Source: Labia minor | Lineage: Eukaryota; Arthropoda; Insecta; Dermaptera; Spongiphoridae | Assembly (NCBI GenBank): GCA_963082975.1 | Contig: OY720346.1 | Span: 68,997,267-69,061,266 of the forward strand | Direction of reading: 5' to 3' | Length of the DNA: 64,000 nt | In this document: positions 1 to 64,000 of the stretch, in pieces | How the letters are laid out: each line of letters starts with the position of its first letter | Numbering within the stretch: position 1 is the first letter of the stretch | Program-made: the position numbers and the translations under genes | Notes under the pieces: generated by a model | What the model was told of the DNA's origin: nothing | What the model saw: the letters and a program-made list of their open reading frames with translations, nothing else | The model's database searches: none

Positions 1-1885
1 TAATCATAATGGGTAGAACAAAAAAATAATTGGATCTACAATAACAAGGTGGGGGGGGGAACAACAACAACAACAACAAATAGTACCTAGTGGTTTCAAA
101 TGAATATACTCGGCCACTGGTTTACAAGTTTTTATGGTATAACAAATTCTTCACTTTTTCTTATAATTATTGACTAAAATAAACTGATGTTAGTTTTTAG
201 AATAATTAATTTATTAAATATCTTATCTAAAATTGGTTAATTTAATTTTTTCTAATCATTTTATAACAATTTTGGTAATACCACTCTAGCACGTCATTTG
301 TTGAACTAGATAGATAAAAAAGGAATTTTCGATTCTAATTCATTATTTTGATGAATTATCAAGGACTGAACTAATGAAGGGCGAGTTTAGAATAAAAGTA
401 TTATTAAATAAACATTAAAGACAATATTTCACCCTTGAATAGGGTTGCTCACCTTTTCTCTCTCTTGCTTTGTTCTAGTATTTAACTTAATTACCTATAT
501 TAATATTCCATTATCTTTATTGTCATATGTAATTTTATTTTATGTCCACTCAATATGATTAAAAAAAAAATTACTTGGTCATTTGATAATTCGATTCTGT
601 AAAACTTGAAAAATAGTCGTTTTATCTTTTGGTTATCTGTTGGATTTTTAAGTTAATTTAAATACATTATAATTATTTTTTTATTTGTATAAAATTACTA
701 ATTCAGTGGAGGATTTAATTTTGGATTTATCAAAAAACTCATAAAATATTCTCAAATATATATTTTTTATTTGGAAAAAACTATTTATTGGCTTTATAAT
801 TTATAAATTAAGTAAATATAAGATTTTTAATCTATGAGTGAATTTACATAATATTATCAAGAATTGTGATTGGTTTTAAGAGTAGAATATAAACCTGTTA
901 TTTACATTCCCCTAGAATATTTTTTTTAATATTACTATTCTATTTTTTATCCTATTTCCCATAAGAATTGAGGGTTAAACAAAAAAAAAACCATTTTGAT
1001 ATTTGTTGTTCCTGCTGTTCAAGTTGATTTAATTTTAATTTAAGTTTTGTTTTTGATAAATGGGCCCCCGGTGAACACAACCCGATTGATGGAGGGGATG
1101 CGAAAGAAGATTGAGGGTGAGTGAGTCTGGGGGTAGTTCGGTGGAGACTCATCTTTCCAAATGGCCAGTTGTTCACAATACATAAATCATCGGCTGGCAA
1201 TAAACAAGCCCTTCTCTTTGTCTCTCTTTCTCTCTCTATCACCTTATATATATATATATATATATGAATAGAAGTTGATAGATCCGGTGAGGAGGGTTGT
1301 AATCGAACCCCTCCAACGACATTTGTTCCAGGGAGGAAGTCAATTTTTTTTTTCCACCCGAAATTATAAAAATCGCCATATTTTGCGAATAGGGTTATCT
1401 TTGTATTATAAATAAAAATAAAAACATAATAGTATATAGTATGTATAATAATATCTTGTAATAATCTAACTCTCCATGGACCATTTTATGATATTATAAA
1501 TCAAAATACTATTAATAAGGATTTTATTAAAAATATTATATGTACATAAATAAAAATGTGATTTGAAATATTTTCTTCTTCTTGTGATGATGAGGCTTTC
1601 TTCTTAAGAATATTTCTGATTCTAATGATAGGAAGCCTATTTGAAGTAACTGCCAGAAAAATGCCAATCTTTTCTTCAATAATTAAGCGAAGAATATCGT
1701 TTTTATTGCCATCCATGTTATGATTAATCTTAGCAGGTTCTCTTTCCATGCATTGTGATCGAGAACTTACTATAAGTAAACTTTTTGCTTATGAAATTTT
1801 CAGTAGTTTTCTGTAGATAATCATTTAAATTTGAGTATCAAATGGTCTAACAATTAATTTCTTTTCTTTTAAATTTTCTTCTTGT
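1..1885. other. AT-rich intergenic DNA, no gene recognised
   Basis: Mostly AT-rich, low-complexity DNA. A GC-richer island at about 1060-1230 has an open minus-strand frame, but it shows no recognisable domain and is rich in Arg, Ser and Pro as expected from skewed composition. A (TA)n tract lies at 1244-1265. I see no splice-bounded exon or RNA gene. Confidence 0.6.
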
Positions 1886-1899
1886 AGTGGGTTATTTGT

Positions 1900-2135
1900 A
1901 AGGCGCCACAGGGTGAGAGGAAGCGTAGCTTGCTCACATTCTCGTGGTCCCAAGTTTAGGTCCCAGGCCTGGCAAGGGAATTTCTCTAGGTGGGGTCTAT
2001 GGGGCAGAGTCAACCCATCCTCCAGGATTAAAATTGGAAAGCTACTTGATAAAAAGTAGCGCCTCCAATCAAGAAAATCAAGGTAAAGGTTGATAGGACA
2101 CCTATTTAATATAACCGACTTAATATGCGAGTCAG
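1900..2135 (+). mobile_element. tRNA-derived SINE, copy 1 (subfamily 1)
   Basis: The copy starts at the family head (AGGCGCCACAGGGTG). A degenerate tRNA-like head with a decayed B box follows (AAGTTTAGGTCCC here, against GGTTCAAGTCC in the best copy). The body carries the family hairpin GCTACTTGATAAAAAGTAGC, and the end is GTCAGAG. It is flanked by an exact 14-bp direct repeat, AGTGGGTTATTTGT, at 1886-1899 and 2136-2149, which is a target-site duplication and defines the ends. Four more copies lie in the window. It is non-coding and depends on a partner LINE in trans. The decayed B box suggests that this copy is no longer transcribed by Pol III. Confidence 0.9.
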
Positions 2136-2149
2136 AGTGGGTTATTTGT

Positions 2150-4297
2150 GTACCAATTGGTTCACATTATTATTTTAGCAGTTTTTCCACAAATACTAAC
2201 ACTTTTGTTTTATTTATGTTGATGCTCAGATAATGTTCACAATGTTCAACAACTTACTTGTATCCCTTTGAAGCAATTTGAGCCCAATATTGACTTTATG
2301 ATTAAATATACAGTATTTTTATGCAAATAGATAGGAGTTGATTACAACTTCATTGCACTTCTCCACGTACAATCTGTACATTTTTTCCAAAAGATATTTT
2401 CAAAAATATTTCTTACTTAAATTATTTATTTGATTTCTTAGAAAAAAACTTCAATCCTTGTCAATTCACTAGAAAAAAGTTAATGTTTTGAAATTTTCAA
2501 AGGATTTAGATTTTTAAATTTTATTATCCTCTAGCAAATGTAATTCAATTCTATGTAATTTTTTTTTTATTAATATTTTTAATTTATTTTATTTGCACAT
2601 GTCCAATTAGAAAATTAAATTTCATTTTTCTTTCCGGTATTAATTTTAATTAAAAAATCCCATTTAAATTAATGTTGAACAAAATGTAAATAAAGCAATT
2701 TAATTATATTTGTTGATATTTGAGGTAATAAATACGCCAGGAAAGTTTAAATAGCATATCAGCCAATCTGCAGTACTTAAAAGCCCGTGCGATACGATAA
2801 CATAACCCCTCCACTAACCTCCTTGCAATCACCGATACAAATGATAAATTAAATGGAGCTAGTTCTTGTTAATGTAAAGAAATCTTAAAAAAAAAACAAA
2901 TCATAAAATACTTTGTTCTGTATTTTTTTTTTTTTTTTGAGATTTGATAATATATTTAAAGCAACGGTCGGGGAATTTTTAATCATTCCACCTAAATATT
3001 TTAGTGTAAGTTGATATTACCCCATAGTGAAGAGAAACAAAAAAAAACGAAATCGCCTCTTTTTAGCTTCTTTCCTATTTTATAAAATAACGTTTTTCCA
3101 ATGGACTAAAAAGAATAAAATAATTTTTCTATAAGCCTGACAAAGTTTATGGATGAATTGCTTCATATTCAACGAAAAACGTTGGGCGCATTTATTTATT
3201 TATTATTATATTATATATTATATTATATTATATATATAAATAAATAATTTTTATTAATATGAGATTTTATAAATGTATATATATATATATTGTTTTCATA
3301 AAAAAAAGGTTATTCTATTGTTTTGTTTCCTTTCTATCGGGGACATAAATAAAAATAAAAATAAAAATAAACCCTCTTCATTGGCGATAAGACTGATTAA
3401 TAAGAATTCATCAGTAATTAATTTTATTGCTATAAAAAATTTTTAAATAGGTTCAAAATGAAAATCTATCTTGAAATCAATATTTATGTTTCAGAATCCG
3501 TTGTAAAAAAATTAATCTGAGCAATACAAAAGGAGTTAGTTACTAAAAGTAATTAATCGTTAATCAATTATATACAATTCAATTATATTTCTTCTATACC
3601 TTCTAGGGATTCATTGAAATATCTATAAAAATTTTCAAAAGTCTATCTCAATAAAAAGTCGATGAAAAATCGATTTCAATTTGTCAAAAGAGCGAACAGA
3701 CAGAGAGACAGAGAGACAGACGCCAAGTGAAGTGAAGAAAAACGTTATAAATACTAACAGGTTTATAAAATAGCAAATTAAAATTATATACTTTTTACTC
3801 ACATAAGTTTCATTTTTACCATTTGGGGTAATTTACCCCGGTTCCCCGAGTCGTCTATTTTTATTATATATAAATATATAAATATAATAATTATATTTTA
3901 CAATTAGAAATCAATTAATATATAAAAGAAAATATCTGTTTATCTGTTGGTTATGTTTCCATACTAATCATTTTCTCAGTTCATTTTACCTTTATTGTTT
4001 TATATTAAAAAAAATAGATTTATGAGTAAATCATTTTTATTTATTAATAATTTCTCGAAACTTTGCCTCAGTAAAGCGTAAGTATTTTTCTTACAGTTAA
4101 TAATAGTAAATAGAATTGTGCCAGTCAATAATCAAACTTTTAGTTTTTTCAGATCATTTTACGAATTATAAACCCAAAACGTTGATATCTATACCTAAAG
4201 AGATTTTCTAATAATTGCCTATATATATATCTAGGAAGAAGATAATATAGAAAAAAATTAGTTCTGTAATCATGAAGGATAATAAATAATATTCAAG
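2150..4297. other. AT-rich intergenic DNA with short simple repeats
   Basis: No gene recognised. T-runs lie near 2920-2940 and TATA-rich tracts at 3205-3240 and 3275-3290. GACAGAGA-type repeats at about 3698-3722 lie beside a block resembling the microsatellite flanks of the Helitron-like elements elsewhere in the window, so a decayed element may lie at about 3420-3860. I could not define ends for it. Confidence 0.5.
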
Positions 4298-4790
4298 AAG
4301 ACTTATTTAGTCTAAATTATTATCTAAAGGAATCAAAATTAAAATATATAAAACAATTATTTTGCTGGTTGTATTATACGGGTAGAGGGGTGGTCTATGA
4401 CCTTAGGAGTCGAGAGTAGATTTAGAGTATTTGAAAATAGGATTATTCGCAGCATTTATAGGCAAAAGAAAGATGAGGAGACTGAGTTATGGCGGAGTGT
4501 GCATAACGATGAATTGCATGACCTCTATGCATCTTCAGGGATAGTTAGAGTAATAAAACCGAGAAAGTTGCAATGGGCAGGACACAAGGAAAGAATTGGA
4601 GAGATAAGAAAAACTGACGAAAAGTCTGATGGGCAGACCATGTAGAAAAGGATGTAAGAGAAATAAGAGAAATTAGGAGTAGGTTGGGTGAAGTTCAAGG
4701 TAGGAACACTTGGACAAATGTGGTTGTTGCGCCAAAGAACCTTAGAGTTCAGTAAAGCCAGAGAGATAGATAAATTGATAGATACATAGA
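4298..4790 (+). pseudogene. Non-LTR retrotransposon (LINE) 3' end, copy 1, decayed
   Basis: The plus strand encodes the C-terminal part of a LINE reverse transcriptase polyprotein, downstream of the catalytic domain. Recognisable blocks are SKGIKIKIYKTII, then SRFRVFENRIIRSIY, then the HNDELHDLYASSGIVRVIK segment and LQWAGHKERIGE. The frame is interrupted after VVLYG by a stop and shifts frame before SRFRV. The sequence after the stop matches the usual 3' end and finishes in a GATA-type tail (AGAGATAGATAAATTGATAG). Three other copies of the same family lie at 26984-27955, 35405-36039 and 57665-57782, all on the minus strand. Peptides of this kind are common in arthropod LINE annotations. I cannot assign the clade (Jockey, CR1 or RTE-like) from this fragment. 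Confidence 0.88.
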
Positions 4791-6164
4791 TTTTGTACGA
4801 GCCGTTTCAGTTCGTTAGTGTCAGTGATAGTGCTAGTTAGTGCCGGGTTAGTAAATCACACAAAAAATTTGAAGTTTATAAAATTAAAAAGAATAAAACG
4901 ATAAATAATTTTTTTAATAATGATGGATTATTTTTTCTGTAATATCATAAAATAAATTAGCTTTAGTGTTTCAAATAGAATAATATTATAATATTTTATT
5001 TAAAAAAAAAAATATCTGTATGTTGTAAATTTATATAAAAAAAAGTATTGATTGAATAAAGTATTCCCCCATTCCGCCATTAAAAAACAATCGTACCAAT
5101 TAATAAATAAATTCAACTTTTTAAGTAAAATCTTGTCCCGGATCTCGATGTTTAATAATAAAACTTTTTTTTTTTTTTTATATCCCCTGGTATTTTTTCT
5201 TTTTCTTTTCCGCTAACCACTCCCACTCTTTTCTTTATCCCCACAACCATCACTTGCTTTCTACTACTTCTTCTTGGCGAATCCAATTTAATTACATTCC
5301 AGAATGTTAATTAAATTAAAATGTATAAGAAAATTTTATTTAACGGAAATGAAATGCTCTTTGAAGGGAAATATTTGGTTCATTATTAAATATGAAGATG
5401 GGAATGGACGAGAAACGGCCCAAAGGCCATCTGCTTCATTAGCAATTTAAATTAGCCTAATTTTGCTGCGAAATATTTAACGTGTAATGCTTATAGGTCT
5501 ATTAGATTAGATGTGTCATATGCTAAAACCTATCCAAGGGATGGCGCACACAGCCAAAAAAAAAAAAATTAATATTCTATTTCAAGTGAATTTTAGATTA
5601 TATGATGGCTAGAGGAAAAAAAAAAGAAAAAAATTAACGAAACAATACGAAAAAATGCTAATTTTTCAATTAGACTTGAAATGGACACTGCAATTGTTCT
5701 CGTATCAAAAATTAATTTTGTTATTCCCTTCCTTCTCCTTTAAATTGAATCAAAAAAACCTTTACGTTTTGTTTAATAAAAAAAAAAAAAAAACTAAATT
5801 AAATAGATTATCACACATAAATATATTTATTTCAATAAATTAGTATTATTTTCATGTTTTTAATTATTTATTTATTAAAATGAGAAACTTTATATTTCGA
5901 TTACACATGTATTTTTTTTTTTAATGATTAATTATTAATGAAAAATTAAACTATTTCATATGAACAAAAAAGCTCTAGACAATACTCTTTAAATAAAAAT
6001 TACAAATTGCATATGGTATGTTTTTGTTTTTAATTGCATTTTATAGAAATGAAATTAATAATTTATATTCTTTGATCATATTTTTGTGTATAACAAGTGT
6101 AATTTAGTCAAAAAATAATAAATAAAATTGAATTCAATTCAATGTAATTATATATAATATATAT
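4791..6164. other. AT-rich intergenic DNA
   Basis: No gene recognised. It contains A/T homopolymers (5163-5178, 5558-5568, 5778-5792) and, at about 5395-5550, a block of ordinary complexity listed separately as a possible conserved noncoding element. Position 4800-4850 has a short GTTAGTGTCAGTG-type stretch resembling the two-copy repeat at 17590 and 23832. Confidence 0.5.
5395..5550. other. Possible conserved noncoding (cis-regulatory) block
   Basis: This block differs from its surroundings: it has no homopolymers, it is not a copy of any repeat in the window, and it carries clustered homeodomain-type cores (ATTAGCAATTTAAATTAG and CCTAATTTTGCTG, with GTGTAATGCTTATAG nearby). No frame is open long enough to suggest an exon. 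The call rests only on sequence texture, so it is weak. An undetected old repeat is the main alternative. Confidence 0.2.
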
Positions 6165-6284
6165 TAGTGATTCTCAACCTGAGCGATTGACATCTTAAAG
6201 GGGGCGATTATTCTACTATACGCTTTTGGGGGGGCGATAGTTATTTTTGTTTTTGGGGGACGAAATCATTTTCAACTCTAAATA
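6165..6284 (+). mobile_element. hAT-like element end (family E), copy 1, interrupted
   Basis: It starts with TAGTGATTCTCAACCTGAGCG, close to the hAT terminal motif CAGTGRTTCTCAACC. The G-rich GGGGGCGAT and CGAAATCATTTTCAACTCTAAA blocks that follow are shared with copies at 13346-13989 and 51370-51638. The homology stops exactly where HINE family A begins at 6285, so this copy was cut by that insertion or by a linked deletion. No coding capacity. Confidence 0.7.
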
Positions 6285-6612
6285 AGCTGGAGTGTCTCCA
6301 CTCGACTATCTCGCAATTTGAATTGGATTAAATAACATAATATATTATATTTAAATTAAATTTAATTAATTATAAATTATAAATAATAAATATTAAACCA
6401 GCGCATGTTTGGCTTTTTATTGTTGGCACCATGGCACGTGTTGGCGCTTGAGATTTGCAGTGTTAAAAAATTAATTCTGGTACTTTCAGCGATTCAATCA
6501 AGCTGAAATTCTATATATAGCAGTTTTATACAATTATTAATCATGTGAAAAATTATCAAACATATATTTTTATTTTTACGGTCACTTTAGAGGAAAAAAA
6601 ATCAAAACGTTG
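6285..6612 (-). mobile_element. Helentron-like HINE family A, copy 1 (3' half)
   Basis: Read on the minus strand it ends in the family 3' structure: a GCGAGATAGTCGAG subterminal repeat, a GTGGAGACACTCC hairpin, then AGCTTATTT. It matches 11951-12280 nearly base for base in reverse complement. Homology stops at about 6612, before the microsatellite and the 5' hairpin, so it is truncated. The elements are non-autonomous. A Helentron Rep/helicase protein elsewhere in the genome would be expected to mobilise them. Confidence 0.8.
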
Positions 6613-6719
6613 TTATAGTTTGAAGCAAAATTAAAAAATAATTTATTTATTTATTTATTTTGTATAAAATCAAATAGATTTTTTTTTTTGAATGGAACTT
6701 TACTAATGCGTCATGCCTT

Positions 6720-6870
6720 TTAATTTCAAGAGTGGGAGTTGGTCTTGGTGTCATAATAATTTAATTGGCGTCATCAAAGGGGTCCGTTTAAGTGAAGCTT
6801 AATCCATCCATTAGCGACACACACTTCTACCCACCACGCCGATAATTGCGAGATCAATATCGATCATTAA
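6720..6870. other. Possible conserved noncoding block
   Basis: A moderately complex block outside the repeats. It contains TAATAATTTAATTGGCGTCA, TCATCAAAGGGGTCC and ATCAATATCGATCATTA, a clustered TAAT/ATCGAT texture typical of insect enhancers. No open frame or RNA fold is evident. Suggestive only. Confidence 0.2.
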
Positions 6871-7216
6871 CATAATATTAATCATATATTACAATACATT
6901 TTGTAGCTACCTCATTATTTAAAGGTGTAATTTAAAAAAAAAACTAAATGAACAATATATCTAGTATTTTCTTGATCTTTTATTCAATATTACCCCTAAA
7001 GATTGTTATTTTATTTTAGATAAATTCAAGTTTTATTCGAAAGAGTATAAAATATTTTGTTGGGAAAAGAAATTGCAATTTTTAAAAACAAAAAAATAAA
7101 AAAAAAAAGATTATACGTCAGTGTACAAAATTGTTTCTGAGTGAATAAAAAAAAATTGGTATATCGAATTAAAAATATTAAAATTTTATAGGACTAAAAA
7201 AATACTTTTTAGAAAT

Positions 7217-7506
7217 GAGGTGGTAAGAGTTGGTGCATCGTTCGACCCCCCACCCTCGGCCAAGCAGTTCCCGCGCTTGCCACTACCATTCATACAAAAC
7301 CTAACCTAACCTCGATAAATATTGTAAGAGGTGGGTGAATCTCAACTAATAAGATGTCTAATTCAAAAAAAACTAATAAACAAAATAAAAATCTTTGTCA
7401 AAATTACTATTTTATCACCCGGATCGTTTGAGTAGAAGACTGTAATGGAGGGGGTAGCCCCACCTCTCCTGGCCGCCACCCCTCATGCACCAACTCTTAC
7501 CTCCTC
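7217..7506. mobile_element. Foldback/MITE-like element with 22-bp inverted ends
   Basis: The left end (7217-7238, GAGGTGGTAAGAGTTGGTGC...) and right end (7485-7506) are inverted copies differing at one position. The 290-bp interior includes GC-rich ends (CCCCCCACCCTCGGCC; GGTAGCCCCACCTCTCCTGGCC) and no reading frame. No convincing target-site duplication flanks it, so the superfamily is unknown. Two CCTAA units at about 7302-7313 are too short to call telomeric. Confidence 0.6.
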
Positions 7507-8298
7507 GACTATAGAATGTTGGTTGATATTCACTTCTTGATCCACTTATCTATTAAATTATATTTATCTAAAATATTTAATTCAAGAATAGAATCTATTT
7601 TTCTATTTAGTAAAAAAAGATTAATTTGTTTTTTTTATAATTTCAATTATATTTTGTCTATGAATGGAATTTTCGATAACAAATTAACTTGCAAGTCCAC
7701 TAGTAAAGTAATTCTTTTTTGTTTTCTTTAATTAAAAATTTAAATCGTTATAAAGAAGAAATAGTACCTTAATACTGATAGAATTTCAGCACCGCAATCT
7801 GGATACGTTTTAATGTTGAAATAACTGAGAAGAGAAGAACCCACCTGAAAAAAAAATAAATGTTTTTAGTAAAAGTTTTATTAAGAAAAATAATTAATAA
7901 AAAAAAACATATTTCTAATTGAATTTATAAAATTATTTGTGAAACTATAATATCAATCTTGTCTTATTTTTTTGTTCACACACTTGATAATAATTTGCGA
8001 ATAGGCTAGTCATGTTTTTGAAATAACTTCCCGAAGTGGTTTATCAATGTTCTAATCTATAACCTAGATTGAAAATTAAGTCAGATTGGGGGTTGTTTTG
8101 ATAAAGCTAACCAACTTTCGATGATTTATGGTTAAGGTGAAGGGATTTTACTAGTTTAACAAACATCAAGTTAAGAAGCTAGGTAATCTTATTAGTAATA
8201 TTAATAAATAATTTAACTCAAATTAATATTAAATATATATATATATTTACAAAAATAAATAAGCAATAAATATTAATAAGCTTTTTATTCGATTTTTA
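7507..8298. other. AT-rich intergenic DNA
   Basis: A short open frame at 7516-7731 is low-complexity (Phe, Ile, Leu, Lys) and shows no domain, so it is treated as chance. Nothing else is recognised. Confidence 0.55.
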
Positions 8299-8992
8299 TT
8301 ATCTTGCCAGAGATAGTATTGCGATCGCGAAAATTTTCGATGTCGAGATTTTACTGATTTGATATGTTTTGAAGGTTCCTGAGTAATTTTCACTAACTGT
8401 GTGTGTGTGTTTGTTTATATGTGTGTGTGGGTGGACAAGATGACTCAAAAACGGTTTGAGCTAGAATAATGAAATTTGGTATACGGGCATTATTCAAAAT
8501 TCGTAGTTTTCTATCAACTTTTGAGAAATGTAGCTCAACTGGAAGAGGGTAATTACCTACAACGTTTAGATTTTTTCCTCTAAAGCACTTATTAACTTAT
8601 TTACTTAACTTATTTACTTAGCGCCCCTTTCCAGAAAATAATTTACTCAGTGCCCCATTGGAAATTAACATTTTTTAATTTTAATAACAATTAAACAGAA
8701 AGATAAATGTATCTATTTGCAAAATATTATAAATAAAGGTGTAAATTAGATACATTGAATTTATATATCTATTTATTGAATCGCTGAAAGTACCATAATT
8801 AATTTTTTAACACTGGAAATCACGCGCCAGCACGTGACGTGAAGAGCCTAGAATGCGCTGGTTTAATAAATATTATTTATTAATTCTAATTTATAATTTA
8901 TAATTAATTTAATTTAATTTAAATATAATATATTATGTTATATAATACAATTCAAATTGCGATATAGTCGAGTGGAGACACTCCAGATTTAT
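8299..8992 (+). mobile_element. Helentron-like HINE family A, copy 2
   Basis: The plus strand begins with the 5' subterminal hairpin (ATCTTGCCAGAGATAGTATTGCG). A CGATGTCGAGATTT block follows, then a GT microsatellite at 8398-8428, then the CAAAAACGGTTTGAGCTAG / GAAATTTGGTA cassette. The 3' part carries AATCGCTGAAAGTACC, the GCGATATAGTCGAG repeat and the GTGGAGACACTCCAG hairpin. The middle (about 8588-8765) is replaced by sequence matching the hAT element at 44025-44584. Confidence 0.82.
8588..8765 (+). mobile_element. Internal hAT fragment within HINE A copy 2
   Basis: The stretch around ATTTTAATAACAATTAAACAG and onward to GGTGTAAATTA matches 44095-44430 of the hAT element there. It lacks the ~230-bp retroposon found at 44172-44402, and so behaves as an empty site for that retroposon. 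It interrupts normal family A sequence between CCTCTAA and TTGAATCGCTG. Confidence 0.65.
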
Positions 8993-9919
8993 TTGATTAT
9001 ATTTTCAAATAATTAATAATAAAGGTAATAGAAATTTTTTGAGAGAAAATAGAAAAATGTTTATTTATTAATTCTATCAATTATATCAATTGAGCATTCA
9101 AGGTACATTTAATATTTAATATTATTACTAATTTTTTTTTTTTAAAAATATTTCAATTCAACTAGATTAATTACATTTTGAATTGATTAATAGATAAATA
9201 AAGTTAGAAGGAATGATGAATAGAAATTGAAATATTTTTATAGTAATTTAGTGTCAATTAGGGCATCTGTTTACCAGCAACAGGGTTGGTGGTTAATTAA
9301 CTCACGAGTTTACCGAAGGGGAAGAACAAAGTTCTTCTCCGTTCACACCAGTAACTTAGTCAAGTATATGAACCAAAGATTGGAACCAACGGTTTGATGA
9401 ATGGATTCTTTCACCCTCTCCCCTACCTTCCTCCCCCAAGCCAAAACACCCGGAAACACTGGGGAATAATAAGAAAAAGAAATTGGAACAACCCCCACAA
9501 GTAAAGGAGAAATAGAAATAATCCACAAAAAACGACGACAACAAAAACCATTTTGTTTCGATATAGCCTGTTGGTATTAACCATACCTGAATAATGAACA
9601 AAAGTTAATAGATTTTTTTTTAAATAAAATTTTATATTGTTTATATATTAAGAAATTTGAAAAAGTATTTTCCATACCGATACATAAAAGAAAATTATAT
9701 ATTTATATATTATTATTTATAAGTAAAATAAATAATAAAATCAAATCAAATTAAATAAAAACGTTTGCTAATTAAAAGGAAAAAACTGGACTCTTTATGA
9801 TCTGTTATGAAATTATTATATTAAAAGTTAGCCTCCAAATAAATACATCAATAGGTTTAAGAAATTTAACATTTGAAATTCTTTTTACTATTCCTTCTTT
9901 CATAGATTTTAATTTAATT
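8993..9919. other. AT-rich intergenic DNA
   Basis: No gene recognised. A somewhat GC-richer patch at 9340-9560 has open minus-strand frames in two registers, a sign of composition rather than selection. No domain seen. Confidence 0.5.
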
Positions 9920-9927
9920 GTTTTTTT

Positions 9928-11106
9928 CAGGGCTTCGAACCGTTATTTTTTTCGTTTCGGTTTTCGTTCCGGTTCAATAAAAAAAAAATATCAGTTCGGT
10001 TCCGGTTTTCGTTCCGGCAAAAATACCGGTTTTTTTCGGTTTTCGGTTTTCGGTTCAGTTCCGATTAATTAATTTTAAAGACCTTTTATTTGTATTAGAA
10101 ATTTAGGTCGGGGTATGCCGAATCTGCCATAAATTAGCGCCCGAAAAATATTTCTTGCTACCACCCTAAATCATACTACATGAATTGATACAATATAATA
10201 TAAATAATAATAATTAATTAAAGGTATAATAATTAGAAGTATATAATATAAGATGTTAATATAATTTATTAAACGGAACAAATAAGTATGAATATTTTTT
10301 TACATCCTTCTACTTTCACACACACACAAACACTCAACAAACGAAACAAATTCGTATATTTAATGTTAAAGTATACAGGATTCTTGGATATATTTACTTA
10401 CAATTATAACTATAATTATAAAAGATGAAAATTACCTCTAATTATTAAAATATCTTCCAATATATTTGTATTTAAACTATTTCTATTGTCTCGTAAAATA
10501 AACTTTAAACCAGAGAAAGCTCTTTCAACACTAACTTGTGTTGGAGTAGCTCCTAAAACCACCATTGCAATTTTGTATAAATGAGGAATTGTATTTTTAT
10601 TTTCCTCCCAAAATTCTAAAATAAGTTTTTTACTGTCTAATCTTCGTACCTGGTCAAAGTTATTCAATATTTGTTTAATAATTTTATTTATATTTATGAA
10701 TCATTTTCTTTATATCAATACATAACCCTGTAACAAATGGAATAAATAATTTAAAAAATTAATACTATCATTAATTCAAAATATCAGTATTAAACAAACG
10801 ATGAAAACATTAAATTCTGTATTGCGACTACGAGACGCTGCCAACACAACCGAAGGGAGAGTATGACTAGGACACTAATTTTTGAAACAGTTTTTAGCGA
10901 CACCATGCAGTACGAGACATAACTAATTAAAAAAAATTCGGGGTTGTGTGTTGCCAAAACGCCCAAAAACACCACTTCTGGCAACTCTGGATTGAACACT
11001 GAACTGAAATAAACCGATATTATTTTTTTCGGTTCAGCTCCGGTTTTCGTTCCGACAAAAATACCGGTTTTTTCGGTTTTCGGTTCAGTTCCGGTTCGAA
11101 GCCCTG
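9928..11106 (-). mobile_element. hAT DNA transposon, 1.18 kb, internally deleted
   Basis: The ends are inverted: CAGGGCTTCGAACCG at 9928-9942 and CGGTTCGAAGCCCTG at 11092-11106. An exact 8-bp target duplication, GTTTTTTT, lies at 9920-9927 and 11107-11114. Both features are diagnostic of hAT. Just inside each end are C/G-rich TTCGGTTTTCGGTT and CCGGTTTTCGTTCCG arrays in mirrored order, likely transposase-binding subterminal repeats. The only recognisable coding part is the transposase C-terminus on the minus strand. At 1.18 kb the element is too short for a complete hAT transposase, so it is non-autonomous. It abuts the 5' end of a HINE family B copy and seems to have inserted in that copy's T-rich flank. 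Confidence 0.93.
10416..10667 (-). pseudogene. hAT transposase C-terminal dimerisation domain fragment
   Basis: The 83-residue minus-strand frame contains the hallmark hAT C-terminal (Dimer_Tnp_hAT) pattern. A FWEENKNTIPHLYKIAM block is followed by VSVERAFSGLKFILRD and NTNILEDILIIRGN. In intact transposases (typically 500-700 aa) this region mediates dimerisation and carries the last part of the RNase H-like core. The upstream catalytic region and zinc finger are absent; the DNA towards 11000 has no matching frame. The N-terminal start shown is only the first Met of the open stretch. The fragment lies inside the hAT element, whose ends and 8-bp duplication support the assignment. Confidence 0.9.
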
Positions 11107-11114
11107 GTTTTTTT

Positions 11115-11405
11115 ACCGACCGACGATAGTAAGGGAGGTATTGTTTTCACCCCAAATTTCACATGTGGAGATTTTTACATATCTCCACGAATCAAGCATT
11201 TTCGTAACAGAAAAAAGTATTTCTAGCATGATGTCTGTCCGTCCGACCATTGTGTGTCCGTCCGACCATTGTGTGTCCCTCCGTTTAGATGTGTACAGCT
11301 TGAACGGCTCAACGGATTTTGATAAAATTTGGTATATTTACTTAATGCATCAGTAGCATGAATTATTCAACTTTTGGTGTATATTCGGAAATCGGAAGTG
11401 GTAGT
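11115..11405 (+). mobile_element. Helentron-like HINE family B, copy 1 (5' half)
   Basis: It starts at the family 5' end ACCGACCGACGATAGTAAGG directly after the hAT target duplication. It then runs through CACATGTGGAGATTTTTACA, a GTCC-type microsatellite, and the AACGGCTCAACGGATTTTGAT / AAATTTGGTATATTTACTTA cassette to CGGAAGTGGTAGT. The 3' part with the terminal hairpin is missing. A short open frame through the microsatellite recurs in the copy at 18377 but looks like a by-product of repeat composition. Confidence 0.82.
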
Positions 11406-11950
11406 TTACAAAAAATATTAATTTTATATTCATTGTCAGAAAATATTATGAGGTCAACTTATTTATTTTTTTTTTTTATTATTATTATTTTTGAGGAATC
11501 CTATTTAAATTCAACCATAAAAATACACCTAAACAGGGGCGGGTGTTTATTTTTCAATATACTTTCAAATTTGTAATTATATGATCATAATCAAACTCTC
11601 TATTTACATTCCAAAATAAAATTATATTTAATTAATACGTAGTAATAGATTATTATTATTATTATAGCTAAAATAAATCTCATGTTATACATACATTTTT
11701 ACAATTCAATTTCACATCCAAATCATCATTGCTAAATAAAATAATTTTTTTTTTTTTTTGAAAAATAAAGGGAACATTTATTTATTACTTAATGACTATG
11801 GATTTTTGCATTTCTTTGAATAGATTTATAAACATGCAATGTTTCGGGAATAGAGCCCAAGTTACATAAATTAGATGCAGAAATATTATATTTATATTTA
11901 AGTATATAAATAAATTCCTCAAGTTATTTCAAATAATAATAAATAAAATA
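11406..11950. other. AT-rich DNA with a short Helitron-related stretch
   Basis: 11407-11450 (TATTAATTTTATATTCATTG) resembles segments at 49545 and 52905 that belong to Helitron fragments. The rest is AT-rich with T and ATT runs and no gene. Confidence 0.45.
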
Positions 11951-12580
11951 AGCTGGAGTGTCTCCACTCGACTATCTCGCAATTTGAATTGGATTAAATA
12001 ACATAATATATTATATTTAAATTAAATTTAATTAATTATAAATTATAAATAATAAATATTAAACCAGCGCATGTTTGGTTTTTTATTGATGGCACCATGG
12101 CACGTGTTGGCGCGTGAGATTTGCAGTGTTAAAAAATTAATTCTGGTACTTTCAGCGATTCAATCAAGCTGAAATTCTATATATAGCAGTTTTATACAAT
12201 TATTAATCATGTGAAAAATTATCAAACATATATCTTTATTTTTACGGTCACTTTAAAGGAAAAAAAATCTAAACGTTGTAGGTATTGACCCTCTTCCGGA
12301 TGAGCTACATTTCTCAAAAGTTGATAGAAAACTATGAATTTTGAATAATGTCCATGTACCAAATTTCATCATTCTAGCTCAAACCGTTTTTGCGTAATCT
12401 TGTCTACATACATACATACACACACACACACACATACACATGCACATACACACACACACACACAGACATTTTTCTCAACCTTAGTGAAAATGATTCAGGA
12501 ACCTTCAAAACGTATAAAAACATCAAAATCTCAACATCGAAAATTTTCGTGATCGCAATACTATCTCTGGCGAGATAGTA
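11951..12580 (-). mobile_element. Helentron-like HINE family A, copy 3, full length
   Basis: The best family A copy. Minus-strand reading: 5' hairpin ACTATCTCGCCAGAGATAGT at 12561-12580, then ATTGCGATCACGAAAATTTTC, a GT/CA microsatellite (12409-12463 on plus), the CAAAAACGGTTTGAGCTAG and GAAATTTGGTA cassette, and an AT-rich body. The 3' end has GCGAGATAGTCGAG, the GTGGAGACACTCC hairpin and AGCTTATTTT. The 5' and 3' ends share GAGATAGT as subterminal repeats, and both flanks are T-rich on the element strand. This order is the architecture described for Drosophila DINE-1/HINE elements. No coding capacity. Confidence 0.85.
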
Positions 12581-13344
12581 AAAATGATAATTTTAAAAAT
12601 GCAAATTTGATCAAACTACCGTGATAATTTATGAAATTATTATAATTAAATATATATATAGTAATTTATTATATAAGAATAACAAATGTGAACAAGAATA
12701 ACAAATAATTGTTTAAACAATATGGTTACATTTTGGATGGAAGGTATAGCTGAATAGACAGACATATTCCTAGATGAATACAGGTAGAATATTGAGTAGG
12801 GCGGGGAGTGATTGAAAAGGGACGAATGAGCTTAGCTTGTGCATCCTATCTGTAATCCATCGTAATTTGATTTTCTACGGATAACTGGATCGGATATAAA
12901 TCGTTTTGTTCCTTCTAACCAACCTAACAAACAGTTTTACTTAACCGACTCTCAACTCTTGAGAAATATTAAATTTAAAAAAAAAATATAATTGGTTTTT
13001 AATTTAAGCAATCCAACACGCTAAGAACTCCACGAGTAGGAAGACAATACCAAAAGATTGATGTAAGATAATTAGAAGAAGATAGATATTGAAAGGAGGT
13101 GTCTCCAAAAGGTGGTTGCTGAACCAAAAAACTTTCAAGATCAAAACCCCATTAGAGATTAGTATAATCAATATTTCAGCTATAATTATATCCATATATC
13201 AGTGTCTTCACCATATAATAAAGGTTTTCAGACATTTCGACATTTTTATGAAACCATTTGAGAATATATTATGGGTAAAATATAGTTTTAATTTATTAAA
13301 TACTTACATTTTTTTAATTAATTATATGCCAACATTTCTATTAA
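12581..13344. other. AT-rich intergenic DNA
   Basis: No gene recognised. Overlapping frames on both strands at 13004-13349 are low-complexity and lack a domain. Confidence 0.5.
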
Positions 13345-13345
13345 T

Positions 13346-13989
13346 ATAGTGATTCTCAATAGGCGCCATTAGGTGTGTGGGTAGCGAACCTGCCTCACAT
13401 TCACATGGTCCGGGGTCTGGCAAGGGAATTCCCCTAGCTGGGGTCTATGCGACGGAGTCAACCCAGCCTCCGGGAACAACATTGGGGAAAAGCTACTTGA
13501 TAGCGCCTCCGATCAAGAAAATCAAGGTAAAGGTTGAGAGGATCCGTTCTACTGATCATAGAACACCTCATTGACATAACCGGCTTGATAGGCGTTGTCC
13601 TTGCGTAGGACGTACAAAGTCAGAGGTTTTTTTTTATAGTGATTCTCAACTTGAGCGATATCGCCTCCTGGGGGGGGGGCGATCGACATCTTAAAGGGGG
13701 CGATAAGTTATTTTTGGGGGGCGAAATCATTTCCAACTCTAAAAAAAGTAAGATGATTTTGCGAGCAGGCTTTTAAACATTTCCTCTTTTTCCAATAAGG
13801 TTCTAAAAAAAGTAAGATGATTTTGCGATCAGGTTCTGAAACTCGATTTTTCAATATGGTTTTAAGTATCACCAAGTGTACCTACCTTATATTAGGGATT
13901 AGCATGCAATTTTTATCTGTTAAAATTTATAAGGGGCGAATTATGAAGCCGGCCATACAAAGTGGGCGTTTGGTCCAAAAAGGTTGAGG
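13346..13989 (+). mobile_element. hAT-like element (family E), copy 2, carrying a SINE
   Basis: The end motif TAGTGATTCTCAA is present twice because the SINE at 13360-13634 duplicated it on insertion. After the SINE the element continues with CTTGAGCGAT and GGGGGCGATCGACATC. Two GTAAGATGATTTTGCGA repeats follow, and then GGGCGTTTGGTCC with AAGGTTGAGG, the decayed far end. About 365 bp without the SINE. Related copies at 6165 and 51370. Non-coding. Confidence 0.78.
13360..13634 (+). mobile_element. tRNA-derived SINE, copy 2 (subfamily 2)
   Basis: Exact 15-bp target duplication TATAGTGATTCTCAA at 13345-13359 and 13635-13649. The head AGGCGCCATTAGGTGTGTGG differs from copy 1 and matches the copy at 21567-21838. 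It also lacks the second hairpin arm: GCTACTTGATAGCGCC here, against GCTACTTGATAAAAAGTAGC in subfamily 1. The B-box region is partly lost (GGTCCGGGGTCTGG). The 3' end reads GTCAGAGG followed by a T-run, so the tail is poly(T) on the sense strand, possibly the Pol III terminator itself. Confidence 0.92.
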
Positions 13990-14656
13990 TTAATAGAAGA
14001 GAAACATAAAAATAATAAAATTTTAGGTATTAATATTATAAAAAAGTGTTGTTTGTTTTAATTTAACAATAAAATTTTGTTCTTTTTAATGAATACATAT
14101 TATCTAAATATCTCAGAAATGTTACGGGACTTGAAAGCTCTTGATCCTAGTAACTACATTCCTCCAATCGTCCTTAACCTACCCATCTCCATCCAACTCC
14201 CAAACAATGAAAATTGAAAGCTCATTAAATTTAAGTAGTCGCAATTTTAAACCAAAAAAATAGAGAATTAATGATGTAATTGTGAAATAGAAAGGGTGAG
14301 AGGTGAGAGGGTGAAAATTGAATGGAAAAGGGAATCAAGCGAGGGGTTCGTTGATACTTTGTGAAGTTTTCGTGAAGGGTTTCTAAAATATTGAGACTTG
14401 CCAAACAAGTTACAATTAAATATTTTAGTAAGTGAAAAGGGATGCTCAATGATAAGCTTAAGGACTTTCCAATGAAACTTGTCCCAACCACTCTCTCATA
14501 AAGATATTCTGAATCTAATAAATATTAATAAATGATGTATAAAATATATTGCTCTTTACAAAACAAAATATTTATTAAAAAATTCAGAATATAGTTATAA
14601 TTTAGATAAAAATTATATAAAAATGAGTAAATGGTTTTGTGGTTACTAAACAAAAT
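13990..14656. other. AT-rich intergenic DNA
   Basis: No gene recognised. A purine-rich patch at 14280-14480 gives an open minus-strand frame of biased composition without a domain. Confidence 0.5.
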
Positions 14657-15293
14657 AAGTTGACCTGTGGCCAGGTCCGAACCGACCGACGGTTTGAAAT
14701 AAATTAATTTCCAGCTACAGAAACAATTTCAAATAATTTTAATATATCTATTAATTTAATAAAAAACAGATATGGATAGAACATAAATATTTTTAATTTT
14801 ATTTTATTTATAATATATAGCTGAAGTAGCCGCCGTTGCCCGTGATCATAATACGGAGGCTGTGACGTCATGATGGGCTGGGTGACGTCATATAATTTTA
14901 AATTAAGAAAAACATAATGAAGATGATTTTTCCCGAGGATAAAACCAATACATTCGTGATGATATGTAAAAAAATCTCTTCATGTGAAATTTGGTGTGAA
15001 AATAACCCTTCCCTTCCTATCGTCGATCGCTAATACTACCACTTCCGGTTTCCGGAATTGCACCAAAAGTTGATCAATTCATCATGCATTAAGTAAATAT
15101 ACCAAATTTCATCAAAATCGGTTGAGCCGTTCAGGCTGTACACATCTATACGGACGGACAGACCGACGGACAGACATCATGCTAAAAATACTTTTTTCTG
15201 TTAAGAAAATGCTTGATTCGTGGAGATATGTAAAAATCTCCACATGTGAAATTTGGTGTGAAAACAATACCTCCCTTACTATCGTCGGTCGGT
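14657..15293 (-). mobile_element. Helentron-like HINE family B, copy 2, full length
   Basis: Minus strand: 5' end ACCGACCGACGATAGTAAGG (15293 inward), CACATGTGGAGATTTTTAC, a GTCC/GTCT microsatellite (15153-15176), the AACGGCTCAACCGATTTTGAT and AAATTTGGTATATTT cassette, CCGGAAGTGGTAGT, and paired TGACGTCA motifs at about 14861-14890. The 3' end has the inverted ACCGACCGACGG/CCGTCGGTCGGT repeat, the GACCTGGCCACAGGTC hairpin, and AACTTATTTT. Like family A it ends in hairpin plus CTTATTTT, so the two families share one terminal design despite different sequences. Confidence 0.85.
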
Positions 15294-15987
15294 AAAAACA
15301 AACCAGGATAATGGATATACAATTGTAGAACCTTTCTATGAAAGGGAATTAAAGATATGAATTCATATTTCAACTAAATGAGAGAGAGATTCATTGATTG
15401 GTATATTAATTACATAACAGTTTATATGTCTCAATCGAGCAGATTAAAATGCTAATCGCCTTTATTTAAATTATATATATAAATATAGGTATATTCAAAT
15501 AACTAATAAATTTGATTTCGATAATAAATTATATTATAAAATCTGTAATAGAATCAAAAAAATAAAATAAAAATGGATATTCAAAATTCTCTTAAAAAGA
15601 ATATTTTTCAAATTCATTTTTAGGCCTTTCAAAGCATCGTTGCAATCCAAAATGAGTAATTTATAAATATCCTGCTGTTAATTAAGCCATCATTTTTTTA
15701 AATAGATCAACCAAGTGGAATGGTATATTTTTTCACAGGACAATGGATTTCGAAAGTTAATTAGCATTTGTTACAAATGAACTTCTTGGCTCGCGTTTGT
15801 AGAAGGAATGAGGTTGGATGTAATGGGGGAAGGGGGAGCGACGAATAATCGGAAAATGTTACATTTTAAATAGAAAATGATATTCTTAATAAAAAAGAAA
15901 AAAAAAGAAAAAAGATACAAACAGTAATTAATACTTAAAAAGTATATAAGTAAAATATGTTGATTATTAGAAACCAAATTATAATTA
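15294..15987. other. AT-rich intergenic DNA
   Basis: No gene or repeat recognised. Confidence 0.55.
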
Positions 15988-16000
15988 TTATAGAATAAAT

Positions 16001-16295
16001 ATAAAGCGCCACAGGGTGGGAGGTAGCGTCGCTGGCTCACATTCTCGAGGTCTCGGATTCAAGCCCCGGGCCTGTCAAGGGAATTACTCTAGCTAGGGTC
16101 TATGGGACAGAGTCAACCCAGCCTCCGGGATCAACATTGGGAAAGCTACTTGATAAAAAGTAGCGCCTCCGATCAAGAAAATCAAGGCAAAGGTTGATAG
16201 TACCCGTTCTACTGATCATAGGACACCGAATTGATATTACCGACTTGATAGGCGTTGTCCTTGCGTAGGACGTACAAAAGTAAGATGTTTTTTTT
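16001..16295 (+). mobile_element. tRNA-derived SINE, copy 3 (subfamily 1)
   Basis: Head AAAGCGCCACAGGGTGGGAGG, B box GATTCAAGCCCCG, the GCTACTTGATAAAAAGTAGC hairpin, TTGATAGGCGTTGTCCTTGC near the 3' end, and a sense-strand T-run tail. The target duplication TTATAGAATAAAT lies at 15988-16000 and 16296-16308; its junction with the T-run is ambiguous by a base or two. Well preserved. Confidence 0.92.
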
Positions 16296-16308
16296 TTATA
16301 GAATAAAT

Positions 16309-17589
16309 TTTCTAAGTACATAATTGAAAGAATATAAATAATGAAGAAATAATATTAATAAAAACACATAATAAGTAAAACCATGTAAATTTAAAAAGAC
16401 ATATAGTATAATCTACAATATTTCAACAATATTATTAATCAAGAGATAAATTTCTTCTTAAAAAAAAGTAAGGGTTGAAAATCAATTCTTACAATTATAT
16501 TCGTACTTCAAATGTATTTGTGTTAAATTAAAATCTTAATTGGGAAGTCTAATTTTATTACAATTATAATTTTTGAATCTACAATTTTTTTTTTTTTATT
16601 TTTATAGGTTCCTTCTGGATGATTAATAGGGGTAATGAAAAGTAAACAATTTTGAATAAACTAGTCAAGAGAAATTAAAAAAAAAGAGTGCAAAGATGGA
16701 GTAGGATATTTTTTTGAAAAAGGACCGGGTGGTAAATGCACCTCTTCTTCCTTTTTTCCATCCCCATTACCAATTAAGATATATTTTCTCTCTTGGTTCG
16801 TATGAATCATTCTAATGACTGAACAGAATGTATTAAAAAAAAAGTTCTTTAGTAAAGAAAATTGAAAAGAATCATTCAGAAATGTAGAAATCCATCTCAA
16901 TGGGAGGAAAACGAGAGTAGAGGGTGAATTAAGAGGAAAGGGGTTATCCAACGTATAGAATAGGGCGTTAATTGAATGTTGATTTCAATTCTAAAAGCGA
17001 TCTATATATTTAACAAACAAAAAAAAATATGAATAAATAATATACATATATTTAATAAAATAAAAAAATAAATATATTCTTAATGGAAGCGTTTAAAATA
17101 AATAAATGACAGTTGGATATTCTTTAAAAATTAAAGTATAGTTAAAATATGTGGAATTTAAATTGTATTTTACTTACAATGAAACCATAAGAAAAAACGT
17201 AATTTTCTTATATATGAATCCTTGTATTACATTTATTTAATGTGTTTCTAAAATTTCAACTTAAATAAACAATTTTTAAATCAAATATTTTTTTCTCATA
17301 ATTAATGTTTAGAATTTGAATTACACAACTACGATAAATAAAATATTCAACATGTTCATTTTCGTAATATTAAGACCAAAACAATTAAATTAAATAAACT
17401 TGTAAGACTTTGTGAAAAAATATTGAGAATATTTTATTTAAAAAAATAAATTAAGGAATGTTTTAAGGGTAGTTTTTCTAACCATTTTCCATTTATAACT
17501 AATTTAGAATGTATAGAGGTGAACTCTTTATATTCTATATATAATTTTATTATGAAAAGATTTATTTTCTGGGCTCGTTCCACAGGTCG
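16309..17589. other. AT-rich intergenic DNA
   Basis: No gene recognised. Patch 16690-16950 has a biased minus-strand open frame without a domain. The remainder is A/T-rich. Confidence 0.5.
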
Positions 17590-17775
17590 AGGATAACAGT
17601 TGGCCAGATGTGAGTTCGTGTTAGTGTTAGTGCCGAGGGTTCTCAAGAGCTTCAAAACGCAGTAAGTCAAAGATCCCCTACCCATTCAACCCAAAATCTC
17701 AACATTGACTCTTGGTCACATGGTCTAAGACTAAGAAAGCCAAAAAATCTCTCTTAAAAAGTACTCTTGAAAATC
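17590..17775. repeat. Unclassified interspersed repeat G, copy 1
   Basis: Shares a colinear ~170-bp block with 23832-24015: GTGTTAGTGTTAGTGCCGAGG, AGCTTCAAAACGCA, AATCTCAACATTGACTCTTG, TCACATGGTCTAAGACTA, and AAGCCAAAAAATC. Divergence is roughly a fifth of positions by eye. There is no open frame common to both copies, no clear target duplication and no Pol III box, so the class is unknown. Confidence 0.65.
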
Positions 17776-18376
17776 ATGCCAAAGTGGACGCCATAACGTC
17801 ACTTTAATGGAAGCCTAAACGAACTTATAAATAAATATATTTAATTATAGGTACAAATGAAAATATTGAATTCAATGTAAGGGGATGTAATTGATAAAAT
17901 CAATAAATAATACAATTTCAAATATATATATATATTGAGAGAGAGAGAGTAGAGAATTAATTACTAGTTGATTTTTAAGTAAATAAATAAACAAAAATAT
18001 TTATTTGTACAAACATATAAATAATTAAATTAATGAAAATGTAGATTTTAATTAATAAAATAGATAAAGGGAGTTTGTTTCCTTATATTTAACTCATATT
18101 TATTTATATTATTGAATTTTTTTTTAAAATAAATATAATATAATATGTGTGTAATTATAGGGATAAATGAAAATATATAAATTAGACAGGATGAAAAAAC
18201 AAAAATTAAAGCCTCTTTTTGAATGTCGAATAGATTAGTGTGATTAGTTGAGAGTAATATAAAATTTAAAAATTTATATTTAAAAGGATTGCCATTCAGA
18301 TGAGAAAGAAATAAAATTTAATAAAAAAAAAATATTTAAAAATCATGGTCCTATCAAAAACGTATAAAAAATAAAA
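17776..18376. other. AT-rich intergenic DNA
   Basis: Contains a short (GA)n tract at about 17937-17949. No gene recognised. Confidence 0.5.
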
Positions 18377-19034
18377 TAAGTTGACCTGTGGCCAGGTCCG
18401 AACCGACCGACGGTTTGAAATAAATTAATTTCCAGCTACAGAAACAATTTCAAATAATTTTCATATATCTATTAATGTAATAAAAAACAGATATGGATAC
18501 ATAAATAATAAATATAAACATTTTTAATTTTATTTTATTTATAATATATATGCAAGACCAGGCTGTGACGTCATACATGGCTGGATGACGTCATATAATT
18601 TTAAATCAAGAAAAAACTAATAAATATGATTTTTTTCGAGGATAAAACCAATACAAAATGCATGATTCGTGGTGATATATAAAAAAATCTCCTTTGGTGT
18701 GAAAATAACCCTTTCCTTCCTATCGTCGATCGCTAATACTACCACTTCCGGTTTCCGGAATTGCACCAAAAGTTGATCAATTCATCCCACTGATGCATTA
18801 AGTAAATATACCAAATTTCATCAAAATCGGTTGAGCCGTTCAGGCTGTACACATCTATACGGACGGACAGACGGACGGACAGACGGACGGACGGACGGAC
18901 GGACAGACGGACAGACATCATGCTAAAAATACTTTTTTCTGTTTAGAAAATGCATGATTCGTGGAGATATGTAAAAATCTCCACATGTGAAATTTGGTGT
19001 GAAAACAATACCTCCCTTACTATCGTCGGTCGGT
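18377..19034 (-). mobile_element. Helentron-like HINE family B, copy 3, full length
   Basis: Nearly colinear with the copy at 14657-15293, including the GACCTGGCCACAGGTC hairpin at its 3' end and CCGACCGACGATAGTAAGG at its 5' end. It differs mainly by an expanded GGAC/GACA microsatellite (18859-18916) and by losing some of the CACATGTGAAATTTGG-type internal duplicate. An open frame through the microsatellite (18739-18921, minus) yields Ser-Val-Arg repeats, a composition artefact. Confidence 0.86.
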
Positions 19035-20097
19035 AAAAAAGTAAGGCATCGGCCCCAACAAAAACAATTGATAAAAATGACATCAAAAGTTCGAGATTAA
19101 TAGACTTATAAATATTTAAAAAATATAAATCAATATAAGAAAGTGCTGGTGCTCAAATTTTATAATTCTTCTTTTATCACTGGATTTTAATATTTAATCT
19201 AATATCTGTCCTGAGAAAGACTCTTTCAAATGTATTTCTTCACTAAATTTAAGAGCAGAACGAATCCCTTTTATTTTGAAAATTTTCTTAATTTTAAAAT
19301 CTTAATCTTAAAAAAAAAATTATATTAAATTTATTATTGATATTATATTATTAATTAATTAATTAATTAAAAATAATAATAAACTTTAAGCACTCATTGA
19401 TTGAAAACCTAAACCTAAAGGAAAGGCGATTTGCAAACCTGATCAATATTTCACACACAAATCAAATATCAAAGTCAACAAAGTTTTCAAAGAGAATGCT
19501 TTTATTAATTATTTTCCAATAATTAATCAATTTTATATGCATTTGACGATAAGTTAATGTATTGCCTTCGGAAAGAAAATCATATGTAAACATATTTTTG
19601 TATTGGAAAATGTATCAAATATGGATATAAAAGGCATATAAATAGATTGAAAAAATTAAATGAAATATGTGACAGGAAATTGAACAATTGAAAGTATAGA
19701 ATAATATATATATGTATATTATATATATATAAATATAGTATATATATTTAGTTTTTTATAATATGTTCTTAAAATACTTTAACGATTTCGATATAATTTT
19801 ATTTTATTTTGTTTTTTCAATGATATAAGTACATTTGTTAACACGATTTTAAAAAAAGTTTAATTTAGTTTTATTATTTTTTATATAAATATAATGTATG
19901 TATGTAATATTATATAGTTATTATAAAAGGTATTAAAAGAAGAATCAAAATAAATTGCCTTATATTCCTTTGGTTCTTTTAAATAAATATTATATAATAT
20001 AATATAAATAAATTAATATTTATTTATAATTTATGTAATTAGTAGCCAAATATAGAGTTTATAAATAAATAAATAAATAGAAATACATAATATATAT
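19035..20097. other. AT-rich intergenic DNA
   Basis: Includes a (TTAA)n tract at about 19349-19370 and TATA-rich stretches at 19703-19745. No gene recognised. Confidence 0.55.
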
Positions 20098-20109
20098 AAA
20101 TATTTAAAT

Positions 20110-20382
20110 AAGGCGCCACAGGGTGTGATGGCTAGCGTCGCTGACTCACATTCTCGTGGTCCCGGGTTCAAGTCCCGGGCCTGGCAAGGGGATTTCTCTA
20201 ATGGAGGGAGTCAACCCAACCTCCGGGATCAACATTGGGAAGCTACTCGATAAAAAGTAGCGCCTCCGATCAAGAAAATCAAGGTAAAGGTAGGACCCGT
20301 TCTACGGATCATAGGACACTGAATTGATATAACCGACTTGATAGACGTTGTCATTGCATAGTACATACAAAAGTCAGAGGTA
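20110..20382 (+). mobile_element. tRNA-derived SINE, copy 4 (subfamily 1, best tRNA-like head)
   Basis: The clearest tRNA-like head in the family: an A-box-like GGCTAGCGTCGCTG, then CCCGGGTTCAAGTCCCGGG, a perfect T-arm with B box GGTTCAAGTCC. A CTACTCGATAAAAAGTAGC hairpin follows. The target duplication AAATATTTAAAT lies at 20098-20109 and 20383-20394. This copy ends in GTCAGAGGT with no T-run tail. Confidence 0.93.
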
Positions 20383-20410
20383 AAATATTTAAATTATATA
20401 AATTAATTTT

Positions 20411-20441
20411 ACCGACCGACGATAGTAAGGGAGGTATTGTT
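20411..20441 (+). mobile_element. 31-bp HINE family B 5'-end stub
   Basis: ACCGACCGACGATAGTAAGG and the following GAGGTATTGTT match the family B 5' end exactly. The sequence beyond is unrelated AT-rich DNA, so this is either a remnant after deletion or an aborted rolling-circle insertion. Confidence 0.8.
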
Positions 20442-20830
20442 ATTAAATTGTGATTAGTTTTATAATTATAGTTTATTTAATAATTAATTAAAAAAATATT
20501 TTGTTCTTAAAATTAATTTTAGATAATTATTGTGATATGTTTTATAAAAATAATTATTAGAATACATTTTCGCATTATTATTTTTTTATAGTATTTGTTA
20601 GAATCAAAATAACTTAACTTTGATTTTCATTAAGAAAAAGGCAAAGAAGATGATGTTTAGTGACAGATAGTAGTGGATTTGGTATTAAATATGAAGATGG
20701 AGTACTATTTTAGCAGGATATTAGGGAGGAGGTAGCTGTTAGCAATTTCTTCTGAAGTGTTAAGAGAGGCTGGATAGGAGGTGGGTGGTTGGAGAAGGAG
20801 AAGGGGTTGTGTTAATTAAGTGCACAATAC

Positions 20831-21040
20831 TTGGCTGTCGGCTGCAAAATGATTTCTGTCCCGGGGAAATAAGCACACGAGTTGCTTATCAACAGCGACG
20901 GTGATGGATCGTCCAACTGGGATGAAAATGGCAATGCGGCCGGGGTTGGGCTGATAGGGTACATGCACGGGGGGCGGGAGAGGGGGTGGCACCTCCTTGC
21001 GTTTCTGCGCCTCCGGGGTCCACAAAGGTTCGGCTGACAT
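20831..21040 (-). CDS. Candidate host coding exon, unknown product
   Basis: The only stretch that looks like ordinary host coding sequence. On the minus strand an ATG at 21040 opens 70 codons beginning MSAEPLWTPEAQKRKEV. A VPPPLPPPVHVPYQPNPGR proline-rich segment follows, then a balanced, non-repetitive IAIFIPVGRSITVAVDKQL stretch, ending at CAA|GTATTG, a possible splice donor exactly in phase. GC content is far above the neighbourhood, codon third positions are often G or C, and amino-acid composition is normal. Upstream is a CT-rich leader. I do not recognise the protein or any domain. No partner exon could be identified, so it could also be a retrocopied or decayed exon. Confidence 0.35.
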
Positions 21041-21558
21041 CAACTTAACGGCCAGGCTTTTCAACTTTTTGTTGGATGGAAGAGGAGAGAGAGAGAGAAA
21101 AATAACGCACGACGTAAAGAGTGGATGAAGTCGAGGAAAAGAAGGAAGAAGAAGAAAAAAAAATGCAGACGAGAGTAAAAAATAATCTCAATCACATCCA
21201 GATTGAAGAAATCCATAAACAAAGAATGTAATTTTTTACTTATACTATATATAAACAAAAATCTTTTTTTTTTTTTTGTTTTTTGTTTTTTTAAGATGAA
21301 TGTTATCCAAACATAAAAGATAAACGATCATAAGCCACAAATATTAAAAGAGGATAGAAGAAGCCCTGAAGGGTTGTAGAAATTTTTTTACATATTTTTA
21401 TAAATAAATATAAAATTATACCAAAATAAATATGAATTTAGGTAAAATCAAAATAATAACAAATCAAAGAAATAATGATCTCGAAACATACATACATTTT
21501 TATCGTGGCTTTATTTTCAATTTAAATATAATTAATGAATCATAAATGGTTATATTTT
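21041..21558. other. Leader-like and AT-rich DNA next to the exon candidate
   Basis: 21075-21180 is purine-rich on plus (CT/TTC-rich on the minus strand), as seen in 5' leaders or polypyrimidine tracts. The rest is AT-rich with T-runs at 21265-21292. No further exon found. Confidence 0.4.
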
Positions 21559-21566
21559 TTAGAATA

Positions 21567-21838
21567 AAAAAAAAACTTCTGACTTTGTACGTCCTACGCA
21601 AAGACAACGCCTATCAAGCCGGTGTCCTATAATCAGTAGAACGGGTCCTCTCAACCTTTACCTTGATTTTCTTGATCGGAGGCGCTATCAAGTAGCTTTT
21701 CCCCAATGTTGTTCCCGGAGGCTGCGTTGACTCCTAGACCCCAGCTAGCGAAATTCCCTTGCCAGGCCCGGGACTTGAACCCGGGATCATGTGAATGTGA
21801 GGCAGGTTCCCTACCCACACATCCAATGGCGCCTTTTA
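21567..21838 (-). mobile_element. tRNA-derived SINE, copy 5 (subfamily 2)
   Basis: Reverse orientation. A-run 21567-21575 (the sense poly(T) tail), CTTCTGACTTTGTACG, ATCGGAGGCGCTATCAAGTAGC (hairpin arm deleted, as in copy 2), B box complement GGACTTGAACCCGGG, and the head complement ATGGCGCC. Short 8-bp flanking duplication TTAGAATA at 21559-21566 and 21839-21846. Confidence 0.92.
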
Positions 21839-21846
21839 TTAGAATA

Positions 21847-23831
21847 TAATAATTATGTAAAATTCTTTAAAATTTTATATAAAGATAAATATTTATTATT
21901 TAAATTAATCTGGATAAATGGAAAATAGATAATTCTAATGAATTTTATTAATCAATTCAATCTTTCAATCTAAAATATTTATATATCAGACTGATATGTT
22001 AGTTAAATATAATTTTCATATTTTTAATCATATTAATAAAATTATCCAATTTTTTTAGCATATAATAATAATAATTATCTTTATAGATAATACATGTATG
22101 TATAGTTTATGTTTTATTTAATATACATATATATATATATTTATTTACATTTCTTCTTAAATAGAATATTAAATGGATTCATTGGGGGTAAAAAAAAGAG
22201 ATGGTGAGGTGGGTGACTGATTAGGATCGGTCCTTTAGAAGGGACACGCGACCAACTTTTCTTAATACCTAGCATGACCCATTATCACAAGGTCATCGGT
22301 TAATTGTGCCGACAAAAAGAATTACCTGCTACTCTCTCTGCTTAGCTTTTTACCCAATTTAAGAATAATAATTTTTTCGTAGACCTACCTTCTGTAATCA
22401 ATTGTTCATTTTATAAAATATTTATATAGATCGGAAATGAAAAAAAATATTGAAATCCAACAGCCAATGAGAATAAGAATAAAAAAACAAAGGAAAAGTT
22501 TTTCTAAATTTCATAAAAATATTTATTATAAAAGATTATAGAGGAAAATTTCAAGTTATCTTTCGTTTTTGAAAGGACAGAACCTGCCAAGCCGGACCAA
22601 AATTAGAAAGAGGTGTTATATTATCAGTACAACGGATTTTTTCCAACATTATCTTGGTATCAAGAACATTACTTTTTATTTTTATTAGATTTTCAATTTT
22701 CATCACGTAGCCTAGGTGGACCTCAATCGCCTGGATATTTGCTAGAGAAAAATCACTTTATCAAATTTCAAAAAAAGTACAAATTATATTATTATAATCC
22801 ATATATAATATATTATTTGCATTTAATCCACAAATGTTTATTCAAAAATGTTATATAAAAAATCTATATTTAAAAAAACGAATAGTTGTATCTTCTTGGA
22901 AAAATCTATTACTTTAAAAAGTCAAAATTACTATTCATTTATTAAAAATACATTTCATTATTTTGATTAAAACTTTCATGGCCGTCAAGATTGTTTAATC
23001 GCAAGTGTTTGGGGTCACGAATTCCTTAATAAAAAAAATTCACAAAATCCAATTTCAGATTCTCTTTAAGAGAGAAACTTATAATACTATATAACCACTA
23101 AATCTAAATTAAATTTTATATTTTATACATATACTCATAAATTGTTTTTAATATTTTCTCTAAAATTGATAATAGATTATAAATTATAAATAAACTTTAA
23201 AATTTTAGAAAATTATTTTATTTAAGATTTATGAAATAGTTTTATATATTTTTTTATTTAATTATTTTTGTAAGATATTGTGTTCGTTTTCTTACTATAG
23301 TGAATCAATTATTATATTTAGATAACTAATTCTTCAACTAATCTTTCAATCATAATTTGATTTTTCGATGATTTTTCTAATTATCTTTCCTGAAAATTTA
23401 ATGAAAATACAGATTCGTTTTTTGTGAATTCCCATAAGTCTCTTTTGTATGTTATCATGATAAAGATTAGAAAAGCCCATTGTTGCCTTTGGAGGGTGAC
23501 AAAGAAATAAATCTTAAAAGATAATCAAAAAACGTGGATTATTCCCCAAACAAAGTGATAACAAACATTTGTTGTATTATATGGATACTAACACATAAAT
23601 AAGTTTCAAAGAAAATTAAAAGGATTTATTTTTATAGGAAGGTATATATTTTAAGATACTATATATTCTTGTAAATTATTTTCAACACCTTTCGAACAAT
23701 TTTTAATATAATGTATAATACTATATATTATTATAATAAATATAATTTATAATTCCATATATGACCTATATACAATTAATTTTTATTTTTATATTATAAA
23801 TATTTTGGTAGCATTTTCAAGAGAATTTTAG
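21847..23831. other. AT-rich intergenic DNA
   Basis: No gene recognised. 22190-22330 and 22575-22740 are of more ordinary complexity. The latter has an open plus-strand frame (22613-22858) without a domain and with a low-complexity end. Confidence 0.5.
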
Positions 23832-24015
23832 CCTTGGGTTGTGGTATGAGCAAGATGTGTGTTTGTGTCAGTGCTAGTGCCGAGGATTCTTTTAAGCTTC
23901 AGAACACACCAACTCATACATTACACCTAAATCCCAACATTGACTCTTGCTCACACAGTCTAAGACCCAGAATGCCAAAAAATCATAAAAATTATTTCTT
24001 AAAAAAAATTAGAAA
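23832..24015. repeat. Unclassified interspersed repeat G, copy 2
   Basis: Second copy of the repeat at 17590. Shared anchors are GTCAGTGCTAGTGCCGAGG, AAGCTTCAGAACACA, CAACATTGACTCTTG, and AGTCTAAGACCC with ATGCCAAAAAATC. A plus-strand frame spans it here but not in copy 1, arguing against coding. Confidence 0.65.
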
Positions 24016-24089
24016 ATGGCGGCAAAATTGTCACCGAAACGTCCAGAACCAAATCTCAAACAAACACCTAAAAATAACCCGGAAATAAT

Positions 24090-25490
24090 TTTAAATATAT
24101 ATAGGCACTATTAGGACAATTGTTCGTCTCACATTTTACTGAAAAATTAAATAAATATACGTTAATCGAAGTAAAACTATAAAATATATAAATTGTCTTA
24201 TTAGTACACTACAATAAAGTTACTATTAAAATACTATTTTTCTACAAATATCTCTATAAATAGGTAAAACGTTAGTTCTCTGATCGGTTACCAGCCTAGT
24301 TTAAATATTAAACGATAAATAAAAGTTTTCCATAATATATATTTAATAATTTTTTTTTTTTTAATTTTTACATTTTTTAATTAATATTATTAATGATAAA
24401 AAATAATAATCTAAAGTTTCTCCCGTAATTTTAAAAATTTAGCGTAATTTAATAGTAGTAGTTCAAAGCATGCAGTATGCTGGTCCCACAAAGAAAATAA
24501 TTTATTTAATGAGAAGTTAGTTTAAATAAACCTGCGGACTTCATTCAGCCATTGAGTTTAGTTTTACTGCAGTTCTAATCGCGTAAACTCGTATATGAAC
24601 CACAAGAAGTAAACAGTCCCCTGGTTAGTAAAATAAATAGTTTTTTTGGGTAAAAATATAAATTATACAATTTTTTTTATTTAAATAATGAACAATAAAA
24701 TATCAGTGCACTAAATAAAATTCAGTAAAATCTTGGCAGTGATTATGCCATTTTTTAATCACATCGAATTTAACAGTCCACTGGTATCAAAATTTGAACA
24801 GTCCTTTTAAGAGCATGGAATCCAAATTTACGTGACCTTCATTGCCATATAATATCAGTGAATATTATAAGCATTTAAAAATATATTTTTATATGAATTA
24901 AATAAAAGACACTTTGGTTTTGATAGTAACCCTGTTTTAGAGGAGAAATAAATATCTTACCATACACAAATAACAAAAATTTTTTTTTTTTAAATACATT
25001 ATTATATGTTAGTTATATTTAAGTGACGCAAAATAAATTATTTATTCATTAATAATAATTTCTATATATTTGGATATATTTTATTAAAAATGTTTGATGC
25101 TTTTGTTTATCTTTGTACAGCCCTAATGAGACATGTTAAATATAAAAAGTTAGATTTCATGGTAGATAGGTAAGAAAATAATATGTAATATATTCAACGA
25201 GGGTCATTAAAAACATGGATTTTTTTTTATTCTAAAACGACTTGAAAAATAAACGAAATCTTTACAATAAAAATTTTGGTAAAATGTCGGCCAATCAATA
25301 ATTACCTTAATATATATAATAATATACCTACTAATACTAATCATTTCTATCTTAAATATTGTAATTGCAGAATTCCGTTTGTTTATTTTTTGGACATAAT
25401 TAATGATTTTTTGAAGTTGTGTTTTTAAAATAAATAAAAATTGTAAAAGAAAATATGTTCGCGTTAACCCCAAACGAAAAATTATATTTA
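24090..25490. other. AT-rich intergenic DNA
   Basis: No gene recognised. 24525-24625 is a block of higher complexity. The short motif ACAGTCC-CTGGT occurs at about 24613 and 24774. Otherwise A/T-rich. Confidence 0.5.
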
Positions 25491-25498
25491 CTCATGCA

Positions 25499-26019
25499 CA
25501 ATGGCGTAGCTTGTTCTATTAAGTGGGGAGGGGGACAGAAGGGGGTCCCGGGAAAAATTTTGATAAAATAAATTATTTATTTATTCACAACGTTTAGACC
25601 AGGGCTTCTTAAACTTTTTTATATAGCGACCCCCTTCAAGCTTAGGAAATTTTAAACGACCCCTCCTCCATATAATGAAATATATATTACCCGTAGATGT
25701 AGATGTAATATCGCACTATTTTACAATGTAAATAAAATAAGGATTAAAGAATATATACCCATTCATTTCACATATATATAATTTAATAATTTTAAAATTT
25801 TATTTATAATGATTCAAAAGTATCAGATCTTTGCGACCCCCCTGGGGGTCACGACCCACAGTTTAAGAAGCCCTGTGGTTTAGACTATACTTATACGTAA
25901 TTTAAAGTTGTTTTTTACTTTTGGGTTCTCAGTTACAAAACTAATCACTTTTAAATTTATTTTTTGCACAAGGTTTGACACGTGCCCCCTCGTGCCCCCC
26001 CCCCGGCCCTACGCCACTG
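25499..26019. mobile_element. Outer hAT element with CAATGGCGTAG ends
   Basis: Left end CAATGGCGTAGC, right end GCCCTACGCCACTG: an inverted pair of the widespread hAT CAGTGGCGTAG type. Flanking octamers CTCATGCA (25491-25498) and TCCATGCA (26020-26027) match at 6 of 8 positions, consistent with an old target duplication. G-rich and C-rich subterminal tracts mirror each other. A second hAT sits inside; without it the element is about 235 bp. Confidence 0.8.
25600..25877. mobile_element. Inner hAT element with CAGGGCTTCTTAAAC ends
   Basis: Left end CAGGGCTTCTTAAACTTTT and right end CAGTTTAAGAAGCCCTG are inverted. The flanks repeat GTTTAGAC at 25592-25599 and 25878-25885 exactly, with two extra bases TG at the right junction. 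Mirrored GCGACCCCC blocks lie inside. Non-coding, and younger than the outer element it interrupts. Confidence 0.87.
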
Positions 26020-26027
26020 TCCATGCA

Positions 26028-26750
26028 TCACATTCCATTCTATTTTAAATTTTCTTAAAGTCTCTTATTATTTTGAAATGTTGTTGATCATTTATCGGCG
26101 TCTCTTGTTAATAAACACTCAAACTAATGAAAGTATAATCGAAGTGTTTAATTTCATTTTACATCATATAATATATATAATAAGAGGGTTAATAATTTGT
26201 ATTCAAGCCGTCTTTGGAGCCGTGTTTAACAATGAAATATCAATTCCTCTCATCCCCATACAGGAAAATCAAATTATCAAACATCCAAAAATAAATGTAT
26301 CATTTGATAAAATCGTCTCTTGGTTAAGATAAAAAAATCGCCGAGGCTTTATTTTTAATCGCTTTTATCTGCTTTCACCCCACCTCCCACTCCTATATAT
26401 GTATTTTCGGTCCAAATATTTTCCTGTATATATATATCAGAATAGAGGGTAGCTGGTTTATTTCAGCTTGAAAAAATAATAAAAACGAAATTACAAAAAA
26501 AAAAAAAACAACAATATTATCTTTCAATTCAATAAAATGTTGGTTTAATATTAAATAAATTTCTATTATTTTCTATATTTTATTTTTATAATTTAATTTT
26601 TTTAAATATATCAATATCAAACAAATAAATTAATAAATTCTATTCAGAATTAATATTAATTATATGAAAAATGATTTATATAGTTTATGAAATATATTAA
26701 GTATTTTACATAATCTAATATTTTAATTTAAAATAAAATTATATTTATAA
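26028..26750. other. AT-rich intergenic DNA
   Basis: An open plus frame at 25982-26332 starts inside the hAT right end and is AT-biased. No domain. Nothing else seen. Confidence 0.5.
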
Positions 26751-26983
26751 CTAGCTGCTCAGAGCGCCTTCGGCGCTCTTCACACCTAGACGGGGGCTCC
26801 GCCCCCTGTACCCCCGAGTTGTACATAGTATTTGGTGGTTGAAAGTATTAAAAGGTTTTCATCCATTTTGTTTCAATCAGTATATTACATAAAACATTCA
26901 TTTCTTTTTGTGTTCTTATTTAAAAAATATATTTTAATTTAATCACTATATTAATTATATATATTATTATTGTATATGTTATA

Positions 26984-27955
26984 TCTATCTACCTATGTGG
27001 CTCAAAGATACTCGAAAGTTCTTAGCCGCAACAACCACATTTCTCCAAGTGTCCCTACCCTGAGCCCTTGTTCCATCTCTCTTACGTCCCTTCCTACGCG
27101 TCATTGGTTTTCCAAGCGGACGTTCCCACCAATATCTTTTTCCTCTCCCATTCTAGCCACGTGCCCTGCCTATCGCAGTTTTTTCCCTTTTATAACCCTA
27201 ACTATTTCTGAAGATGCAGAGAGGCCATGCAATTTCTTGTTATGCAGTCTCCCCCATACCCGGTGACCTCATCTTTCTTTGGCCAATAAATGCAGGGAAG
27301 AATCCTATTCACAAATACTCTGAATCTACTCCCATCTCCAAGGGTCATAGACCATGCCTCCCACCCATATAATGCAACAGGCAAAATAATCTTTTTATAT
27401 ATTCACTTTGATAATAATTTTGAAGAGATAAGCCTCTTTATTGCAGATAACAGGCGTTTCCCGATTGCAACCCCGATTTAAATTCTTCTCAAATATTATT
27501 ATCCTTCGTGATTACATTCAATTTTTCTACATATTCAAATTCTACATTTTGTATCTTAAGATTTTGTATGTTAATACTCTTCCTCTTTGTTACTAAATAT
27601 TTTTTCTTATCCCTATTAATTTCAAACCTCCATTAAATTTTCCTCGCTATCTGTAATCGCAATTGCCGAATCTCCTATTATATTTAAGTCGTCTGGGTAA
27701 CCTAATATTTTACAATTGATTTCCGCATCTTATTCTTTCTTTACTACCTTCAAGACAAATTTGAAGATTGATTGGATCTATTGAGTCATGCGTATGTTTT
27801 ACTAAAGTCTACAAATAATTAGTGAACAGAAATATTGAATTCGCGGTTTTGTTCCTAATATCTGTCATAATGAAAATATCTTAATTAATGTTGGTCGATT
27901 TGGCCTGAACCCGCAATGATATCTCCTAATATTTCCTCCGCCTATGGTTCTTAAG
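26984..27955 (-). pseudogene. LINE insertion, copy 2, with decayed reverse transcriptase
   Basis: Exact 16-bp target duplication TATTGTATATGTTATA at 26968-26983 and 27956-27971. On the minus strand the 5' part has a VDFSKTYA segment (the VDF-KAYDS reverse transcriptase motif), then GYPDDLNIIGDSAIAITD around 27690, the degenerate catalytic YADD box with Ala changed to Pro. The C-terminal WSMTLGDGSRFRVFVNRIL block follows and the end is a GATA-rich tail. Intervals between motifs are shorter than in an intact enzyme, and several stops and frame changes are present, so this is a 5'-truncated, internally deleted copy. It is the longest copy of the family here. Confidence 0.92.
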
Positions 27956-29444
27956 TATTGTATATGTTATAATAATGAAATAGAGTATAATATTTCTTGA
28001 TCATTACATTTTGGTATTTTATTTTCATTGCTAGATTATTATTGAATATTTTTAATTATAATGAAACTTGAGAAAATGCAAAAATAGAGACTTGAGACAA
28101 TTTATAAAAATTAACGGTATAAAACTATAGATAAATGACCAATATATACATTCATTAATAGTATTAATTTAAATTAATTGATTTATTTGTTTTTTTTATT
28201 ATTAAGTTCATTTATTAATTTTTTTAGATCATAGTTATTTTCCTTAAAAGAAACTTAAATTCTGTCGTGCTAGGGGATTTGAAAATTATTCGCCGCAATA
28301 TGAAGATTTCGCTTACAGTTTCTGTCATGTCCGACCTCCATCCAACAGTTATTTTCTGTTAAGTTTTTTGCTTCTCTTAATCATGTGATCTATATATTAT
28401 AATAAAATTTAAACAAATAAAAATTTTTACTTTGTTAATTTATATAAATTTCAATATAAACTGATTGTGAGTGATACGCTTAGCCAATACTCTGAATAAT
28501 TTGTGTACAAAAATATTGAATGTTCTTAGCGAGATTTGATATAATGTTGTACGATTTGTCCTAAATCTGAATTAGAAGAAAATTATAAATTGCATTAAAA
28601 TGAGACCTTTTAGAATAAATTATTTAATTGAAATGATATTTAAATATAAGAATTTAAAAAAATATTATATTCTTTGTTTGGCAATTGTTATTTAATTATG
28701 TGCAACATGATTCGACTTGCACAGAGCATCGTTATTTTTTATTAATATCACATAATAAAAATGAATCTTTTAAACATAATAAATAAAAAAGACATTTTAA
28801 TAAATTTAAAAAATATACCCAATTTAAAAATGTCAAAAATTTAAAACAATTTTATATCATCATATTTTAATTTTTATATAATATATATATATATTTAGTA
28901 ATTAATAATAGAGTAATTAAATTAAAATAAAAAACAAAGATAATATAATTCAGCCATTTTAATTCAGGTTAAATAATATTTTTTTTTATTATTCAATGAT
29001 AAAATTTATATATTATTATATATATATTATAGAAAAGAAGAAATATTCAATTAAATAAAAAATAATTTAAGATAAAAATATGATCTAATAAATATTTTAA
29101 TTAAATTGAGAACTTTTAGAATAAATTATTTAATTGAATTGATATTTGTATATTAGAATTTAAAATAAAAAGGGAAATATTATAATAATTCTTCTATTGG
29201 GAATCGCTATGATAATTCATTGTTTGAAATGATTCCGCTAGGCCGACAGTGAGCCGCGAGCTGCTCTTGAATGAACAACACGGAGAATTATATAAACTTT
29301 AAAAAATTAATTTCTGCGGTTATTGTTGACATATAAATAAAATTTATAGCCTATGTTACTCTAGGGGTATATAAGAATATTGTGATGTAATTTCAAAGAA
29401 ATCGGTTCAGCCAATTCTGAGTCTATAAAATAGTAATTTTCCGG

Positions 29445-29471
29445 ACAGACAGACCGACAGACAGACAGACC

Positions 29472-29502
<31 letters not shown>
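29445..29502 (+). repeat. (GACA)n microsatellite within the Helitron
   Basis: Repeated GACA with CCGACA interruptions. It sits at the same relative position, beside the conserved cassette, as the microsatellites of the HINE families. Confidence 0.9.
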
Positions 29503-29620
29503 GTGAAAAATTCTAAAGTCACTTTTGGATTCTAGAGGTCATGAAACGCAAAGATATGCAAAAATTTTTAAATTCTGAGCAATGTGCAGACAAAAACCTT
29601 TTTTTATATATATAGATAGA

Positions 29621-31162
29621 TTAAAATGTATATTTTATAAACAAAATAAATAAAGAACAAAAACAAATAAAATAATTTAATAGCAAACATTCCAGATATT
29701 TTAAACATAATATATACAATTTTTACTTTATTTACAAATATGTATTTCTTATCGAGAAATTTGAAATTTCGCGACATAAATAAAAGATGCCACAACAATT
29801 CTATACTTTTAATTAATACATTATTTTATTTAACAAACAATGAATGAATATTATTAAATTTTGATTAAATTATTATTAATATATATTATTTTTTAAATTT
29901 AATGTGATCATTTTCAAAAATAAAAATATATTACAATTGAATGAATAATAAAATTATTTGATTATATTTAGAATTCATAAAGATTTTCATTCAAATTAAT
30001 TAAAATGAAATTTATTTCATTTTTCAGTATTATTAAAGTACTAATTGAATATCATTATCATTTAATTATAATGAAATTTTTATCGGGCAAACATCTAATT
30101 AATTTTTAATGCTAGATTTTACTGCATACAACCCGTCATTTATCTTTGTGATTTCGGTTAAAAAAACATATATCTTTAATAATTATAATTATTATAAGAT
30201 ATTGTACTATAAATTGCTTGTGGCAAAAATTGAAAAATGAAATATTTACTATAACTTTTCATCACACAAATATTATTAATTTTCTGTAATTTAAATATTA
30301 ACTCAATCTCCTTATTAGTATGCAACCAGTATGCCTAATGGACACTTAACATTCGAATTTTCTTTCTAAAATTTTGAATAAAATTAAGGGAACAAAAACA
30401 AAGATTTATTAAAATATTAAAGATAATATAGAGCAAAGATAAATCTTTAATATTTTTTCCATATATATATATATTTATATATATAAAATATATTTGGTAA
30501 AATTGATAAATTATGTAAAATTCTTTAATAAGAACATAGATATTATTCAATAAACGATTAAATATTTCATATTTATTAATATTATATAATAAAGAAAAAG
30601 TTAAGATTTCCAAATCAATAAGCAAAAAATAATAATTTTCTCAATCTTTTAATTTTTTATTAATTCATACGAATCTGTTTTATTAATATTAGATAAAAAT
30701 AAACTGTTTTAAAATACAGATGATATTAAAAAGTTCACAAAAATGCAAAATGTTAATTTATTAATATAAATAAATAAATCAAAATATTTAGAAATCAAAA
30801 ATTGGTCGAAAACTGAAAAAAATTATAGATTTTATATGAACTAAAATAAATTCAATTTAATAATTTTATTAAATTTGTATAAATAAACGCATAAATTTAT
30901 TTTGAAACAGAATAAATAGATTTACAAAAGGTAAGATTATATATATAATAGGTGAAGATTATAAGCATATTTCTATTAAAATCATTCAAGGGTACTTGGT
31001 TGGAGCGAAAAAATGGATTTGACACTTTTTTTTTAAATTATAATAACAAATTGAAAAATTATATTATTATTATGAACTTACGAGCTGAAAAGTTGAGGTT
31101 TTATTATTATCCTGTCATAACACTAAAACACACAACTGTATTATAATTAATATTATTTTTAA
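29621..31162. other. Very AT-rich intergenic DNA
   Basis: No gene recognised. Open minus frames at 29604-29798 and 30335-30625 are Ile/Tyr/Leu/Phe-rich products of AT bias. Confidence 0.55.
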
Positions 31163-31470
31163 TTTTTTTTTTTTTTTTTTTTTGAGAGGGAATTACACAC
31201 TTAAGGGTGGTTTCGAGCTTCTCGGGGTGTGGGAGATTGTCAAAGGTAGGACGCACGAGATTGGCACGACATGCCGCCTTCGACGGCTGAGAGGCAACTG
31301 AGCGGCGACGGCCGAGGCGGCCTTCCACCCAGCACCACCCCTCCAACGGCACGAGCACCCCTACCACCCCCACCCGGTTAAATGTTTTCATGGATAGAAC
31401 AGAGGGGGTGGCACAGCCCTTCACAGGCACACAACACCCTCCGACCATCCACAATTTAATCATCATTTCT
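31163..31470 (-). mobile_element. GC-rich poly(A)-tailed retrocopy (LINE 3' end or retropseudogene)
   Basis: Read on the minus strand, a GC-rich segment runs to CTTAAGTGTGTAATTCCCTC followed by about 20 A residues (plus-strand T-run 31163-31183). That is the signature of a reverse-transcribed polyadenylated RNA. An in-frame minus-strand frame (about 31466 to the tail) includes CRANLVRPTFDNLPHPEKLE and ends in poly-Lys from the tail, so a stop before the tail is lacking in that frame. Composition contrasts sharply with the surroundings. I do not recognise the source. A target duplication is not clear, because the flanks are low complexity. Confidence 0.6.
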
Positions 31471-31773
31471 TATTAATCCGCTCATCTGCACCACTCGATC
31501 TTTGCGTTACAAATCAGAAGAATACTATACTCCCTCCCACCCATGTTTCTTTGGATTTTAAGTAAATATCTCTTTTTAAATGGGTGTTGAAAAGATTCCG
31601 ATCACGAAACATTTAGAATTCGCAGAGAATAGAACATGAAAACCATTTCGAAATAATATTTATTTTCAGATTTTTATTTCTTTTTAAATAGGGGTGTTTT
31701 ACTTTATAAAACGTGCACTTTATTAGTACATAGATCATCATTAAATAATTCATCTACCATCAGATCTATCTAT

Positions 31774-31818
<45 letters not shown>

Positions 31819-32357
31819 ATTAATAGTTAAGTTTATAAGATTAAGTATTAATCAATATGTTTAAGTAAAATTCAAAAATTATTTTCAGATCTTAACAAAA
31901 TTAATTTTATTTTATGTTTGAATATTATATATTTATATTATAAATATTTAATATTAATTAATTTTAAAATAAGTACCTGGTTCACCCAGTCGCCGCTTGG
32001 TGCTTTTAAAAAAATGATTCCTTATGAACTATGAATATTCAAGATTAAGATTTTATTAAAAATAAATAAACGGCAAAATATATGAAATAATTTCAAAACA
32101 TCTGGGAATGCTAGGAAGCACTACTATCAATGAACTTTTATTCATATTTATCACAAAATTGCATAAATAATTCCAATTTATATGATCTTAATATATTGTG
32201 AGAATAAGATAAAATAATGTTGAGAGCAAAAAATATTTAAAAATAGATATTTATTTAAATAAAATAAAATTATTTAATTACAGAATGAAAATGTAATAAT
32301 TTTAATTTAATTTTAATATAATAATTTTAATCAAAATAAGAAACAATGTTTTTAAAA
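31471..32357. other. AT-rich DNA with (TA)n tract
   Basis: (TA)n at about 31779-31812. No gene recognised. Confidence 0.55.
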
Positions 32358-32465
32358 TGTTTTCAAGATTTATAATTACAATATTAAAATTTATATTTAT
32401 ATATTGTAATTATAAATCTTCGATCGTATCATTATAATTATAATTATAAGATGCGCTGAAAACAT
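32358..32465. repeat. Nested palindrome
   Basis: A perfect 20-bp inverted repeat, AAGATTTATAATTACAATAT at 32365-32384 and its complement at 32401-32420, has a 16-nt loop. It lies inside an outer inverted pair ATGTTTTCA (32358-32366) and TGAAAACAT (32457-32465). It could extrude as a cruciform or be the core of a small foldback element. No target duplication was identified. Confidence 0.75.
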
Positions 32466-32839
32466 CGCTTATTTATAATTATGTGCTGAAAATATGGGAA
32501 ATTTTCAACTTTGACCGCCGATTTGACCATGTTCCCTACCAAATTTTAAAAAAACAAGACCACTTTACAATTACACTTTTTTTAAGCTCTACTCGAATCC
32601 AAAATCAAAATTTAAAAAATCGAAAATTTTTGGCGATAGACACACAGACATATAGACTTTATAAACGAACTAAAAGTTTGTTGAAAATTTAAAAAAACAT
32701 CAATTAAAAAAAAATAATCATAAAACATACAATACTTAAACATACCTATTAATGCACTGAAAGACAGAAAAGTATGGCCTATGGATATAACATAAAATAC
32801 CAATTTCGTAATTTGATTACAAAATATTATTAAAATAAA

Positions 32840-33020
32840 TATTTTTAATTTCATTTATTTATAATATTTTGTATTTAAGAAAACGCTGTCCGGCGTTGCC
32901 CGGCGCAATTTATTTTATTATTAAAATTCACATTTTAAATTAAGAAAAAACTAAGAAAGATAATATCCCCTGAGGCTGAAACCAATACAGATCGATTTTT
33001 CTTTATAAAACTTATCTTTG
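32840..33020 (-). mobile_element. Diverged HINE family B-like internal fragment
   Basis: ATTTTTAATTTCATTTATTTA through ...AAATTAAGAAAAAACTAAGAAAG and CTGAAACCAATACA follows the same order as the family B middle (compare 18530-18655). A GGCGTTGCCCGG motif stands where family B has CCGTTGCCCGTG. Ends not present. Confidence 0.5.
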
Positions 33021-34115
33021 GTATGAATTTCTAAAAATCTTTAGAGCGGTTTAATATTTCAAAAATACAAATTTATATATATACAATTTTTGCTAGTATA
33101 ATAAGATACTCATTTTTTTCAATATTATTTGTGGATTTTTAATAGTTAGAATGACTAGAAAATATTACCCTTATTACATTCTTAAATCAACACTAATGAC
33201 CCATACATTTAAGAATGATTTTTTACCCTCCACCTTAAAGTAAAATTAAAAGTTATATTTATTCTAATAAAATATTATTATTATTTTTTTTTATTTCTTA
33301 CAATAATATATTTGATGGAAAAAATTTGCATTTTGTTAATCTTTCTTTAATTTTTTTTTTTTTTTTTTTTTATTTCTTCAATTCAACTGAGCACTTTTTA
33401 TTCCTTTCTCTCATACACGTCATTCTCCTTCATTGAAACACCTCTTGTTGTTTTTTTCCTCCCTTAAAAATCTTATGAATATTTAAATCAAATTCAAATC
33501 AATAATAAAAAAGAGAACAACTTGTAGTTGAATTGTAACGAAACAACGACTAGATAGAGTTGCTTGTAAACTTTCTTCAAGCACCCCTTCCCCCCATCCA
33601 CCCACCCTTTCCTTTCATAACATTCCTCAAAAATCTCCAAGTAATAATTCTTTACTCCTTATACTTTGAAATTTAATTATAAAATCAAAAAATAATATTA
33701 AAAAACTAATGTCATAGAATTTATTATTTTGTAAAAATTATTCTGAGAACATCAAAACAAAATATCCATTATATAATGTATATTTATATAATTGCATTAC
33801 AGGTAAAATATTTATTTTGTTTTAACATTGAATTTATAGAGTATAGAAGTATTTTTGATTTCCAACCAAGATTGTTTCCTATAATCTTAATTTATTCATC
33901 ATAATTTGAATTTTGATTTCAAGTTATCTTGATTTGCGCAAGAAACATTTTAATTTAATTTTTGAAATATCAGTTTCAACCCACTGCTAGCAACATTTAC
34001 ACTTTCGAAAACTTCTATTAAATAAATATATACATGTATCATTAAAATATGCTACAAAAAAAAAGGAAAATTATTTTCATAACAAATCATCATAATTCAT
34101 GGTATCAGTATTTTT
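33021..34115. other. AT-rich intergenic DNA
   Basis: T-run at 33350-33371. No gene recognised. Confidence 0.55.
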
Positions 34116-34229
34116 ACATCTCGTCAGAGATAGAGTTGCGATAATGAAAATTTTCAATGTTGAGATTTTGATGTTTTTATTCATTTTGAAGGTTCCTTAT
34201 TCATTTTCACTAAGGTTGCGAAAAACGGC

Positions 34230-34264
<35 letters not shown>

Positions 34265-34748
34265 TTGTGTATGTATGTAAACAAGATTATCGCAAAAACG
34301 TTTTGAGCTAGAATCATGAAATTTGGTACATGGACATTATTTGAAATTTGTTGTTTTCTAACAACTTTTGAGAAATGTAGCTCAACCAGAAGAGGGTCAT
34401 TACCTACCACGTTTTGATTTTTTTTCCTCCAACCTGACCGTAAAAATAATGATATATGTTTGATAGTTTTTCACATGATTAAAAATTGTATAAAACTGCT
34501 ATATATAGAATTTCAGCTTGATTGAATCGCTGAAAGTACCAGAATTAATTTTTTAACACTGCAAATCTCACGCGCCAACACGTGACGTGGTGCCATCAAT
34601 AAAGAGCCAAACATGCGCTAGTTTAATAAATATTATTTATTAATTTTAATTTATAATTTATAATTACTTAATTCAATTTAATTTAAATATAATATATGTT
34701 ATTTAATCCAATTCAAATTGCGAGATAGTCGAGTGGAGACACTACAGC
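34116..34748 (+). mobile_element. Helentron-like HINE family A, copy 4, full length
   Basis: 5' hairpin ACATCTCGTCAGAGATAGAG, TTTTCAATGTTGAGATTTTG, (GT)n at 34232-34261, AAAACGTTTTGAGCTAGAAT, GAAATTTGGTACATGG, CAACCAGAAGAGGGTCATTA, the AATCGCTGAAAGTACC block, and the 3' end GCGAGATAGTCGAGTGGAGAC with ACTACAGCT. The 3' hairpin carries one mismatch (ACTACAG instead of ACTCCAG). Open frames across the GT repeat are repeat-derived. Confidence 0.86.
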
Positions 34749-35391
34749 TAATTTTTATCTCTATTCAATTGGTTTATTGATTTCTATTTTATATCACAAA
34801 ATATGATCATCATCATTATTTATATCCTCATATTATGTTTTTGAAATTATTACTTGTATATTATCATATTCTTGATAATTATAAATATGATAAAAGAGAA
34901 ATCCCTTTCTGTCTTCTCTCTCTTTCTATTTCTTTATGGAATTTAAAGAAAATGTTTTTATTTTTATTAAACTCCCAAAAGTGTGTAAAATTCTAAAAAT
35001 TTATATGTTATACTTATAAATGGTAAATACTTGGTGAATTGAGCCTTCGCTTTAAACTTCAAAATCCCAGTAATTATATTTTATATATATTCATATTTAA
35101 ATTCCCAATTATATAAATATTAATAATAATGATACTTATATTTATATTTATGGTTTCCAAAATCACCTTGAATTATTGTAATGTTTTGATTTGGATATTT
35201 ATTGACACCTATTATAAATTAGGTTAATTAAGGAAATACTGATTGTTTTAAATGACACTTATATAGACCGATTCTTCACTTTCTTCTTCAAAATCCTGTC
35301 CACAATTTTTAAAATTAGAAAGACATAGATATATACAATTTTAGTAGAATAAAATAAGATTAGATAATAATATAGATATATTAATGTATAT
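34749..35391. other. AT-rich intergenic DNA
   Basis: No gene or repeat recognised. Confidence 0.55.
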
Positions 35392-35404
35392 ATATTCTAT
35401 ATAT

Positions 35405-36039
35405 CTATTTATCTCTGTGGCTCCATTGAACTCGAAAGTTCTTGGCCGCACAACCACACTTATCCAAGTATCCCTATTCTGAGCCACAACCCTCCAATCA
35501 ATCCCTACCCTCTCCCATCTCTCTCAAGTCCCTTCCTACATTATCCACCCACCGCGTCCCCGGTCTTCCAAGAGGGCGTTTCCCACTCGGTCTCCCCACC
35601 AATATATTTTTCGCCATTCTTTCTTCTCCCATTCTAGCCTATCGCAGCCTTCTCGATTTTATAATTTTAACTATATGCATAGAGGTCATGCAATTCCTCG
35701 TTATTCAATCTTCGCTATTCCCTGATGACCTCATCTTTCTTTGGCCCATAAATGCTTCGCAGAATTCTATTCTCAAATACTCTAAATCTACTCTCGTCTC
35801 CTAAGGTCATAGACCATGCCTCACACCCATATAATACAACCGGCATAATAATTGTTTTATATATTTTAATTTTGATCCCCTTTGATATTAATTTTAACGC
35901 GATAAGCCCCTTTACTGCATGATAACAGGCTCTTCCCAATTGCAACCTCGCTTTAAACTCTTCTCGAACATTATTGGCCTTCGTTATTACAGAACCTAAA
36001 TATTTAAATTTTTCTACACACACACATTTTCAAATTCTA
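35405..36039 (-). pseudogene. LINE insertion, copy 3, best preserved C-terminal region
   Basis: A 102-residue minus-strand frame (35715-36023) reads EKFKYLGSVITKANNVREE, LQLGRACYHAVKGLIALK, SKGIKIKIYKTIIMPVVLYG and CEAWSMTLGDESRFRVFENR. This is the region after the reverse transcriptase fingers/palm, typical of arthropod LINEs whose polyprotein continues beyond the catalytic domain. The frame breaks before the 3' end, which continues to the family tail at about 35405-35420. Flanked by a 13-bp duplication ATATTCTATATAT at 35392-35404 and 36040-36052; it is AT-rich, so slightly less decisive. 5'-truncated at 635 bp and not functional. Confidence 0.9.
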
Positions 36040-36104
36040 ATATTCTATATATTTTTACTACAAGATTATTAATTCAGATTAGCAAAAATTGTTCATTGGT
36101 CCAT

Positions 36105-36170
36105 TTGAGTTGTCAAATCCTTAGATATGTAATGCTCTTGGATGGGTAACCAAGTGGAAAGCATATGTTA
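36105..36170 (+). pseudogene. Possible 5S-rRNA-derived relic
   Basis: CTCTTGGATGGGTAACCAAG followed by TGGAAAGCAT resembles the internal C-box region of eukaryotic 5S rRNA (TACTTGGATGGGTGACC.. TGGGAA), and the sequence on both sides aligns loosely with it. The 5' third of a 5S gene and a T-run terminator are absent. It could be a 5S pseudogene, a decayed 5S-derived SINE, or chance. Confidence 0.3.
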
Positions 36171-38992
36171 ATGGCATAAATAGTTGGAATCAAGGATAAT
36201 ACATGGGCTACATCGATGGGGGATGTTGAGACAATCAGCCCTTTATCTCTATAGACACTCGGAACGGCTGGTTATATAGTAAATGCCTTTTGGCCCTAAA
36301 TGCCCTGGTTATTATTAGCAATTGTATGGAATGCCAGGCGTTAAGGAACAAGAAGGAAGTCGAACCTATACCTATCAAGGAATAAGTTTCTGTATTATTT
36401 ACTAAAAAGATGCCTGTTTATTAACTCTATTTCTTCTATATATATTAAGATATCTCAAAAAAACTTAAAACTTATCTTTTTGTAATAAAAATAATAGGAA
36501 AACTGTGAAATTTAAAAAATTATTTAGATTTTGAGAATTTTTAGAAATGGTTCATTGAAAATCCTCATAAAATATCCAAGTTAAATACAAATATCCTTTT
36601 TATAGTGAAATAAGTAAAATTTTATATGAATTTGGATAAATTATTTACTTTTTGTTTTTTCAATGGTGAATTTAATATCTTTCATAGAAAATAAATTCTT
36701 TTGATGCTATTACAGAAATAATATTGCATAACCCTCAGGGGAACTACCTACATATATATTTGGAATCATATAAAAAACATACCGGGCGAGTTTTTTTTTT
36801 CTTTTTGAGGTTGCAATCAAAAATTTATAATCAAATTTAAATTTTTATTGAATTTTATTTACATTTATTTTTGATCTTTTAAATAAATAGATTAAACTAA
36901 TATTCTATAAAATTTTACTAAAGTAGAGGAAGTCAAGTTTATGCTTATAATCATTACAACATAATTTCTCAAAACTGAATCATTAATGAATAGATTTAAT
37001 CTACATTTTAGAGATTAAACATTATAAAAACAAAACATAAAAGATGTGTAGTTAATAACAAATTTATTTTTAGCTGATAATATCTCGTAAATATAATATT
37101 CATTCGACAATTATTATGTCTAGGAATTTATTTAAAAAAAAAAATTATTATTTTAAAATTATCCAAATAGGTTATTCTTTATTTATTTTTCTCATTTGAA
37201 ATACAATTTTCAAAGAAAAAAAAAGCATTGAAGGTAATATTAGTTCATAAACTACATACATATGTATATATGTCACATTTTCATAAAAGAAATAATACAT
37301 ATTAATAAATAAATATTCATTAAAAAAAAAATGAATAATACATCTAAAATGTTTTTTATGACCCTTTTATTAATTTTCTTGAGAGAACACAAAATGTTTT
37401 TCCCTCTTTTATTTAAAGATTACCATATCATTTAATGTTATATATTTTTTTTGTTTGGTCTTTTGAGTGAGAAATACAATAAATAGTCATGTTTATGTAG
37501 TAAAGTAATTAAAATTTTTATGATTATATGAGTTGTTTTTATTTATAGGGTGGTTGTTAAATTTTAAATCCAATTTTTTTGAAAAATAAATTCAGTTTGG
37601 AAGTTAAAGTGGCTATTTTTTTTAATAAATCTGAATACAAATAATTTTCCTTGGGTATTAATTCTGATTTCAACACTCGCCCTCCCCCCCCCCCCCGCTC
37701 CCTCTCACTTTATCCTTCCTCTTCCATTCTTTTTCACAGAGCCCACACATTCAGAGCCCATTCTATTATACAAAGCAATTCTCTGTGTTCATTTCTACCC
37801 CCACCCCCCTCCTCCTACTACACTCTTATTCCCCTTCATTTCGTTTTTTTGAACATTTTAAAACCATGAAAAGACTATAAAATATGTTCTGGCTGGTTCC
37901 GTGGTAATTTTTCTTCAGGTTAACTGTCCCTTCTCTCTCTCTCTCTTCTCATTCTGTTTCCTTTAATATTTCGGCTAATTAAATTATTACAAAGGAACCT
38001 TCATTGCAGTGTTGTCGTTAATTGTAGATTTTTTACCACCTCAAAAGACGTAGGGATGAGATAGAAAAGGGTGAAAGAGGACTTGGAACAGGGAATCGCT
38101 GCAAAGGCGATTCTGGTTACATAAAACCTTCCACAGTTGGTTTTTATGGCATTCCAAAAAGTCTCAGCAACATCTTAATGTTATTTAAGGGCTCATTACC
38201 TTCGCCGAATCTTATACCATGGCCAAGTGTCCTTTTACTTTTTTTTTGTACTACTGGATACCATTTCAAAAGCCATGCGGTCTGTAGACGAGAAAACCGC
38301 GTACACTTAAAAAAACCTTTCCAAAGACGAATCTGTATCATTGATGATACGGCTCATAAAGAGAAAACAAAAACAAACACAATATATATATATATATAAA
38401 CAAACAAAAAAAAAACAAGAACAACAAATGAAATTGTTGGAAATATTTCAGGTGTGAAGATAGGAACATTTTACAAAGGTTTCTCCCCTCAGCCAATTCG
38501 TTCAAAAGTAAAAATAAATTTAAAATAAAATAAAACAAAATAAAGAAAGAAAGAACACAACGAGGAAGAGAAAAACGAATATAATTAATGAATAAAAGAT
38601 AAGTTTAGAGAAAAAAAAAAAAAAAAAGAAATGAAAGAAGACAAAAAAAGATTTTTTTTTGAAAAATAAATACACCCAACCAATTGTCGTATTTCAATTA
38701 TTCCAATTCTTTTCTTTTCTCAATCAAAGACAAAATTAAAAAAAAAAGATTTATATGACCATTTAGTATAATAATGATAATCACATATAAAATAAAATTC
38801 TTTATATTTTATTAGTATTTTGAAAATTTTATATATTTTCTAAAAAAATAAGCGGGAGTGTCCTCCCCTAGACTTTCCCGCATATAAATAGGTATAAAGA
38901 GTTGTGAATGAATATTTAGAATGTGTAAACTTGGTATTGATAAAGAGCCAGTTCGTATTAGTTTATTGGTGTCAAATTTGATATTTGGTAAC

Positions 38993-39020
<28 letters not shown>
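36171..39020. other. AT-rich intergenic DNA with mixed-complexity patches
   Basis: 36180-36400 has ordinary complexity but no open frame or known element. 37680-37830 is C/T-rich with a C-run. 38070-38350 has open frames on both strands with no recognised domain. (TA)n at 38998-39022. No gene can be supported. Confidence 0.5.
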
Positions 39021-39023
<3 letters not shown>

Positions 39024-39027
<4 letters not shown>

Positions 39028-39055
39028 AAAGTGCTACTTCCGGTTAACTGATATT
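39024..39055 (-). mobile_element. HINE family C fragment left of the family B insertion
   Basis: AAAGTGCTACTTCCGGTTAAC resembles GTACCACTTCCGGTTAACCG at about 39744 in the family C element on the other side of the family B copy. Confidence 0.5.
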
Positions 39056-39568
39056 TTAAATGTAAAAAAAACAGATATGGATATAATATAAATATTTTTA
39101 ATTTTATTTTATTTATAATATATAAGGGCTGGCTGTGACGTCATGAAGTGCTGGGTGACGTCATATAATTTTAAATTAAGAAAAAACTAATGAAGATGAT
39201 TTTTCTCGAGGATAAAACCAATACAAAGTGCATAACACATGGAGATATGTCCTCACGTGAAATTTGATATGAAAATAACCCTTCACTTCCTCTCTTCGAT
39301 CGGCAATACTAGCACTTCCGGTTTCCGGATTTGCACCAAAAGTTGATCAATTCATCCTAATGATGTATTAAGTAAATATACCAAATTTCATCAAAATCCG
39401 TTGAGCCGTTCAGGCTGTACACATCTATACGGACGGACGGACAGACATCATGCTAAAAATACTTTTTTCTGTTAAGAAAATGCATGGTTCGTGGAGATAT
39501 GTACCTAAAAATATCCATAGGTGAAATTTGGTGTGAAAACAATACCTCCCTTACTATCGTCGGTCGGT
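39056..39568 (-). mobile_element. Helentron-like HINE family B, copy 4 (lacks 3' hairpin)
   Basis: Matches 14765-15293 in order: AAAACAGATATGGATA, paired TGACGTCA motifs at 39137-39163, CCGGTTTCCGGATTTGCACC, the GAGCCGTTCAGGCTGTACAC cassette, a GGAC microsatellite, and the 5' end complement CGTCGGTCGGT at 39558-39568. The terminal GACCTG hairpin region is missing and replaced by family C-like sequence. Confidence 0.8.
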
Positions 39569-39573
39569 AAAAA

Positions 39574-40030
39574 GGAAACGCTACTTGTATAGGTAAAATG
39601 TCACTTCCGGTAGTCAGATCATGATGAAATTTGGTATCTCAATTTTTTTCATATTTTTAAATCTATATACAAAATAGGAAGCAAATATCTCGAAGCAAAC
39701 TGGTACTTTACTTGAAAGGTAAATGCAACCATTGTAGGTAAAGTACCACTTCCGGTTAACCGATTTTGACGAAATTTTGATAGAAATCTACAAACTGTGA
39801 ATAATATCGGTGTACCAAATTTCGAAGTCCTAGCTTGATTAGTTTTTGAGTAAATTTGCTTACAGACATTACATACATACATACATACATACATACACAC
39901 ACACAGACATAATTCGAAAAATGGTATTTTCCGACTCAGGGAGGTCTAAAACATCAAGATCTATCGAAATCTCGAAGTCGAAATTTTTGACGATTCCAAT
40001 ACTTCCCTTATACGAAGTATGCGGGAAAGT
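39574..40030 (-). mobile_element. Helentron-like HINE family C
   Basis: On the minus strand the 5' end reads ACTTTCCCGCATACTTCGTA and TAAGGGAAGTATTGGAATCG: a hairpin-forming subterminal region strikingly like the ACCCGTTACTCGTAGAGTAA..GGGTATACTAG start I remember for Drosophila DINE-1. Then follow CGACTTCGAGATTTCG, a TATG/GTGT microsatellite (39874-39905), a CTCAAAAACTAATCAAGCTAG / GAAATTTGGTAC cassette and CGGTTAACCGGAAGTGG. The element's 3' end is not found downstream of the family B copy, consistent with B having inserted in C or replaced part of it. Confidence 0.78.
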
Positions 40031-41203
40031 AAAAACAATTAATAATTTATTGTAGATGTATAAAATTTAAATTTTACTTTCTAATAATTATTGCCAGTTT
40101 ATTATTAATATTTTATAGATTCCATTATTTTCTAACTTTTTATTTTACTAAATGAAAATGTTTAAATGATGTGAAAGTATGTTTAAATGTTTTTGAGTGA
40201 AATGATAGTTTGCTTGAGAAAGTTTGAAAATATTTATCTAATTTATATAATTATTAAAAAGTTCATTAATTTCTAGAAACCGAAATTATCATTTTCATTT
40301 AAGCATATTCAAAAAACTATACCTAGTATAGTTTAGAAATGTTATGTATAATATTATAATAATTTTCGAAAAAGTTTTATGATCGTAAAATATTTTTTAC
40401 TTAAAATTAAATTTTTTTTAAATAAAATTGCGGGTTGCCTAACATCTAAGTAATCTACCCTTGAAATATATCATTGAAATATAGTAAATACTTATTTATA
40501 AAATATATTAGTTTATAGTAATTTTAATTGAAGAAAAATTGGTGAAAATTTAAAAAATTTGTCGAAAAAAATAAATCAATAAAAATAATTTCGATTTACA
40601 GGAAATTAGTAAAAACTTTCTTTTTGTGTGGTGACTTGAAAAAAGTTATATAGAGTAGGGGTGGGTGGTTGAAAATATCGACTGATAATTAATCATCATT
40701 TCTGACATCAGTTAAATTAACTCTCGCTCAACTCGCTTAATGCTATTATCATTAATATTATTATTTTTACTTTAATATTTAATTTATTTTATGTGTATGT
40801 GTGTGTGTGTGTGTTTGTGTGTGATTAATAAGAACAAAAATAAAAAGAGAGACAAAGATATGGAAAAGATAGGACTGTGTGTTTGTTTTTTTCATTGTTT
40901 GGAGAAAAGGAGGATGGTATTTTGGAGTCCGGAGAGGGTTAAAAGAAAGGGTCTGAAAAGAAACTTGAGCAATGTTTTATTGATGATTTATTTTAATTTT
41001 TATTTTCCGTCTTCTTTTTTTATTCTTCTCTTTTTTAACCTCTTCTCCACCCCCACCTCTCTTCCCTCTCTCAACCATTTTTATTAGCTTTCTTGAAGAA
41101 GCGAGATTGAAAGGAACCAACTCATATAAAAAAAAGTCTTAGGAGTATTTCTACTCGAGAAGAATTTTATATCTAGATATTTAATGGACTTTCCAGTAAA
41201 ACG
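40031..41203. other. AT-rich intergenic DNA
   Basis: (GT)n at 40793-40822. No gene recognised. Confidence 0.55.
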
Positions 41204-41330
41204 AATTTTCATAAGTAGTTGTCAAGGAGTGATAAAAAATGAAATTAAAATCTATATTTTTTTGTTTGGGTTCTTCTTCTTCATCTTCGTTTTCTAATTC
41301 TAGTTTTTTTTTTCTTCAATTTCATTCTGT
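41204..41330 (+). repeat. Duplicated segment, copy 1
   Basis: AATTTTCATAAGTAGTTGTC to TTCAATTTCATTCTGT recurs at 41604-41729 in the same orientation, 400 bp downstream, with only a few differences (for example AAATTAAAATC against AAATTGAAATC). Confidence 0.9.
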
Positions 41331-41506
41331 GAAGTAGAAAATTGACTATGAAAGTGGAAGAGGTGTATAGGCTACTGGTTAAATCTGGAGTTAATTTAAA
41401 CCTATAAGAGGTTGGTTAAGCTTTACAAATTAATGTTAACCTGGTAACTAATGGCAGGCGATCTTACACACAAAGAGAGATACAACTAAAAAAAAAAATT
41501 ACTTTT

Positions 41507-41554
41507 ATAATTATTTTCTATGTTAAAAGACATAGTGGTGAATATTATTAAAAT

Positions 41555-41561
<7 letters not shown>
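41507..41561 (+). repeat. Inverted repeat, left arm
   Basis: 55-bp arm starting ATAATTATTTTCTATGTTAA. Its complement is at 41742-41796, with two mismatches. Between the arms lie a (TA)n tract (about 41557-41603) and copy 2 of the duplicated segment. Confidence 0.9.
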
Positions 41562-41603
<42 letters not shown>

Positions 41604-41611
<8 letters not shown>

Positions 41612-41729
41612 TAAGTAGTTGTCAAGGAGTGATAAAAAATGAAATTGAAATCTATATTTTTTTGTTTGGGTTCTTCTTCTTCATCTTCGTTTTCTAATTC
41701 TAGTTTGTTTTTTTTCAATTTCATTCTGT
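41604..41729 (+). repeat. Duplicated segment, copy 2
   Basis: Second copy of 41204-41330. It sits exactly between a (TA)n tract and the right arm of the inverted repeat. Confidence 0.9.
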
Positions 41730-41741
41730 ATATATATAAAT

Positions 41742-41796
41742 ATATTTTATTTTAATAATATTCAGCTCTATGTCTTTTAACATAGAAAATAATTAT
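41742..41796 (-). repeat. Inverted repeat, right arm
   Basis: Reverse complement of 41507-41561 (CTATGTCTTTTAACATAG against CTATGTTAAAAGACATAG). Confidence 0.9.
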
Positions 41797-41827
41797 AAAT
41801 TATATATTTATATATATATATAAAAAT

Positions 41828-42108
41828 CAGTGATTCTCAACCTTTATTTTACCGCGGCACACTTTTAACGGTTTAAAAATTTGGCGGCACACTCATGAAA
41901 TAATATAACAGGGATGGGCACATTTGGTGATACTTAGAGCCATATTGAAAAATCGGAAATGTTTAAGAGCCTGATCGCAAAAACATTTTATATTTTTTTT
42001 TACATACATATAAAATAAATAAGTACTTTTTCTTAATTTGAACTTAACATTTTTAAAATTTGGGGGCACATTTTGAAAATCTCACGGCACAGTGGTTGAG
42101 AATCACTG
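41828..42108. mobile_element. hAT MITE (family F), copy 1
   Basis: Left end CAGTGATTCTCAACCTTT, right end TGGTTGAGAATCACTG. Flanking octamers ATAAAAAT (41820-41827) and ATATAAAT (42109-42116) match at 7 of 8 positions. Inside, mirrored CGGCACAC/CACGGCACAG blocks lie near the ends and AAGAGCCTGATCGCAAAAAC in the middle. Non-coding, 281 bp. Confidence 0.87.
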
Positions 42109-42116
42109 ATATAAAT

Positions 42117-43168
42117 CAAACCTAATTTATTTTTATTTATTTGTTTACTTTAAATTCAAATTAGATTAATATAGTTATTTCATTACTAATTGTAAAATAC
42201 TTAATAAATATTTTAGAATCTAACAGACAATTAAAAAATTAATAAATATATTGATTTTTTTTTTTATATTTATTGTTTTAGTTTCAGATAAATTAATTAA
42301 TATTAATTAAAAATCAGTATAATTCAATTTTTAAGTTCTTAAATTTAATTTAATTATTATCTTTTTTTAATTTAAATTTTCCATTTATATATATATAATG
42401 AAAGTAAAGTAATTATAATTAATTAAATAGTAATCCTATTAAATGTCTAGTATGTTTTATTCTATATATATATATATATATGTGTTTATAATCGACAACC
42501 AATTACAATTAAATCTAATTAATATAAGTTCTAATTTGGTATGTAATGATATTGTTATATTAAATTTAAATTTAAATAAAAGGATTAATAATAAAAATTT
42601 CAAAGAACGAAAGTTATTTGAGTAGTCCGATGCAAATAGAAATATTTTTTTCTTTTATTTTTACTATTTTATAGCAATTTCGTCTAGGACTTGAATTGAA
42701 AATATAAATCTTTAATCGACGATATAAACGGAGAATAAAATGTTTTACAATCTATCTATCTATGGCGATTCACTCTTAAAAAAACTTTTATTTTCTAAAA
42801 TTAAAAGAAAATAAAAGAGGATTGCCAGCAATGGAGGATAAAATAGGAAAAAACCGCCTACACCAATTGAATTTAGAACCAGTTCATGGTGAATTATGGA
42901 TAAACTTTGATTGGAAATACCCTGGAGAGAGAGAGAGAGAGAGGGCGGAAAAAATAACGCATAAATGTCTCCCACAATTTCTTATTATTTTCTATGTTAT
43001 CATTGGATATTAAAAAGATATTATCAGTGCACACGGGTAAAATAGAAAACTTTTAAACTAGTATTCCATTATTTTTTTTCATGTTTTTTAAGAGAAAAAA
43101 AATATATTTTTAAAATTACATAAAATGATTATCTAATGATTAATTAAATTATTATAGCTTTTTAATAG

Positions 43169-43200
<32 letters not shown>

Positions 43201-44016
43201 AATTTAATGTATTGTAAAAAGTGAAAGTATATATATTTGTTTAAAAGAGATAAAGTGTATTATAAATTTTTCAGGAAAGATAATGAATATATATATATAC
43301 TATATATAAAACTCATTAAAAGTACTTATAAGAAAGCAATAAAGGGGAGAAATCATTGAGTGGGATAAGTTGAAAGATAATATCAAATCTTATCTAAAGG
43401 AAATTGACCTGTCACTTGGATTGGTTGATGTGAAACGAAAGGAGATGGAAGTTGTTCCTTATCCCGGGAGGAAGGGGCAAAAACTAGATTTAAAAAATTA
43501 TATTTATATAAAGCGATGGGATATAATTTAAGTTCATCGCGATTTTTGTGCAATTTTTTTTTTTTATTAAATAATGTTAATATTTTGTAGATGTTGTAGA
43601 TTAGTAGAAAAATCCTTGATGAATAAAAAATCGAAATAAGATTGGAAATGATAAAGATAGTGAAGTGATAATTTAAAAACTTCCTATTAATGTAAATATT
43701 TAAAAGAATTTATAATTGAATTGAACTGTCAATGATTGTGATTCACAAGTATAATTGACGAGTATATAATATTCTATTTGAATATTCGTTTATTTAAAGT
43801 CAAGTAAAGTCATAATTTCAATGATTTTTTTTTGACATTTCTCAGTTTATTAATTATAATTTATTTTTATTTTTTATATACGAGTATATGATAATAATTA
43901 ATATCTTTAGATAAAAGTTTGATTAGAAATAATCTTAATCAATTTATTTTATTATGGTTTAAAATATAATTTTTGAAAAATCGTTGGAGTTACTGAAAAT
44001 TTAATTTTATATATGG
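42117..44016. other. AT-rich intergenic DNA
   Basis: (TA)n at 43166-43200, (GA)n at 42927-42942. Patches at 42820-42930 and 43360-43480 have normal complexity but no supportable exon. Confidence 0.5.
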
Positions 44017-44024
44017 GTATAAAC

Positions 44025-44584
44025 AAGTGGTTCCCAAAATTATTTGGCCTGCTCCCCTCCCCACTTTTGAAAAAAAAGCGTCACCTGAAAATTAACATTT
44101 TTTTTTTTTAATTTTAATAACAATTAAACAGAAAGATAGGTGTACCTATTTGCAACATATTATATAGAAGAGAGGAGGCAGCTAGCCGAGAGTGTAGCGT
44201 AGCAATTTTCTTCACAAGAAATAAAATTAAATTTAACATCAGCTGCCTCCGGCTCTAGGAACTGACAGCTCCTGGTTCTATACATGCGGAAGTCAACGGG
44301 AAACCACCGCATTAACATTCCCAAGAAAAATAATCATGACTGAGCAGCTTTTAAGGCCATCCTAGTCATGATGATAGGCAAACTCCGAAAGACACCTTAA
44401 GAAGAAGATATAGGAGAGTGTAAATTACAACCATTGAGGTTTGAAATTATAAAACTCTTTATTGAACTAAGAATAGAAAAGTTATAAATAAGTAATTTTC
44501 CCTAAACTTTCTCTAAACTCACCGCCCCTCTGAATCGCTGTAGGACCCACGAGGGGGCGGTAGCGCCCACTTTGGGAATAAGTG
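44025..44584. mobile_element. hAT element carrying a retroposon
   Basis: Left end AAGTGGTTCCCAAAATT, right end CACTTTGGGAATAAGTG. A GTATAAAC duplication lies at 44017-44024 and 44585-44592 (the repeat can be read as 9 bp, GGTATAAAC, which leaves the exact junction open). GCTCCCCTCC near the left end and GAGGGGGCGG near the right end mirror each other. Without the insert it is about 330 bp. A fragment of the same family lies at 8588-8765. Confidence 0.82.
44172..44402 (+). mobile_element. Unidentified retroposon inside the hAT element
   Basis: A GC-richer segment, GAGGAGGCAGCTAGCCGAGA to CACCTTAAGAAGAAG, flanked by ATATAGAAGAG and ATATAGGAGAG (10 of 11 match). The homologous region at 8730-8750 lacks it, which supports a true insertion. 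It includes CCGCATTAACATTCCCAAG and AGTCATGATGATAGGCAAAC and ends in an AAGAAG-type tail, typical of a LINE or SINE 3' end. Source family not recognised. No open frame. Confidence 0.65.
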
Positions 44585-44592
44585 GTATAAAC

Positions 44593-45720
44593 CATCTATT
44601 ATATAGTACAGGTACCAAGAGTAAAAACATATACGATAGAATGGTTAGCTGAAATAAATGAATTCATCACCATTTATTTTTATTTTTTTATTTTATTTAT
44701 TTTTTTTTTTTTGCATTTGTAAATAGATATAATTTTTAATAAACAAGAGAAATCCACAAGCGAGAAAAAAATAACACATCTATCTCTAAAAACAGCAGGA
44801 GGTATTCTACCCAAAATGTGACTTTTTTTAATGGGAGTATAGTAACAGGAAAGGAGAAAGTGAGGTGGTGGTGGTGAATAATCAAATTACCTTCCTATCC
44901 ACACCCCTCCTCTCTTCTACACCCCAAAAGTTAACAGAAAAGCCATCCCCACACACTGAAAGAACTTGCACAGCTGTCAACCTTTTATCAGAAAAATTAA
45001 CAGAAACAAAACATAACGGGATTATGAATATTTGTGCGCAATGAGTTTCTCGACTGCCGAATTTTATCATTAACAATGGAGATAGAAGGCGTGGGGGTGG
45101 GTGGTGCATTGGTGGTAACAACATGCTCAGAATCCAATTACACAGCCTCCATATTTTTTTATACTCAAGGCATGACAGCTAATAAACATTTGAATATTTC
45201 GACATAAACGGATAATTAAATTCTATGTTTATATCATCGTGCGTTAACAAAAAAAAAAAATAAATAAAAAAATAAATAAATAAATAAAAATAAAAAGTTG
45301 AAGCTTCACAAAATGTTTATAAGTTTTAATAAACAGAGGGATTAGATTAGGAGAGAAATAAGGAGAGGGAATTAAACACATGTGTAAATGTACTCAGGGC
45401 GAGATAAATAGATAAATTAAAAATAAAAAACTTTTGATAAAATAGAATTGATCAAACTATTTAGAATACATTATAGTATACTATTATCTCGTATCATTTT
45501 ATTTCAATTTTTATATTCAAATTTACTAAGTGAATAAAATTAAAAGTAAAATTTGAAAAAATAGAGTATATAATAAAAAAAATAATCATTTGTATCCTGT
45601 GTAAATAATTAGTTTTCTTTTTAAAGATTATAAATAATAATAAATTATAATAAATTTATATTTTTATTATAATAAGTTCATTCATATAAGTATATAGTAT
45701 ATATATATATATATATATAT
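44593..45720. other. AT-rich intergenic DNA
   Basis: 44870-45130 has higher complexity and an open minus frame without a domain. (TAAA)n at about 45260-45295. (TA)n at 45699-45722. Confidence 0.5.
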
Positions 45721-46010
45721 AATACATAAATATATCTATCAAATTGATTAAAGTCATATTTTCCCTATAAAAAATTATTCATTTTCAAATGAAAATTTCC
45801 AAGATATCCAAAAAATATGAATTGAGTCGGATTAATAATCTAAAATGAATTAAATTAATATATAATACATAAATATATCTATCTAATTGATTAAAGTCAT
45901 ATTTTCCCTATAAATTGTCGAAAAATCATTCATTTTCTAATGAAAATTTCACAGATAGGCAAAAAATATGAATAGATACGGATTAATAATCTATAAAATG
46001 GATTAAAAAT
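45721..46010 (+). repeat. Tandem duplication, about 143-bp unit, two copies
   Basis: Unit 1 starts at 45721 and unit 2 at 45864, both AATACATAAATATATCTATC/T. Both continue with ATTGATTAAAGTCATATTTT, CCCTATAAA, TGAAAATTTC and GGATTAATAATCTA in the same order. Unit 2 carries a few small insertions, so it is not recent. No element ends seen. Confidence 0.88.
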
Positions 46011-46164
46011 ATATAATATAACAAAATAATAGTGGATAGGTGTTTCTACGATGAATGCTTCTTTCTTTCTGTCCGTCTCTGGCTCTGTTCAATCTAACGC
46101 CCTCCCGTGGCCAAACCCGTAATTACATATATATACATGCACACACACATACACACAGAGAGAC

Positions 46165-47029
46165 ACGAGTTCTATTCAAAAGAAAACGTGAATTTTGAAT
46201 TTTCGCGGGTTGTGTACATTCGTCTATCAAATTTGTTTTTTGTTATGTTGGTAGGCATATGTTTCTCATAGGTAGATATTATCAGCCATTTTGTATTAGT
46301 AGTTGTTGTTTTGTTTTTTTTTTGTTTTTTTTTACAACTGGAAAAGTTAGTTACGTTTTTGTGCGTTCTTCGATTTTTTAAAGAATCTGTATTAAATTTT
46401 GCGTTAAAAATGGAATAAAGTGCACCAACGCATTTAAATTGTTGACTGTGACATTCGGCGAGTCTACTTTGTTTCAAAAAAAAATGTTTATAAGCGCTTT
46501 ACAGAATGCTGAAATGTTGATGAAGATGAGCGTCCTGGAGCTGCAACCACGTCAACAAGCGAAGAAAACATCGAAACAGTAAAGAAAATTGTTTTGAAAA
46601 ATCGTCGAATCACTATTAGGGAAGTAGCAGTGAGCTCATGGCATGCAATTTTCTCAAATGTTTTAGGCATGAAATATGTGGTAGCGAATACACCAGCTCA
46701 CACATCTTTGCTTGTTCGTGATTTTTTGGCCAAAAACAACACCGTAATCATGTGACTTTTTCCTATTCCTAAAACTGAAGAGACCATTGAAAGGAAAGCG
46801 TTTTACCACAATTGATGAGATAAAGATGGAATCGAAGAACGAACGAGCGGATGGCCATACCGAAAAGCGCATTTCAGAAGTTCTTCGGCGATAAGAAGAA
46901 GCTTTGGCATAAGTGCATTATATCTGAGGAGAATTACATTGAAGGGGACAAAATGGATATTGATGAATAAATAAATAAATACTTTTCGAAATAATTCAAA
47001 ATTGATCTTTTCTTTTAAACAAACCTTGT
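46165..47029 (+). pseudogene. Irritans-type mariner, internally deleted transposase
   Basis: Terminal inverted repeats: ACGAGTTCTATTCAAAAGAA (46165) and the complement of the right end, ACAAGGTTTGTTTAAAAGAA (47029). The match continues inward through GAATTTTGAATT, and the right end abuts TA. The plus strand encodes transposase pieces: KFCVKNGIKCTNAFKLL with GESTLF (N-terminal helix-turn-helix), DERPGAATTSTSEENIETV, then VLGMKYVVA joined directly to NTPAHTSLLVRDFLAKNNTV. The joint at about 46685 removes the middle of the protein with the first two catalytic Asp residues. A second deletion after NNTVIM removes the YSPDLAP-type block with the third Asp. The remnant KRF-TIDEIK and a GDK-DIDE-like end follow. 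About 865 bp against roughly 1.3 kb intact; inactive. Confidence 0.92.
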
Positions 47030-48581
47030 ATATATATCATAAATAAATATTAATTAATTTAAATTATTTGAAAAAAATGTAAAAAATACCTAAATAAATT
47101 TAGTTCATTCAAATTAGAATATTTAAATATGCTTGTATTGAACTGATGTTGATGGTGGTATCCTCAAAACAATGATATATCCTCTTTTAATTATTTTATT
47201 TTAATTTGAAGTTTTTCTAAAAATAAAAAAAAATAAATACAATTATATTACAAACAGATAAATACTTTTCTAGGGTTAATATAGTGCGAACACTATTTTA
47301 ATGTAAAAAAAAAAAATAAATGAAATAATTTAAAATAAATAATTTTATCCAAGTTTTCTTCTAAGTAAAATGACAGACAGACAAACGCAAATAAGATGGA
47401 TGTGCTGATAGAAAATTGGACAGAGTGGAGGGTGAGAGAGGCAAGGTGTAGAATCAACGATGAAACGATGAGAGAAGGGGAGGGGTTGTTAAGTGGTCGA
47501 CGAACTACACGCGAATTCTTTCTTGGACACGCAAAAAGAATCAACGATAAGAACTGAAGAAGAAAATAGGGAAAAAAAAACAAACTATACTGTCATTCAT
47601 TCCGCGTAAATGGCCAGTTGAAAAAGCTAAAGATGAACGAATAAATAAATAAGTAAACAAATAAAAGAATGTTAAAAGCATCGGATCATTAAGAGAAGAT
47701 TAAACGTATAACGTTTTCTCTCCATTGGTATGCCTCACTCTCTTTGTATATATAAGAGAAATAAGAGGGAGAGGCAGATAGGAAGAAAATGTGAGTGTGT
47801 GTGTGTGTGTGTGAGTAGGTGGATTGGTGGGTTGAGTGAAAGGAGGAAGTATAATGTGCCGTTCTATCTACATTGTAAATTGGAGTTGAGAAGAGCTTAA
47901 CTCTGTTTAGGGTATTTGCCTTTCTCTACTCCTTCTGAAGAAGGTATTATATTTCTTTAAAAGTTTTGTGTTTGTTCATGTTGAATACTGTGTCTATATT
48001 CTAGTATATATATTTTTATATTTTAAACAATTTATAACAAATATGTTGTTAAGAATATCTTTTAACAAAGATAACAACGAAAAAGCTTAATAGTTAATAT
48101 TTTATTTTATCTTTAGTCAACTTATATTCCATAAAAAAAGGTGTGGGTTGATAGTCTTATGGATTTCATTAACTACAAATTTAACATTCTATTAATTTCA
48201 AAAATGTTTTACTAGAAAATTTTTCAAAAAAATGTAAAGAAGAAATAAAAATTCATTACAATTTAGTTTGGAATATAAAATTAAAAATTATATGAGAAGA
48301 TAATAAAATTTTTATATTGAAACCAGGAAGTTTCTAAAGAGTCGGTTTGTGACTTTGGATTCGTTCCATACACAAATTAATATATTTTAAACTTTTATAA
48401 TATCACGATGGGGAAACTAAAATAAAAAAAAACTAAAATTGTAATAGAAAAATAATAAGTAAATAAAATTTTAATTGCATGTTTAATATAAAAAAAAGAA
48501 ATTAATAAAGAAAATACTCGAAACGCAAAAATAAACAATTTGTTATTTTTAGGATGTGACAAACTAAAATTAATTAAATCA
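47030..48581. other. AT-rich intergenic DNA
   Basis: (GT)n at 47795-47812. 47375-47560 has an open minus frame without a domain. No gene recognised. Confidence 0.5.
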
Positions 48582-48589
48582 GTTTATAT

Positions 48590-48861
48590 CAGCGGTTCTC
48601 AACCTGGGGGGCGGGAGCATATCAAGGGCTCGCGAATGCATTTCAAGTGCCCGCAATCTTTTGAAAATTTTGTTCTAAAAAAAAGGTAAGATGATTTTGT
48701 GGCCAAACTTTCCGAACAATTTCGATTTTTTTCAATTTTTTTTCAAAATGGTTCTAAAAAAAAGGTCAGGTGATGATTTTGCGATACTCTAAAAAAGGTG
48801 GGCGTGACCTAACATCAGTGTTCTAAGGGGGGCAATGAGTCTGAAAGGTTGAGAACCCCTG
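48590..48861. mobile_element. hAT MITE with exact 8-bp target duplication
   Basis: Left end CAGCGGTTCTCAACCTGG, right end AAGGTTGAGAACCCCTG, target duplication GTTTATAT at 48582-48589 and 48862-48869. Internal repeats GTAAGATGATTTTG and GTCAGGTGATGATTTTG link it to family E. Non-coding, 272 bp. Confidence 0.92.
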
Positions 48862-48884
48862 GTTTATATAGTTTGTATTTATAT

Positions 48885-49810
48885 TTAACTAATATTAAAG
48901 GAAAAATATGCCCTCCTCCCGAAGTAAAAGATATTATTTGGTTGAAAGTCTGTATGTAATAAGTTTACATTCATTTTATTTCAATCATTATATTATAACA
49001 TTCATTTTCTTTTCGTGTTTTTATTTATTTTTTAATTGAATCAGTAAACAAATTAAATATTTTATTGTAAATGTTATAATAGATTATAATTTTTCTTAAT
49101 ATTTATTTTGTTATTTGTTTTTTATTATTATTTATCGTTTTTTGAATAATTTCTATTAGGGAAAACTATATAGTTAGAGACTAGAAATATTTTATAAAAT
49201 TATAACTAACTTTTTTAAGACAACCACATAAAAATTTAATTATATTCAATATTTATTTTTTCAATTTAAATACGATTTAATCTAAACTTGTGAGTCATAA
49301 TAATTGGTATACAGAAATAATGAATGTTCTTAGCGGGATTAGATTTGATCTAATGTGTTGTCCAAATTGGCCTTAATCCGCTTGATTTTCTCCAAAGATT
49401 AGGAAAAAAAGTTGAGCTCTACCCTAATCCAATTGATTCCCTCATTCAAGTTGAATGATGCACCTAAATTATTAAATTAATTAAAATAAGAACTTATAGA
49501 ATAATTTATTATTATTATTATAATCATTCTTTTTGTGAAAATGACAAGATTTATTAATTTTATATTCATTGACGGAAATTAATCGACTCCTTCACTGAGC
49601 CACGAGAGGCTAGGAGCATTATATAAATTTTTAAAAATGAATTTCTATGGTCATTAAATAGTTAGTGACACAATAGTTATTGCTCAAAAAGTGGTATATA
49701 AGAAAATTGTCATATAATTTCATAGGTTCAGCCAATTTTGAGTCGATAACTTCACAATTTTCTGGACATACATGCATACATTCATACATACATCATCACA
49801 ATATTCTTAT
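48885..49810 (-). mobile_element. Helitron fragment related to 26751-29620
   Basis: Colinear with the Helitron. TTTGGTTGAAAGTCTGTATG and CATTCATTTTATTTCAATCA parallel 26830-26890. ATTGTAAATGTTATAATAG is the empty site corresponding to the LINE target at 26968. GAATGTTCTTAGCGGGATT, the TTCATAGGTTCAGCCAATTT cassette and a CATACATA tract follow. Both termini are degraded. Confidence 0.78.
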
Positions 49811-50355
49811 ATACCTCTATTTGAAAATATTTAGATCATATTTTATAAGATAGAACATTACAAATATAAGAGAATTAAAAACATTCTACAATTTCATTTC
49901 TGGCGCCAATTAACCCCAAAGGTAATTGATTAAAGACAAATTCAGTTAAAAAAAATATTGACAAACAAGACAAAATAAAACGAAAGATGAATTGGAATTA
50001 AACTGAATTTTGTAATTATCTATAATCACATTTTGACATTAAATACTTTATAAAGAATTTATGAAATCACATAGAATTTTATAGATTTTTAAATGTACAA
50101 TACACATTAAAGTATATAAATTCAAATTCCAATCCTTTATCTTGGATAATTTATAATCGTGTTTAATATTTATTAATTATTCAGAACGCTTTGTTTACTC
50201 TACTCCACGTAGATTCTTTCTAGCATAGGTTAATATAATTTAAACAAAACTTTTAAATGTAATTATCTATGTATACATATCTAATTGCCTTAAATTTGTA
50301 ATTTTATTTTTTAAATATTTCAAAAATTTTCTAAAAAAAAACTTTTCTTTTTTTT
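49811..50355. other. AT-rich intergenic DNA
   Basis: No gene or repeat recognised. Confidence 0.55.
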
Positions 50356-50958
50356 ACTATCTCACGAGAGATAGTATTGCGACCAAGAAAAATTTTCGAA
50401 GTTGAGATTTTGATGTTTTTATACGTTTTGAAGGTTCCTGAATCATTTTCACTAAGGTTGAGAAAAATGTGTGTGTGTGTTTATGTATGTAGACAAGATT
50501 ACGCAAAAACGGTTTGAGCTAGAATCATGAAATTGGTACATGGGCATTATTTGAAATTTGTTGTTTTCTATCAACTTTTGAGAAATGTAACTCAACCGGA
50601 AGAGGGTCATTACCTACCACGTTTTGATTTTTTTTCCTCTAACCTGACCGTAAAAATAAAGATATATGTTTGATAGTTTTTCAAATGATTAATAATTGTA
50701 TAAAACTGCTATATATAGAATTTCAGCTTGATTGAATTGCTGAAAGTACCAGAATTAATTTTTTAACACTGCAAATCTCACGCGCCAACACGTGACGTAG
50801 TGCCAACAACAAAGAGCCAAACGTGCGCTGGTTTAATAAATATTATTTATTAATTTTAATTTATGATTTATAATTAATTAAATTTAATTTAAATATAATA
50901 TATTATGTTATTTAATCCAATTCAAATTGCGAGATAGTCTAGTCGAGACACTCCAGCT
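50356..50958 (+). mobile_element. Helentron-like HINE family A, copy 5, full length
   Basis: 5' hairpin ACTATCTCACGAGAGATAGT, then GAAGTTGAGATTTTGATG, a short GT tract (50469-50480), GCAAAAACGGTTTGAGCTAG, GAAATTGGTACATGG, CAACCGGAAGAGGGTCATTA, TGCTGAAAGTACCAG, and the 3' end GCGAGATAGTCTAG with GAGACACTCCAGCTTATTTT. The shortest microsatellite of the family. Confidence 0.86.
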
Positions 50959-51369
50959 TATTTTATTTTTTTCTTAATAATTTTTAGAAATTAAAACTAG
51001 TTTCTATGACAAAAAACAAAAGAGATTTAATCACCATGATTTTATAAAAAAATACATATTATATTATTGTATTATAATCATTTAATTATTATAATTGCAA
51101 ATATCCTTTTCTTTATGAAAATGAATGATTTGGTGGATGAAGGTAAATTAATGTTCTTACGTTTCATTAAATGATTTAAAAATTTCCAATTTTCAAGGAG
51201 AATAATAATTTTTTCCATGCTTAGAATGTGCAAAAATAATATATTTCCATCATAAATATTTTTTTTTTATGAAAAAGAACATATAAATAAATAAAGAAAT
51301 TGGAAAAGGAAATTGGAAATTCAATAAATAGTATTTATTTTAGGTTATTTTGTTTTAATTAGCGTTTTT

Positions 51370-51638
51370 TCAACCATTTTGGACCAAACGCCCACTTCGT
51401 AAGGTCGGCTTCATAATTTGCCTCCTATAAATTTTAACAGATAAAAATTGCATGATAATTTAATCATTTTACCTTTTTTTTTAGAACCATATTTAAAAAA
51501 ATCGAAAAAAGCGGAAATGTTTAAAAGCCTGATCGCAAAATCATCTTACCTTTTTTTAGAGTTTAAAATGATTTCGCCCCCCCCAAAAATAACTATCGCC
51601 CCCTTTAAGATGTCGATCGCCCAGATTGAGAATCACTA
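51370..51638 (-). mobile_element. hAT-like element (family E), copy 3
   Basis: Reverse orientation: CAACCATTTTGGACCAAACG at the left and GATCGCCCAGATTGAGAATC ACTAG at the right. Inside are CCTGATCGCAAAATCATCTTACC and CGCCCCCCCCAAAAATAACT. Colinear with 13650-13989 in reverse. An overlapping plus-strand open frame is not shared by the other copies. Target duplication not visible. Confidence 0.8.
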
Positions 51639-51639
51639 G

Positions 51640-52889
51640 TTTAAATGTTTCCTATTTCTTCTACTAACTCTATTCCGGTTTGTATATGTTAAAATATCAA
51701 TCGAAATCAAAGGAAAAAAATAAAGACAGTCTTTTTTTTTTAATTCTCGACTTGTAGAGGGCTTTTTAATAAATCACCCACCGGCGATGATTTGCCTAAT
51801 GGACATTCAATAGGAACAAGAGATAAGATCGCAGGGGGTCAAATTTTAATAGGAAAACTGGAGAAGGGGAGTGTAGGGTAGATCCCTTCATATACAATTC
51901 CTATTAATTCCCAACCCCTATAGACACCTCTATATATATAGAAAATAAGCAATTCGTAGAATCGATTGAGCGATATATTTTTCCATGATTCACGAATGAA
52001 TAACTGACTACCTGCCTGTTTTGTTTTTATTATTCCATCAAATGGAAAAGATTTAGTATTCCATTATGATAAGAATATATATATATATAATTATGCCTAT
52101 GAATAAATGTTTAGGTCGATATTTTATGTTTCATAATCTTATTAGGTGACTTGTAAATTCATAAATCATTTCACTTTTTACGGGCACCTACATATCGAGT
52201 AACAACCACATTTTATTATTTTCATTCTTTATTTAATATTTTGAAGATTACTTATTTTTATTACTAAAAATAATTTTAGTAAAATGTTAAATAAACAATA
52301 AGATGATTTTGTGGTAATAAAAGAACAAGTCAACAGATTATAATAGCCAAACACAAATATTTAAAGATTTATTTTTATTCCAATTCATTTATTTTATATT
52401 TGAATATGAGATAAGAAATTTAAGAATGAAAAAAATAAATAAATATTTTAATTCTCAATACTTATATATGATTTATATTTTATTATATAATCTTTTAAAT
52501 TCAATTCAATTTTAGCCATTAAATGTTATTAAATGATATTAATATAAGGATTTTATGGCAAAATGAAGGGGAATTTAATTAAAGATTAAACGACGATCTT
52601 ACTTCCTCCCTTTCAAGCAGATTGACGCCTCCCACACCCACCCACGTTGTGTTATTTTTGACCTGGCACTTAAGATGTGACACATTGAAAATTGGTTCAT
52701 TTGGTTGGCATTTGATGGTTCCCTTTCCATTAAAATGAAAAACCACCATTAAATAGAAATAGAAAGACTCTGATATAAAAAACTGTAAATCACTTCTAAT
52801 TTCTAATTTCTAATTACCAACAGTTATGTAGAAAAATAAACATTTCAATATATATATATATACATATAAAAAATTTGAAGTACAAATCA
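51640..52889. other. AT-rich intergenic DNA
   Basis: 51755-51900 and 52590-52745 are of ordinary complexity and match no repeat here; they could be unique noncoding or old elements. No gene recognised. Confidence 0.5.
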
Positions 52890-53030
52890 CCAAGGTAGTT
52901 TACAAAGTATTAATTTTATATTCACTGTCGGAAATTTTTCACTTAAAATATAGTAGTAATTAATAATTGAGTAATTAAACTAAAAATAAAAACCAAGATA
53001 ATGTAATTTAGTCATTTTAGTTCAAGTTTT
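52890..53030 (-). mobile_element. Helitron internal fragment
   Basis: TTAATAATTGAGTAATTAAA through AAGATAATGTAATTTAGTCA parallels 28895-28970 of the Helitron. The preceding GTATTAATTTTATATTCACTG parallels 11407 and 49545. Confidence 0.6.
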
Positions 53031-54937
53031 AATTTTTTTTTTATACTTTGTAAAAGAAATGAATTTTACTAAAAAATCGATATTTGTAATATTTCTAATT
53101 ACACTCATTGAATACTAGCGCTCAGCGTTAAATCAATTAAGAGAAAAAAAATAAAGAATTTAAAAATTTTCAACTCGCGTAAAATACCTAATTTTTCCGG
53201 CCCAATGAAGCAGCTGCGACTATGTACCTGGCGCTCGCTTCCCATGCTTCCGCTCAGGGCTTAAATATAATAAATAATATAAATATTATATAAATATTAT
53301 AATATTATATATGTATGTATAGGTCGAATTAAATATGATATAAAATTTAATTCGATCCCAATCTATTATTATTACATTAAAATAACTGGTATAAATATAT
53401 ATATATATTGTTTTTAATTATTTTTAAATCGTCGAACGGCTAGCGACAGCATATTTTTAATAAAAAATTTAATTTTTAAGTGAATTTAATATTAAATACT
53501 AATTTATATGTGTATAAATATTCAATTTTTTCAATTTACTAAATATTTTTATGAACAAATGAATAATTTTAATCTTTATCTTATGAATGAACCTTCTGAC
53601 CTAAATCACTATTATAAATTATATTATAAGTGTTTTTTTTTGTTTTTTTTTTTGGATTTCGACTAAGATTAAATAAAACAAATAAGATCTATTCTTTAAC
53701 TAATAATAAATTAATTTATGTACCAAATCCAAAATTTAATCTTATTTGTACTTAAATAAATCAAATAAAATCAATAAATTGTGAATATTAATAATATAAT
53801 AAATTATATATCGCTAAATATAAAAACTTAATGAAGAGAGGAGAGAGATTCTAAGCAAAATTAGAGAAAAAAATATTTTTAGGTAAAATTTATTGAAAAT
53901 ATGATAATTATTTATATTTCTTAAGTATTAAATAATAAATAATTGAAAATTATTATAAATTAAGTAATGAAACTTTATGGTATTAATTGATATTTTAAAA
54001 CATTTTTTAGTTTATTCAACAGTTAAGTTCATTTTTATTTTGCTTGTAAAAAAAAAATCAAATAAATTTAGATTCGTCTGTGATTTGCTATTTTTCGTTC
54101 GCATCATTCTGGAATCGGGTTTTCAGTTCGGTTGTCTGCTCTGTCATGTTTCTCGTTTGTCCTTTGACACCGCAACGAACGATGCATTCGAGCGAGTATG
54201 AAAAAATAACATTGATATATATATAAAAGGAAGGGGAAAGCAGTGATTCCCGGTTGCGCTGGGGTGGGCCTAAAAAAAGCTCAACGAGAACTGCTAATTG
54301 ACAAGACCACCCAAAGTGAAGACACGGAAATTTATTAGCACCGACAGTACTAACTGTCGCTTTTAATAATCCAGCCATTTTAATCTTAGAAACCAACCCA
54401 TTGAGAAGAAAGAAAGAAATGAAATGAACAACTTTAAATGATACAAATGAGCGTAAAATTCATAGCACACATTTTCATAATTGTGATTTGTTCGAATAGC
54501 CCAAAGGGGTTGTAACTTGGTAGTTAATATTTAGATATGTTTATAGAGTCATTAATGAGACAAATAGTACAATGCATTGCTTGTTAATTAACAAAACAAT
54601 TCATAAGATTGGTTTACAGTTAGAGCAACAATTTGAAATTTATTTCTACTTTTTCATCATCATCACTTAGAATAAAATCCTAATTTTATATAAATTATGT
54701 TCATCTCTTTCATCAATAATTTTATTAATGAAATAAATTATTAAATAAATTTTATTTATTTAATACATTTATATTTATTTAAAAAACAATATTGAAATCA
54801 TGATTAATGCTGAGTTTACAAAAATCAAATTGAATAGAATAGTTTTTGTTTATTATATTTTTGTAAATTAATCAATATAACAAAACAGCGAAGCGCTAAA
54901 TGAGGTAGGTAGCGTTAATCGAGGTATGCCTTTAGTA
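53031..54937. other. AT-rich intergenic DNA
   Basis: 54070-54380 is a GC-richer patch. CAGTGATTCCCGGTTGCGC at 54241 resembles a hAT end but no partner end is seen. An open minus frame (54088-54396) includes ordinary-looking residues but no domain. No gene can be supported. Confidence 0.45.
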
Positions 54938-55160
54938 CAGTGATTCTCAATCTTTTTTTTTTTACCGCGGCACACTTTTAACGGTTTAAAAATTTGGCGG
55001 CGCACAAAGTAAAAGATAAGTGTAAAAGTTATTTACTTATTTACTAAAAAAGTCGAAAATGTTTAAGAGCCTGATCGCAAAAACATTTTACCTTTTTTTT
55101 CATACCTATAAAAAATTGTAAAAGTCTGATCCCATTATGAAAAAATTGAAAAAAAAACTA
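54938..55160 (+). mobile_element. hAT MITE (family F), copy 2, right end lost
   Basis: Left end CAGTGATTCTCAATC, T-run, then CCGCGGCACACTTTTAACGG and GAGCCTGATCGCAAAAAC as in copy 1. The sequence runs into a heptamer-type tandem repeat instead of the right terminal repeat. Confidence 0.78.
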
Positions 55161-55202
55161 GGAAATGTTTAATGTTTAATGTTTATGTTTAATGTTTAAT
55201 GC
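55161..55202 (+). repeat. Short TGTTTAA tandem repeat
   Basis: About five imperfect units of TGTTTAA/TGTTTA. Confidence 0.8.
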
Positions 55203-56635
55203 TTTAGTATATACTCTAGATATCTTGCATTATAATTGTTATTTAACAAATCATAAATGTTTGTAAATTTGTAATTATTGGAGGAAATAATATTTAGTTA
55301 TGTTTTAAATAGTAAATCACATTTAAAAACACAGAGATAAATCTGATTAAAGCATTTTACAATTATTTATCCAAACTATATTTGATTTTTTTTATGACAA
55401 AAAATGAATTTAATTTCATTAATAAATGTAGATTTTTCATATTACCTATTATAATTGTCTTAATTTATTTCATTATTAAATATTAATTTTATTATAATTT
55501 AATATTTTATTTTATTCTGAATGAATTCAAATTTTCCTCTTCCCTTATTAACCCTCTCTGGATTCACCAAACTATTTTCTATTAATATAAAACAGAGTGC
55601 TTCCAATTAGATTAAAGATTAATTTAATTAATTTTAAACCCATTTTTTTAACAATCCCAATAAACCTCCAATATACGACAATATATATTATATGAATCAA
55701 AAAACAATTATAAAGTTAAATTATTTTATAATCAAACGGATGGTCTGTGAATCAAATTATATATTAAAATACATATATATGTAAATATAATTAAAACAAT
55801 AAAAAATATTTATTTATTTTTTTGACGCTAACAAGTAAACTTTTTCTGATGGCTATCGGAACAACTAAGAAATGTATTTTGTCTGTCTATAATAACTGTT
55901 TCTAAATTTATATTAAAAAATATGATATAAAATGATTAAAACGGATTTTGGAGATGATAGCATATCACTCTTGATATTAATTGAAAATAAAATAAAAGAA
56001 AAATAAAAGAAAAAAACGAACGTACATATAATATATATATATAGAAAAAAAAGATTTCGTAAATGTAAATTGCTATCAAGTTTGATTAGTGTTTATTTAC
56101 AAGTGTCTCCCGAATGGTGTCAGGTTAAGAAAGACATTTCGACTAATTGAATCCGACTTAATTACGCTTCGTGTTACAAGTTACGTTCAAACATAAAACA
56201 TAATATAACCAGAGATAGTGTGTGAGAGAGAGAGAGACAGATAGAGGCTTAAGCTAATTGAAATTCTGAAGTATACCAGTGAAATAGAACTGATCTTTGT
56301 GGGTAAAAAATACACTTCAAGTGTTTAGGAATTTTGCTTTATTTAATATTGATGTACTTGAAAAAAATAAATAAATTAGAATGTCGATCGACAGTAGTAC
56401 TTGAACAGGAAATAAAAAAAAAACAAATATGAGAGAATAATCTGTCAAGGTTCAAATTAATTATTAATAAAAATGATTTAAAAAAAGTAATAATGAATAA
56501 CTGAAAGGAAAATTAACAATATTTACTGTTTTTCAGGAAACTATATTTTTTTTTTAAATAAACCATTAAAATCTTTAAATACTTATTTTATAAAAGAATT
56601 TGTCAATGTCTGCCAAAATTTTTTTGGTCCCGACA
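55203..56635. other. AT-rich intergenic DNA
   Basis: (GA)n at 56224-56236. 56085-56200 is of higher complexity. No gene recognised. Confidence 0.5.
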
Positions 56636-56643
56636 CACAAAAC

Positions 56644-57090
56644 CAGTGACTCTCAATCTGTGGGGCGCGCCCTCCTAGGGGGGCGCGAGCATATCCAAAA
56701 GAAAATGTTATTTAAAATAATTGATTAAGTGACTGAAAGGAAATAACACACGCACACATACAAAACAAAATATACATTTAAACATATTTAATAATTAACT
56801 TATTAAATTAAAACAACTTACTAAATTAAAAACAAATTTAAGAATTATTAGTGATTTCCGTGGGCCTGTCTTGAAGAGGAATGTTTTTTGAAGGAGGGTT
56901 TAATATTAGAAATAGACTCTCTCGGTATTCTTGGTAATTTGTATAGTTTAAAATTAAGGTTGTAGTGTAGGTTTAGCGCCAAATTACTCAAAACATTATT
57001 ATCGTATTATTGTATGCGGTTGGGGAGGGGGGGCGATGAAAATTATGATTAAAAATTGGGCCGTGAATACTAAAAGTTTGAGAAACTTTT
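56644..57090. mobile_element. hAT element with CAGTGACTCTCAATC end
   Basis: Left end CAGTGACTCTCAATCTGTGG with a GGGGCGCGCC block. The diverged right end AAAAGTTTGAGAAACTTTT is preceded by GGGGGGGCGATGAAAATT. Flanking octamers CACAAAAC (56636-56643) and CACTAAAC (57091-57098) match at 7 of 8. Non-coding, about 447 bp. Confidence 0.75.
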
Positions 57091-57664
57091 CACTAAACAA
57101 AAAAATTTCAAGAAATTAAATAAATCTTATCAATATATATAAAATATATATGTATACATATATATAAAATGCATAAATGTAAGTAATAATAAAATTCGTT
57201 ATATTATTTTTGTAATTTATATATTAGAAGATGAATAGAGAAAATAGGTAGCGATAATATTATTAATGAGAAGGATGCAATTGATGACGAAAAATAATTT
57301 TGTCCAAACGCGGTTCCAAATTAGACGAACAAAACGTGCTGCACTGGAAAATGAGGTATTCAATAAAATAACATTGAGTGACCAATTATATTATAAGATA
57401 AGAAACATGACTAAATTTTTTCATCTAAATTACTTTTGCGGATATTGCTATTGTAATATTTGATTTTAATATTTAATTAACCTTAACTATCATTTTAATT
57501 TTTTTCTGATACTAATTGACATTTTTAGCACACATAATTTGAAGTTGATTTTGCATTTGAAATAGAAACTTCTATTCCAAGGAGACAATGAAAAACGTTT
57601 ATTATAGAAAGTAATACATGACAACACTCTTAACAAGAATATATTTATTGAAAATAAATAAATT

Positions 57665-57782
57665 CTATCAATCTATCTCTGTGGCTCTTCGGAATTCGAA
57701 AGTTCTTGACCGCAGCAACCACATTTCTCCAAGTGTCCCTATCCTGAACCACACACCACACTCACGTCCCCTTCCTACATTA
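57665..57782 (-). mobile_element. LINE insertion, copy 4 (118-bp 3' tail)
   Basis: Target duplication AAAATAAATAAATT at 57651-57664 and 57783-57796. The minus strand carries only the last part of the family: GGTCAAGAACTTTCGAATTC and AGAGCCACAGAGATAGATTG, ending in the GATA-type tail. Extreme 5' truncation, as expected of target-primed reverse transcription. Confidence 0.9.
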
Positions 57783-57796
57783 AAAATAAATAAATT

Positions 57797-59808
57797 ATAT
57801 AGTTAAAAAAATATATATTTTTTACATAGATGATTGAATGAATATTTCTCTTGATTTGATTTCTTTTTTACTTGTCTAAAATTTTCATTATAATAATAAT
57901 AATATAAGTCCAACATATATTTTTAATGAAATAAAATAATTAATTAAGATTAAGGTAAAGTTTTTAATTTATAAGTATGAATTTGTATATAAAACAAAAG
58001 GCTACTAATTATATTAATTTAATTCAAATATAAAGAGAATAAATGGAGCTATTAGACTTTAGTGCCATTTATTCTATAAAGTTTATTCCAAATGATGCCT
58101 CCAAGAGTGCTTCATTAGGCGAACTTTTCAAACCACCCTCATAATTTGAAAGAAGCATTATATGTTTCATATTATAGAAATAATATTAGAAAAAATTGAA
58201 CAATCATTTAAAAGAAAAAAATCATAGAATTATATTCTTATTTTACACAAAGAATACTAAAATTTTAAAAAATTTTAGTTATTTAAAAAAAAAAATAATA
58301 ATTGTCTTTCTTTAATTAATGATATAAAAAATAAAAATAATTTTAATTAAATTAAATTATATAAATGTCGTTAAATTTAAAAGATATTTAAAAAAAATTA
58401 GTAATAACTAAAATCTTATTTACAGTCGCAGTATTTTGAATATAATCAATGAACTATTGATAGATTTGTTGATAAAACTGTTTACAGAATTTAAATATTT
58501 TTCTACTATATCTAGTAAATTACTCTATGTACATCAATGTTCTTAATATTAAAATTAATATATTAAAATATATATAAATAATCTTATAACATTAAAAATT
58601 ACTTACCTACTTGACAATGATTTCTCAAATAAAATAATTCATATTTTGTATCATAAGTATTTCTTTGTAACTATCATATTTAACAAGCAGATCAGATAAT
58701 CAATTTTCAGAATCAGATAATTTTAAATATAATTTAAAATATATTAAATTTTTTTTTTTTTTTGTATTTTATATAAAACATAAATGTTATTAGATATTTT
58801 TAAAATGAAAAGATAAAATAAAACTTACTTTTAAATAGTGAGAATATTTATTTCAAATTGAATGAGTTTAATTTCAATTTTAAATTCAAAATTAGATTCC
58901 TAGAGATTTCTAAATTAATTTTAGCATGCTTATCGTCAAATCGTATGTAGATGAGTTAATTGTTGATGACGTAATGGTCAATTCAAAAGGCGATATATTT
59001 ATTTATTCTTTGAAATAATATTTTATTTAAGAATATATATATTATATATATAAGTTCTGATTTATTAAATTTCTTATAAGTAATATTTAATTTAATTTTC
59101 AAAATTCATTTATTTGAATCACGGTTGAGCAAGTAGTATAAAATAATTCCATTATTATGAATATGTATTCTTTGCTTTTGAAGGTGGCCAAGATGGAAAC
59201 ATCTATCTTCTATTATTGAATTCAGCAAACAATATCTTAACATTTTATACATATGATCTCAACTAACTCCGTCATATCAATTTATAAATATTAATGTTTG
59301 AAAATAAATCCCTTTCCTAATTAAATAATTTGGGTAAAATCATCTACAAAAGGAGATACAAATAATCACAATAAATATAAAATAATTTTTAAAACTAATT
59401 CCACTATTTTATTAAATGCTTCAATCAAATATGATTTTTAATGGTATTAATATATGTATTAAAAATAAATAGCTCTTTTATTTTATTTGTTTTAAAGTTG
59501 ATCAATTATATATTATTTGCTCTTTAAAATTATTTTTTTTAATAGTACTAAAGCTACTTCGTAAGACATATATTTTATTATTAATGTGTGGATAGAGAAA
59601 TAAAAAAATTACATTTATTCATCATTAAGTTATTTTAAAATTGACATATAAAATAAACTGATTAAACTTATGGGTAATCTTGTTTTGACATATTTTGACG
59701 GAAGACTACGTCTATTAAACTATTATAAATCATAAACTTTTCGTCTGTGTAAACCGGATATGTATTAATTGTCTTGGTATTTGTTATTTTCCAGACAAGG
59801 AAATTCTT
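57797..59808. other. Repeat-poor AT-rich DNA
   Basis: No transposable element recognised. 58045-58150 and 58915-58985 (with GATGACGTAATGG, a CRE-like motif) are of higher complexity. No gene supported. Confidence 0.5.
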
Positions 59809-59940
59809 GCCAACTTGTATCAATGACATCCAATCGACCACTACGGATACAAAATTACTGGAAATTCATGAGATGGAGATCTTTTTCAATTTATATGAAC
59901 TAAAATTTAACACTCTATATTTTTGTAAATATTAAATATT
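59796..59940 (+). CDS. Weak terminal-exon candidate
   Basis: TTGTTATTTTCCAG at about 59782-59795 is a strong splice-acceptor match. The sequence right after it is open in the first frame for 47 codons (TRKFLPTCINDIQSTTTDTK near the start) to a TAA at about 59937-59939. The last third is AT-biased. No domain is recognised and no upstream exon was found, so a chance acceptor is quite possible. Confidence 0.15.
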
Positions 59941-62900
59941 ATTTTCTATTATGGATTCAAGAAAGTAAGTTGGTAATGTCAAAATGTGGGTAAAAATGGT
60001 CGTTTTTACATATCATTTAAAACTTATAGATAATGCATCTTAAAAAAGTACTAGTTGACTATTAACAAATGTTAAAATCAAAATATAATAGTAAGTATAT
60101 AAAATAATATTTATTTAATTATATATAAAAGTATTTACTATACAAATTATTTAATTATTTAAAATTATCACATATTATTTATTGATTGGTAATTTAAATT
60201 CGCTTATATAAAGATTGAAAAATAATTTATTTATCGTTTAATATATATTGATATAGAAATATTCATGAAATTGTATATTGAATATAAAAAACATATATTT
60301 AAATTAAAATACCATATTATTTTTAGATTTTAAATAAATTCACTAATTTTTTAATATTTATCTAGAATTTCTTTCAATCAGAGAAAGTCAAGTGATTTGA
60401 ATATTATTAATTGTTGATCTAATTAAATTGATGAAATCAACGACATGGAATTTAAGCTAGAACCTGAAATTGTTTGAGTTTACATTCTAAGGTATCCATT
60501 ATTAATAATTAATGAAAATATACTAATATATTTTTATTGTTTCATTAAAATTTAAAAAAAAATTTAAGAAAAAAGTGGACCTAGATCTGTCCCATTTATA
60601 ATTCCATGTTATTCATTAATTATTTATTCAAAATTTAATATACTTATATTTTATAGGGACAAAAGGCATTTCTAGTAGGTATTTTTTAGAAACAAAAGTT
60701 TATACGAGGATGGCCATGTTCATAAAATGACTGAAATATTTTATATAATTTATACCTAATTTCTTAAAGCTAGAATCATGTACCAAAATATAATAAAACA
60801 AATGAATATATAATGATTATTCTACAGTTGTTTTAAAAATTAAAATTCTTATTTATTATTCGATTTAATTAGCTTTTTTTGACATAATTCATCATTTATT
60901 AAAATTTAGGTATAAATCGAGAAGTTTTTTTAAAATAGAAATTATTTTTAATTTTTATTTAACAGCTGATAAACATCAAAATAAAAAAAAAATATTTAAA
61001 CATATTCATCTTTGATCATTGGTTGAATATTTATAACGTAGATATGATAATATAATTTTAAACATATCAATTAAAAATTGTGGATAAAGTATTTTATTCA
61101 TTTTCTTAATTTTTTTTTTAATATATAAATAAATATATTGTATAATCTTTAGCTAATGTTTTGTTTTGGTAAATGTTTTTTATTCATTTATTTTGTTTTA
61201 AGAAAATAATTCAATGGAGCGTACTTTTGGAACAGATGTTTGTTCGACTCTTTTTTTTTTTTTTTTTAGATGGGAGCGCATTCAAGAAGTGTGTGTAAGA
61301 GAGTCGGAGGGTAATATGGAAAAATGCCAAAGATGTTGGATACAAAATAAATTAGATCAATTTTTGGTGGAAAGAAATTATTTCTTAAACATTGTCTCTT
61401 CTCTAGTGTGCATTCCGTTATAAGTATAAATATCCTGAAATGAGGAATCCAAGGAACATTCTGTTTTATTCGAGAGATGGATTTTCACTTTATTATATTA
61501 AAGGAGAATTCTTGGAACCAATGTGGTTGTTTATTTTATTAACCAACCCCAAATCATGAAAGTGCATTGAATACAAAACCATTCATTACAACATTGCAGT
61601 ATAAATATAATATCCTTTAAATGTATATATATAGAAATATTTTCTAAATTTGATAATATGATTTTAAATATTATCTTTTTTGATCATGATTTAAAATATA
61701 CCAAAAAAAAAAAAAAATAAAATAAAATAAAATATAACAAAATTAATTATTATTTTGTCTTTTTAGTTAATCAGTGACAAATTTCAACTTTAATGAATGA
61801 TCAATTTATAAAGAATTTTTTAAATATATTCTATATTCACATTCAATTTCTGGACACAAGATTCTTATTAAGGATTCGAGAGAGAAAATATTCTAAATAA
61901 ATAAATATCATGACGCCCGATTATTAATAATATAAATTTATTTAAAACTTATATTAGGAAAATGCATTAATTAAATAAAGTATTGTAAGTATCTTCATTA
62001 AGCTGGTTTGTATGATGTTTATTAATTTGTTTTTTAATCTTATTAAAATATCTATTCAAGATTGATATATAATTTAAATGATAAGGAAATTAAAATATAA
62101 TTTATTCTAAATATATTAACGATAAAAATTAAAACTACTACTTAAATTATCATTAAAGCTCAAACAAATTCAAACATTATTTAAAATAGTAAACAATAGA
62201 TAATAAGGTAATTATTTTGGTTTTATATATAGGCTTTATTAAAATTAGGTGTCTTTATATAAAAAATGTTAAAAAAACATTGGAAGTGATAGTGGAGGTA
62301 GGTGAAATGTGTGAAAGGAGAGTTGAGATAATGAAAATTGAATGTTGCATGGCTGTCTATCTTGTAATTATACGGTATTTGGGGTTGCAAAAACATTAAA
62401 GACAGGGCAACATTTAAACTGTCATTAAATCAACCTTGGGCAATTGAATAGCTGAGTTTTGTTGATGTGGCTCAGTAATTATTTTACTAGGTATATAAAA
62501 AGCATGAAGAATTTTGATTAAACAAAAAACAATTTTAATAAAAAAAAAATTTAATTAAATATTTAAATGGAATTCGTTTTTTCTGCAATGAACAACTTTT
62601 CTAAAGGAGAATAATGTTTATTGATAAATTTTTCTTATCCTTATTTCATTAATTTGAATATTTTCTTTTAAATTATGGAACAAACTGAATAAAGTTAGAG
62701 GATAATAATGTTGATTCATTCTATCATAAATTTAAAATACTATTATTATAATATAAAAAATATAATGTATAAATAATGCTTTTACATTTTTCCCCCAAGA
62801 AATTATCTTCTATTAATTTTATTTTAAGGATTATCGTTGTGTTGTGGTTTATCTATTGGTTTTTCATTAAACTGCACTTTATTTTTGAAGAAATGGTTCA

Positions 62901-63379
62901 AAGACACTTATATAATTTAGAAAAAATATATCTATCAAGATAATTTAAAACAAACTCAAAGAAAAAAATCTGAAGATTGGAGAAAAGATTCAGCAACTGT
63001 TTTCAACGTTTTCTTACAAGTATAATATCTTTATTAATTAACTTATATTAGGTAGTATTTATTATTTATCTTTTTTCCTTAATTTTTTTTTCTATTTTAT
63101 ATCTCGTATAAATATTTGCTATTTTTATAAACGCTTTATTTATTGATATGTGTATTTATTATTTCAATTTTTCTGATTTGAATGTATTAGACATTTTTAA
63201 CAATTTTGTGAATATTTTACAAATATAAAAAATATTTATATATATTTTAATAACATTTTAAAATAAAATAATATAATGAGAACGTAGGTGTAAAGAGAGA
63301 GAGAGATTTTTATTCTATATCTGTGTATAGCGAAAGTCTGTCAAGTTTGAAAATTTGTATTGAATATATAAAGTCAGAG
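59941..63379. other. Very AT-rich intergenic or intronic DNA
   Basis: No repeat family or gene recognised. T-run at 61251-61268. Short open frames at 61214-61423 and 62217-62399 show no domain. Confidence 0.55.
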
Positions 63380-63600
63380 AAAGTTGGAAAACGTGCTCCC
63401 TTCGAATTATATATTCAATCCACTCATGCAAATGGCGACATGGTACAAATCTATTATAGTTACTATATCATAGGTCTGAAGTGAAACAATATGAGCCCCT
63501 GGAAAATACCACCAGATTATTCATAACGGCCGGCAATGGATAAATATATATGTTCAGGGGCACTGTCACATTTTGCTGATATGATTAGGATCTACTCTAA
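63380..63600. other. Possible conserved noncoding block
   Basis: Compositionally ordinary DNA in a very AT-rich setting. It contains CATGCAAATGG (octamer-like), ATTATTCATAACGGCCGGCA and AGGATCTACTCTAACATGAG. No frame is open throughout. It may be regulatory, but this is judged from texture only. Confidence 0.2.
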
Positions 63601-63621
63601 CATGAGACACTCACACGTTTT

Positions 63622-63648
63622 CTCTCTCTCTCTCTCTCTTTCTCTCTT
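63622..63648 (+). repeat. (CT)n microsatellite
   Basis: TCTCTCTCTC run with a TTT interruption followed by TTGTGTGTGT. Confidence 0.9.
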
Positions 63649-64000
63649 GTGTGTGTAAAGTATTTATTCAAGTAAGTTGAACATCATGCATCGTTTACTC
63701 CTTTTCATTTGATATTTATAAACTTTAGATAATTATCATGACTACTAGTACATTTTTTTAAAATTTAATATTAATAATTTTTAATAATTCATTTAAAGCT
63801 TAACAAACTTATATTTGTTTTATTTTTTTTTTTATAGAAATTTATTTTTATTTAAAGTAAATAGTTTTTGATTATGCTATATATGTAGTATTTTTATTAT
63901 TATTTAAAAATATAAATTAATTATTTGTTCCTTGTTCTCATTATAGGCGCTAAAAAAATGTTCAACCCATAAAAAAAAGTCTTATAGGTTCAATTATCAA

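What the first reader, a model, noticed from the sequence alone, without database searches (positions are those of the whole stretch)
8299..50958. A shared microsatellite-plus-GAAATTTGGTA cassette across unrelated element families
HINE families A, B and C share the same internal order: a simple repeat (GT, GTCC or TATG), 15-40 nt spacer, a block like CGGYTBRACCGAT or AACGGTTTGAGCTAG, then GAAATTTGGTA and an ATTATT-like stretch. The canonical Helitron (29390-29502) has a shorter form: GACA repeat, spacer and GAACCGATTTC, then only TTGAAATTACATCACAATATTCTT, so GAAATTTGGTA itself is not conserved there. The outer sequences are not alignable. Shared cassettes suggest module exchange between rolling-circle families, common descent, or a functional site that seeds microsatellites (for example a replication or strand-switch site).
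Basis: partly seen in the sequence, partly recalled or inferred. Interest (0 to 1): 0.72.

Follow-up and report, generated by a model that had tools for sequence, protein, structure and literature searches.

The report
Related jumping-DNA families sharing a 5' block
The shared repeat-plus-motif cassette is most likely not a module swapped between unrelated elements but the best-kept part of a longer block that three related families of non-autonomous rolling-circle transposons (the DINE-1/HINE kind) inherited from a common ancestor.

Summary
The cassette is real in families A, B and C, but the premise that the outer sequences cannot be aligned is wrong. With the GAAATTTGGTA core removed, an ungapped alignment anchored on it still matches A-C at 64/97 positions and B-C at 48/97 (0 of 113,700 other window positions do as well) and A-B at 51/97 (1 of 113,700). 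ATCAA at +31 and CCGGAAG at +57 recur in all three families. A-C and B-C similarity also runs upstream of the microsatellite. In A12, C and all four B copies the array starts with the same seed, ATGTCTGT. Subterminal inverted repeats (10, 11, 13 bp), T-run flanks and 3' stem-loops mark them as DINE-1-like HINEs (non-autonomous Helentrons) sharing a homologous 5' 'block A', in which a microsatellite and a conserved core are already published. The 11-mer is unusually well kept (65 of 20,000 shuffles reach its run length), so a cis-acting role is plausible but untested. Genome copies and autonomous partners could not be examined: the genome search did not complete.

The parts
8298..8987 (+). HINE family A copy A8 (T-run flank, eroded subTIR, (GT)n, core 8471-8481, 3' stem-loop)
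11952..12578 (-). HINE family A copy A12; core 12357-12367
34115..34748 (+). HINE family A copy A34 (start approximate); core 34318-34328
50357..50957 (+). HINE family A copy A50; core shortened to GAAATTGGTA, 50529-50538
6286..6613 (-). truncated family A copy, 3' part only (no cassette)
14658..15295 (-). HINE family B copy B15; core 15100-15110
18379..19036 (-). HINE family B copy B18; core 18809-18819
11113..11458 (+). HINE family B copy B11, internally shortened; core AAAATTTGGTA 11324-11334
39046..39570 (-). HINE family B copy B39, 3' end missing, inserted in C (low-coordinate limit approximate); core 39379-39389
38851..40032 (-). HINE family C (interrupted by B39): 13-bp subTIR pair, core 39813-39823, 3' stem
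39626..39636 (+). GAAATTTGGTA on the opposite strand inside C, beside an ACCGGAAGTG
49590..49815 (-). element D2, degraded relative of D1 with (TATG)n-like array and a ~26-nt inverted arm abutting the array (limits approximate)

Best explanation
Families A, B and C are DINE-1-like HINEs: non-protein-coding partners of Helentrons, moved by rolling-circle transposition with proteins supplied in trans. Their shared 'cassette' is the middle of an inherited 5' block ('block A'): subTIR (with a partial inverted repeat in A and C), GTATTG, GAGATTT, a GTCTGT seed grown into a family-specific microsatellite, a 51-52 nt stretch ending in GAAATTTGGTA, then ATCAA at +31 and CCGGAAG at +57. Shown here: collinear homology, constant spacing and the termini. 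Inferred: the block is kept because Helentron proteins or a host factor must read it in cis, and the microsatellite is replication slippage at an inherited seed. The subTIRs have diverged between families, as expected if each matches its own autonomous partner (inferred).
For: Ungapped identity outside the 11-mer, one copy per family: A12-C 64/97, B18-C 48/97 (0 of 113,700 window positions each), A12-B18 51/97 (1 of 113,700). Gapped scores against window tiles: A-C 5' part 0/4458 and 0/4461, downstream part 0/4470 both ways; B-C 5' part 1/4458 and 0/4458, downstream 0/4470 and 2/4470. ATCAA at +31 and CCGGAAG at +57 in A12, B18, B39 and C39; B15 has both 6 nt nearer (deletion); A8, A34 and B11 carry substitutions in one or both; A50 was not in that call. 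subTIRs: A 10 bp in A12, 8 bp in A50, eroded in A8 and A34; B 11 bp in 2 of 2 tested; C 13 bp. Predicted stem-loop 3' of the subTIR in 5 of 7 ends tested (A8, A12, A34, B15, B18). Shared ATGTCTGT seed in A12, C and 4 of 4 B copies. Literature: DINE-1 block A is A1-(CCGT)n(CTGT)n-A2 with a ~90 bp conserved core, and consensus autonomous copies carry block A (PMC2374699, passages and section 12 part 1); DINE-1s are 98% identical to partner Helentrons (PMC4067079, passages).
Against: A-B alone is modest (5' part 8/4458 and 9/4461 tiles; downstream 27/4470 and 2/4470); C, a single copy, is the bridge. The B-C cassette by itself is at background (55/4529 and 345/4529; 31 nt before the core 11/31, 14,621 of 115,240 positions as good). 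Beyond about 110 nt after the core only A12-C stands out (0 of 500 shuffles; A8-C 122, B18-C 424, A12-B18 22 of 500). Of the other two 3' ends tested, C's predicted stem overlaps the subTIR and A50's fold is altered. B has no clear inverted repeat next to its 5' subTIR (by eye). Mite HINEs lack the IR and core (PMC4067079 passage), so the core does not define HINEs. Of 31 ORFs of 90 aa or more, 6 went to Pfam, with no Rep/helicase/endonuclease hit; none could be sought in the genome.
Confidence: 0.86

Rival explanations
1. Module exchange: the cassette was copied by template switching between otherwise unrelated rolling-circle families.
For: The 11-mer is much better kept than its surroundings (longest three-way identical run 11; 65 of 20,000 column shuffles reach it). 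Family B matches A better than C in the cassette (38.5 vs 25) but C better than A outside it (63.5 vs 55.5 upstream, 56.5 vs 46.5 downstream).
Against: Similarity with constant spacing extends upstream and downstream. 3' ends are alike in A12/A50 and C (GGAGACACTCC or GAGACACTCC / GGAGGACACTCC, followed by TTATTTT).
Confidence: 0.06
2. Functional cis element: GAAATTTGGTA with CCGGAAG at +57 is a binding site for Helentron Rep/helicase or a host protein, kept by selection across families. CCGGAAG resembles the ETS-factor core (recalled).
For: Run-length test. All 8 CCGGAAG in the 64 kb window lie in A, B or C elements, in the element's orientation. Constant spacing in 4 of the 8 copies examined.
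Against: Only three families, one of them a single copy. Part of the constancy is simple shared ancestry. Mite HINEs lack the DINE-1 core (PMC4067079 passage). No binding data.
Confidence: 0.35
3. The cassette is common to Helentrons and canonical Helitrons, the 29.4 kb element being its Helitron form.
For: B cassette against D1: score 39, 0/4519 and 5/4529 window tiles as good, above all 500 shuffles. Same order after a GTCT array. Hel-2 Helitrons of insects carry (CTGT)n downstream of the 5' subterminal repeat (PMC4344730 passages).
Against: A and C against D1 are at or near background in every region (best: C 5' part 139/4451 one way, 1434/4458 the other; with C cut short it was 6 of 500 shuffles). 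The A/B/C profile finds D1 only at E = 2.7. D1's Helitron ends are not confirmed and D2 lacks the CTAG.
Confidence: 0.3
4. Chance plus AT-rich composition.
For: With 2 mismatches allowed the 11-mer is not enriched (62 vs 68.4 expected).
Against: Exact core and long anchored similarity exceed every or nearly every window position.
Confidence: 0.01

Closest known systems
DINE-1 / INE-1 / mini-me of Drosophila (non-autonomous Helentrons)
   Same: subTIRs, 3' stem-loop, insertion at T runs, block A = conserved part + GTCY-type microsatellite + conserved core (PMC2374699, PMC4067079; passages)
   Different: subTIR sequences differ; the GAAATTTGGTA/CCGGAAG motifs were compared with the Drosophila core from memory only; Tandem Repeats Finder lists no long central array inside A-C (155 rows, 5 not shown)
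Cg_HINE elements of Crassostrea gigas
   Same: 5' subTIR + IR + microsatellite (in several GTCY/GTCC/GTCK) on the left, 3' subTIR + palindrome on the right; some families share flanks (PMC7492417 passages)
   Different: oyster elements carry satellite-like central arrays; some oyster families are unrelated in all modules
Helitron2_Cv / Helitron3_Cv of Calliphora vicina
   Same: DINE1-like; a (GTCT)2 'protosatellite' expanded in 3 insertions (PMC3630058 passages), as inferred here
   Different: other species; no sequence compared here
Hel-2 Helitrons (BmHel-2, OnHel-2)
   Same: tetranucleotide (CTGT)n downstream of the 5' subterminal repeat (PMC4344730 passages), like element D
   Different: TC/CTRR ends predicted there, not established for D

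Membership tests
HINE / DINE-1-like (A, B, C) | subterminal inverted repeats of about 10-15 bp | tested here: met
   A12 ACTATCTCGC (10), B15 and B18 ACCGACCGACG (11), C ACTTTCCCGCATA (13); A50 8 bp; not recovered in A8 and A34
[quoted passage not shown]
   A TATCTC..GAGATA clear in 2 of 4 copies (A12, A50; eroded in A8, A34); C ACTTTCCC..GGGAAGT partial; B none clear (read from the sequence). Mite HINEs lack it too (PMC4067079)
HINE / DINE-1-like (A, B, C) | stem-loop near the 3' end, after the 3' subTIR | tested here: met
   predicted in A8, A12, A34 (weak), B15, B18 (5 of 7 ends); in C the predicted stem overlaps the subTIR; A50 folds otherwise
HINE / DINE-1-like (A, B, C) | microsatellite inside the 5' block, beside a conserved core (DINE-1 type) | tested here: met
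HINE / DINE-1-like (A, B, C) | insertion in T runs, no target duplication | tested here: inconclusive
   T run at the 5' side of the nine copies with a 5' end, TTATTT-like 3' side in most ends; no empty sites available
HINE / DINE-1-like (A, B, C) | autonomous Helentron (Rep-helicase-endonuclease) with the same ends | not testable with these tools
   The genome search did not complete (12 tries)
canonical Helitron (D) | 5' TC and 3' CTRR between A and T | tested here: inconclusive
   D1 has a possible TCTAT start and a CTAG, but followed by C, not T; D2 has no CTAG at that place
canonical Helitron (D) | hairpin about 10 nt before CTRR | tested here: inconclusive
   the hairpin predicted for D1 includes the CTAG itself

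The most novel reading that the evidence does not exclude
GAAATTTGGTA plus CCGGAAG at a fixed +57 is a cis recognition site of the rolling-circle machinery. It has stayed nearly constant while subTIRs turned over between Helentron families, is shared in part with element D, and the neighbouring GTCTGT seed repeatedly grows microsatellites because strand displacement pauses there.
Probability: 0.12. Interest if true: 0.6.

Novelty: new member of a known kind. Interest (0 to 1): 0.27.

Why it matters
It turns an apparent case of module swapping into ordinary descent. It gives three HINE families with one alignable 5' block and fixed-spacing motifs that can be looked for in autonomous Helentrons. 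It also shows how one inherited seed can yield different microsatellites (GT, TATG, GTCC), a practical warning for microsatellite markers in such genomes: 5 of the 6 merged tracts of 20 nt or more (unit 2-4 with G or C) in this window lie in these elements or D1.

Tried and rejected
(1) Stem with the microsatellite in its loop, GAAATTTGGTA being one arm: inverted match between 5' part and cassette side reached by 10, 10 and 12 of 1000 shuffles in B18, B15, B39, 376 in B11, 146 in C, 84-928 in the four A copies, 713 in D1; only D2 is strong (0 of 1000). Not shared, rejected. (2) Cassette paired with the downstream ATCAA..CCGG stretch: 31-183 of 1000 in A, 277 or more in B, C and D. Rejected. 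(3) Similarity of D1 and D2 beyond D1's CTAG: 1469 of 5116 tiles as good, so no sign that the element continues there. (4) Relatives in public collections: exact patterns in viral contigs and genome contigs gave 0 hits; by their descriptions these hold viral contigs and prokaryote genomes, so this says nothing about insects. (5) Letters in papers: GAAATTTGGTA in 4 papers, unrelated by title (listing); six longer words, 3 papers, unrelated by title (listing). (6) Rfam at gathering threshold: 0 matches. tRNA scan: 0. (7) From memory only: the cassette recalls 5' parts of lepidopteran Helitrons and the Drosophila DINE-1 core; not tested.
Full report
What is there. The window is AT-rich eukaryotic DNA (GC 20-34% per 2 kb) full of dispersed repeats. 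Family A has four copies and one 3' piece, family B four copies and a solo 5' fragment, family C one copy split by a B insertion.

Is it more than chance. With two mismatches allowed the 11-mer is no commoner than in shuffles (62 vs 68.4), so the motif alone proves little. The exact motif occurs nowhere outside these elements (0 of 115,640 positions).

Is it confined to the cassette. No. I anchored one copy per family on the 11-mer, removed it, and counted identities without gaps over 31 nt before and 66 nt after: A12-C 64/97, B18-C 48/97, A12-B18 51/97. Of 113,700 window positions outside the families, 0, 0 and 1 did as well. By parts: the 66 nt after give A-C 45/66 (0 of 114,540), B-C 37/66 (0), A-B 35/66 (6); the 31 nt before give A-C 19/31 (6 of 115,240), A-B 16/31 (441), B-C 11/31 (14,621, background). 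ATCAA begins 31 nt and CCGGAAG 57 nt after the core in A12, B18, B39 and C; in B15 both are 6 nt nearer; A8, A34 and B11 differ by substitutions in one or both motifs; A50 was not in that script.

Gapped comparison (A and B consensuses, C single copy) against window tiles, upstream of the microsatellite: A-C 0/4458 and 0/4461, B-C 1/4458 and 0/4458, A-B 8/4458 and 9/4461; downstream: A-C 0/4470 both ways, B-C 0 and 2, A-B 27 and 2 of 4470; the cassette itself: A-B and A-C 0 of 4529 both ways, but B-C 55 and 345 of 4529, that is background. More than 110 nt after the core only A12-C stands out in shuffles (0 of 500; A12-B18 22, A8-C 122, B18-C 424). In one search C's 5' part was cut short; supersede those values.

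What the elements are. A has a 10-bp subTIR (ACTATCTCGC in A12; 8 bp in A50, not recovered in A8 and A34), B 11 bp (ACCGACCGACG, B15 and B18), C 13 bp (ACTTTCCCGCATA). A stem-loop 3' of the subTIR is predicted in 5 of 7 ends; in C the predicted stem overlaps the subTIR and A50 folds otherwise. 5' flanks are T runs. A12 and C share their last stretch almost letter for letter (GGAGACACTCCAGC / GGAGGACACTCCCGC, then TTATTTT). This is the anatomy published for DINE-1 and HINE elements: 13 bp subTIRs, a GTCY microsatellite inside block A, a ~90 bp conserved core, a 3' stem-loop, T-rich targets (PMC2374699: passages and section 12 part 1; PMC4067079: passages). Mite HINEs lack the IR and the core, so A-C are of the DINE-1 type. 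Microsatellites in the left module of HINEs are reported in oyster (PMC7492417 passages), and a (GTCT)2 'protosatellite' expanded in 3 insertions in Calliphora (PMC3630058 passages).

The microsatellite. In A12, C and all four B copies the array begins ATGTCTGT, in D1 GTCTGT; A8, A34 and A50 do not show it. One inherited seed that slipped into GT, TATG or GTCC arrays explains the 'different repeat, same place' pattern (inference). Of 33 merged perfect tracts (unit 2-4 with G or C, 12 nt or more) 9 lie in A-C or D1; of 6 of 20 nt or more, 5 do.

Is the core special. In the three-way alignment 115 of 303 columns are identical and the longest run is 11; 65 of 20,000 column shuffles reach that. 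All 8 CCGGAAG of the window are inside A, B or C. This fits selection on a cis site but rests on three families; it is an inference.

Element D. The 29.4 kb element (minus strand) matches B in the cassette (score 39; 0/4519 and 5/4529 tiles; above 500 shuffles) and weakly upstream (6/4451 and 59/4458), but A and C only at or near background. In a plain scan of the window with B's cassette, family A's copy A12 (42) and a stretch on C's opposite strand (41) score higher, another on C's opposite strand equals it, and the next place outside any element (63301) reaches 38. The A/B/C profile gives D1 E = 2.7. Its Helitron ends are not confirmed. A relative, D2, lies near 49.7 kb; just before its array it has an inverted copy of the sequence that follows the cassette (score 40, 0 of 1000), which looks like a single fold-back rearrangement.

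Verdict. Three related HINE families with a homologous 5' block; common descent, not module exchange. Identity of the species, genome copy numbers and autonomous partners were out of reach.

Noticed in passing
49680-49830 (-): D2 carries a ~26-nt inverted copy of the ATCACAATATTCTTATATACC stretch directly beside its (TATG)n-like array; that arm matches D1 (96%) better than D2's own downstream arm (87%), as if strand switching had occurred at the array.
   Followed up: partly
14911-15037, 18631-18740 and 39207-39309 (-): Family B holds a second, degraded copy of its own 5' part downstream of the cassette (37, 25 and 15 bits with the 5' profile).
   Followed up: no
38851-40032 (-): C holds three ACCGGAAGT stretches and an opposite-strand cassette-like piece (39626 +), possibly its central repeats.
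   Followed up: partly
20407-20443 (+): Solo 5' fragment of family B (23 bits).
   Followed up: no
10416-10697 (-): Remnant of a hAT transposase C-terminal dimerisation domain (Pfam PF05699, E 1.3e-13).
   Followed up: yes
35715-36029 (-), 4352-4645 (+): ORFs that look by eye like remnants of a non-LTR reverse transcriptase C-terminus; no Pfam hit at E 0.001.
   Followed up: partly
1913-2090, 13410-13618, 16016-16278, 20125-20371 (+), 21612-21815 (-): Dispersed GC-richer repeat, tRNA-derived SINE-like by eye (GTCCCGGGTTCAAGTCCC in the 20125 copy); no tRNA or Rfam match.
   Followed up: no
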